From NCBI GenBank assembly GCA_947650365.1, contig OX393555.1:83085995-83149994 (forward strand): a DNA stretch of 64,000 bases, in the 5' to 3' direction. Positions 1 to 64,000 of this stretch are shown piece by piece. The first letter of the stretch is position 1. Every line of letters starts with the position of its first letter. The stretch is from Chamaelirium japonicum. Taxonomy: Eukaryota > Streptophyta > Magnoliopsida > Liliales > Melanthiaceae. A program made the position numbers and the translations under genes. The notes under the pieces are model-generated. The model worked only from the letters and a program-made list of their open reading frames with translations, made no database searches and was not told the origin of the DNA.

Positions 1-1092
1 ACGAAGGAATTAGAATGGATCGTACGAATGAATTAGAATGGATCGTACGAATGAATTAGAATGGATTCATTCGTGCGAATGAATTAGAATGGATCGTACG
101 AATGAGTAAGAATGGATCGTACGAATGAATTAGAATGGATTGAATTAGAATGAATCGTACGAATGAATTAGAATGGATCATACGAAGGAATTAGAAGGGA
201 TCGTGCGAATGAATTAGAATGGATCGTGCGAATGAAATAGAATGGATCGTATGAATAAATTAGAATGGATCGTGCGAATGAATTAGAATGGATCGTACGA
301 ATGAATTAGAATTGATTGTGTGAATGAATTAGAATGGATCGTACGAATGAATTAGAATGGATCGTACGAATGAATTAGAATGGATCGTATGGATGAATTA
401 GAATGGATCGTGCGAATGAATTAGAATGGATCGTACGAATGAATTAGAATGTATTGAATTAGAATGAATCGTACGAATGAATTAGAATGGATTGTACGAA
501 TGAAATAGAATGGATCGTACGAATGAATTGGAATGGATACATTCGTGCGAATGAATTAGAATGGATCGTATGAATGAATTAGAGTGGCTACATTCGAACA
601 AATGAATTAGAATGGATCGTGCGAATGAATTAGAATGGATCGTGCGAATGAATTAGAATGGATCATACGAATGAATTAGAATGGATCATATGAATGAATT
701 AGATTGGATCGTATTAATGAATTAGAATGGATCGTGTGAATGAATTAGAATGGATCGTACGAATGAATTAGAATGGATCGTACGAATGACTTAGAATGGA
801 TCGTTCGAATGAATTAGAATAGATTGTGCGAATGAATTAGAATGGATCGTACGAATGAATTATAAAGGATACATTCGTGCGAATGAATTAGAATGGATCG
901 TATGAGTGAATGATTTAGAATGGATCGTGCGAATGAATTAGAATGGATCGTATTAATGAATTATAATGGATCGTGCGAATGAATTAGAATGGATCGTACG
1001 AATGAGTAAGAATGGATCGTGCGAATGAATTAGAATGGATTGCACGAATGAATTAGAATGGATCGTATGAATGAATTAGAATGGATACATTC
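1..1092 (+). repeat. F block 1, cut by window start
   Basis: Forward units, with 28-bp units near 535 and 868. It ends in the palindromic switch GGATACATTCGTGCGAATCC at 1083-1102 (J-GTGC). Confidence 0.9.
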
Positions 1093-1720
1093 GTGCGAAT
1101 CCATTCTATTTCATTCGTACGATCCATTCTAATTCATTCGCACGATCCATTCTAATTCATTCGTACGATCCATTCTAATTCATTCGTACGATCCATTCTA
1201 ATTCATTCGCACAATCTATTCTAATTCATTCGTACGATCCATTCTAATTCATTCGCACGATCCATTCTAATTCATTCATACGATACATTCTATTTCATTC
1301 GTACGATCCATTCTAATTCATTCGCACGATCCATTCTAATTCATTCGTACGATCCATTCTAATTCATTCGTACGATCCATTCTAATTCATTCGCACAATC
1401 TATTCTAATTCATTCGTACGATCCATTCTTACTCATTCGTACGATCCATTCTAATTCATTTGCACGAAGGTATCCATTCTAATTCATTCGTACTATCCAT
1501 TCTAATTCCTTCGTACGATCCATTCTAATTCCTTCGTACGATCCATTCTAATTCATTCGCACGATCCATTCTAATTCATTCATACGATCCATTCTATTTC
1601 ATTCGTACGATCCATTCTTACTCATTCGTACGATCCATTCTAATTCATTTGCACGAAGGTATCCATTCTAATTCATTCGTACTATCCATTCTAATTCCTT
1701 CGTACGATCCATTCTAATTC
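1093..1720 (-). repeat. R block 2
   Basis: Reverse units. It holds two copies of the GCACGAAGG...GTACTATCC marker (near 1472 and 1652), so a roughly 180-bp stretch is repeated within it. It ends at CTAATTCATTAGAATGG, a switch used again at 5860. Confidence 0.88.
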
Positions 1721-2353
1721 ATTAGAATGGATCGTACGAATGAGTAAGAATGGATCGTACGAATGAATTAGAATGGATTGAATTAGAATGAATCGTACGA
1801 ATGAATTAGAATGGATCGTACGAATGAATTAGAATGGTTCGTACGAATGAATTAGAATGGATTGAATTAGAATGAATCGTACGAATGAATTAGAATGAAT
1901 CATACCGTACGAATGAATTAGAATGGATCATACGAAGGAATTAGAATGGATCGTACGAATGAATTAGAATGGATCGTACGAATGAATTAGAATGGATCGT
2001 ACGAAGGAATTAGAATGGATCGTACGAAGGAATTAGAATGGATAGTACGAATGAATTAGAATGGATACATTCGTGCAAATGAATTATAATGGATCGTACG
2101 AATGAGTAAGAATGGATCGTACGAATAAAATAGAATGGATCGTATGAAGGAATTAGAATGGATCATGCGAATGAATTAGAATGGATCGTACGAATGAATT
2201 AGAATAGATTGTGCGAATGAATTAGAATGGATCGTAGAATGAATTAGAATGGATACATACGAATGAATTAGAATGGATCGTATGAATGAATTAGAATGGA
2301 TCGTGCGAATGAATTAGAATGGATCGTACGAATGAAATAGAATGGATTCGCAC
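1721..2353 (+). repeat. F block 3 with 15-bp units
   Basis: Contains 15-bp units GATTGAATTAGAATG near 1777 and 1859, and the marker CATACCGTACG at 1901. It matches 5860-6250 at offset 4139. It ends at J-GTGC (reverse sense) 2344-2363. Confidence 0.88.
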
Positions 2354-2519
2354 GAATGTATCCATTCTAATTCATTTGTACGATCCATTCTAATTCATTC
2401 GTACAATCCATTCTAATTCATTCGCACGTCCATTCTAATTTATTCGTACGATCCATTCTAATTCATTCGCACGATCCAATCTAATTCATTCGTACGATCC
2501 ATTCTAATTCATTCATACA
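2354..2519 (-). repeat. R block 4
   Basis: Short reverse block of about seven units between J-GTGC and the ACATGT switch at 2517-2522. Confidence 0.88.
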
Positions 2520-3650
2520 TGTACGAATGAATTAGAATGGATACATTCGTGCGAATGAATTAGAATGGATCGTATGAATGAATTAGATTGGATTGTATGC
2601 ATGAATTAGAATGGATCGTGCGAATGAATGAGAATGGATCGTACGAATGAATTAGAATGGATCGAATGAATGAATTAGAATGGATACATTCGTGCAAAAG
2701 AATTAGAATGGATTGCATGAATGAATTAGAATGGATCATGCAAATGAATTAGAATGGATCGTACGAATGAATTAGAATGGATCGTCTGAATGAATTAGAA
2801 TGGATCGTACGAATGAAATAGAATGGATCGTACGAATGAATTAGAATGGATCGTGCGAATGAATTAGAATGGATCGTATGAATGAATTAGAATGGATCGT
2901 ACGAAGGAATTAGAATGGATAGTACGAATGAATTAGAATGGATACCTTCGTGCAAATGAAATAGAATGGATCGTACGAATGAATTAGAGTAGATTGTGCG
3001 AATGGATTAGAATGGATCATACGATTGAGTAAGAATGGATTGTACGAATGAAATAGAATAGATCGTACGAATGAATTATAATGGATCGTACGAATGAATT
3101 AGAATGGATCGTTCGAATGAATTAGAATAGATTGTGCGAATGAATTAGAATGGATCGTACGAATGAATTAGAATCGATCGTGCGAATAAATTAGAATGGA
3201 TCGTATGAATGAATTAGAATGGATCGTGCGAATGAATTAGAATATGGATCGTACGAAGGAATTAGAATGGATCGTACGAATGAATTCGAATGTATTGTAC
3301 GAATGAAATAGAATGGATCGTATGAATGAATTAGAATGGATCGTGCGAATGAATTAGAATGGATCATACGGATGAATTGGAATGGATACATTCGTGTGAA
3401 TGAATTAGAATGGATCGTACGAGTGAAATAGAATGAATCGTTTGAGTGAATTAGAATAGATTGTGCGAATGAATTAGAATGGATCGTACGAATGAATTAG
3501 AATGGATCGTGCGAATAAATTACAATGGATTGTATGAATGACTTAGAATGGATCGTGCGAATGAATTAGAATATAGATCGTACGAATGAATTAGAATAGA
3601 TTGGGCGAATGAATTAGAATGGATCGTATGAATGAATTAGAATGGATCGT
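2520..3650 (+). repeat. F block 5
   Basis: Contains the GGATTAGAATGG...CGATTGAGTAAG marker near 3004, which recurs at 13.99, 19.51, 28.89, 36.39, 38.41, 39.99 and 43.63 kb. It ends at GGATCGTACGATC, CGTACG 3648-3653. Confidence 0.88.
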
Positions 3651-3696
3651 ACGATCTATTCTAATTCATTCATGCAATCCATTCTAATTCATTCGT
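3651..3696 (-). repeat. R block 6, two-unit flip
   Basis: Exactly 46 bp, two units, in reverse orientation between CGTACG at 3648 and CGTACG at 3694. It is the smallest clean inversion in the window. Confidence 0.9.
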
Positions 3697-3768
3697 ACGA
3701 AGGAATTAGAAAGGATCGTACGAATGAATTAGAATGAATCGTACGATTGAATTAGAAAGGATACATTC
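3697..3768 (+). repeat. F block 7
   Basis: About three forward units. It ends at J-TTCGAA, TTCGAA 3766-3771, in the GAAAGGATACATTCGAATTC sense. Confidence 0.87.
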
Positions 3769-4071
3769 GAATTCGTTCGTACGATCCATTCTATATCATT
3801 CGTACGATCTATATTCTAATTCATTCGCACGATCCATTCTAATTCATTCGTACGATCAATTCTAATTCATTCGCACGATCCATTCTAATTCATTCGCACG
3901 ATCTATTCTAATTCATTCATACAATCCATTCTAATTCTTTTGCACGAATGTATCCATTCTAATTCATTCGTACGATCCATTCTAATTCATTCGTACGATC
4001 CATTCTAATTCATTCGCACGAATGTATCAACTCTAATTCATTCGTACGATCCATTCTAATTCATTCATACA
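3769..4071 (-). repeat. R block 8
   Basis: Reverse units that include the CCATATTC-type join seen after several J-TTCGAA switches. It ends at ACATGT 4069-4074, here with the symmetric flanks ATACATGTAT. Confidence 0.87.
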
Positions 4072-4404
4072 TGTATGATTGAATTAGAATGGATACATTC
4101 ATGCGAATGAATTAGAATGGATCGTATGAATGAATTATAATGGATCGTGCGAATGAATTAGAATGGATCGTACGAATGAATTAGAATGGATCGTACGAAT
4201 GAATTAGAATGGATCGTGCGAATTAATTAGAATGGATCGTACGAATGAATTAGAATAGATTGTGCGAATGAATTAGAATGGATCGTACGAAAGAATTAGA
4301 ATGGATCGTACGAATGAATTAGAATGGATCGTATGAATGAATTAGAATGGATCGTGTGAATGAATTAGAATGGATCATACGAATGAAATAGAATGGATTC
4401 GCAC
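4072..4404 (+). repeat. F block 9
   Basis: Forward units. It ends at J-GTGC (reverse sense) 4395-4414. Confidence 0.88.
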
Positions 4405-4788
4405 GAATGTATCCATTCTAATTCATTCGTACGATCCATTCTAATTCATTCGTACAATCCATTCTAATTCATTGGCACGATCCATTCGCATTCACTCAAA
4501 CGATCCATTCTAATTCATTCATATGATCCATTCTAATTCATTCGCACGAATGTATCCATTCTAATTCATTCGTACGATCCATTCAAATTCATTCGTACGA
4601 TCCATTCTTACTCATTCGTACGATCCATTCTAATTCATTCGTTCGATCCATTCTAATTCATTCGTACGATCCATTCTAATTCATTCGCACGATCCATTCT
4701 AATTCATGCATACGATACAATCTAATTCATTCATACGATCCATTCTAATTCATTCGCACGAATGTATCCATTCTAATTCATTCGTACA
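4405..4788 (-). repeat. R block 10
   Basis: Carries CGCATTCACTCAAAC at 4487. It ends at ACATGT 4786-4791. Confidence 0.88.
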
Positions 4789-5455
4789 TGTATGAATGAA
4801 TTAGAATGGATCGTACGAATGAATTAGAGTTGATACATTCGTGCGAATGAATTAGAATGGATCGTACGAATGAATTAGATTGGATCGTATGAATGAATTA
4901 TAATGGATCATGCGAATGAATTAGAATATATCATACGAATGAATTAGAATGGATCGTACGAATGAATTAGAATGGATACATTCATGCAAAGGAATTAGAA
5001 TGGATTGTATGAATGAATTATAATGGATCGTGCGAATGAATTAGAATGGATACATTCGTGCGAATGAATTAGAATGGATCGTATGAATGACATTGAATAG
5101 ATTGTATGAATGAATTAGAATGGATCGTGCGAATGAATTAGATTGGATCGTATGAATGAATTAGAATGGATCGTGCGAATGAATTAGAATATGGATCGTA
5201 CGAAGGAATTAGAATGGATCGTATGAATGAATTAGAATGGATCGTGCGAATGAATTAGAATGGATCGTACGAATGAATTAGAATAGATTGTGCGAATGAA
5301 TTAGAATGGATCGTACGAATGAATTAGATTGGATCGTACGAATGAATTAGAATGGATCGTGCGAATGAATTAGAATGGATCGTACGAATGAATTAGAATG
5401 GATCGTACGAAGGAATTAGAATGGATCGTACGAATGAATTAGAAAGGATACATTC
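4789..5455 (+). repeat. F block 11
   Basis: Forward units with several 28-bp forms. It ends at J-TTCGAA 5453-5458. Confidence 0.88.
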
Positions 5456-5859
5456 GAATTCATTCGTACAATCCATTCTAATTCCTTCGTACGATCCATA
5501 TTCTAATTCATTCGCACGATCCATTCTAATTCATTCATACGATCCATTCTAATTTATTCGCACGATCCATTCTAATTCATTCGTACGATCCATTCTAATT
5601 CATTCGCACAATCTATTCTAATTCATTCGAACGATCCATTCTAATGCATTCGTACGATCCATTCTAATTCATTCGTACGATCTATTCTATTTCATTCGTA
5701 CAATCCATTCTTACTCAATCGTATGATCCATTCTAATCCATTCGCACAATTTACTCTAATTCATTCGTACGATCCATTCTATTTCATTTGCATGAAGGTA
5801 TCCATTCTAATTCATTCGTACTATCCATTCTAATTCCTTCGTACGATCCATTCTAATTC
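5456..5859 (-). repeat. R block 12
   Basis: Contains the ACTCAATCG marker and the GAAGG...GTACTATCC marker near 5794. The second half matches R block 2 at offset 4139. The switch is CTAATTCATTAGACTGG. Confidence 0.87.
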
Positions 5860-6296
5860 ATTAGACTGGATCGTACGAATGAGTAAGAATGGATCGTACG
5901 AATGAATTAGAATGGATTGAATTAGAATGAATCGTACGAATGAATTAGAATGGATCGTACGAATGAATTAGAATGGATCGTACGAATGAATTAGAATGGA
6001 TTGAATTAGAATGAATCGTACGAATGAATTAGAATGAATCATACCGTACGAAGGAATTAGAATGGATCATAAGAAGGAATTAGAATGGATCGTACGAATG
6101 AATTAGAATGGATCGTACAAATGAATTAGAATGGATCATACGAAGGAATTAGAATGGATCGTACGAAGGAATTAGAATGGATAGTACGAATGAATTAGAA
6201 TGGATACCTTCGTGCAAATGAATTAGAATGGATCGTACGAATGAGTAAGAATGGATCGTACGAATGAAATAGAATGGATCGTATGAATAAGATCGT
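5860..6296 (+). repeat. F block 13
   Basis: Copy of the start of F block 3 at offset 4139, including 15-bp units and CATACCGTACG at 6040. It diverges from block 3 near 6285 and ends at GATCGTACGATC 6291-6302. Confidence 0.88.
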
Positions 6297-7307
6297 ACGA
6301 TCCATTCTAATTCCTTCGTACGATCCATTCTAATTCCTTCGTACGATCCATTCTAATTCATTCGTACGATCCATTCTAATTCATTCGTATGATCCATTCT
6401 AATTCATTCGCACGATCCATTCTAATTCATTCGCATGATCCATTCTAATTCATTCGCACGATCCATTCTAATTCATTCGTACGATCCATTCTATTTCATT
6501 CATACGATCCATTCTAATTCATTCATATGATCCATTCTAATTCATTCGCACGATCCATTCTAATTCATTCGCATGATCTATTCTAATTCATTCGTACGAT
6601 CGATTCTAATTCATTCATACGATCCATTCTATTTCATTCGCATGAATGTATCTATTCTAATTCATTCGTACGATCCATTCTAATTCATTCATACGATCCA
6701 TCCTAATTCATTCGCACGAATGTATCCATTCTAATTCATTCGTACAATCCATTCTATTTCATTCGTACGATCCATTCTTACTCATTCGTATGATCCATTC
6801 GTATCCATTCTAATTCATTTGTACGATCTATTCTAATTCATTCGTACGATCCATTCTAATTCATTAATACGATCCAATCTAATTCATTGATATGATCCAT
6901 TCTAATTCATTCGCACGATCCATTCTAATTCATTCGCACGATCCATTCTAATTCATTCGCACGATCCATTCCAATTCATTCATACGATCCATTCTAATTT
7001 ATTCGTACGATCCATTCTAATTCATTCATACGATCCATTCTAATTCATTCATATGATCCATTCTAATTCATTCGTACGGTATGATTCATTCTTATTCATT
7101 CGTATGATTCATTCTAATTCAATCCATTCTAATTCATTTGTACGATCCATTCTAATTCATTCGTACGATCCATTCTAATTCATTCATACGATCCATTCTA
7201 ATTCATTCGTTTTCGATCCATTCTAATTCATTCGTACGATCCATTCTAATTCATTCGCACGATCCAATCTAATTCATTCGTACGATCCATTCTAATTCAT
7301 TCATACA
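6297..7307 (-). repeat. R block 14
   Basis: Holds the reverse marker ACGGTATG at 7076. It ends at ACATGT 7305-7310. Confidence 0.88.
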
Positions 7308-8304
7308 TGTACGAATGAATTAGAATGGATACATTCGTGCGAATGAATTAGAATGGATCGTATGAATGAATTAGATTAGATCGTATGCATGAATTAGAAT
7401 GGATCGTGCGAATGAATTAGAATGGATCGTACGAATGAATTAGAATGGATCGAACGAATGAATTAGAATAGATACATTCGTGCGAAAGAATTAGAATAGA
7501 TCGTATGAATGAATTAGAATGGATCGTATGAATGAATTAGAATGGATCGTACGAATGAATTAGAATGGATACATTCGTGCAAATGAATTAGAATGGATAC
7601 ATTCATGGGAATGAATTAGACTGGATCGTACAAAGGAATTAGAATGGATAATACGAATGAAATATAATGGGTCGTACAAAGGAATTAGAATGGATCGTAC
7701 GCAGGAATTAGAATGGTTTGTACGAAGGAATTAGAATGGATCGTACGAATGAATTAGAATGAATACATTCGTGCGAATGAATTAGAATGGATCGTACGAA
7801 TGAGTAAGAATGGATCGTATGAATGAAATAGAATGGATCGTACGGATGAATTAGAATGGATCGTGCGAATGAATTAGAATGGATCGTACGAATGAGTAAG
7901 AATGGATCGTACGAATGAAATAGAATGGATCGTACGGATGAATTAGAATGGATCGTGCGTATGAATTAGAATGGATCGTACGAATGAGTAAGAATGGATC
8001 GTATGAATGAATTAGAATGGATCGTGCGAATAAATTAGAATGGATCGAACGAATGAATTATTATGGATCATACGAATGAATTAGAATGGATCGTATGAAT
8101 GACTTAGAATGGATCGTGCGAATGAATTAGAATGGATTATATGAATGAAATAGAATGGATCATACGAATGAAATAGAATGGATCGTATGAATGAATTAGA
8201 ATGGATCGTACGAATGAATTAGAATGGATCGTATGAATGAATTAGAATGGATCGTGCGAATGAATTAGAATAGATCGTACGAATGAAAAAGAATGGATTC
8301 GCAC
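7308..8304 (+). repeat. F block 15
   Basis: Forward units with a run of GAAGG/GCAGG core variants at 7.62-7.75 kb, repeated at 27.0-27.15 kb. It ends at J-GTGC (reverse sense) 8295-8314. Confidence 0.88.
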
Positions 8305-8356
8305 GAATGTATCCATTCTAATTCATTCGTACGATCCATTCAAATTCATTCGTACG
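8305..8356 (-). repeat. R block 16, short
   Basis: Only about two reverse units lie between J-GTGC and an irregular return join, CGTACGAGCGTGCGAAT. Confidence 0.85.
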
Positions 8357-9601
8357 AGCGTGCGAATAAATTAGAATGGATCGTATGAATGAATTAGAAT
8401 AGATTGTGCGAATGAATTAGAATGGATCGTATGAATGAATTAGAATGGATCATATGAGTGAATTAGAATGGATACGAAGGAATTAGAATGGATCGTACGA
8501 AGGAATTAGAATGGAGAATGGATCGTGCGAATGAATTAGAATGGATCGTGCGATAAGAATGGATCGTACGGATAAATAAAATTGGATCGTGCTAATGAAT
8601 TAGAATGGATCGTACGAATGAATTAGAATGGATTGTACGAAAGAGTAAGAATGGATCGTACGAATGAAATAGAATGGATCGTATGAATGAATTAGAATGG
8701 ATCGTGCTAATGATTTAGAATGGATCGTACGAATGAATTAGAATGGATACATTCGTGCGAATGAATTAGAATGGATCATACGAAGGAATTAGAATGGATC
8801 GTACGAATGAATTAGAATGGATCGTACGAATGAATTAGAATGGATCGTACGAATGAATTAGAATGGATACATTCGTGCGAATGAATTAGAATGGATCATA
8901 CGAATGAATTAGAGTTGATACATTCGTGTGAATGAATTAAAATGGATAATACGAATGAGTAAGAATGGATCGTAGAATTAGAATGGATCGTATGAATGAA
9001 TTAGAATGGATACATACGAATGAATTAGAATGGATCGTATGAATGAATTAGAATGGATCGTGCGAATGAATTAGAATGGATCGTACGAATGAAATAGAAT
9101 GGATCGTATGAATTAATTACAATGGATCGCACGAATGAGTTAGAATGGATCATACGAATGAATTAGAATGGATACATTCGTGCCAATGAATTAGAATGGA
9201 TCTTACGAATGAGTAAGAATGGATCGTACTAATGAAATAGAATGGATTGTACGAATGAATTAGAATGGATTCATTCGTGCGAATGAATTAGAATGGATCG
9301 TATGAATGAATTAGAGTGGATACATTGGTACAAATGAATTAGAATGGATCGTACGAATGAATTAGAATGGATACATTCGTACAAATGAATTAGAATGGAT
9401 CGTATGAATGAATTAGAATGGATCGTGCGAATAAATTAGAATGGATCGTATGAATGAATTAGAATAGATTGTGCGAATGAATTAGAATGGATCGTGCGAA
9501 TAAATTAGAATGGATCGTATGAATGAATTAGAATGGATTGTGCGAATGAATTAGAATATGGATCGTACGAAGGAATTAGAATGGATCGTACGAATGAATT
9601 C
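8357..9601 (+). repeat. F block 17
   Basis: Contains the GGAGAATGG/GCGATAAG/GGATAAAT module at 8513-8600 and a 120-bp series (four 23-bp units plus a 28-bp unit) at 8774-8893. It ends at J-TTCGAA 9599-9604. Confidence 0.88.
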
Positions 9602-12031
9602 GAATGTATCCTTTCTAATTCATTCGTACGATCCATTCTAATTCCTTCGTACGATCCATTCTAATTCATTCGTACGATCCATTCTAATTCATTCGCACGA
9701 TCCATTCTAATTCATTCGTACGATCCAATCTAATTCATTTGTACGATCCATTCTAATTCATTAGCATGATCCATTCTAATTCATTCGTACGATTCATTCT
9801 AATTCAATCCATTCTAATTCATTCGTACGATCCATTCTAATTCATTCGTACAATCCATTCTAATTCATTCGCACGATCCAGTCTAATTCATTCATACAAT
9901 CCATTCTATTTCATTCGTACGATCCATTCTTACTCATTCGTACGATCCATTCTTACTCATTCGTACGATCCATTCTAATTCATTCGTACGACCCATTCTA
10001 ATTCATTCGTACGATCCATTCTAATTCATTAGCACGATCCAAATTCATTTATCCGTACGATCCATTCTTATCGCACGATCCATTCTAATTCATTCGTACG
10101 ATCCATTCTAATTCATTCGCACAATCTATTCTAATTCATTCGTACGATCCATTCTAATTCATTCGCACGATCTTTTCGAATTCATTCATACGGTCCATTC
10201 TAATTCATTAATACGATCCATTCTAATTCATTCATACGATCCATTCTAATTCATTCGTACAATCCATTCTAATTCATTCGCACGATCCATTCTAATTCAT
10301 TCATACAATCCATTCTAATTCGTTTGCACGAATGTATCCATTCTAATTCATTCGTACGATCCATTCTAATTCATTCGTACGATCCATTCTAATTCATTCG
10401 CACAATCCATTCTAATTCATTCATACTCATACGATCCATTCTAATTCATTCGCACGAATGTATCCTTTCTAATTCATTCGTACGATCCATTCTAATTCAT
10501 TCGCACAATCTATTCTAATTCATTCGATCGATCCATTCTAAGTCATTCGTACGATCCATTCTAATTCATTCGTACGATCAATTCTAATTCATTCGCACGA
10601 TCCATTCTATTTCATTCGTACGATCCATTCTAATTCATTCGCACGAATGTATCCATTCCAATTCATTCATGCGATCCATTCTAATTCATTCGCACAATCT
10701 ATTCTAATTCATTCGTACGATCAATTCTAATTCATTCGCACGTATCTATTCTAATTCATTCATACGATCCATTCTATTTCATTCGTACGATCCATTCTTA
10801 CTCATTCGTACGATCCATTCTAATTCATTCGTACGATCCATTCTAATTCATTCGTACGATCCATTCTAATTCATTCGCACAATCTATACGTTCCATTCTA
10901 ATAAATTCGTAAGATCCATTCTAATTCATTCGCACGATCCATTCTAATTCAATAATACGATCCAATCTAATTCATTCGTACGATCCATTCTAATTCATTC
11001 GTACAATCCATTCTAATTCATTCGCACGATCCATTCGCATTCACTCAAACGATCCATTCTAATCCATTCATATGATCCATTCTAATTCATTCGCACGAAT
11101 GTATCCATTCTATTTCATTCGTACGATCCATTCTAATTCATTCGTACGATCCATTCTTACTCATTCGTACGATCCATTCTAATTCATTTGCACGAAGGTA
11201 TCCATTCTACTTCATCGTACTATCCATTCTAATTCCTTCGTACGATCCATTCTAATTCCTTCGTACGATCCATTCTAATTCATTCGTACGATCTATTCTA
11301 ATTCATTCGTACGATCCATTCTAATTCATTCGTACGATCCATTCTGATTCATTCGTACGATCCATTCTAATTCATTCGTAAGATTCATTCTAATGCATTC
11401 GCACGATCCATTCTAATTCATTCATACGATCCATTCTAATTCATTCGTATGTATCCATTCTAATTCATTCATACGATCCATTCTAATTCTACGATCCATT
11501 CTTACTCATTCGTATTATCCATTTTAATTCATTCACACGAATGTATCAACTCTAATTCATTCGTATGATCCATTATAATTTATTCGCACGAATGTATCCA
11601 TTCTAATTCATTCGTACGATCCATTCTAATTCATTCGTACGATCCATTCTAATTCATTCGTACGATCCATTCTAATTCATTCGCACAAATGTATCCATTC
11701 TAATTCATTCGAATGTATCTATTCTAATTCATTCGTACGATCCATTCTAATTCATTCATACGATCCATTCTATTTCATTCGTACGATCCATTCTTACTCA
11801 TTCGTACGATCCATTCTAATTCATTCGCATGATCCATTCTAATTCATTCGTACGATCCATTCTATTTCATTTATACGATCCATTCTAATTCATTCATACG
11901 ATCCATTCTAATTCATTCGCACGATCCATTCTAATTCATTCGCATGATCCATTCTAATTCATTCGTACGATCGATTCTAATTCATTCATACGATCCATTC
12001 TAATTCATTCGCACGAATGTATCCATTCTAA
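9602..12031 (-). repeat. R block 18, 2.4 kb
   Basis: Longest reverse block. It includes the reverse form of the GATAAG/GGATAAAT module at 10020-10090, CGCATTCACTCAAAC at 11036 and the GTACTATCC marker near 11217. It ends in the perfect 18-bp palindrome CCATTCTAATTAGAATGG 12023-12040. Confidence 0.9.
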
Positions 12032-12103
12032 TTAGAATGGATCGTACGAATGAATTAGAATAGATTGTGCGAATGAATTAGAATGGATCGTACGAATGAA
12101 TTC
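12032..12103 (+). repeat. F block 19, short
   Basis: About three forward units between the 18-bp palindrome and J-TTCGAA 12101-12106 (variant GTAACC instead of GTATCC). Confidence 0.87.
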
Positions 12104-12292
12104 GAATGTAACCTTTCTAATTCATTCGTACGATCCATTCTAATTCATTCGCACGATCCATTCTAATTCATTCGTACGATCCATTCTAATTCATTCGTAT
12201 AATCCATTCTAATTCATTCGCACGATCCATTCTAATTCATTCGTACGATTCATTCTAATTCAATCCATTCTAATTCATTCGTACGATCCATT
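12104..12292 (-). repeat. R block 20
   Basis: Includes one reverse 15-bp unit (CATTCTAATTCAATC). It ends at an irregular join CGATCCATTGATACATTCG, where a 28-bp forward unit begins. Confidence 0.85.
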
Positions 12293-12444
12293 GATACATT
12301 CGTGCGAATGAATTAGAATGGATCCTATGAATGAATTAGAATGGATCGTGCGAATGAATTAGAATGGATCGTATGAATGAATTAGAATGGATCGTGCGAA
12401 TGAATTAGAATGGATTGTACGAATGAAATAGAATGGATTCGCAC
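12293..12444 (+). repeat. F block 21
   Basis: About six forward units. It ends at J-GTGC (reverse sense) 12435-12454. Confidence 0.87.
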
Positions 12445-12667
12445 GAATGTATCCATTCTAATTCATTCGTACGATCCATTCTAATTCATTCGTATGATCT
12501 ATTCTAATTCATTCGCATGATCCATTATAATTCATTCATACGATCCAATCTAATTCATTCGTACGATCCATTCTAATTCATTCGCACGAATGTATCAACT
12601 CTAATTCATTCGCACGAATGTATCAACTCTAATTCATTCGTACGATCCATTCTAATTCATTCATACA
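12445..12667 (-). repeat. R block 22
   Basis: Reverse units with a doubled GAATGTATCAACTC variant near 12590 and 12613. It ends at ACATGT 12665-12670. Confidence 0.87.
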
Positions 12668-13051
12668 TGTACGAATGAATTAGAATGGATACATTCGTGC
12701 GAATGAATTAGAATGGATCGTATGAATGAATTAGATTGGATCGTATGCATGAATTAGAATGGATCGCGCGAATGAATTAGAATGGATCGTATGAATGAAT
12801 TAGAATGGATCGAACGAATGAATTAGAATGGATCGTACGAATGAGTAAGAATGGATCGTACGAATGAATTAGAATGGATCGTACGAATGAATTAGAATGG
12901 ATACATTCGTGCGAATGAATTAGAATGGATCATATGAATGAATTAGAATGGATCGTTTGAGTGAATGCGAATGGATCGTGCGAGTGAATTAGAATGGATT
13001 GTACGAATGAATTAGAATGGATCGTACGAATGAATTAGAATGGATACATTC
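12668..13051 (+). repeat. F block 23
   Basis: Carries GTTTGAGTGAATGCG at 12955. It ends at J-GTGC 13042-13061. The order of marker then junction repeats at 20.35, 29.23, 36.72 and 40.32 kb. Confidence 0.88.
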
Positions 13052-13673
13052 GTGCGAATCCATTCTATTTCATTCGTACGATCCATTCTAATTCATTCGC
13101 ACGATCCATTCTAATTCATTCATACGATCCATTCTAATTCATTCGTACGATCCATTCTAATTCATTCGTACGATCCATTCTAATTCATTCGCACAATCTA
13201 TTCTAATTCATTCATACGATCCATTCTAATTCATTCGCACGATTCATTCCAATTCCTTCATACGATCCATTCTAATTCATTCGTACGATCCATTCTAATT
13301 CATTCACACAATCCATTCTAATTCATTCATACGATCCATTCTAATTTATTCACACGATCCATTCTAATTCATTCATACGATCCATTCTAATTCATTCGTA
13401 CCATCCATTCTAATTCATTCGTACCATCCATTTTAATTCATTCGTACGATCCATTCTAATTCATTCGCACGATCCATTCTAATTCATTCATACGATCCAT
13501 TCTATTTCATTCGCACGATCCATTCTAATTCATTCGCACGATCCATTCTAATTCCTTCGTATGATCCATTCTAATTCATTCGTACGATTCATTCTAATTC
13601 AATCCATTCTAATTCATTCGTACGATCCATTCTTACTCATTCGCATGATCCATTCTAATTCAATCCATTCTAA
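13052..13673 (-). repeat. R block 24
   Basis: Reverse units with two reverse 15-bp units near the end. It closes in the perfect 18-bp palindrome CCATTCTAATTAGAATGG 13665-13682. Confidence 0.88.
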
Positions 13674-14759
13674 TTAGAATGGATCGTACGAATGAATTAG
13701 AACGGATCGTACGAATGAATTAGAATGGATTGAATTAGAATGAATCGTACGAATGAATTAGAATGAATCATACCGTACGAATGAATTAGAATGGATCGTG
13801 CGAATAAATTAGAATGGATCGTATGAATGAATTAGAATGGATTGAATTAGAATGAATCGTACGAATGAATTAGCATTGATCGTCCTAATGAATTAGAATG
13901 AAACGTACGAATGAATTAGAATGGATCGTAGAATGGATCGTATGAATGAATTAGAATGGATCGTATGAATGAATTAGAATAGATTGTGCGAATGGATTAG
14001 AATGGATCATACGATTGAGTAAGAATGGATTGTACGAATGAAATAGAATAGATCGTACGAATGAATTAGAATGGATCGTACGAATGAATTAGATTGGATC
14101 GTTCGAATGAATTAGAATAGATTGTGCGAATGAATTAGAATGGATCGTACGAATGAATTAGAATGGATCGTGCGAATAAATTAGAATGGATCGTATGAAT
14201 GAATTAGAATGGATCGTGCGAATGAATTAGAATGGATCGTGCGAATGAATTAGAATGGATCGTACGAATGAATTAGAATGGATCGTACGAATGAAATAGA
14301 ATGGATCGTATGAATGAATTAGAATGGATACGTGCGAATGAATTAGAATTGATCGTACGAATGAATTAGAATAGATTGTGCGAATGAATTAGAATGGATC
14401 GTACGAATGAATTGGAATGGATACATTCGTGCGAATGAATTAGAATGGATCGTACGAATGAAATAGAATGGATCGTGCGATTGAATTAGAATGGATCGTA
14501 CGAATGAATGAAAATGGATCATACGAATGAATTAGAATGGATCGTGCGAATGAATTAGAATGGATCATATGAATGAATTAGAATGGATCATACGAAGGAA
14601 TTAGAATGGATCGTGCGAATAAATTAGAATGGATCATATGAATGAATTAGAATGGATCGTATGAATGAATTAGAATGGATCGTAGTAATGAATTAGAATG
14701 GATCCTACGAATGAATTAGAATAGATTATGCGAATGAATTAGAATGGATCTGGATCGTG
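13674..14759 (+). repeat. F block 25
   Basis: Contains CATACCGTACG at 13769 and the CGATTGAGTAAG marker near 14013. It ends at an unusual join GGATCTGGATCGTGTATCC, found again at 32363 (offset 17616). Confidence 0.87.
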
Positions 14760-16250
14760 TATCCATTCTAATTCATTCGTACGACCCATTCTAATTCATT
14801 CGTACGATCCATTCTAATTCATTCGCATGATCCATTCTAATTCATTCGTACGATCCATTCTAATTCCTTCGTACGATCCATTCTAATTCATTCGTACGAT
14901 CCATTCTAATTCATTCATACGATCCATTCTAATTCCTTCGTATGATCCATTCTAATTCATTCGTACGGTATGATTCATTCTAATTCATTCGTACGATTCA
15001 TTCTAATTCAATCCATTCTAATTCATTAGTACGATCCATTCTAATTTATTCGTACGATCCATTCTAATTCATTCGTACGATTCATTCTAATTCAATCCAT
15101 TCTAATTCATTCGTATGATCCATTCTTACTCATTCGTACGATCCATTCTAATTCATTCGCACGAATGAATCCATTCTAATTCATTCGTATGATCCATTCT
15201 AATTCATTCGCATGAATGTATCCATTCTAATTCATTCATACGATCCATTCTATCTCATTCGTATAATCCATTCTATTTCATTCGTACGATCTATTCTAAT
15301 TCATTCGCACGATCCATTCTAATTCATTCGCATGATCCATTCTAATTCATTCGTACGATCGATTCTAATTCATTCGTACGATCCATTCTAATTCATTCGC
15401 ACAATCTATTCTAATTCATTCGTACGATCCATTCTAATTCATTCGCACGATCCATTCTAATTCATTCATACGATCCATTCTTTTTCATTCGTACGATCCA
15501 TTCTAATTCATTCGCACGATCCATTCTAATTCATTCATACGATCTATTCTAATTCATTCGTATGTATCCATTCTAATTCATTCATACGATCCATTCTAAT
15601 TCTACGATCCATTCTTACTCATTCGTATTATCCATTTTAATTCATTCACACGAATGTATCAACTCTAATTCGTTCGTATGATCCATTCTAATTCATTCGC
15701 ACGAATGTATCCATTCTAATTCATTCGTATGATCCATTTTAATTCATTCGTACGATCCATTCTAATTCCTTCGTATGATCCATTCTAATTCATTCACACG
15801 AATGTATCCATTCTAATTCATTCGTACGATCCATTCTAATTCATTCGCACGATCCATTCTAATTCATTCATACGATCCATTCTATTTCATTCGTACGATC
15901 CATTCTTACTCATTCATACGATCCATTCTAATTCATTCTTACGATCCATTCTAATTCATTAGCACGATCCAAATTCATTTATTCGTACGATCTATTCTAT
16001 TTCATTCGTACGATCCATTCTTATCGCACGATCCATTCTAATTCATTCGCACGATCCATTCTCCATTCTAATTCCTTCGTACGATCCATTCTAATTCCTT
16101 CGTATCCATTCTAATTCACTCATACGATCCATTCTAATTCATTCATACGATCCATTCTAATTCTACGATCCATTCTAATTCATTCGCACGAATGTATCCA
16201 TTCCAATTCATTCGTACGATCAATTCTATTTCATTCGCACGATCTATTCT
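14760..16250 (-). repeat. R block 26
   Basis: Contains ACGGTATG at 14965 and the reverse GATAAG module at 15958-16065 (CCATTCTCC at 16057). It ends in the palindrome ATTCTAGAAT 16246-16255. Confidence 0.88.
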
Positions 16251-17195
16251 AGAATGGATCGTATTAATGAATTAGAATGGATCGTGCGAATGAATTAGAA
16301 TGGATCGTACGAATGAGTAAGAATGGATCGTGCGAATGAATTAGAATGGATCATATGAATGAATTAGAATGGATCGTATGAATGAATTAGAATGGATCGT
16401 GCGAATAAATTAGAATGGATCGTACGAATGAATTAGAATGGATCGAACGAATGAATTAGAATGGATCGTTCGAATGAATTAGAATAGATTGTGCGAATGA
16501 ATTAGAATCGATCGTACGAATGAATTAGAAAGGATACATTCGTGCGAATGAATTAGAATGGATCGTATGAATGAATTAGAATGGATCGTGCGAATGAATT
16601 CGAATGGATCGTACGAATGAATTAGAATAGATTGTGCGAATGAATTAGAATGGATCGTACGAATGAATTAGAATGGATCGTACGAATGAGTAAGAATGGA
16701 TCGTGCGAATGAATTAGAATGGATCATATGAATGAATTAGAATGGATCGTATGAATGAATTAGAATGGATCGTGCGAATAAATTAGAACGGAACGTATGA
16801 ATGAATTAGAATAGATTGTGCGAATGAATTAGAATGGATCGTACGAAGGAATTAGAATGGATCGTACGAAGGAATTAGAATGGATTGTACGAATGAATTA
16901 GGATGGATACCTTCGTGCAAATAAATTAGAATGGATCGTACGAATGAGTAAGAATGGATCGTACGAATGAAATAGAATGGATCGTATGAATGAATTAAAA
17001 TGGATCGTGCGAATGAATTAGAATGGATCGTACGAATGAATTAGAATAGATTGTGCGAATGAATTAGAATGGATCATACGAATGAATTAGAATGGATCGT
17101 ACGAATGAATTAGAATGGATCATATGAATGAATTAGAATGGATCGTGCGAATGAATTAGAATGGATCGTACGAATGAAATAGAATGGATTCGCAC
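16251..17195 (+). repeat. F block 27
   Basis: Forward units. It ends at J-GTGC (reverse sense) 17186-17205. Confidence 0.88.
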
Positions 17196-18831
17196 GAATG
17201 TATCCATTCTAATTCATTTGTACGATCCATTCTAATTCATTCGTACAATCCATTCTAGTTCATTCGCACGATCCATTCTTACTCATTCGTATGATCCATT
17301 CTAATTCATTCGCACGATCCATTCTAATTCATTAATACGATCCATTCTAATTCATTTGCACGATCCATTCTAATTCATTCACACTTATACGATCCATTCT
17401 AATTCATTCGAACGAATGTATCGTTTCTAATTCATTCGTACGATCCATTCTAATTCATTCGCACAATCTATTCTAATTCATTCGAACGATCCATTCTAAG
17501 TCATTCGTACGATCCATTCTAATTCATTCGTACGATCCATTCTAATTCATTCGTACGATCCATTCTAATTCATTCGTACAATCCATTCTAATTCATTCGC
17601 ACGATCCATTCGCATTCACTCAAACGATCCTTTCTAATTCATTCATATGATCCATTCTAATTCATTCGCACGAATGTATCCATTCTAATTCATTCGTACG
17701 ATCCAATCTAATTCATTCGTACAATCCATTCTATTTCATTCGCACGATCCATTTGCATTCACTCAAACGATCCATTCTAATTCATTCATATGATCCATTC
17801 TAATTCATTCGCACGAGTTTATCCATTCTAATTCATTCGTACGATCCATTCTAATTCATTCGTACGAATGTATCCACTCTAATTCATTCATACGATCCAT
17901 TCTAATTCATTCGCACGAATGTATCCATTCCAATTCATTCGTACGATCCATTCTAATTCATTTGCACAATCTATTCTAATTCATTAGTATGATCCATTCT
18001 AATTCATTCGTACGATCCATTCTAATTCATTAGCACGATCCAAATTCATTTATCCGTACGATCTATTCTATTTCATTCGTACGATCCATTCTTATCGCAC
18101 GATCCATTCTAATTCATTCGCACGATCTATTCTCCATTCTAATTCCTTTGTACGATCCATTCTAATTCCTTCGTATCCATTCTAATTCACTCATACGATC
18201 CATTCTAATTCATTCATACGATCCTATCTAATTCATTCACTTGAATGTATCCATTCTAATTCATTCGTACGATCCATTCTAATTCATTCGCACAATCTAT
18301 TCTAATTCATTCATATGATCCATCCTAATTCATTCGCACGAATGTATCCATTCTAATTCATTCGTACAATCCATTCTATTTCATTCGTACGATCCATTCT
18401 TACTCATTCGTACGATCCATTCGTATCCATTCTAATTCATTCGTACGTTCCATTCTAATTCATTCGTAAGATCCATTCTAATTCATTCATATGATCTATT
18501 CTAATTCATTCAAACAATCCATTCTAATTCCTTCGTACGATCCATTCTAATTCATTCGTACGATCTATTCTAATTCATTCGTACGATCCATTCTAATTCA
18601 TTCGTACAATCCATTCTAATTCATTCGCACGATCCATTCGCATTCACTCAAACGATCCATTCTAATTCATTCATATGATCCATTCTAATTCATTCTTACT
18701 CATTCGTACGATCCACGATCCATTCTAATTCATTCATACGATCCATTCTAATTCATTCATATGATCCATTCTAATTCATTCGCACGATCCATTCTTACTC
18801 ATTCATACGATCCATTCTAATTCATTCGCAC
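17196..18831 (-). repeat. R block 28
   Basis: Holds CGCATTCACTCAAAC at 17611 and 18639 and a TGCATTC variant at 17754. It also has the reverse GATAAG module at 18032-18130. It ends at CATTCGCACGAAGG, near 18831. Confidence 0.88.
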
Positions 18832-19797
18832 GAAGGAATTAGAATGGATAGTACGAATGAATTAGAATGGATACATTCGTGCAAAAGAATTAGAATGGAT
18901 TTAATGAATGAATTAGAATGGAACGTACGAATGAATTAGAATGGATCGTACGAATGAATTAGAATGGATACATTCGTGCAAATGAATTAGAATGGATACA
19001 TTCATGGGAATGAATTAGAATGGATCGTACGGATGAATTAGAATGGATCGTGCGAATGAATTAGAATGGATCGTACGAATGAGTAAGAATGGATCGTATG
19101 AATGAATTAGAATGGATCATACGAAGGAATTAGAATAGATCATACGAAGAAATTTGAATTGATTGTACGAATGAATTAGAATGGATCGTATGAATGAATT
19201 AGAATGGATCGTGCGAATGAATTAAAATGGATCGTATGAATGAAATAGAATGGATCGTATGAATTAGAATGGATCGTACGAATGAAATAGAATGGATCGT
19301 ACGAATGAATTAGAATGGATCATGCTAATGAATTTGAATTGATCGTACGAATGAATTAGAATAGATTGTGCGAATGAATTAAAATGGATCGTATAAATGA
19401 ATTAGAATGGATCGTATGAATGAATTAGAATGGATCGTGCGAATGAATTAAAATGGATCGTATGAATGAAATAGAATGGATCGTACGAATGAATTAGAAT
19501 AGATTGTGCGAATGGATTAGAATGGATCATACGATTGAGTAAGAAAGGATTATACGAATGAAATAGAATAGATCGCACGAATGAATTAGAATGGATCGTA
19601 TGAATGAATTAGAATGGATCGTTCGAATGAATTAGAATAGATTGTGCGAACGAATTAGAATGGATCGTACGAATGAATTAGAATGGATCGTGCGAATAAA
19701 TTAGAATGGATCGTATGAATGAATTAGAATGGATCGTGCGAATGAATTAGAATATGGATCGTACGAAGGAATTAGAATGGATCGTACGAATGAATTC
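18832..19797 (+). repeat. F block 29
   Basis: Contains the GATAGTACG marker near 18848 and the CGATTGAGTAAG marker near 19533. It ends at J-TTCGAA 19795-19800 after an AATATGG join. Confidence 0.88.
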
Positions 19798-20136
19798 GAA
19801 TGTATCCTTTCTAATTCATTCGTACGATCCATTCTAATTCATTCGTACGATCCATTCTAATTCATTTTGCACGATCCATTCTAATTCATTCGCACGATCC
19901 ATTCTAATTCATTCATACGATCCATTCTAATTCATTTGCAAGAATGTATCCATTCTAACTCATTCGTACGATCCATTCTAATTCATTCGTATGATCTATT
20001 CTAATTCATTCGCATGATCCATTATAATTCATTCATACGATCCAATCTAATTTATTCGTACGATCCATTCTAATTCATTCGCACGAATGTATCAACTCTA
20101 ATTCATTCGTACGATCCATTCTAATTCATTCATACA
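19798..20136 (-). repeat. R block 30
   Basis: Reverse units. It ends at ACATGT 20134-20139. Confidence 0.88.
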
Positions 20137-20451
20137 TGTACGAATGAATTAGAATGGATACATTCGTGCGAATGAATTAGAATGGATCGTATGAATGAAT
20201 TAGATTGGATCGTATGCATGAATTAGAATGGATCGTGCGAATGAATTAGAATGGATCGTACGAATGAATTAGAATGGATCGTATGAATGAATTAGAATGG
20301 ATACATTCGTGTGAATGAATTAGAATGGATCATATGAATGAATTAGAATGGATCGTTTGAGGGAATGCGAATGGATCGTGCGAATGAATTAGAATGGATT
20401 GTACGAATGAATTAGAATAGATCGTACGAATAAATTAGAATGGATACATTC
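20137..20451 (+). repeat. F block 31
   Basis: Carries the variant GTTTGAGGGAATGCG at 20355. It ends at J-GTGC 20442-20461. Confidence 0.88.
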
Positions 20452-21462
20452 GTGCGAATCCATTCTATTTCATTCGTACGATCTATTGTAATTCATTCGC
20501 ACGATCCATTCTAATTCATTCATACAATCCATTCTAATTCATTCGTACGATCCATTCTAATTCATTCGTACGATCCATTCTAATTCATTCGCACAATCTA
20601 TTCTAATTCATTCGTACGATCCATTCTAATTCATTCATACGATCCATTCTAATTCATTCGTACGATTCATTCTAATTCAATCCATTCTAATTCATTCGTA
20701 CGATCCATTCTTACTCATTCGTACGATCCATTCTAATTCATTCGCACGAATGAATCCATTCTAATTCATTCGTATGATCCATTCTAATTCATTTGCACGA
20801 TCCATTCTAATTCATTCTTACGATTCATTCTATTTCATTCATACGATCCATTCTAATTCATTCATATGATCTATTCTAATCCTTTCGCGCGAATGTATCC
20901 ATTCTAATTCATTCGTACGATCCATTCTAATTCATTCGCACGATCCATTCTAATTCATTCATACAATCCATTCTAATTCTTTTGCACGAATGTATCCATT
21001 CTAATTCATTCGTACTATCCATTCTAATTCCTTCGTACGATCCATTCTAATTCCTTCGTACGATCCATTCTAATTCATTCGTATGATCCATTCTAATTCA
21101 TTTGTACGATCAATTCTAATTCCTTCGTATGATCCATTCTAATTCATTCGTACGGTATGATTCATTCTAATTTATTCGTACGATTCATTCTAATTCAATC
21201 CATTCTAATTCATTCGTACGATCCATTCTAATTCATTCGTACGATCCATTTTAATTCATTCGTACGATTCATTCTAATTCAATCCATTCTAATTCATTCG
21301 TACGATCTATTCTAATTCATTCGTACGATCCATTCTAATTCATTCGCACGATCCATTCTAATTCATTCATACGATCCATTCTAATTCATTCATATGATCC
21401 ATTCTAATTCATTCGCACGATCCATTCTAATTCATTCGCACGATCCATTCTAATTCATTCGT
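20452..21462 (-). repeat. R block 32
   Basis: Contains GTACTATCC near 21012 and ACGGTATG at 21152, flanked by reverse 15-bp units. It ends in the perfect palindrome CATTCGTACGAATG 21456-21469. Confidence 0.88.
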
Positions 21463-22113
21463 ACGAATGAATTAGAATGGATACATTCATGCGAATGAAT
21501 TAAAATGGATCATACGAATGAATTAGAATGGATTCATTCGTGCGAATGAATTAGAATGGATCGTACGAATGAGTAAGAATGGATCGTACGAATGAATTAG
21601 AATGGATTGAATTAGAATGAATCGTACGAATGAATTAGAATGGATCGTACGAATGAATTAGAATGGATCGTACGAATGAATTAGAATGGATTGAATTAGA
21701 ATGAATCGTACGAATGAATTAGAATGAATCATACCGTACGAATGAATTAGAATGGATCATACGAAGGAATTAGAATGGATCGTATGAATGAATTAGAATG
21801 GATCGTATGAATGAATTAGAATGAATCGTACGAAGGAATTAGAATGGATCGTACGAAGGAATTAGAATGGATAGTACGAATGAATTAGAATGGATACCTT
21901 CGTGCAAATGAATTAGAATGGATCGTACGAATGAGTAAGAATGGATCGTACGAATGAAATAGAGTGGATCGTATGAATGAATTAGAATGGATCGTGCGAA
22001 TGAATTAGAATGGATCGTACGAATGAATTAGAATGGATCGTATGAATGAATTAGAATGGATCGTGCGAATGAATTAGAATGGATCGTACGAATGAAATAG
22101 AATGGATTCGCAC
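21463..22113 (+). repeat. F block 33
   Basis: Contains 15-bp units, CATACCGTACG at 21730 and GATAGTACG near 21868. It ends at J-GTGC (reverse sense) 22104-22123. Confidence 0.88.
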
Positions 22114-23410
22114 GAATGTATCCATTCTAATTCATTCATACGATCCATTCTAATTCATTCGTACAATCCATTCTAATTCATTCGCACGATCCATTCGCAT
22201 TCACTCAAACTATCCATTCTAATTCATTCATATGATCCATTCTAATTCATTCGCACGAATGTATCCATTCTAATTCATTTGTACGATCCATTCTAATTCA
22301 TTTGTACGAATGTATCCACTCTAATTCATTCATACGATCCATTCTAATTCATTCGCACGAATGTATCCATTCCAATTCATTCGTACGATCCATTCTAATT
22401 CATTCGCACAATCTATTCTAATTCATTCGTATGATCAATTCTAATTCATTAGCATGATTCATTCTAATTCATTCGTACGATCTATTCTATTTCATTCGTA
22501 CAATCCATTCTTACTCAATCGTATAATCCATTCTAATCCATTTGCACAATTAATTCTAATTCATTCGTACGATCCATTCTATTTCATTCGTACGATCCAT
22601 TCTAATTCATACGATCCATTCTATTTCATTCATACGATCCATTTTAATTCATTCGTACGACCCATTCTAATTCATTCGCACGATCCATTCTAATCCATTC
22701 GTACGATCTATTCTATTTCATTCGTACAATCCATTCTAATACATTCGTACGATCCATTCTAATTCATTCGCACAATCTATTCTAATTCATTCGAATGATG
22801 CATTCTAATTCATTCGTACGATCCATTCTAATTCATTCGTACGATCCATTCTAATTCATTCGCACGATCCATTCTAATTCATTCGCACGATCCATTCTAA
22901 TTCATTAGCACGATCCATTCTAATTCATTCATACGATCCATTCTAATTCGTTTGTACGATCCTTTCTAATTCCTTCGTACGATCCATTCTATTTCATTCG
23001 TATGACCCATTCTAATTCATAAGTACGATCCATTCTAATTCATTCAAACGATCCATTCTAATTCATTCGCACGATCCATTCTAATTCATTCATACGATCC
23101 AATCTAATTCATTCATATGATCCATTCTAATTCATTCGCACGAATGTATCCATTCTAATTCATTCGCACGATCCATTCTAATTCATTCATACAATCCATT
23201 CTAATTCTTTTGCACGAATGTATCCATTCTAATTCATTCGTACGATCTATTCTTATTCATTCGTATGATCTTTTCTAATTCATTCGCATGATCCATTATA
23301 ATTCATTCATACGATCCAATCTAATTCATTCGTACGATCCATTCTAATTCATTCGCACGAATGTATCAACTCTAATTCATTTGTACGATCCATTCTAATT
23401 CATTCATACA
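22114..23410 (-). repeat. R block 34
   Basis: Has CGCATTCACTCAAAC at 22197. From about 22.5 kb it matches 25.1 kb onward (offset 2638-2730). The stretch 22454-22693 has its inverted counterpart at 28744-28983 and 39839-40078. It ends at ACATGT 23408-23413. Confidence 0.88.
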
Positions 23411-23845
23411 TGTACGAATGAATTAGAATGAATACATTCGTGCGAATGAATTAGAATGGATCGTATGAATGAATTAGATTGGATCGTATGCATGAATTAG
23501 AATGGATCATGCGAATGAATTAGAATGGATCGTACGAATGAATTAGAATGGATCGAACGAATGAATTAGAATGGATACATTCGTGCAAAAGAATTAGAAT
23601 GGATTGTATGAGTGAATTAGAATGGATCGTGCGAATGAATTAGAATGGATCGTACGAATGAATTAGAATGGATACATTCGTGCGAAAGAATTAGAATAGA
23701 TCCTATGAATGAATTAGAATGGATCGTATGAATGAAATAGAATGGATCGTACGAATGAATTAGAATGGATCGTGCGAATGAATTAGAATGGATCGTATGA
23801 ATGAATTAGAATGGATCGTACGAATGAATTAGAAAGGATACATTC
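23411..23845 (+). repeat. F block 35
   Basis: Copy partner of F block 37. It ends at J-TTCGAA 23843-23848. Confidence 0.88.
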
Positions 23846-26140
23846 GAATTCATTCGTACGATCCATTCTAATTCCTTCGTACGATCCATATACTAATTCA
23901 TTCACACGATCCATTCTAATTCATTCGCACGATCCATTCTAATTCATTCATACGATCCATTCTAATTCATTCGTACGATCCATTCTAATTCATTCGTACG
24001 AATGTATCCACTCTAATTCATTCATATGATCCATTCTAATTCATTCGTATGATCCATTCTATTTCATTCGTACGAATGTATCCATTCTAATTCATTCGTA
24101 CAATCCATTCTAGTTCATTCGCACGATCTATTCGAATTCATTCGCACGAATGTATCCACTCTAATTCATTCATACGATCCATTCTAATTCCTTCGTACGA
24201 TCCATTCTATTTCATTCGTATGATCCATTCTATTTCATTCATATAATCCATTCTAATTCATTCGCACGATCCATTCTAATTCATTCATACGATCCATTCT
24301 ATTTCATTCGTACGATCCATTCTAATTCATTCGCACGAATGTATCCATTCCAATTCATTCGTACGATCCATTCTAATTCATTCGTACGATCCATTCTAAT
24401 TCATTCGTACGATCTATTCTATTTCATTCGTACAATCCATTTTTACTCAATCGTATGATCCATTCTAATCCATTCGCACAATCTACTCTAATTCATTCGT
24501 ACGATCCATTCTATTTCATTTGCACGAAGGTATCCATTCTAATTCATACAATCCATTCTTATTCATTCATACGATCCAATCTAATTCATTCATACGATCC
24601 ATTCTAATTCATTCGCACGAATGTATCCATTCTAATTCATTCGCACGATCCATTCTAATTCATTCATACAATCCATTCTAATTCATTCGTACGATCCATT
24701 CTAATTCATTTGTACGAATGTATCCACTCTAATTCATTCAATGTATCCACTCTAATTCATTCATACGATCCATTCTAATTCCTTCGTACAATCCATTCTA
24801 TTTCATTCGTATGATCCATTCTATTTCATTCATATAATCCATTCTAATTCATTCGCACGATCCATTCTAATTCATTCATACGATCCATTCGAATTCATTC
24901 GTATGATCCATTCTAATTCATTCGTTCGATCCATTCTAATTTATTCGCACGATCCATTCTAATTCATTCATACGATCCATTCTTACTCATTCGTACGATC
25001 CATTTTAATTCATTCGCACGATCCATTCTAATTCATCCGTACGATCCATTCTATTTCATTCGTACGATCCATTCTTACTCATTCGTACGATCCATTCTAA
25101 TTCATTCACACGAATGTATCCATTCTAATTCATTCGTACAATCCATTCTTACTCAATCGTATGATCCATTCTAATCCATTCGCACAATCTATTCTAATTC
25201 ATTCGTACGATCCATTCTATTTCATTCGTACGATCCATTCTAATTCATACGATCCATTCTATTTCATTCATACGATCCATTTTAATTCATTCGCACGATC
25301 CATTCTAATTCATTCATACGATCCATTCTAATTCATTTATACGATCCATTTTAATTCATTCGCACAATCTATTCTAATTCATTCGTATGATCAATTCTAA
25401 TTCATTCGCACGATCCATTCTAATTCATTCGCACGATCCATTCTAATTCATTCATACGATCCAATCTAATTCATTCATACGATCCATTCTAATTCATTCG
25501 CACGATCCATTCTAATTCATTCGTACGATCTATTTTATTTCATTCGTACAATCCATTCTAATTCATTCATACGATCCAATCTAATTCATTCATACGATCC
25601 ATTCTAATTCATTCGTACGATCTATTCTATTTAATTCATACGATCCATTCTAATTCGTTTGTACGATCCTTTCTAATTCCTTCGTACGATCCATTCTATT
25701 TCATTCGTATGACCCATTCTAATTCATAAGTACGATCCATTCTAATTCATTCAAACGATCCATTCTAATTCATTCGTACGATCCATTCTAATTCATTTGC
25801 ACGATCCATTCTAATTCATTCATACGATCCAATCTAATTCATTCATACGATCCATTCTAATTCATTCGCACGAATGTATCCATTCTAATTCATTCGCACG
25901 ATCCATTCTAATTCATTCATAGAATCCCTTCTAATTCTTTTGCACGAATGAATCCATTCTAATTCATTCGTACGATCCATTCTAATTCATTCGTATGATC
26001 TATTCTAATTCATTCGCATGATCCATTATAATTCATTCATACGATCCAATCTAATTCATTCGTACGATCCATTCTAATTCATTCGCACGAATGTACCAAC
26101 TCTAATTCATTCGTACGATCCATTCTAATTCATTCATACA
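23846..26140 (-). repeat. R block 36, 2.3 kb
   Basis: Repeated internal stretches with ACTCAATCG near 24445 and 25151. The second half duplicates 22.5-23.4 kb. It ends at ACATGT 26138-26143. Confidence 0.88.
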
Positions 26141-26597
26141 TGTACGAATGAATTAGAATGGATACATTCGTGCGAATGAATTAGAATGGATCGTATCAAT
26201 GAATTAGATTGGATCGTATGCATGAATTAGAATGGATCGTGCAAATGAATTAGAATGGATCGTAAGAATGAATTAGAATGGATCGAACGAATGAATTAGA
26301 ATGGATACATTCGTGGAAAAGAATTAGAATGGATTGTATTAATGAATTAGAATGGATCGTGCGAATGAATTAGAATGAATCGTACGAATGAATTAGAATG
26401 GATACATTCGTGCGAAAGAATTAGAATAGATCGTATGAATGAATTAGAATGGATCGTATGAATGAAATAGAATTGATCGTACGAATGAATTAGATGGATC
26501 GTGCGAATGAATTAGAATGGATCGTACGAATGAATTAGAATGGATCGTACGAAGGAATTAGAATGGATCGTACGAATGAATTAGAAAGGATACATTC
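26141..26597 (+). repeat. F block 37
   Basis: Second copy of F block 35. It ends at J-TTCGAA 26595-26600. Confidence 0.88.
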
Positions 26598-26760
26598 GAA
26601 TTCATTCGTACGATTCATTCTAATTCCTTCGTACGATCCATATTCTAATTCATTCGCACGATCCATTCTAATTCATTCGCACGATCCATTCTAATTCATT
26701 CATACGATCCATTCTAATTCATTCACACAATCCATTCTAATTCATTCTAATTTATTCATA
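26598..26760 (-). repeat. R block 38
   Basis: Left arm of the inverted repeat whose other arm lies at 30722-30994. It includes CCATAT at 26638-26643. Confidence 0.87.
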
Positions 26761-26787
26761 TGTGAGTGGATCGTGTTTTTTCGTGCT
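26756..26787 (-). repeat. A6 insert, inverted copy
   Basis: Non-consensus stretch containing TGTGAGTGGATCGTG, T6 and CGTGCT. It is the reverse complement of the inserts at 30821, 34102 and 37070, and sits on an R-to-F switch like them. Confidence 0.85.
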
Positions 26788-29323
26788 AATGAATTAGAAT
26801 GGATCGTACGAATGAATTAGAATGGATACATTCGTGCGAAAGAATTAGAATGGATCGTATGAATGAATTAGATTGGATCGTATAAATGAATTAGAATGGA
26901 TCTTACGAATGAATTAGAATGGAACGTACGAATGAATTAGAATGGATCGTACGAGTGAATTAGAATGGATACATTCGTGCAAATGAATTAGAATGGATAC
27001 ATTCATGGGAATGAATTAGACTGGATCGTACAAAGGAATTAGAATGGATCATACGAATGAAATATAATGGGTTGTACAAAGGAATTAGAATGGATCGTAC
27101 GCAGGAATTAGAACGGTTTGTACGAAGGAATTAGAATGGATCGTACGAATGAATTAGAATGGATACATTCGTGCGAATGAATTAGAATGGATCGTACGAA
27201 TGAGTAAGAATGGATCGTACGAATGAAATAGAATGGATCGTACGGATGAATTAGAATGGATCGTGCGAATGAATTAGAATGGATCGTACGAATGAGTAAG
27301 AATGGATCGTATGAATGAATTAGAATGGATCGTGCGAATAAATTAGAATGGATCGAACGAATGAATTAGAATGGATCATACGAATGAATTAGAATGGATC
27401 GTATGAATGAATTAGAATGGATCGTGTGAATGAATTAGAATGGATTATATGAATGAAATAGAATGGATCATACGAATGAAATAGAATGGATCGTACGAAG
27501 GAATTAGAATGGATCGTATGAATGAATTAGAGTGGATACATTCGTGCGAATGAATTCGAATAGATCGTGCGAATGAATTAGAATGGATTGTATGAATGAA
27601 TTAGAATGGATCGTATGAATGAAATAGAATGGATCGTACGAATGAATTAGAATGGATACATTCGTGCAAAAGAAATAGAATGGATTGTATGAATGAATTA
27701 GAATGGATCGTGTGAATGAATTAGAATGGATCATACGAATGAATTAGAATGGATACATTCGTGCGAATGAATTAGAATGGATCGTGCGAATGAATTAGAA
27801 TGGATCGTACGAATGAATTAGAATGGATCGTATGAATGAATTAGAATGGATCGTGCGAATGAATTAGAATGGATCGTGCGAATGAATTAGAATGGATCGT
27901 ACGAATGAATTAGAATGGATCGTACGAATGAATTAGATTGGATCGTATTAATGATTTTGAATGGATCGTACGAATAAATTAGAATAGATCGTACGAATGA
28001 ATTAGAATGGATATGAATGGATCGTACTAATGAGTAAGAATGGATCGTACGAATGAAATACAATGGATTGTACGAATGAATTAGAATGGATACATTCGTG
28101 CGAATGAATTAGGATGGATCGTATGAATGAATTAGAATAGATTGTGCGAATGAATTAGAATGGATCGTACGAATGAATTAGAATGGATACATTCATGCGA
28201 ATGAATTAGAATGGATCGTATGAATGAATTAGAATGGATCGTATTAGTGAATTAGAATGGATACGAACGAATTAGAATGGATCGTACGAAGGAATTAGAA
28301 TGGAGAATGGATCGTGCGAATGAAATAGAATGGATTGTGCGATAAGAATGGATCGTACGAATGAAATAGAATAGATCGTACGGATAAATGAATTTGGATC
28401 GTGCTAATGAATTAGATTGGATCGTACGAATGAATTAGAATGGATCGTACTAATGAATTAGAATAGATTGTGCGAATGAATTAGAATGGATCGTACGAAT
28501 GTATTAGAAAGGATATATTCGTGCGAATGAATTAGAATAGATCGTATGAATGAATTAGTTTGGATCGTATTAATGAATTAGAATAGATCGTGCGAATGAA
28601 TTAGAATGGATCGTACGAATGAATTAGAATGGATAGATTCGTGCGAATGAATTTGAATGGATCGTACGAAGGAATTAGAATGGATCGTACGAAGGAATTA
28701 GAATAGATCATACGAAGAAATTAGAATGGATCGTACGAATGAATTAGAATGGATCGTATGAATGAATTAGAATGGATCGTGCGAATGAATTAAAATGGAT
28801 CGTATGAATGAAATAGAATGGATCGTATGAATTAGAATGGATCGTACGAATGAAATAGAATGGATCGTACGAATGAATTAGAATAGATTGTGCGAATGGA
28901 TTTGAATGGATCATACGACTGAGTAAGAATGGATTGTACGAATGAAATAGAATAGATCGTACGAATGAATTAGAATGGATCATGCTAATGAATTAGAATT
29001 GATCGTACGAATGAATTAGAACAGATTGTGCGAATGAATTAGAATGGATCGTACGAATGAATTGGAATGGATACATTCGTGCGAATGAATTAGAATGGAT
29101 CGTATGAATGAATTAGAGTGGATACATTCGTACAAATGAATTAGAATGGATCGTACGAATGAATTAGAATGGATACATTCATGCGAATGAATTAGAATGG
29201 ATCATATGAATGAATTAGAATGGATCGTTTGAGTGAATGCGAATGGATCGTGAGAATGAATTAGAATGGATTGTACGAATGAATTAGAATGGATCGTACG
29301 AATGAATTAGAATGGATACATTC
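26788..29323 (+). repeat. F block 39, 2.5 kb
   Basis: Longest block in the window. The GGAGAATGG module is at 28302 and the CGACTGAGTAAG marker near 28913. GTTTGAGTGAATGCG is at 29227, followed by J-GTGC 29314-29333. The part from 27.5 kb matches 35.0-36.84 kb at offset 7493. Confidence 0.9.
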
Positions 29324-30822
29324 GTGCGAATCCATTCTATTTCATTCGTACGATCCATTCTAATTCATTCGCATGATCCATTCAAATTCATTCATACGAT
29401 CCATTCTAATTCATTCGTACGATCCATTCTAATTCATTCGTACGATCCATTCTAATTCATTCGTACGATCTATTCTAATTCATTCGCACGATCCATTCTA
29501 ATTCATTCATACGATCCATTCTAATTCATTCATACAATCCATTCTATCTCATTCATACGATCCATTCTTACTCATTCGTACGATCCATTCTAATTCATTT
29601 GCACGAAGGTATCCATTCTAATTCATTCGTACTATCCATTCTAATTCCTTCGTACGATCCATTCTAATTCCTTCGTACGATCCATTCTAATTCATTCACA
29701 CGATCCATTCTAATTCCTTCGTATGATCCATTCTAATTCATTCGTACGGTATGATTCATTCTAATTCATTCGTACGATTCATTCTAATTCAATCCATTCT
29801 AGTTCATTCGTACGATCCATTCTAATTCATTCGTACGATCCATTCTAATTCATTCGTACGATTCATTCTAATTCAATCCATTCTACTTCATTCGTACGAT
29901 CCATTCTTACTCATTCGTACAATCCATTCTAATTCATTCGCACGAATGAATCCATTCTAATTCATTCGTATGATCCATTCTAATTCATTCGCATGAATGT
30001 ATCCATTCTAATTCATTCGTACGATCCATTCTATCTGATTCGTACAATCCATTCTATTTTATTCGTACGATCCATTCTAATTCATTCGCACGATCCATTC
30101 TAATTCATTCGCATGATCCATTCTAATTCATTCGTACGATCGATTCTAATTCATTCATACGATCCATTCTAATTCATTCGCACGAATGTATCCATTCTAA
30201 TTCATTCGTACGATCCATTCTAATTCATTCGCACAATCTTTTCTAATTCATTCATACGATCCATTCTAATTTATTTGCACGATCCATTCTAATTCATTCA
30301 TACGATCCATTCTAATTCATTCATATGATCCATTCTAATTCATTCGCACGATCCATTCTTACTCATTCGTACGATCCATTCTAATTCATTCGCACGATCC
30401 ATTCTAATTCATTAATACGATCCATTCTAATTCATTCGCACGATCCATTCTAATTCATTCACACTCATACGATCCATTCTAATTCATTCGCACGAATGTA
30501 TCCTTTCTAATTCATTCGTACGATCCATTCTAATTCATTCGCACAATCTATTCTAATTCATTCGAACGATCCATTCTAATTCATTCGTACGATCCATTCT
30601 AATTCATTCGTACGATCCATTCTAATTCATTCGCACGATCCATTCTAATTCATTCGCACGATCCATTCTAATTCATTAGCACGATCCATTCTAATTCATT
30701 CGTACGATCCATTCTAATTCATTTATACGATCCAATCTAATTCATTCATACGATCCATTCTAATTCTTTCGCACGAATGTATCCATTCTAATTCATTCGT
30801 ACGATCCATTCTAATTCATTAG
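29324..30822 (-). repeat. R block 40
   Basis: The first 0.7 kb matches 40.42-41.1 kb (offset 11095), with ACGGTATG at 29746. The rest matches 32.9-34.1 kb (offset 3281-3304). Confidence 0.88.
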
Positions 30823-30855
30823 CACGAAAAAACACGATCCACTCACATACGAATA
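30821..30855 (+). repeat. A6 insert, copy 1
   Basis: AGCACG followed by A6, CACGATCCACTCACATACG and AATAAATT, on an R-to-F switch. Only four copies of this stretch were seen in 64 kb, one of them inverted. Confidence 0.88.
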
Positions 30856-30996
30856 AATTAGAATGAATTAGAATGGATTGTGTGAATGAATTAGAATGGA
30901 TCGTATGAATGAATTAGAATGGATCGTGCGAATGAATTAGAATGGATCGTGCAAATGAATTAGAATATGGATCGTACGAAGGAATTAGAATGGATC
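30856..30996 (+). repeat. F block 41
   Basis: Contains AATATGG at 30964. It breaks off at GGATCGCATTCACTCAAAC, where a reverse block with the CACTCAAAC marker begins mid-unit. Confidence 0.86.
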
Positions 30997-31184
30997 GCAT
31001 TCACTCAAACGATCCATTCTAATTCATTCATATGATCCATTCTAATTCATTCGCACGAATGTATCCATTCTAATTCATTCGTACGATCCATTCTAATTCG
31101 TTTGTACGAATGTATCCACTCTAATTCATTCATACGATCCATTCTAATTCATTTGTACGAATGTATCCACTCAAATTCATTCGT
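30997..31184 (-). repeat. R block 42
   Basis: About eight reverse units. It ends at CATTCGTACGAATG, CGTACG 31182-31187. Confidence 0.87.
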
Positions 31185-32374
31185 ACGAATGAATTAGAAT
31201 GGATCGTATGAGTGTGAATGAATTAGAATGGATCGTGCGAATGAATTAGAATGGATCGTATTAATGAATTAGAATGGATCGTATGAATGAAATAGAATAG
31301 ATCGTACGAATGAATTAGAATGGATCGTATGAATGAATTAGAATGGATCGTACGAAGGAATTAGAATGGATTGAATGAATGAATTAGAATAGATCGTATG
31401 AATGAATTAGAATGGATCTTACGAATGAATTAGAATGGATCGTATGAATTAGAATGGATCGTACGAAGGAATTAGAATGGATCGTATGAATGAATTAGAT
31501 TGGATCGTATTAATGAATTTGAATGGATCGTATGAATGAATTAGATTGGATCGTATGAATGAATTAGAATGGATCTTGCGAATGAATTAGAATGGATTGA
31601 ATTAGAATGAATCGTACGAATGAATTAGAATGGATACATTCGTGCGAATGATTTAGAATGGATCGTACGAATGAATTAGAATATATTGTGCGAATGAATT
31701 AGAATGGATCGTATGAATTAGAATTGATCGTACGAATGAATTAGAATGGATCATACGAAGGATTTAGAATGGATCGTACGAATGAATTAGAATGGATCGT
31801 ACGAATGAATTAGAATGGATACATTCGTGCGAATGAATTAGAATGGATCATACGAAGGAATTAGAATGGATCGTACGAATGAATTAGAATGGATCGTACG
31901 AATGAATTAGAATGGATACATTCGTGCGAATGAATTAGAATGGATCATACGAAGGAATTAGAATGGATCGTACGAATGAATTAGAATGGATCGTACGAAT
32001 GAATTAGAATGGATCGTTTGAATGAATTAGAATGGTTACATTCGTGCGAATGAATTAGAATGGATCATACGAATGAATTAGAGTTGATACATTCGTGTGA
32101 ATGAATTAAAATGGATAAAACGAATGAGTAAGAATGGATCGTAGAATTAGAATGGATCGTATGAATGAATTAGAATGGATACATACGAATGAATTAGAAT
32201 GGATCGTATGAATGAATTAGAATGGATCGTGCGAATGAATTAGAATGGATCGTACGAATGAATTAGAATAGATCGTATGAATGAATTAGAATGGATCGTA
32301 GTAAAGAATTAGAATGGATCCTACGAATGAATTAGAATAGATTGTGCGAATGAATTAGAATGGATCTGGATCGT
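31185..32374 (+). repeat. F block 43
   Basis: Includes the 97-bp four-unit higher-order repeat from 31749. It ends at GGATCTGGATCGTGTATCC, as at 14747. Confidence 0.87.
31749..31942 (+). repeat. 97-bp higher-order repeat, two tandem copies
   Basis: Each copy is one CATACGAAGG unit, two CGTACG units and one 28-bp unit (3 x 23 + 28 = 97). Starts are 31749, 31846 and 31943; the third copy has an extra unit. A related 120-bp series is at 8774. Confidence 0.82.
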
Positions 32375-34103
32375 GTATCCATTCTAATTCATTCGTACGA
32401 CCCATTCTAATTCATTCGCACGATCCATTCTAATTCATTCGTACGATATATTCTATTTCATTCGTACAATCCATTCTAATTCATTCATATGATCCAATCT
32501 AATTCATTCATACGATCCATTCTAATTCATTCGTACGATCTATTCTATTTCATTCATACGATCCATTCTAATTCGTTTGTACGATCCTTTCTAATTCCTT
32601 CGTACGATCCATTCTATTTCATTCGTATGACCCATTCTAATCATAAGTACGATCCATTCTAATTCATTCAAACGATCCATTCTAATTCATTCGTACGATC
32701 CATTCTAATTCATTCGCACGATCCATTCTAATTCATTCATACGATCCAATCTAATTCATTCATACGATCCATTCTAATTCATTCGCACGAATGTATCCAT
32801 TCTAATTCATTCGCACGATCCATTCTAATTCATTCATACGATCCTTTCTATTTCATTCGTACGATCCATTCTTACTCATTCGTACGATCCATTCTAATTC
32901 ATTTGCACGAAGGTATCCATTCTAATTCATTTGTACTATCCATTCTAATTCCTTCGTACGATCCATTCTAATTCCTTCGTACGATCCATTCTAATTCATT
33001 CGTACGATCCCTTCTAATTCATTCGTACCATCCATTCTAATTCCTTCGTATGATCCATTCTAATTCATTCGTACGATATGATTCATTCTAATTCATTCGT
33101 ACGATTCATTCTAATTCAATCCATTCTAATTCATTCGTACAATCCATTCTAATTCATTCGTACGATCCATTCTAATTCATTCGTACGATTCATTCTAATT
33201 CAATCCATTATAATTCATTCGTACGATCCATTCTAATTCATTCGCACGAATGAATCCATTCTAATTCATTCGTATGATCCATTCTAATTCATTCGATTGA
33301 ATGTATCCATTCTAATTCATTCGTACGATCCATTCTATCTCATTCGAACAATCCATTCTATTTCATTCGTACGATCCATTCTAATTCATTCGCACGATCC
33401 ATTCTAATTCATTCGCATGATCCATTCTAATTCATTTGTACGATCGATTCTAATTCATTCATACGATCCATTCTAATTCATTCGCACGAATGTATCCATT
33501 CTAATTCATTCGTACGATCCATTCTAATTCATTCGCACAATCTATTCTAATTCATTCATACGATCCATTCTAATTTATTCGCACGATCCATTCTAATTCA
33601 TTCATACGATCCATTCTAATTCATTCATATGATCCATTCTAATTCATTCGCACGATCCATTCTTACTCATTCGTACGATCCATTCTAATTCATTCGTACG
33701 ATCCATTCTAATTCATTAATACGATCCATTCTAATTCATGCGCACGATCCATTCTAATTCATTCACACTCATACGATCCATTCTAATTCATTCGCACAAA
33801 TGTATCCTTTCTAATTCATTCGTACGATCCATTCTAATTCATTCGCACAATCTATTCTAATTCATTCGAACGATCCATTCTAATTCATTCGTACGATCCA
33901 TTCTAATTCATTCACACGATCCATTCTAATTCATTCGCACGATCCATTCTAATTCATTAGCACGATCCATTCTAATTCATTCGTACGATCCATTCTAATT
34001 CATTTATACGATCCAATCTAATTCATTCATACGATCCATTCAAATTCTTTCGCATGAATGTATCCATTCTAATTCATTCATACGATCCATTCTAATTCAT
34101 TAG
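32375..34103 (-). repeat. R block 44
   Basis: Contains GTTTGTACGATCCTTTC near 32575 (also 22950 and 25657) and the variant ACGATATG at 33073. It matches 29.6-30.8 kb at offset 3281-3304. Confidence 0.88.
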
Positions 34104-34136
34104 CACGAAAAAACACGATCCACTCACATACGAATA
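34102..34136 (+). repeat. A6 insert, copy 2
   Basis: Same insert as at 30821, 3281 bp further on, again on an R-to-F switch. Confidence 0.88.
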
Positions 34137-34291
34137 AATTAGAATGAATTAGAATGGATTGTGTGAATGAATTAGAATGGATCGTATGAATGAATTAGAA
34201 TGGATCGTGCGAATGAATTAGAATGGATCGTGCGAATGAATTAGAATATGGATCGTACGAATGAATTAGAATGGATCGTACGAATGAATTC
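34137..34291 (+). repeat. F block 45
   Basis: Short forward block. It ends at J-TTCGAA 34289-34294. Confidence 0.87.
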
Positions 34292-34749
34292 GAATGTATC
34301 CTTTCTAATTCATTCGTACGATCCATTCTAATTTCTTCGTACGATCCATTCTAATTCCTTCGTACGATCCATTCTAATTCATTCGTACGATCCATTCTAA
34401 TTCATTCGTACGATCCATTCTATTTCATTCATACGATCCATTCTAATTCATTCATACGATCTATTCTAATTCTTTCGCACGAATGTATCTATTCTAATTC
34501 ATTCGTACGATCCATTCTAATTCATTCGCACGATCCATTCTAATTCATTCATACAATCCATTCTAATTCTTTTGCACGAATGTATCCATTCTAATTCATT
34601 CGTTCGATCCATTCTAATTCATTCGTACGATCCATTCTAATTCATTCGCACGATCCATTCTAATTCATGCATACGATCCAATCTAATTCATTCATACGAT
34701 CCATTCTAATTCATTCGCACGAATGTATCCATTCTAATTCATTCATACA
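34292..34749 (-). repeat. R block 46, 458-bp cassette
   Basis: First of five copies of a J-TTCGAA to ACATGT cassette (others at 37261, 38638, 45552 and 46215). The closing switch here is mutated to ACATTT at 34747. Confidence 0.87.
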
Positions 34750-36816
34750 TTTATGAATGAATTAGAATGGATCGTACAAATGAATTAGAGTTGATACATT
34801 CGTGCGAATGAATTAGAATGGATCGTACGAATGAATTAGATTGGATCGTATGAATGAATTATAATGGATCATGCGAATGAATTAGAATAGATCATACGAA
34901 TGAATTAGAATGGATCGTACGAATGAATTAGAATGGATACATTCGTGCAAAAGAATTAGAATGGATTGTACGAATGAATTAGATTGGGTCGTATAAATGA
35001 ATTAGAATGGATCGTACGAATGAATTAGAATGGATCGTGGTAATGAATTCGAATAGATCGTGCGAATGAATTAGAATGGATTGTACGAATGAATTAGAAT
35101 GGATCGTACGAATGAAATAGAATAGATCGTACGAATGAATTAGAATGGATACATTCGTGCAAAAGAAATAGAATGGATTGTATGAATCAATTAGAATGGA
35201 TCATGTGAATGAATTAGAATGGATCATACGAATGAATTAGAATGGATACATTCGTGCGAATGAATTAGAATGGATCGTGCGAATGAATTAGAATGGATCG
35301 TACGAATGAACTAGAATGGATCGTATGAATGAATTAGAATGGATCGTGCGAATGAATTAGAATGGATCGTGCGAATGAATTAGAATGGATCGTACGAATG
35401 AATTAGAATGGATCGTATGAATGAATTAGATTGGATCGTATTAATGAATTAGAATGGATCGTACAAATGAATTAGAATAGATCGTATGAATGAATTAGAA
35501 TGGATACGAATGGATCGTACGAATGAGTAAGAATGGATCGTACGAATGAAATAGAATGGATTATACGAATGAATTAGAATGGATACATTCGTGCGAATGA
35601 ATTAGGATGGATCGTATGAATGAATTAGAATAGATTGTGCGAATGAATTAGAATGGATCGTACGAATGAATTAGAATGGATACATTCATGCGAATGAATT
35701 AGAATGGATCGTATGAATTAATTAGAATGGATTGTATGAGTGAATTAGAATGGATACGAAGGAATTAGAATGGATCGTACGAAGGAATTAGAATGGAGAA
35801 TGGATCGTGCGAATGAATTAGAATGGATCGTGCGATAAGAATGGATCGTACGAATGAAATAGAATAGATCGTACGAATAAATGAATTTGGATCGTGCTAA
35901 TGAATTAGAATGCATCGTACGAATGAAATAGAATGGATCGTACTAATGAATTAGAATAGATTGTGCGAATGAATTAGAATGGATCGTACGAATGAATTAG
36001 AAAGGATATATTCGTGCGAATGAATTAGAATAGATCGTATGAATGAATTAGATTGGATCGTATTAATGAATTAGAATGGATCGTGCGAATGAATTAGAAT
36101 GGATCGTACGAATGAATTAGAATGGATAGATTCGTGCGAATGAATTTGAATGGATAGTACGAAGGAATTAGAATGGATCGTACGAAGGAATTAGAATAGA
36201 TCATACGAAGAAATTAGAATGGATCGTACGAATGAATTAGAATGGATCGTATGAATGAATTTGAATGGATCGTGCTAATGAATTAAAATAGATCGCATGA
36301 ATGAAATAGAATGGATCGTATGAATTAGAATGGATCGTACGAATGAAATAGAATGGATCGTACGAATGAATTAGAATAGATTGTGCGAATGGATTAGAAT
36401 GGATCATACGATTGAGTCAGAATGGATTGTACGAATGAAATAGAATAGATCGTACGAATGAATTAGAATGGATCATGCTAATGAATTAGAATTGATCGTA
36501 CGAATGAATTAGAATAGATTGTGCGAATGAATTAGAATGGATCGTACGAATGAATTGGAATGGATACATTCGTGCGAATGAATTAGAATGGATCGTATGA
36601 ATGAATTAGAGTGGATACATTCGTACAAATGAATTAGAATGGATCGTACGAATGAATTAGAATGGATACATTCGTGCGAATGGATTAGAATGGATCATAT
36701 GATTGAATTAGAATGGATCGTTTGAGTGAATGCGAATGGATCGTGCGAATGAATTAGAATGGATTGTATGAATGAATTAGAATGGATCGTACGAATGAAT
36801 TAGAATGGATACATTC
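34750..36816 (+). repeat. F block 47
   Basis: From 35.0 kb it is the offset-7493 copy of F block 39, with GGAGAATGG at 35795, GTTTGAGTGAATGCG at 36720 and J-GTGC 36807-36826. Confidence 0.89.
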
Positions 36817-37071
36817 GTGCGAATCCATTCTATTTCATTCGTACGATCCATTCTAATTCATTCGCACGATCCATTCTATTTCATTCATACGATCCATTCT
36901 AATTCATTCGTACGATCCATTCTAATTCATTCATACGATCCATTCTTATTCATTCGCACAATCTATTCTAATTCATTTGTACGATCCATTCTAATTCATT
37001 CATACGATCCATTCTAATTCATTCATATGATCCATTCTAATTCATTCGTACGATCCATTCTAATTCATTAG
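36817..37071 (-). repeat. R block 48
   Basis: Short reverse block from J-GTGC straight to the A6 insert. Confidence 0.87.
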
Positions 37072-37104
37072 CACGAAAAAACACGATCCACTCACATACG
37101 AATA
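37070..37104 (+). repeat. A6 insert, copy 3
   Basis: Third direct copy, 2968 bp after copy 2. The following core is altered (AGAAATAATTAG). Confidence 0.88.
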
Positions 37105-37260
37105 AATTAGAAATAATTAGAATGGATTGTGTGAATGAATAAGAATGGATCGTATGAATGAATTAGAATGGATCGTGCGAATGAATTAGAATGGATCGTG
37201 CGAATGAATTAGAATATGGATCGTACGAAGGAACTAGAATGGATCGTACGAATGAATTCC
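37105..37260 (+). repeat. F block 49
   Basis: Carries the private variant GAACTAGAATGG near 37234 and a mutated J-TTCGAA, GAATTCCTATGTATCCTTTC, at 37254-37273. Both recur inverted at 38.6 kb. Confidence 0.87.
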
Positions 37261-37717
37261 TATGTATCCTTTCTATTTCATTCGTACGATCCATTCTAAT
37301 TCCTTCGTACGATCCATTCTAATTCATTCGTACGCTCCATTCTAATTCATTCGCACGATCCATTCTAATTCATTCGTACGATCCATTCTATTTCATTCAT
37401 ACGATCCATTCTAATTCATTCATACGATCTATTCTAATTCTTTCGCACGAATGTATCCATTCTAATTCATTCGTACGATCCATTCTAATTCATTCGCACG
37501 ATCCATTCTAATTCATTCATACAATCCATTCTAATTCTTTTGCACGAATGTATCAATTCTAATTCATTCGTTCGATCCATTCTAATTCATTCGTACGATC
37601 CATTCTAATTCATTCGCACGATCCATTCTAATTCATGCATACGATCCAATCTAATTCATTCATACGATCCATTCTAATTCATTCGCACGAATGTATCCAT
37701 TCTAATTCATTCGTACA
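37261..37717 (-). repeat. R block 50, cassette copy
   Basis: Second copy of the roughly 458-bp cassette; the private CGTACGCTCC variant is at 37335. It ends at ACATGT 37715-37720. Confidence 0.87.
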
Positions 37718-38637
37718 TGTATGAATGAATTAGAATAGATTGTACGAATGAATTAGAGTTGATACATTCGTGCGAATGAATTAGAATGGATCGTATGAAT
37801 GAATTAGATTGGATCGTATGAATGAATTATAATGGATCATGCGAATGAATTAGAATAGATCATACGAATGAATTAGAATGGATCGTACGAATGAATTAGA
37901 ATGGATACATTCGTGCAAAAGAATTAGAATGGATTGTATAAATGAATTAGAATGGATCGTGCGAATGAATTAGAATGGATACATTCGTGCGAATGAATTA
38001 GAATGGATCGTATGAATGAATTAGATTGGATCGTATGAATGAATTAGAATGGATCATACGAATGAATTAGAATAGATCGTATGAATGAATTAGAATGGAT
38101 TGTACGAATGAATTAGAATAGATCGTTTGAATGAATTAGAATGGATCGTACTTATGAATTAGAATGGGTCATACGAATGAAATAGAATGGATCGTACGAA
38201 GGAATTAGAAAGGATCGTACAAACGAATTAGAATGGATCGTATGAATGAAATAGAATAGATCGTACGAATGAATTAGAATGGATCGTATGAATGAATTAG
38301 ATTGGATCGTATGAATGAATTAGAATGGATTGTACGAATGAAATAGAATAGATCGTACGAATGAAATAGAATGGATCGTACGAATGAATTAGAATAGATT
38401 GTGCGAATGGATTAGAATGGATCATACGATTGAGTAAGAATGGATTGTACGAATGAAATAGAATAGATCGTACGAATGAATTAGAATGGATCGTATGAAT
38501 GAATTAGAATGGATCGTACGAATGAATTAGAATGGATCGTACGAATGAATTAGAATGGAGCGTACGAATGAATTAGAATGGATCGTACGAAGGAATTAGA
38601 ATGGATCGTACGAATGAAATAGAAAGGATACATAGGA
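37718..38637 (+). repeat. F block 51
   Basis: Its first part repeats 34.75-34.97 kb. It ends in the inverted mutated J-TTCGAA, GAAAGGATACATAGGAATTC, 38622-38641. Confidence 0.87.
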
Positions 38638-39121
38638 ATTCATTCGTACGATCCATTCTAGTTCCTTCGTACGATCCATATTCATTCGTATGATTCATTC
38701 TAATTCATTCGTACGATCCATTCTAATTCATTCATACGATCCATTCTAATTCATTCGCACGATCCATTCTAATTCATTCGTACGATCCATTCTATTTCAT
38801 TCATACGATCCATTCTAATTCATTCATACGATCTATTCTAATTCTTTCGCACGAATGTATCCATTCTAATTCATTCGTACGATCCATTCTAATTCATTCG
38901 CACGATCCATTCTAATTCACTCATACAATCCATTCTAATTCTTTTGCACGAATGTATCCATTCTAATTCATTCGTTCGATCCATTCTAATTCATTCGTAC
39001 GATCCATTCTAATTCATTCGCATGATCCATTCTAATTCATGCATACGATCCAATCTAATTCATTCATACGATCCATTCTAATTCATTCGCACGAATGTAT
39101 TCATTCTAATTCATTCGTACA
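38638..39121 (-). repeat. R block 52, cassette copy
   Basis: Third cassette copy. It ends at ACATGT 39119-39124. Matches to 37.3-38.2 kb run at offset 1358-1404. Confidence 0.87.
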
Positions 39122-40418
39122 TGTATGAATGAATTAGAATGGATCGTACAAATGAATTAGAGTTGATACATTCGTGCGAATGAATTAGAATGGATCGTAC
39201 GAATGAATTAGATTGGATCGTATGAATGAATTATAATGGATCATGCGAATGAATTAGAAAAGATCATACGAATGAATAAGAATAGATCGTACGAATGAAT
39301 TAGAATGGATACATTCGTGCAAAAGAATTAGAATGGATTGTATGAATGAATTAGAATGGATCGTGCGAATGAATTAGAATGGATACATTCGTGCGAATGA
39401 ATTAGAATGGATCATATGAATGAATTAGATTGGATCGTATGAATGAATTAGAATGGATCGTGCGAATGAATTAGAATGGATCGTTTGAATGAATTAGAAT
39501 GGATCGTACTTAGAAATTAGAATGGGTCATACGAATGAAATAGAATGGATCGTACGAAGGAATTAGAAAGGATCGTACAAACGAATTAGAATGGATCGTA
39601 TGAATGAATTAGAATGGATCGTGCTAATGAATTAGAATGGATCGTGCGAATGAATTAGAATGGATCGTGCGAATGAATTAGAATGGATCGTACGAATGAA
39701 TTAGAATGGATCATACGAATGAATTAGAATGGATCATTCGAATGAATTAGAATAGATTGTGCGAATGAATTAGAATGGATCGTACGAATGTATTAGAATG
39801 GATTGTACGAATGAAATAGAATAGATCGTACGAATGAATTAGAATGGATCGTGCGAATGAATTAGAATGGGTCGTACGATTGAATTAAAATGGATCGTAT
39901 GAATGAAATAGAATGGATCGTATGAATTAGAATGGATCGTACGAATGAAATAGAATGGATCGTACGAATGAATTAGAATAGATTGTGCAAATGGATTAGA
40001 ATGGATTATACGATTGAGTAAGAATGGATTGTACGAATGAAATAGAATAGATCGTACGAATGAATTAGAATGGATCATGCTAATGAATTAGAATTGATCG
40101 TACGAATGAATTAGAATAGATTGTGCGAATGAATTAGAATGGAACGTAAGAATGAATTGGAATGGATACATTCGTGCGAATGAATTAGAATGGATCGTAT
40201 GAATGAATTAGAGTGGATACATTCGTACAAATGAATTAGAATGGATCGTACAAATGAATTAGAATGGATACATTCGTGCGAATGAATTAGAATGGATCAT
40301 ATGAATGAATTAGAAAGGATAGTTTGAGTGAATGCGAATGGATCGTGCGAATGAATTAGAATGGATTGTACGAATGAATTAGAATGGATCGTATGAATGA
40401 ATTAGAATGGATACATTC
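39122..40418 (+). repeat. F block 53
   Basis: The end repeats 36.2-36.8 kb (offset 3602) and 28.7-29.3 kb (offset 11095). GTTTGAGTGAATGCG is at 40322 and J-GTGC at 40409-40428. Confidence 0.88.
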
Positions 40419-41115
40419 GTGCGAATCCATTCTATTTCATTCGTACGATCCATTCTAATTCATTCGCACGATCCATTCTAATTCATTCATACGATCCATT
40501 CTAATTCATTCGTACGATCCATTCTAATTCATTCGTACGATCCATTATAATTCAATCACACAATCTATTCTAATTCATTCGTACGATCCATTCTAATTCA
40601 TTCGCACGATCCATTCTAATTCATTCATACGATCCACTCTATTTCATTCGTACGATCCATTCTTACTCATTCGTACGATCCATTCTAATTCATTTGCACG
40701 AAGGTATCCATTCTAATTCATTCGTACTATCCATTCTAATTCCTTCGTACGATCCATTCTAATTCCTTCGTACGATTCATTCTAATTCATTCATACGATC
40801 CATTCTAATTCCTTCGTATGATCCATTCTAATTCATTCGTACGGTATGATTCATTCTAATTCATTCGTACGATTCATTCTAATTCAATCCATTCTAATTC
40901 ATTCGTACGATCCATTCTAATTCATTCGTACGATCCATTCTAATTCATTCGTACGATTCATTCTAATTCAATCCATTCTAATTCATTCGTACGATCCATT
41001 CTTACTCATTCGTATGATCCATTCTAATTCATTCGCACGAATGAATCCATTCTAATTCATTCGTATGATCCATTTTAATTCATTCGCATGAATGTATCCA
41101 TTCTAATTCATTCGT
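40419..41115 (-). repeat. R block 54
   Basis: Copy of 29.32-30.0 kb, with GTACTATCC near 40726 and ACGGTATG at 40841. It ends at CATTCGTACGAATG, CGTACG 41113-41118. Confidence 0.88.
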
Positions 41116-42126
41116 ACGAATGAATTAGAATGGATCGTGTGAATGAATTAGAATGGATCGTGCGAATGAATTAGAATGGATCATATGAATGAATTAGAAT
41201 GGATCGTATGAATGAATTAGAATGGATCGTGCGAATGAATTAGAATGGATCGTACGAATGAATTAGAATAGATCGTACGAATGAATTAGAATGGATTGAA
41301 TTAGAATGAATCGTACGAATGAATTAAAATGGATCGTACGAATGAATTAGAATGGATCGTACGAATGAATTAGAATGGATTGAATTAGAATGAATCGTAC
41401 GAATAAATTAGAATGAATCATACCGTACGAATGAATTAGAATGGATCATACGAAGGAATTAGAATTGATCGTACAAATGAATTAGAATGGATCATACGAA
41501 TGAATTAGAATGGATCGTACGAAGGAATTAGAATGGATCGTACGAAGGAATTAGAATGGATAGTACGAATGAATTAGAATGGATACATTCGTGCAAAAGA
41601 ATTAGAATGGATTGTATGAATGAATTAGAATGGATCGTGCGAATGAATTAGAAAGGATCGTACGAATGAATTAGAATGGATACATTCGCGCGAAAGAATT
41701 AGAATAGATCGTATGAATGAATTAGAATGGATCGCATGAATGAAATAGAATGGATCGTACGAATGAATTAGAATGGATCGTGCAAATGAATTAGAATGGA
41801 TCATACGAATGAATTAGAATGGATTCATTCGTGCGAATGAATTAGAATGGATCGTACGAATGAGTAAGAATGGATCGTACGAATGAATTAGAATGGATTG
41901 AATTAGAATGAATCGTACGAATGAATTAGAATGGATCGTATGAATGAATTAGAATGGATCGTACGAATGAATTAGAATAGATTGTGCGAATGAATTAGAA
42001 CGGATCGTACGAATGAATTAGAATGGATCGTACGAATGAATTAGAATGGATTGTATGAATGAATTAGAATGGATTGTGCGAATGAATTAGAATAGATCGT
42101 ACGAATGAAATAGAATGGATTCGCAC
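41116..42126 (+). repeat. F block 55
   Basis: Contains 15-bp units, CATACCGTACG at 41419 and GATAGTACG near 41557. It ends at J-GTGC (reverse sense) 42117-42136. Confidence 0.88.
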
Positions 42127-42298
42127 GAATGTATCCATTCTAATTTATTCGTACGATCTATTCTAATTCATTCGTACGATCCATTCTAATTCATTCACAC
42201 GATCCATTCTAATTCATGCATACGATCCAATCTAATTCATTCATACGATCCATTCTAATTCATTCGCACGAATGTATCCATTCTAACTCATTCGTACA
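42127..42298 (-). repeat. R block 56
   Basis: Short reverse block. It ends at ACATGT 42296-42301. Confidence 0.88.
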
Positions 42299-44442
42299 TG
42301 TATGAATGAATTAGAATGGATCGTACGAATGAATTAGAGTTGATACATTCATGCGAATGAATTAGAATGGATCGTACGAATGAGTAAGAATGGATCATAT
42401 GAATGATTTAGAATGGATCGTATGAATGAATTAGAATGGATCGTACGAATGAATTAGAATGGATACATTCGTGCGAATGAATTAGAATGGATCGTACGAA
42501 TGAGTAAGAATGGATCGTACGAATGAAATAGAATGGATCGTACGGATGAATTAGAATGGATCGTGTGAATGAATTAGAATGGATCGTACGAATGAGTAAG
42601 AATGGATCGTATGAATGAATTAGAATGGGTCGTGCGAATGAATTAGAATGGATCGTACGAATGAATTAGAATGGATACATTCGTGCGAAAGAATTAGAAT
42701 AGATCGTATGAATGAATTAGAATGGATCGTATAAATGAAATAGAATGGATTGTACGAATGAATTAGAATGGATCGTGTGAATGAATTAGAATGGATCGTA
42801 CGAATGAATTAGAATGGATCGTACGAAGGAATTAGAATGGATCGTACGAATGAATTAGAATAGATCGTATGAATGAATTAGAATGGATACGAATGGATCG
42901 TACGAATGAGTAAGAATGGATCGTACGAATGAAATAGAATGGATCGTACGAATGAATTAGAATGGATTGAATTAGAATGAATCGTACGAATGAATTAGAA
43001 TGGATCGTACGAATGAATTAGAATGGATCGTACGAATGAATTAGAATGGATTGAATTAGAATGGATCGTACGATAAGAATGGATCGTACGAATGAAATAG
43101 AATAGATCGTACGGATAAATGAATTTGGATCGTACGAATGAATTAGAAAGGATATATTCGTGCGAATAAATTAGAATAGATCGTATGAATGAATTAGATT
43201 GGATCATATTAATGAATTAGAATGGATCGTGCGAATGAATTAGAATGGATCGTACGAATGAATTAGAATGGATAGATTCGTGCGAATGAATTTGAATGGA
43301 TCGTACGAAGGAATTAGAATGGATCGTACGAAGGAATTAGAATAGATTATACGAAGAAATTAGAATGGATAGATTCGTGCGAATGAAATTGAATGGATCG
43401 TACGAACGAATTAGAATGGATCGTACGAAGGAATTAGAATAGATTATACGAAGAAATTAGAATGGATCGTACGAATGAATTAGAATGGATCGTATGAATG
43501 AATTAGAATGGATCGTGCGAATGAATTAAAATGGATCATATGAATGAAATAGAATGGATCGTATGAATTAGAATGGATCGTACGAATGAAATAGAATGGA
43601 TCGTACGAATGAATTAGAATAGATTGTGCGAATGGATTAGAATGGATCATACGATTGAGTAAGAATGGATTGTACGAATGAATAAGAATGGATCATGCTA
43701 ATGAATTAGAATTGATCATACGAATGAATTAGAATAGATTGTGCGAATGAATTAGAATGGATCGTACGAATGAATTGGAATGGATACATTCGTGCGAATG
43801 AATTAGAATGGATCGTATGAATGAATTAGAGTGGATACATTCGTACAAATGAATTAGAATGGATCGTACGAATGAATTAGAATGGATACATTTGTGCGAA
43901 TGAATTAGAATGGATCATATGAATGAATTAGAATGGATCGTGCGAATGAATTAGAATGGATCGTACGAATGAAATAGAATGGATTGTACGAATGAATTAG
44001 AATGGATCATGCTAATGAATTAGAATAGATCATACGAATGAATTAGAATAGATTGTGCGAATAAATTAGAATGGATCGTACGAATGAATTGGAATGGATA
44101 CATTCGTGCGAATGAATTAGAATGGATCGTATGAATGAATTAGAGTGGATACATTCGTACAAATGAATTAGAATGGATCGTACGAATGAATTAGAATGGA
44201 TCGTACGAAGGAATTAGAATGGATAGTACGAATGAATTAGAATGGATACCTTCGTGCAAATGAATTAGAATGGATCGTACGAATGAGTAAAAATGGATCG
44301 TATGAATGAAAAAGAATGGATCGTATGAATGAATTAGAATGGATCGTACGAATGAATTAGAATGGATCGTGCGAATGAATTAGAATGGATCGTACGAATG
44401 AATTAGAATGGATCGTACGAATATATTAGAAAGGATACATTC
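42299..44442 (+). repeat. F block 57
   Basis: Contains a partial GATAAG/GGATAAAT module at 43070-43120 and a local doubling of the GAGTGGATACATTCG marker (43834 and 44148, 314 bp apart). It ends at J-TTCGAA 44440-44445. Confidence 0.88.
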
Positions 44443-44784
44443 GAATTCATTCGTACGATCCATTCTAATTCATTCATACGATCCATATTCTAATTCATTC
44501 GCACGATCCATTCTAATTCATTCGCACGATCCATTCTAATTCATTCATACGATCCATTCTAATTCTTTCGCACGAATGTATCGATTCTAATTCATTCTAA
44601 CGATCTATTCTAATTCATTCGTACGATCCATTCTAATTCATTCGTACGATCCATTCTAATTCATTCGCACGATCCATTCTAATTCATTCGTACGATCCAT
44701 TCTAATTCATTCATACGATCCATTCTATTTCATTCGTACGATCCATTCTTACTCATTCGTACGATCCATTCTAATTCATTTTCA
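44443..44784 (-). repeat. R block 58
   Basis: Reverse units. It ends at an irregular join CATTTTCACGAATG near 44785. Confidence 0.86.
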
Positions 44785-45551
44785 CGAATGAAATAGAATG
44801 GATCGTATGAATGAATTAGAATGGATCGTGCGAATGAATTAGAATGGATCGTACGAATGAATTAGAATAGATTGTGCAAATGAATTAGAATGGATTGTAC
44901 GAATGAATTAGAATGGATTGTATGAATGAATTAGAATGGATCGTATGAATGAATTAGAATGGATCGGACGAATAAATTAGAATGGATCGTACGAATGAAT
45001 TAGAATGGATCGTACGAATGAATTAGAATGGATACATTCGTGCGAATGAATTAGAATGGATCATACGAATGAGTAAGAATGGATCGTACGAATGAAATAG
45101 AATGGATTGTACGAATGAAATAGAATGGATCGTACGAATGAATTAGAATAGATTGTATGAATAATTAGAATGGATACATTCGTGCGAATGAATTAGAATG
45201 GATCGTACGAATGAATTAGATTAGATCGTGCGAATGAATTAGAATGGATCGTACGAATGAATTAGAATGGAACGTATAGATTGTGCGAATGAATTAGAAT
45301 GGATCGTACGAATGAATTAGAATGGATCGTACGAATGAATTAGAATGGATCGTACGAATGAGTAAGAATGGATCATACGAATGAAATAGAATGGATCGTA
45401 TGAATGAATTAGAATGGATCGTGCGAATGAATTAGAATGGATCGTACGAATGAATTAGAATGGATCGTAGTAATGAATTAGATTGGATCGTGCGAATGAA
45501 TTAGAATATGGATCGTACGAAGGAATTAGAATGGATCGTACGAATGAATTC
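44785..45551 (+). repeat. F block 59
   Basis: Forward units with AATATGG near 45506. It ends at J-TTCGAA 45549-45554. Confidence 0.88.
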
Positions 45552-46009
45552 GAATGTATCCTTTCTAATTCATTCGTACGATCCATTCTAATTCCTTCGT
45601 ACGATCCATTCTAATTCATTCGTACGATCCATTCTAATTCATTCGCACGATCCATTCTAATTCATTCGTACGATCCATTCTATTTCATTCATACGATCCA
45701 TTCTAATTCATTCATACGATCTATTCTAATTCTTTCGCACGAATGTATCCATTCTAATTCATTCGTACGATCCATTCTAATTCATTCACACGATCCATTC
45801 TAATTCATTCATACAATCCATTCTAATTCTTTTGCACGAATGTATCCATTCTAATTCATTCGTTCGATCCATTCTAATTCATTCGTACGATCCATTCTAA
45901 TTCATTCGCACGATCCATTCTAATTCATGCATACGATCCAATCTAATTCATTCATACGATCCATTCTAATTCATTCGCACGAATGTATCCATTCTAATTC
46001 ATTCGTACA
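45552..46009 (-). repeat. R block 60, cassette copy
   Basis: Fourth cassette copy. It ends at ACATGT 46007-46012. Confidence 0.88.
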
Positions 46010-46112
46010 TGTATGAATGAATTAGAATAGATCGTACGAATGAATTAGAGTTGATACATTCGTGCGAATGAATTAGAATGGATCGTATGAATGAATTAGA
46101 TTGGATCGTCTG
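46010..46112 (+). repeat. F block 61
   Basis: About four forward units, ending in the TCTGATTCGTTCGTTCG join. Confidence 0.86.
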
Positions 46113-46143
46113 ATTCGTTCGTTCGTACAATCCATTCTAATTA
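46113..46143 (-). repeat. R block 62, about one unit
   Basis: A single reverse unit bounded by the GTTCGTTCG join and the near-palindrome CCATTCTAATTAGATTGG. Confidence 0.84.
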
Positions 46144-46214
46144 GATTGGATCGTGCGAATGAATTAGAATATGGATCGTACGAAGGAATTAGAATGGATC
46201 GTACGAATGAATTC
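46144..46214 (+). repeat. F block 63
   Basis: About three forward units with AATATGG. It ends at J-TTCGAA 46212-46217. Confidence 0.86.
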
Positions 46215-46672
46215 GAATGTATCCTTTCTAATTCATTCGTACGATCCATTCTAATTCCTTCGTATGATCCATTCTAATTCATTCATACGATCCATTCTAA
46301 TTCATTCACACGATCCATTCTAATTCATTCGTACGATCCATTCTATTTCATTCATACGATCCATTCTAATTCATTCATACGATCTATTCTAATTCTTTCG
46401 CACGAATGTATCTATTCTAATTCATTCGTACGATCCATTCTAATTCATTCGCACGATCCATTCTAATTCATTCATACAATCCATTCTAATTCTTTTGTAC
46501 GAATGTATCCATTCTAATTCATTCGTTCGATCCATTCTAATTCATTCGTACGATCCATTCTAATTCATTCGCACGATCCATTCTAATTCATGCATACGAT
46601 CCAATCTAATTCATTCATACGATCCATTCTAATTCATTCGCACGAATGTATCCATTCTAATTCATTCGTACA
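46215..46672 (-). repeat. R block 64, cassette copy
   Basis: Fifth cassette copy, ending at ACATGT 46670-46675, the last ACATGT switch of the window. Confidence 0.88.
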
Positions 46673-46775
46673 TGTATGAATGAATTAGAATAGATCGTAC
46701 GAATGAATTAGAGTTGATACATTCGTGCGAATGAATTAGAATGGATCGTACGAATGAATTAGATTGAATCGTCTG
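46673..46775 (+). repeat. F block 65
   Basis: Second copy of F block 61, ending in TCTGATTCGTTCGTTCG at 46772. Confidence 0.86.
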
Positions 46776-47648
46776 ATTCGTTCGTTCGTACAATCCATTC
46801 TAATTAGATTGGATCGTACAATCCATTCTAATTCGTTCATACGATCCATTCTAATTCATTTGTACGATCCATTCTAATTCGTTCGTACGATCCATTCTAA
46901 TTCATTCCTACGATCCATTCTAATTCATTCCTACGATCTATTCTAATTCATTCGTATGATCCATTCTAATTCATTCCTACGATCTATTCTAATTAATTCG
47001 CTCGAATGTATCCATTCTAATTCATTCGTTCGATCCATTCTAATTCATTCGTACGATCCATTCTAATTCATTCGCTCGAATGTATACATTATAATTCATT
47101 CGTACGATCCATTCTAATTCATTCGTACGATCCATTCTAATTCATTTGCACGATCCGTTCTAATTCATTCCTATGATCCATTCTAATTCATTCGCACGAA
47201 TGTAACCATTCTAATTCATTCGTACGATCCATTCTAATTCATTCCTACGATCCATTCTAATTCATTCGCACGAATGAATCCATTCTAATTAATTTGCATG
47301 ATCCATTCTAATTCATTCCTATGATCCATTCTAATTCATTCGTACGATCCATTCTAATTCATTCGCTCGAATGTATCCATTCTAATTCATTCGTACGATC
47401 CATTCTAATTCATTCGTACGATCCATTCTAATTCATTCTCACGAATGTAACCTTTCTAATTCAATTGTATGATCCATTCTAATTCATTCGTACGATCCAT
47501 TCTAATCCATTCGTACGATCTATTCTAATCCATTCGTACGATCCATTCTAATTTATTTGCTCGAATGTATCCATTCTAATTCATTCGTACGATCCATTCT
47601 AATTCGTTCATACGATCCATTCTAATTCGTTCGTACGATCCATTCTAA
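46776..47648 (-). repeat. R block 66, start of distal subfamily
   Basis: A roughly 15-bp forward island (GATTGGATCGTAC) lies at 46807-46819. After it, distal variants CATTCCTACG and CGCTCGAATG appear for the first time. It ends at CATTCTAAAATGAGTTAG. Confidence 0.86.
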
Positions 47649-48493
47649 AATGAGTTAGAATGGATCATACGAATAAATTAGAATGGATCGTACGAATGAA
47701 TTAGAATGGATTGTGCGAATGAATTAGAATGGATCGTATGAATGAATTAAAATGGTTACATTCGTGCGAATGAATTAGAATGGATCGTACGAATGAATTA
47801 GAATGGATCGTACAAATGAATTAGAAAGGTTACATTTGTGGGAATGATTTAGAATGGATCGTACGAATGAATTAGATCGTACAAATGAATTAGAATGGAT
47901 CGTACGAATGAATTAAAATGGATACATTCATACGACTGAATTAGAATAGATCGTGCGAATTTATTTGAATGGATCATACAAATGAACTTGAATGGATACA
48001 TTTGTGCGAATGAATCTGAATGGATTGTATGAATGAATTACAATGGATCGTACGAATGAATTAGAATGGATCGTACGAATAAATTAGAATAGCTCATACG
48101 AATGAATTAGAATGAATCGTATGAATGAATTAGAATGGTTACATTCGTGCGAATGAATTAGAATAGATCGTACGAATGAATTAGAATGGATCGTACGAAT
48201 GAATTAGAATGGATCGTACGAATAAATTAGAATGGATCGTGCGAATGAATTAGAATAGATCGTACGAATGAATTAGAATGGATCCACCGAATGAGTTAGA
48301 ATGGATCATACGAAGGAATTTGAATGGATCGTACGAATGAATTAGAATGGATTGTGCAAATAAATTAGAATGGATCGTATGAATGAATAAGAATGGATCG
48401 TACGAATGAATTAGAATTGATCGTGTGAATGAATTAGAATGAATCGTACGAATGCATTAGAATGGATCATACGAATGAATTAGAATGAATCGT
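47649..48493 (+). repeat. F block 67
   Basis: Contains GGATCCACCGAATGAG near 48281 and GGTTACATTCG units. It ends at CGTACG 48491-48496. Confidence 0.88.
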
Positions 48494-48876
48494 ACGATCC
48501 ATTCTAATTCATTCGTCCGATCCATTCTAATTCATTCGCACGAATGTATCCATTCTAATTCATTTGTACAATCCATTCTAATTCATTCGCACGATCCATT
48601 CTAATTCATTCGTACGATCCATTCTAATTCATTTTCACGAATGTAACCTTTCTAATTCATTTGTATGATCCATTCTAATTCATTCGTACGATCCATTCTA
48701 ATCCTTTCGTACGATCCATTCTAATCCATTCGTACGATCCATTCTAATTCATTCGTACGATCCATTCTAATTTATTCTCACAAATGTAACCTTTCTAATT
48801 CATTTGTACGATCCATTCTAATTCATTCGTACGATCCATTCTAATCCATTCGTACGATCCATTCTAATTCATTCGT
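48494..48876 (-). repeat. R block 68
   Basis: Begins the first copy of the 2.1-2.2 kb tandem duplication. It ends at CATTCGTACAAATG. Confidence 0.87.
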
Positions 48877-49752
48877 ACAAATGAATTAGAATGGATTTTA
48901 TGAATGCATTACAATGGATCGTACGAATGAATTAGAATGGATCGTACGAATGAATTAGAATAGCTCATACGAATGAATTAGAATGAATCGTACGAATGAA
49001 TTAGAATGGTTACATTCGTGCGAATGAATTAGAATAGATCGTACGAATGAAATAGAATGGTTACATTCGTGCGAATGAATTAGAATAGATCGTACGAATG
49101 AAATAGAATGGATCGTACGAATGAATTAGAATGGATCGTATGAATGAATAAGAATGGATCGTACGAATGAATTAGAATGGATCATACGAATGAATTAGAA
49201 TGGATCTTGCGAATGAATTAGAATGGATCGTACGAATGAATTAGAATGGATCATGCAAATGAATTAGAATGGATCGTACAAATGAATTAGAATGGCTACA
49301 TTTGTGCGAATGAATTAGAATGGATCGTACGAATGAATTAGAATGGATCGTACGAACAGAATGGATCGTACGAATGAAGTAGAATGGATCGTGCGAATGA
49401 ATTAGAATGGATCGTACGAATGAATTAGAATGGATACATTTGTGCGAATGAGTTAGAATGGATCATACGAATGAATTAGAATGGATCGTACGAATGAATT
49501 AGAATGGATCATACGAATAAATTAGAATGGATCGTGCGAATGAATTAGAATGAATTGTACGAATGAATTAGAACGGATACATTCGAGCGAATGAATTAGA
49601 ATAGATCGTAGGAATGAATTAGAATGGATCATACGAATGAATTAGAATGGATCGTGCGAATGAATTAGAATGGATTGTACGAATGAATTAGAATGGATAC
49701 ATTTGTGCGAATGAATTAGAATGGATAGGACGAATGAATTAGAATGGATCGT
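48877..49752 (+). repeat. F block 69
   Basis: Contains GATACATTTGTGCG at 49433 and GATAGGACG at 49724. It ends at CGTACG 49750-49755. Copies are in F blocks 71 and 77. Confidence 0.88.
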
Positions 49753-51003
49753 ACGACTCATTCTAATTCATTCGTATGATCCATTCTAATGCATTCGTAC
49801 GATTCATTCTAATTCATTCGCACGATCCATTCTAATTCATTTGGACGATCCATTCTTATTCATTCATACGATCCATTCTAATTCATTCGTACGATCCATT
49901 CTAATTCATTCGTACGATCCATTCTAATTCATTTGTATGATCCATTCTAACTCATTCGGTTGATCCATTCTAATTCATTCGTACGATCCATTCTAATTCA
50001 TTCGCACGATCCATTCTAATTTATTTGTACGATCCATTCTAATTTATTCCTATAATCCATTGTAATTCATTCGCACGAATGTATCCATTCTAATTCATTT
50101 GCACGATCCATTCTAATTCATTCCTATGATCCATTCTAATTCATTCGTACGATCCATTCTAATTCATTCGCTCGAATGTATCCATTCTAATTCATTCGTA
50201 CAATCCATTCTAATTCGTTCATACGATCCATTCTAATTCGTTTGTACGAACCATTCTAATTCGTTTGTATGATTCATTCTAATTCATTCGTACGATCCAT
50301 TCAAATGCATTCGTACGATTAATTCTAATTCATTCGCACGATCCATTCTAATTCATTCGTACGATCCATTCTTATTCATTTATACGATCCATTCTAATTC
50401 GTTCGCACAATCCATTCTAATTCATTCGTATGATCCATTCTAATTCATTCGTATGATCCATTCTAACTCATTCGGTGGATCCATTATAATTCATTCGTAC
50501 GATCCATTCTAATTCATTCGTACGATCCATTCTAATTTATTCGTACAATCCATTCGTATTCATTCGTACGATCTATTCTAATTCATTCACACGAATGTAT
50601 CCATTCTAATGCATTCGTACAATTCATTCTAATTCATTCGCACGATCCATTCTAATTCATTCACACGAATGTATCCATTCTAATTCATTTGTACAATCCA
50701 TTCTAATTCATTCGCACGATCCATTCTAATTCATTCGTACGATCCATTCTAATTCATTTTCACGAATGTAACCTTTCTAATTCATTTGTATGATCCATTC
50801 TAATTCATTCGTACGATCCATTCTAATCCTTTCGTACGATCCATTCTAATCCATTCGTACGATCCATTCTAATTCATTCGTACGATCCATTCTAATTTAT
50901 TCTCACAAATGTAACCTTTCTAATTCATTTGTATGATCCATTCTAATTCATTCGTACGATCCATTCTAATCCATTCGTACGATCCATTCTAATTCATTCG
51001 AAC
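49753..51003 (-). repeat. R block 70
   Basis: The border between tandem copies 1 and 2 lies inside it, near 50.65 kb. It ends at CATTCGAACAAATG. Confidence 0.87.
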
Positions 51004-51946
51004 AAATGAATTAGAATGGATTGTATGAATGCATTACAATGAATCGTACGAATGAATTAGAATGGATAGTACGAATGAATTAGAATAGCTCATACGAATG
51101 AATTAGAATGAATCGTACGAATGAATTAGAATGGTTACATTCGTGCGAATGAATTAGAATAGATCGTACGAATGAAATAGAATGGATCGTACGAATAAAT
51201 TAGAATGGATCGTGCGAATGAATTAGAATGGATCGTATGAATGAATTAGAATGGATCCACCGAATGAGTTAGAATGGATCATACGAATGAATTAGAATGG
51301 ATCGTACGAATGAATTAAAATGGATCGTATGAATGAATAAGAATGGATCGTACGAATGATTTAGAATGGATCGTACGAATGAATTAGAATGGATCTTGCG
51401 AATGAATTAGAATGGATCGTACGAATGAATTAGAATGGATCGTGCGAATGAATTAGAATGGATCGTACAAATGAATTAGAATGGCTACATTTGTGCGAAT
51501 GAATTAGAATGGATCGTACGAATGAATTAGAATGGATCGTACGAATGAATCAGAATGGATCGTACGAATGAATTAGAATGGATCGTGCGAATGAATTAGA
51601 ATGGATCGTACGAATGAATTAGAATGGATACATTTGTGCGAATGAGTTAGAATGGATCATACGAATTAATTAGAATGGATCGTACGAATGAATTAGAATG
51701 GATCATACGAATAAATTAGAATGGATCGTGCGAATGAATTAGAATGGATTGTACGAATGAATTAGAACGGATACATTCGAGCGAATGAATTAGAATAGAT
51801 CGTAGGAATGAATTAGAATGGATCATACGAATGAATTAGAATGGATCGTGCGAATGAATTAGAATGGATTGTACGAATGAATTAGAATGGATACATTTGT
51901 GCGAATGAATTAGAATGGATAGGACGAATGAATTAGAATGGATCGT
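51004..51946 (+). repeat. F block 71
   Basis: Second copy of F block 69 at offset 2194. It ends at CGTACG 51944-51949. Confidence 0.88.
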
Positions 51947-53425
51947 ACGATTCATTCTAATTCATTCGTATGATCCATTCTAATGCATTAGTACGATTCA
52001 TTCTAATTCATTCGCACGATCCATTCTAATTCATTCGTACGATCCATTCTTATTCATTCATACGATCCATTCTAATTCATTCATACGATCCATTCTAATT
52101 CATTTGTACGATCCATTCTAATTCATTCGTATGATCCATTCTAACTCATTCGGTGGATCCATTCTAATTCATTCGTACGATCCATTCTAATTCATTCGCA
52201 CGATCTATTCTAATTTATTTGTACGATCCATTCTAATTTATTCCTATGATACATTGTAATTCATTCGCACGAATGTATCCATTCTAATTCATTTGCACGA
52301 TCCATTCTAATTCATTCCTATGATCCATTCTAATTCATTCGTACGATCCATTCTAATTCATTCGCTCGAATGTATCCATTCTAATTCATTCGTACGATCC
52401 ATTCTAATTCGTTCATACGATCCATTCTAATTCGTTTGTATGAACCATTCTAATTCGTTCGTACGATTCATTCTAATTCATTCGCACGATCCATTCAAAT
52501 GCATTCGTACGATTAATTCTAATTCATTCGCACGATCCATTCTAATTCATTCGTACGATCCATTCTTATTCATTCATACGATCCATTCTAATTCGTTCGC
52601 ACAATCCATTCTAATTCATTCGTATGATCCATTCTAATTCATTCGTATGATCCATTCTAACTCATTCGGTGGATCCATTATAATTCATTCGTACGATCCA
52701 TTCTAATTCTTTCGTACGATCCATTCTAATTTATTCGTACAATCCATTCATATTCATTCGTACGATCTATTCTAATTCATTCACACGAATGTATCCATTC
52801 TAATGCATTCGTACAATTCATTCTAATTCATTCGCACGATCCATTCTAAATCATTCGTACGATCCATTCTTATTCATTCATACGATCCATTCTAATTCAT
52901 TCGCACAATCCATTCAAATTCATTCATAAGATCCATTCTAATTCATTCGTATGATCCATTCTAACTCATTCGGTGGATCCATTCTAATTCATTCGTACTA
53001 ATTCATTCGTACGATCCATTCTAATTCATTCGCACGATCCATTCTAACTCATTCGTACGATCCATTCTAATTCATTTGTACGATCCATTCTAATTTATTT
53101 GCAGGAATATACGATCCATTCTAATTCATTCGCACAAATGTATCAATTCTAATTCATTCGTACGATCCATTCTAATTCATTCGTATGATCTATTCTAATT
53201 CATTCGCACGAATGTAACCATTCTTATTCATTCGTACGATTCATTCTAATTCATTCGTATGAGCTATTCTAATTCATTCGTACGATCTATTCTAATTCAT
53301 TCGTACGATCCATTCTAATCCATTCGTACGATCCATTCTAATTCATTCCTACGATCCATTCTTATTCATTCTCACAAATGTAACCTTTCTAATTCGTTCG
53401 TACGATCCATTCTAATTCATTCCCA
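51947..53425 (-). repeat. R block 72
   Basis: Contains CATTCGGTGGATCC near 52150, 52667 and 52970, and a truncated unit GTACTAATTC at 52996. It ends at CCCACAAATG. Confidence 0.87.
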
Positions 53426-54331
53426 CAAATGAATTAGAATGGATCGTACGAATGAATTAGAATGGATTGTACGAATGAATTAGAATAGATCGTGCGAATG
53501 AATTAAAATGGATCGTACGAATGAATTAGAATGGATCCACCGAATGAGTTAGAATGGATCATACGAAGGAATTAGAATGGATTGTGCGAATGAATTAGAA
53601 TGGATCGTATGAATGAATAAGAATGGATCGTACGAATGAATTAGAATGGATCGGGCGAATGAATTAGAATGAATCGTACGAATGCATTAGAATGGATCGT
53701 ACGAATGAATTAGAATGAATCGTACGAACGAATTAGAATGGATCGTACGAACGAATTAGAATGGATCGTATGAACGAATTAGAATAGATCGTACGAATGA
53801 ATTAGAATGGATACATTTGAGCGAATGAATTAGAATGGATTGTACGAATGAATTAGAATGGATCATAGGAATGAATTAGAATGGATCATGCAAATGAATT
53901 AGAATGGATACATTCGTGCGAATGAATTAGAATGGATCAAAGGAATGAATTAGAATAGTTCGTACGAATAAATTAGAATGGATCGTGCGAATGAATTAGA
54001 ATGGATCGTACGAATGAATTAGAATGGATCCACCGAATGAGTTAGAATGGATCATACGAATAAATTAGAATGGATCGCACGAATGAATTAGAATGGATCG
54101 TATCAATGAATTAGAATGGATCGTATGAATGAATAAGAATGGATCATACGAATGAATTAGAATGGATCGTACGAATGAATTAGAATGAATCGTACGAATG
54201 CATTAGAATGGATCGTATGAATGAATTAGAATGGATCGCACGAATAAATTAGAATGGATCGTACGAATGAATTAGAATGAATCGTACGATTGCATTAGAA
54301 TGAATCGTATGAATGAATTAGAATGAATCGT
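53426..54331 (+). repeat. F block 73
   Basis: Contains GGATCCACCGAATGAG near 53534 and 54030. It ends at CGTACG 54329-54334. Confidence 0.87.
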
Positions 54332-55480
54332 ACGATCCATTCTAATTCATTCGTCCGATCCATTCTAATTCATTCGCACGAATGTATCCATTCTAATTCA
54401 TTCGTACAATCCATTCTAATTCATTCGCACGATCCATTCTAATTCATTCGTATGATCCATTCTAATTCATTCCTATGATCTATTCTAATTCATTCGCTCG
54501 AATGTATCCATTCTAATTCATTCGTACAATCCATTCTAATTCATTCACACGATCCATTCTAATTCATTCGTATGATCCATTCTAATTCATTCGTATGATC
54601 CATTCTAATTCATTCGTACGATCCATTCTAACTCATTCACACAAATGTATCCATTCTAATTCATTCGTACGATCCATTCTAATTCATTCGCACGATCTAT
54701 TCTAATTCATTCGTACGATCCATTCTAATTTATTCGTACGATCCATTCTAATTCATTCGTACGTTCCATTCTAATTCATTCGCACAAATGTATCGATTCT
54801 AATTCATTCGTACGATCCATTCTAATTCATTCGCACGATCCATTCTAATTCATTCGTACGATCCATTCTAATACATTCGCACGATCCATTCTAATTCATT
54901 CGTACGATCCATTCTAATTCATTCGTACGATCCATTCTAATTCATTCGTACGATCCATTCCAACTCATTCGGTCGATCCATTCTAATTCATTCGTCCGAT
55001 CCAATCTAATTCATTCGCACGATCCATTCTAATTTATTGGTACGATCCATTCTAATTCATTCCTATGATCCATTCTAATTCTTACGCATGAATGTATCCA
55101 TTCTAATTCATTCGTACGATCCATTCTAATTCATTCGCACGATCCATTCTAATTCATTCGCACAAATGTATCCGTTCTAATTCATTCGTACGATCCATTC
55201 TAATTCATTCGCTCGAATGTATCCATTCTAATTCATTCGTACGATTCATTCTAATTCATTCGTACGATTCATTCTAATTCATTCGTATGAGCTATTCTAA
55301 TTCATTCGTACGATCAATTCTAATTCGTTCGTATGATCCATTATAATTCATTTATACAATCCATTCAGATTCATTCGCACAAATGTATCCATTCAAATTC
55401 ATTCGTACGATCCATTCTAATTAATTCGCACGATCCATTCTAATTCAGTCGTATGAATGTACCCATTTTAATTCATTCGT
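54332..55480 (-). repeat. R block 74
   Basis: Matches 59.49-60.6 kb at offset 5135-5158. It ends at CATTCGTATGAATG. Confidence 0.88.
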
Positions 55481-55643
55481 ATGAATGAATTAGAATGGAT
55501 ATATTCGAGCGAATGAATTAGAATGGATCGTACGAATGAATTAGAATGGATCATAGGAATGAATTAGAGTGGATCGTGCAAATAAATTAGAATGGATACA
55601 TTCGTGCGAATGAATTAGAATGGATCGTAGGAATGAATTAGAA
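55481..55643 (+). repeat. F block 75
   Basis: About seven forward units with CGTAGGAATG. It ends at ATTAGAACGATCC, copied at 60778. Confidence 0.87.
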
Positions 55644-56871
55644 CGATCCATTCTAATTCAGTCGTACGATCCATTCTAATTCATTCGTACGAATGTATCC
55701 ATTCTAATTCATTCGCACGATCCATTCTAATTCATTCGTACGATCCATTCTAATTCATTCGCACGAATGTATCCATTCTAATGCATTCGTACGATTCATT
55801 CTAATTCATTCGCACGAACCATTCTAATTCATTCGTATGATCCATTCTTATTCATTCATACGTTCCATTCTAATTCATTCGCACGAATGTAACCATTCTA
55901 ATTCATTCGCACGATCCATTTCTTATTCATTCGTACGATCCATTCTAATTCATTCGCACGATCCATTCTAATCCACTCGTACGATCCATTCTAATCCATT
56001 CATACGATCCATTCTAATTTATTCGTACGATCCATTCTAATTCATTCGCTCGAATGTATCCATTCTAATTCATTCGTACGATCCATTCTAATTCGTTCAT
56101 ACGATCCATTATAATTCTTTCATATGATCCATTCTAATTCATTTGTACGATCCATTCTAATTCATTCGCATGATCCATTCTAATTCATGATCCATTCTAA
56201 TTCATTTGTACGATCCATTCTAATTCATTCGCATGATCCATTCTAATTCATTTACACGAATGTAACCATTCTAATTCATTCGTACGATCAATTCTAATTC
56301 ATTCTCACGAATGTAACCTTTCTAATTCATTTGTACGATCCATTCTAATTTATTCGCTCGAATGTATCTATTCTAATTCATTCATATGATCCATTCTAAT
56401 TCATTCATACGATCCATTCTAATTCATTCGTACGATTCATTCTAATTCATTCGCACGATCCATTCTAATTCATTCGTACGATCCATTCTAATTCATTCGC
56501 ACGAATGTATCCATTCTAATTTATTCGTACAATCCATTCTTATTCATTCGCACGATCCATTCTAATTCATTCCTACGATCCATTCTAATTCATTCCTACG
56601 ATCTATTCTAATTCATTCGCTCGAATGTATCCATTCTAATTTATTCGTTCGATCCATTCTAATTCATTCGTACGATCCATTCAAATTCATTCGCATGATC
56701 CATTCTAATTCATTCGTACGATCCATTCTAATTCATTCTCACGAATGTAACCTTTCAAGCTCATTTGTACGATCCATTCTAATTCATTCGCTCGAATGTA
56801 TCCATTCTAATTCATTCGTATGATCCATTCTAATTCATTCGCACAATCCATTCTAATTCAGTCGTATGAAT
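55644..56871 (-). repeat. R block 76
   Basis: Includes a 15-bp reverse unit (CATTCTAATTCATGATC) at about 56190, copied at 61348. It ends at CAGTCGTATGAATGTATC 56859. Confidence 0.87.
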
Positions 56872-57570
56872 GTATCATACGAATGAATTAGAAAGGTTAC
56901 ATTCGTGAGAATGAATTAGAATGGATCGTACGAATGAATTAGAATGGATCGTATGAATGAATAAGAATGGATCGTACGAATGAATTAGAATGGATCGTAC
57001 GAATGAATTAGAATGGATCGTGTGAATGAATTAGAATGGATCGTACGAATGAATTCGAATGGATCGTGCGAATGAATTAGAATGGATCGTACGAATGAAT
57101 TAGAATGGATACATTTGTGTGAATGAATTAGAATGGATCGTACGAATGAATTAGAATGGATCGTACGAATGAATCAGAATGGATCGTATGAATGAATTAG
57201 AATGGATCGTGCGAATGAATTAGAATGGATCGTACGAATGAATTAGAATGGATATATTTGTGCGAATGAGTTAGAATGGATCATACGAATGAATTAGAAT
57301 GGATCGTACGAATGAATTAGAATGGATCATACGAATAAATTAGAATGGATCGTGCGAATGAATTAGAATGGATTGTACGAATGAATTAGAACGGATACAT
57401 TCGAGCGAATGAATTAGAATAGATCGTAGGAATGAATTAGAATGGATCATACGAATGAATTAGAATGGATCGTGCGAATGAATTAGAATGGATTGTACGA
57501 ATGAATTAGAATGGATACATTTGTGCGACTGAATTAGAATGGATAGGAAGAATGAATTAGAATGGATCGT
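56872..57570 (+). repeat. F block 77
   Basis: Offset-5624 copy of F block 71, with GATATATTTG at 57251. It ends at CGTACG 57568-57573. Confidence 0.88.
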
Positions 57571-58980
57571 ACGATTCATTCTAATTCATTCGTATGATCC
57601 ATTCTAATGCATTCGTATGATTCATTCTAATTCATTCGCACGATCCATTATAATTAATTCGTACGATCCATTCTTATTCATTCATACGATCCATTCTAAT
57701 TCATTCGTACGATCCATTCTAATTCATTCGTATGATCCATTCTAATTCATTCGTATGATCCATTCTAACTCATTCGGTGGATCCATTCTAATTCATTCGT
57801 ACGATCCATTCTAATTCATTCCTATGATCCATTCTAATTCATTCGCACGAATGTATCCATTCTAATTCATTTGCACGATCAATTCTAATTCATTCCTATG
57901 ATCCATTCTAATTCATTCGTACGATCCATTCTAATTCATTCGCTCGAATGTTTCCATTCTAATTCATTCGTACGATCCATTCTAATTCGTTCATACGATC
58001 CATTCTAATTCGTTTGTATGAACTATTCTAATTCGTTCGTACGATTCATTCTAATTCATTCTTACGATCCATTCTAAAGCATTCTACGATTCATTCTAAT
58101 TCATTCGCACGATCTATTCTAATTCATTCGTACGATCTATTCTTATTCATTCATACGATCCATTCTAATTCGTTCGCACAATCAATTCTAATTCATTCGT
58201 ATGATCCATTCTAATTCATTCGTATGATCCATTCTAACTCATTCGGTGGATCCATTCTAATTCATTCGTATGATCCATTCTAATTCATTCGTACGATCCA
58301 TTCTAATTTATTCGTACGATCCATTCTTATTCATTCGTACGATCTATTCTAATTCATTCACACGAATGTATCCATTCTAATGCATTCGTACGATTCATTC
58401 TAATTCATTCGCACGATCCATTATAAATCATTCGTACGATCCATTCTTATTCATTCATACGATCAATTCTAATTCATTCGCACAATCCATTCTAATTCAT
58501 TCATACGATCCATTCTAATTCATTCGTATGATCCATTCTAATTCATTCGTACTAATTCATTCGTACGATCCATTCTAATTCATTCGCACGATCCATTCTA
58601 ACTCATTCGTACGATTCATTCTAATTCATTTGTACGATCCATTCTAATTTATTTGCACGAATATACGATCCATTCTAATTCATTCGCACAAATGTATCAA
58701 TTCTAATTCATTCGTACGATCCAGTCTAATTCATTCGTATGATCTATTCTAATTCATTCGCACGAATGTAACCATTCTAATTCATTCGTACGATTCATTC
58801 TAATTCATTCGTATGAGCTATTCTAATTCATTCATACAATCCATTCTAATTCATTCGTACGATCCATTCTAATCCATTCGTACGATCCATTCTAATTCAT
58901 TCGTACGATCCATTCTTATTCATTCTCACAAATGTAACCTTTCTAATTCGTTCGTACGATCCATTCTAATTCATTTCCAC
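57571..58980 (-). repeat. R block 78
   Basis: Copy of R block 72 at offset 5554-5624, including the truncated GTACTAATTC unit at 58550. Confidence 0.88.
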
Positions 58981-59489
58981 AAATGAATTAGAATGGATCG
59001 TACGAATGAATTAGAATGGATTGTACGAATGAATTAGAATAGATCATGCGAATGAATTAGAATGGATCGTGCAAATGAATTAAAATGGATTCATTCGTGC
59101 GAATGAATTAGAATGGATCATAGGAATGAATTAGAATAGTTCGTACGAATAAATTAGAATGGATCGTGCGAATGAATTAGAATGGATCGTACGAATGAAT
59201 TAGAATGGATCCACCGAATGCGTTAGAATGGATCATACGAATAAATTAGAATGGATCGCACGAATGAATTAGAATGGATCGTACGAATGAATTAGAATGG
59301 ATCGTATGAATGAATAAGAATGGATCGTACGAATGAATTAGAATGAATCGTACGAATGCATTAGAATGGATCGTATGAATGAATTAGAATGGATCGCACG
59401 AATGAATTAGAATGGATCGTACGAATGAATTAGAATGAATCGTACGAATGCATTAGAATGGATCGTATGAATGAATTAGAATGAATCGT
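58981..59489 (+). repeat. F block 79
   Basis: Shortened copy of F block 73. It ends at CGTACG 59487-59492. Confidence 0.87.
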
Positions 59490-60615
59490 ACGATCCATTC
59501 TAATTCATTCGTCCGATCCATTCTAATTCATTCACACGAATGTATCCATTCTAATTCATTCGTACAATCCATTCTAATTCATTCGCACGATCCATTCTAA
59601 TTCATTCGTATGATCCATTCTAATTCATTCCTATGATCTATTCTAATTCATTCGCTCGAATGTATCCATTCTAATTCATTCGTACAATCCATTCTAATTC
59701 ATTCGTATGATCCATTCTAATTCATTCGTACGATCCATTCTAATTCATTCGTATGATCCATTCTAACTCATTCGCACAAATGTATCCATTCTAATTCATT
59801 CGCACGATCCATTCTAATTCATTCGCACGATCCATTCTAATTCATTCGTACGATCCATTCTAATTCATTCGTCCGATCCATTCTAATTCATTCGTACGAT
59901 CCGTTCTAATTCATTCGCACAAATGTATCGATTCTAATTCATTCGTACGATCCATTCTAATTCATTCGCACGATCCATTCTAATTCATTCGTACGATCCA
60001 TTCTAATACAATCGCACGATCCATTCTAATTCATTCGTACGATCCATTCTAATTCATTCGTACGATCCATTCTAATTCATTCGTACGATCCATTCCAACT
60101 CATTCGGTCGATCCATTCTAATTCATTCGTACGATCCAATCTAATTCATTCACACGATCCATTCTAATTTGTTGGTACGATCCATTCTAATTCATTCCTA
60201 TGATCCATTCTAATTCATACGTACTAATGTATCCATTCTAATTCATTCGTACGATCCATTCTAATTCATTCGCACGATCCATTCTAATTCATTCGTACAA
60301 ATGTATCCATTCTAATTCATTCGTATGATCCATTCTAATTCATTCGTACGATCCATTCTAATTCATTCGCTCGAATGTATCCATTCTAATTTATTCGTAC
60401 GATTCATTCTAATTCATTCGTATGAGCTATTCTAATTCATTCGTACGATCCATTCTAATTCATTCGTATGATCCTTTGTAATTCATTTATACAATCCATT
60501 CAGATTCATTCGCACAAATGTATCCATTCAAATTTATTCGTACGATCCATTCTAATTAATTCGCACGATCCATTCTAATTCAGTCGTACGAATGTATCCA
60601 TTTTAATTCATTCGT
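59490..60615 (-). repeat. R block 80
   Basis: Copy of R block 74. It ends at CATTCGTACGAATG, CGTACG 60613-60618. Confidence 0.88.
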
Positions 60616-60778
60616 ACGAATGAATTAGAATGGATATATTCGAGGGAATGAATTAGAATGGATCGTACGAATGAATTAGAATGGATCATAGGAATGAATT
60701 AGAATGGATCATGCAAATAAATTATAATGGATACATTCATGCGAATGAATTAGAATGGATCGTAGGAATGAATTAGAA
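60616..60778 (+). repeat. F block 81
   Basis: Copy of F block 75, with the same ATTAGAACGATCC exit. Confidence 0.87.
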
Positions 60779-62030
60779 CGATCCATTCTAATTCATTCGT
60801 ACGATCCATTCTAATTCATTCGTACGATCCATTCTAATTCATTCGTACGAATGTATCCATTCTAATTCATTCGCACGATCCATTCTAATTCATTCGTACG
60901 ATCCATTCTAATTCATTCGCACGAATGTATCCATTCTAATGCATTCGTACGATTCATTTTAATTCATTCGCTCGATCCATTCTAATTCATTCGTACGATC
61001 CATTCTTATTCATTCATATGATCCATTCTAATTCATTCGCACAAATGTAACCATTCTAATTCATTCGCACGATCCATTTCTAATTCATTCGTACGATCCA
61101 TTCTAATTCATTCGCACGATCCATTCTAATCCACTCGTACGATCCATTCTAATCCATTCGTACGATCCATTCTAATTAATTCGTACGATCCATTCTAATT
61201 CATTTGCTCGAATGTATCCATTCTAATTCATTCGTACGATCCAGTCTAATTCGTTCATACGATCCATTATAATTCTTTCATATGATCCACTCTAATTCAT
61301 TTGTACGATTCATTCTAATTCATTCGCATGATCCATTCTAATTCATGATCCATTCTAATTCATTTGTACGATCCATTCTAATTCATTTGCATGATCCATT
61401 CTAATTCATTCACACGAATGTAACCATTATAATTCATTCGTACAATCAATTCTAATTCATTCTCACGAATGTAACCTTTCTAATTCATTTGTACGATCCA
61501 TTCTAATTCATTCGCTCGAATGTATAGATTCTAATTCATTCGTACGATCCATTCTAATTCATTCGTACGATCCATTCTAATTCATTCGTACGATTCATTG
61601 TAATTCATTCGCACGATCCATTCTAATTCATTCGTACGATCCATTCTAATTCATTCGCACGAATGTATCCTTTCTAATTCATTCATACAATCCATTCTTA
61701 TTCATTCGCACGATCCATTCTAATTCATTCGTATGATCCATTCTAATTCATTCCTACGATCTATTCTAATTCATTCGCTCGAATGTATCCATTCTAATTC
61801 ATTCGTTCGATCCATTCTAATTCATTCGTACGATCCATTCAAATTCATTCGCATGATCCATTCTAATTCATTCGTACGATCCATTCTAATTTATTCTCAC
61901 GAATGTAACCTTTCAAACTCATTTGTACGATCCATTCTAATTCATTCGCTCGAATGTATCCATTCTAATTCATTCGTATGATCCATTCTAATTCATTCGC
62001 ACAATCCATTCTAATTCAGTCGTATGAATG
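60779..62030 (-). repeat. R block 82
   Basis: Copy of R block 76, with CAGTCGTATGAATGTATC at 62017. Confidence 0.87.
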
Positions 62031-62748
62031 TATCATACGAATGAATTAGAATGGATCATGCGAATGAATTAAAATGGATCGTACAAATGAATTGGAATGG
62101 ATCGTACGAATGAATTAGAATGGATCGTACGAATGAATTAGAATGGATACATTCGAGCGAATGAATTAGAATGGATCGTACAAATGAATTAGAAAGGTTA
62201 CATTCGTGAGAATGAATTAGAATGGATCGTACGAATGAATTAGAATGGATCATGCGAATGAATTTGAATGGATCGTGCGAATGAATTAGAATGGATCGAA
62301 CGAATGAATTAAAATGGATACATTCGAGCGAATGAATTAGAATAGATCATAGGAATGAATTAGAATGGATCATACGAATGAATTAGAATGGATCGTGCGA
62401 ATGAATTAGAATGGATTGTACGAATGAATTAGAATGGATACATTCGTACGAATGAATTAGAATGGATCGTAAGAATGAATTAGAATTGATCGTAGGAATG
62501 AATTAGAATGGATCATACGAATGAATTAGAATGGATCGTGCGAATGAATTAGAATGGATTGTACGAATGAATTAGAATGGATACATTCGTGCGAATGAAT
62601 TAGAATGGATCGGACGAATGAATTAGAATGGATCGTACGAATGCATTAGAATGGATCGTACGAATGAATTAAAATGGATACATTCGAGCGAATGAATTAG
62701 AATGGATCGTGCGATGAATTAGAATGGATCATACAAATGAATTAGAAT
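62031..62748 (+). repeat. F block 83
   Basis: Contains several CATTCGAGCG 28-bp units. It ends at GAATAGATTCTAATCC near 62748. Confidence 0.86.
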
Positions 62749-62880
62749 AGATTCTAATCCATTCGTACGATCCATTCTAATCTATTCTATTTCATTCACA
62801 CAAATGTATCCATTCTAATTCATTCTCACGAATGTAACCTTTCTAATTCATTTGTATGATCCATTCAAATTCATTAGTAC
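62749..62880 (-). repeat. R block 84
   Basis: About five reverse units with two irregular lengths near 62785. It ends at CATTAGTACGAATG. Confidence 0.85.
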
Positions 62881-63333
62881 GAATGAATAGAATGGATCGT
62901 ACGAATGAATCGTATGAATGAATTAGAATGGATCATACGAATGAATTAGAATGGATCATGCGAATGAATTAGAATAGATCGTACAAATGAATTAGAATGG
63001 ATCGTACGAATAAATTGGAATGGATCGTGCGAATGAATTAGAATGGATCGGTTGAATGAATTAGAATGGATCCACCGAATGAGTTAGAATGGATCATACG
63101 AATGAATTAGAATGGATCGTACGAATGAATTAGAATAGATACATTCGAGCGAATGAATTAGAATGGATCATATGAATGAATAAGAATGGATCGTGCGAAT
63201 AAATTAGAATGGATACATTCGTGCGAATGAATTAGGATGGATCGTAGGAATGAATTAGAATGGATCGTACGAATGAATTAGAATGGATCGTATGAACGAA
63301 TTAGAATGGATCGTACGAATGAATTAGAATCGT
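62881..63333 (+). repeat. F block 85
   Basis: Contains GGATCCACCGAATGAG near 63069. It ends at GAATCGTACGATC, CGTACG 63331-63336. Confidence 0.87.
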
Positions 63334-64000
63334 ACGATCTAATTCATTCGTACGATCCATTCTAATTCATTCGCACGAATGTATCCATTCTAATTCATTC
63401 GCACAATCCATTCTAATCCATTCGTACGATCAATTCTAATCCATTCGTACGATCCATTCTAATTCATTCGTATGATCCATTCTAATTCATTCGTACGATC
63501 CATTCTAATTCTTTCGTACGATCCATTCTAATTCATTCACACGAATGTATCCATTCTAATGCATTCGTACGATCCATTCTAATTCATTTGTACGATCCAT
63601 TCTAATCCATTCGTACGATCCATTCTAATTTATTAGTACGATCCATTCTAATTCATTCGTACGATCCATTCTAATGCATTCGTACGATTCATTCTAATTC
63701 ATTCGCACGATCCATTCTAATTCATTCGTACGATCCATTCTTATTCATTCATACGATCCATTCTAATTCATTCGCACAATCCATTCTAATTCATTCGTAC
63801 GATCCATTCTAATTCATTCGTATGATCCATTTTAATTTATTTGTACGATCCATTCTTATTCATTCGTACGATCCATTCTAATTCATTCGTACGATCCATT
63901 GTAATTCATTCGCTCGAATGGCTCCATTCTTATTCATCGCACAAATGTATCCATTCTAATTCATTCGTACGATCCATTCTAATTCATTCGTACGATCCAT
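63334..64000 (-). repeat. R block 86, cut by window end
   Basis: Reverse units running to the last base, so the array continues beyond the window. Confidence 0.88.

Follow-up and report, generated by a model that had tools for sequence, protein, structure and literature searches.

Most strand switches in a Chio centromere-satellite array look like copies of older switches

A satellite array whose monomers change strand at short intervals raises the question of whether each change of polarity arose by itself or was inherited with the DNA around it. The window, which means the whole 64-kb stretch of DNA analysed here, belongs to a Chio1/Chio2 array of centromere satellite in Chionographis japonica and lies ∼2.7 Mb from one end of scaffold 7. 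Chio1/Chio2 is the CENH3 holocentromere repeat of this species, and CENH3 enrichment has been published for Chio arrays (PMC10264360). The alternating orientation of Chio is also in print (Kuo et al., 2023, PMC10264360; Kuo et al., 2025, PMC12722358), so that the headline observation at this locus is already known. What is new here is that the Chio switches are shared, traceable junctions.

The alternating array and its setting

The array fills the window (positions 1–64,000) with 86 blocks of alternating polarity, in which the 23-bp unit GAATGAATTAGAATGGATCGTAC reads forward or as its complement, as determined by a strand-aware hidden Markov model (HMM) and by TRF, the latter giving periods of 23, 46, 69, and 28. 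Two monomer types are present: the 23-bp unit carries GGATCGTAC, and a 28-bp variant, with 5 additional bp and an A-to-G change, carries GGATACATTCGTGC. The match of the 23-bp and 28-bp monomers to Chio1/Chio2 was judged by the published description, in which the 28-bp type differs by 5 bp and one substitution; four 15-mers from the monomer gave no match in a text search of the literature. The consensus across two monomers includes TCGTACGAA, the complement of the 9-mer TTCGTACGA. In 264 kb (the window plus 100 kb on each side, without N), 85.7% of the sequence is Chio satellite, the 28-bp variant word occurs 224 times, and non-satellite DNA interrupts the array over 17.2, 6.9, and 13.4 kb. 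The genome contains 1,077,632 exact 39-mers, corresponding to ∼337 Mb or 22% of the assembly when extrapolated with the density of a single locus; the published Chio share is 16.11%, and the published assembly comprises 12 scaffolds totalling 1090.73 Mb with an N50 of 81.11 Mb (PMC10264360).

The cyclic HMM, with 23 states in each of the forward and reverse directions and trained on the window itself, called 85 switches, or 1.3 per kb, which bears out a sequence-only reading that had described 85 flips of a 23-bp unit between 86 blocks. The number was 85 at switch penalties of 1e-5, 1e-6, and 1e-8, rising to 87 at 1e-4 and 89 at 1e-3. A 100-kb head-to-tail control, made from the first 100 kb of the satellite blocks in the 264 kb reoriented one way and concatenated, returned one block and 0 switches. 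Block lengths in the window range from 30 to 2556 bp with a median of 635.5 bp, and 48.6% of the bases lie in forward blocks. When a background state was included in the model, 81 of the 85 switches were direct joins and the other four held an 18-bp non-satellite filler.

The 264 kb contain 309 switches. A further 66 were found in 57.9 kb of satellite at seven loci on six scaffolds, which were chosen non-randomly (five from matches to the first 300 bp of the window, two near places of one junction word). Density at these loci was uneven, with 18, 0, 12, 16, and 5 switches in five 10-kb pieces and 10 and 5 in two 4-kb pieces. At one C1 place, two of the eight overlapping 3-kb loci were analysed as well and held 2 and 3 switches. 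In all, the analysis covered ∼322 kb, against a total estimated at a few hundred Mb.

HiFi reads are far longer than the 635-bp median block, which counts against the alternation being an artefact of collapsed or mis-joined satellite reads. The assembly is HiFi, junction words of 28–32 bp recur 1341 to 12,282 times in the genome with 0 hits for the reversed control, and the authors of the assembly themselves reported the alternation (PMC10264360; PMC12722358). Satellite arrays are difficult to assemble, and the assembly was published with a contig N50 of 2.88 Mb (PMC10264360), but an assembly artefact is hardly credible as the source of the switches.

Junction families and duplicated blocks

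Clustered at 90% identity over 120 bp, the 85 switches of the window fall into 27 junction families. This number spans 26–40 over nine clustering settings. With clustering at 0.95 the families number 113, and 13 of the 85 window switches are singletons. The distribution of pairwise identities has two modes, separated by a trough at 0.88–0.92. Family counts vary with the threshold, and the number of independent events is therefore uncertain. A near-identical copy inside the 264 kb was present for 79–83 of the 85 switches, and a few families are large, containing 48, 45, 30, and 28 of the 309. Compared over 300 bp, the copies form 441 direct, 455 inverted, and 57 ambiguous pairs, which are not independent of one another. 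Judged from these sequence comparisons, most window switches look like inherited copies of older switches rather than newly made ones.

Single junctions illustrate the extent of copying. JA, a frequent 28-bp forward-to-reverse junction word (1079–1106, forward strand), spans the switch at 1087; exact copies number 6 forward and 7 reverse in the window and 12,282 genome-wide (6157 + 6125), with 0 for the control. A second junction word, JB, has 1942 + 2020 exact copies in the genome, again with 0 for the control. A single orientation of JA on scaffold 2 (1.65–2.24 Mb) was considered and dropped; a reverse copy exists near 1,903,838.

The switches are also carried within longer duplications. A block with five switches at 20,281–24,811 (forward strand) has an inverted copy at 37,720–42,297 (reverse strand; 93.5% identity over 4616 columns). 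Another block with five switches, at 53,793–57,689, has a direct copy at 58,979–62,882 (92.0% identity), and a block with one switch at 27,267–29,583 is repeated directly at 34,755–37,076 (95.2% identity), all four on the forward strand. Among pairs of at least 1.5 kb at 95% identity or more in the 264 kb, seven are direct and six inverted; two of the direct pairs are retroelement sequence (a 4.3-kb tandem and an LTR pair), leaving five direct and six inverted satellite pairs. These include two pairs of 12.4 kb, one direct at 99.4% and one inverted at 99.3%, as well as a spaced palindrome that has 7.6-kb arms at 99.0% with mirrored block lengths. Homology extends to another chromosome: over 8.76 kb, a scaffold 11 sequence aligns to scaffold 7 in inverse orientation at 94.3%, spanning 14 window switches with the order of block lengths preserved. 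Repeated block lengths numbered 87, against a mean of 32 and a maximum of 52 in 500 simulations. The near-identical junction families and the duplicated blocks with internal switches support the earlier suggestion that higher-order copies carry the switching with them.

The filler serves as a tag. It marks a reverse-to-forward switch at 26,763–26,780 (reverse strand), inverted relative to the other three window copies at 30,828–30,845, 34,109–34,126, and 37,077–37,094 (forward strand). A non-satellite sequence within the join makes a single origin of this switch very likely. In the genome, exact copies of the 32-mer that surrounds the filler number 1341, of which 703 are forward and 638 reverse, with 0 for the reversed-pattern control. 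Followed to 151 bp, the extent of homology examined around genome-wide tag copies, the sequence around the filler matched at 98–100% at all 40 places scored of 83 candidates, and these are spread over 9 of the 12 chromosome scaffolds as well as unplaced contigs. On balance we favour the view that polarity junctions are heritable tags of single origin, the filler join having been copied in both orientations to at least 1341 sites, which are distributed over at least 9 of the 12 chromosome scaffolds. If so, Chio centromere units trade multi-kilobase pieces between chromosomes and insert them in either orientation, and such exchange would be the missing step in the spread of the C. japonica holocentromere.

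Sequence at the turns and the origin of the joins

The sequence-only reading had proposed that the array grows by repeated inverted duplication or template switching. Inverted duplication does occur, as the inverted pairs of 7.6 and 12.4 kb, both at 99% identity, demonstrate. A separate fold-back or template-switch event at every switch, leaving an inverted duplication there, would make the two arms of a switch alike. In the 194 of 305 switches that were testable, the 230-bp arms scored 159.2 on average, vs 159.0 for 1506 pairs of arms from different switches (p = 0.41), and none of the 194 exceeded the 99th percentile of the null. Arms beside a switch are thus no likelier to be alike than arms of other switches, and fold-back at every switch is unsupported; later exchange may have scrambled old arms, so ancient fold-backs are compatible with this test. 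Similarity of 25-bp arms with a loop allowed was likewise not clearly above that of random joins (0.875 vs 0.857, compared without a test, and 0.857 vs 0.858).

A perfect palindrome of at least 10 bp is present at the turn in 16 of 69 founder families vs 9.1% of random joins (p = 0.0004), and 53 of the 69 fall below this length. The excess is seen in reverse-to-forward families (12/46, p = 0.0009); 7 of these 46 have perfect palindromes of at least 18 bp vs 3.5% of random joins (p = 0.001), one of them 56 bp long, which favours fold-back in this subset. Among forward-to-reverse families the count is 4/23 (p = 0.12), and their mean palindrome of 5.0 bp is below the 6.0 bp of random joins. Reverse-to-forward families outnumber forward-to-reverse families 46 to 23 (p = 0.008), a ratio that is smaller under stricter clustering (65 vs 44). 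Given the arm scores, the copies found for 79–83 of the 85 switches, and the near equality of direct and inverted copies (441 vs 455), it is decidedly unlikely that every switch was made by inverted duplication or template switching of its own.

The dyad CGTACG is used by both GATCGTACGATC-like forward-to-reverse turns (25) and ATTCGTACGAA-like reverse-to-forward turns (27). At 3637–3710, a 45-bp reverse block with its flanks (no strand assigned) turns at this dyad at both ends (switches 3650 and 3695). Such shared use would fit array pieces that had simply inverted between dyads or between opposite repeats, in which case a block would be flanked by reciprocal junctions. However, the two turn classes flank the same reverse block five times where ∼4 are expected from class frequencies, and no excess of reciprocal pairs was found. 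Homologous inversion between opposite repeats, moreover, reshuffles existing switches and makes no new one. Simple inversion is accordingly an unlikely source of the pattern.

We consider it likely that founding joins were rare and were then dispersed in either orientation, both along a chromosome and from one chromosome to another. The strand-switch joins would have formed as a limited set at various times, a minority perhaps through a turn at a short dyad such as CGTACG. Array pieces of up to ∼12 kb, switches included, would then have been duplicated repeatedly, direct and inverted, both inside the array and from one satellite array to another across chromosomes. The copies are seen as sequence homology; the process behind them may be ectopic break repair or non-allelic conversion. 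With founding joins and repeated block duplication, the polarity mosaic would be mainly inherited and reshuffled, some new joins being added.

The few large junction families (48, 45, 30, and 28 of 309) could also mean that turn sequences are selected, for example as hairpin-forming sites for centromere chromatin, so that few junction types stay at high copy; a possible function has been raised for the conserved inversion sites of Tribolium madens by the authors who described them (PMC13081366). Yet block duplication alone gives high copy, one 10-kb stretch of scaffold 1 is without any switch, and the sister genus Chamaelirium has large, consistently oriented centromere arrays (PMC12722358). 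We regard selection on the turns as very unlikely to account for the families, and retain founding joins with dispersal as the preferred reading.

Orientation switches should hence not be counted as independent events; inherited switches could instead serve as tags for tracing the movement of centromere blocks between chromosomes. Kuo et al. (2025) state that it is unknown by what mechanism new centromere units became distributed chromosome-wide in C. japonica, and they propose non-allelic conversion (PMC12722358). Each tagged junction marks a copy lineage traceable across units, chromosomes, and individuals, which makes that proposal testable.

Comparison with known satellites

The closest likeness is the published Chio1/Chio2 itself, described from the same assembly with 23-bp and 28-bp monomers containing dyads, with forward and reverse arrays, and with a Chio-containing higher-order repeat cluster, CL73 (PMC10264360; PMC12722358). 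The passages of Kuo et al. consulted here describe neither the junction families and their copies across the genome nor the pattern of direct and inverted duplication (PMC10264360; PMC12722358). That ordinary satellites stay head-to-tail, as the sequence-only reading assumed, is too strong as a rule, since both Chio and the satellites of Tribolium madens are published as switching orientation (PMC10264360; PMC12722358; PMC13081366). In the T. madens macro-dyads, TmSat1 and TmSat2, putative centromere-region satellites, switch at a few highly conserved inversion sites, and the arrays mostly consist of two subarrays tending to symmetry (PMC13081366). Chio shares the conserved sequence at orientation switches. 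By contrast, its blocks are short and far more numerous, and its switch arms are no more alike than random; arm comparison revealed no mirrored subarrays around Chio switches except at the spaced palindrome with 7.6-kb arms. The Chama satellite of Chamaelirium luteum, a centromere satellite of the sister genus, has the 9-mer TTCGTACGA in common with Chio but differs in having a 60-bp unit, consistent orientation, and higher-order repeats over several hundred kb (PMC12722358).

Polarity switches and their junction families

The whole window consists of a single satellite with a 23-bp unit throughout. A forward/reverse cyclic HMM divided it into 86 blocks separated by 85 polarity switches, that is, strand changes between forward and reverse blocks of the unit, bearing out the switch count and block sizes of the sequence-only reading. 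The count was the same across penalties from 1e-5 to 1e-8, and the same HMM called no switches in a 100-kb head-to-tail control built from the same monomers. The polarity pattern in the window is real. Together with 100 kb on each side (264 kb in all; 264-kb coordinates count from the left end), 309 switches were found.

Sequences of 120 bp around each switch were compared all against all, within the same polarity type only. The identity distribution among the 309 junctions was bimodal, and at 90% the switches fell into 69 families. At this threshold the 85 window switches formed 27 families, and 82 of them belonged to a family of at least two. Nine clustering settings gave 26 to 40 window families, with 79 to 83 of the 85 switches having a copy; at 95%, singletons made up 13/85. 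Exact genomic copies of two junction words, the 28-bp forward-to-reverse JA and a second word, JB, number 12,282 and 3,962, respectively.

The strongest single case for copied switches is the tagged junction, a reverse-to-forward switch carrying an 18-bp filler, scored by the HMM as non-satellite. By HMM call and filler, it lies at window positions 30828, 34109 and 37077 in the same orientation and at 26763 inverted relative to these three. A 32-mer around the filler matches the genome exactly at 703 forward and 638 reverse places, and its reversed control nowhere. The 151 bp around the filler showed 98–100% identity at all 40 scored places (from 83 candidates), which lie on scaffolds 2, 3, 4, 6, 7, 8, 9, 11 and 12 and on unplaced contigs. 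We consider it quite probable that the switch pattern is mostly inherited and not freshly made, with the added value that junctions are usable as lineage tags.

Among the matches listed, the first places of both the tagged junction and JB are on C2, and C1, the largest scaffold, seems to be without both. JA occurs on C1 at at least 21 places among the matches listed, of 12,282 in total. One C1 locus has no switches in 10 kb; other C1 loci do switch. The units of C1 may be partly isolated from exchange.

Duplicated blocks and founder switches

Self-comparison of the 264 kb (pairs of at least 1.5 kb at 95%) yielded 13 pairs, seven direct and six inverted. Two of the direct pairs are retroelement, so the satellite count is five direct and six inverted, including a 12.4-kb direct pair at 99.4% and a 12.4-kb inverted pair at 99.3%. 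A spaced palindrome with 7.6-kb arms (99.0%) has mirrored block lengths, 124, 451, 268, 523, 1082 and 1785 against 1783, 1084, 523, 268, 451 and 124. Among pairs inside the window at 90% or above, the longest is inverted (20281–24811 and 37720–42297) and the second-longest is direct (53793–57689 and 58979–62882), each with five switches inside. Nine direct and four inverted window pairs reach 1 kb; 29 and 28, respectively, reach 500 bp. Switch copies over 300 bp gave 441 direct, 455 inverted and 57 ambiguous pairs, which are not independent of each other.

Scaffold 11 matches the left part of the window inversely within its initial 80 kb, at 94.3% over 8.76 kb, covering 14 window switches with the order of block lengths kept. 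This stretch of only 94.3% is bracketed by 100% matches of C11:51784-51934 to window 26700–26850 and of C11:77390-77689 to window 1–300. Grouping the chromosome matches of the tagged junction by eye gives about 17 unit-like places, about 9 of which are no farther than 5 Mb from the end of a scaffold. These scaffold-end places may be a hint of terminal units exchanging with one another, or of a misplaced haplotig.

Fold-back at each switch would be expected to leave two arms that are unusually alike. No such likeness was seen in the 194 switches, out of 305, whose arms reached 230 bp (mean score 159.2 versus 159.0, p = 0.41). Of the 69 founders, the presumed original joins of the families, 16 had a perfect palindrome of at least 10 bp at the turn, compared with 9.1% of random joins in simulations (p = 0.0004). 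The excess stems from the reverse-to-forward class (12/46, p = 0.0009); the forward-to-reverse class had no clear excess (4/23, p = 0.12) and a shorter mean palindrome than random joins. A minority of founders may therefore have turned at a dyad, and for the remaining founders the palindrome data give no sign of such turning. Simple inversion predicts reciprocal junction pairs, of which no excess was found among the switches examined for pairing. Two points lowered our confidence in an inherited pattern slightly: the retroelement nature of two of the seven direct pairs, and the restriction of the palindrome signal to a single polarity class.

Inserts in the flanks and timing

To the right of the window, a 13.4-kb LTR retrotransposon with gag, RT and RNase H domains lies inside the satellite (264-kb coordinates 214164–227576), bounded by a 5-bp repeat, CGAAT. 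It interrupts the spaced palindrome in one arm; the opposite arm, an inverted copy, retains the uninterrupted site. Its LTRs differ at 14 of 1558 aligned sites, and the satellite arms of the palindrome at 50/5840 and 53/7538, gap columns left out. The inverted duplication and the LTR insertion thus show similar, low divergence, so large inverted copying is not confined to ancient times. This timing could be blurred by homogenisation of the satellite.

A 6.9-kb insert in the right flank (172883–179766) encodes a reverse transcriptase (RVT_1, zf-RVT), has a run of A close to its end and is probably a non-LTR element. A 17.2-kb non-satellite stretch (54027–71233) in the left flank (51975–73301) includes a 4.3-kb tandem duplication (98.4%) as well as RT and RNase H domains in an open stretch. 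On both its borders lies a 2.06-kb direct pair (96.8%), mostly satellite, in which non-satellite pieces of 57 bp (52731–52787) and 62 bp (71999–72060), of the same T-rich-led sequence, each sit within satellite of one polarity.

Identity of the satellite

The assembly comprises 1,518,659,071 bases in 3253 contigs; scaffolds C1–C12 total 1090.67 Mb, C7, which carries the window at 83,085,995–83,149,994, is 85.87 Mb long and C8 is 81.107 Mb. The published Chionographis japonica assembly is reported with 12 chromosome scaffolds, 1090.73 Mb and an N50 of 81.11 Mb, and its centromere satellites as 23 and 28 bp (PMC10264360). A 28-bp variant of our unit, with 5 additional bp and one substitution, was found, and the satellite contains the 9-bp TTCGTACGA named by Kuo et al. 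2025 (PMC12722358). We regard its identity as Chio, the CENH3 holocentromere satellite of Chionographis japonica, as settled from the assembly figures, the 28-bp variant and TTCGTACGA.

A cox1 match with 532 open codons, free of internal stops under the standard code, also recurs across many small contigs of the assembly and suggests a plant mitochondrion; 59 full-length matches of equal score lie on 59 of these contigs (e.g. C514, C537 and C551). Judged from the equal scores, they are probably many redundant mitochondrial contigs.

Alternation of the Chio orientation was already reported by Kuo et al. 2023 (PMC10264360), and Kuo et al. 2025 (PMC12722358) report it as frequently alternating. 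Alternating polarity, as pointed out by the sequence-only reading, is therefore already known and described in outline in print. The same authors contrast Chio with Chama, the satellite of the sister genus Chamaelirium, whose arrays are consistently oriented.
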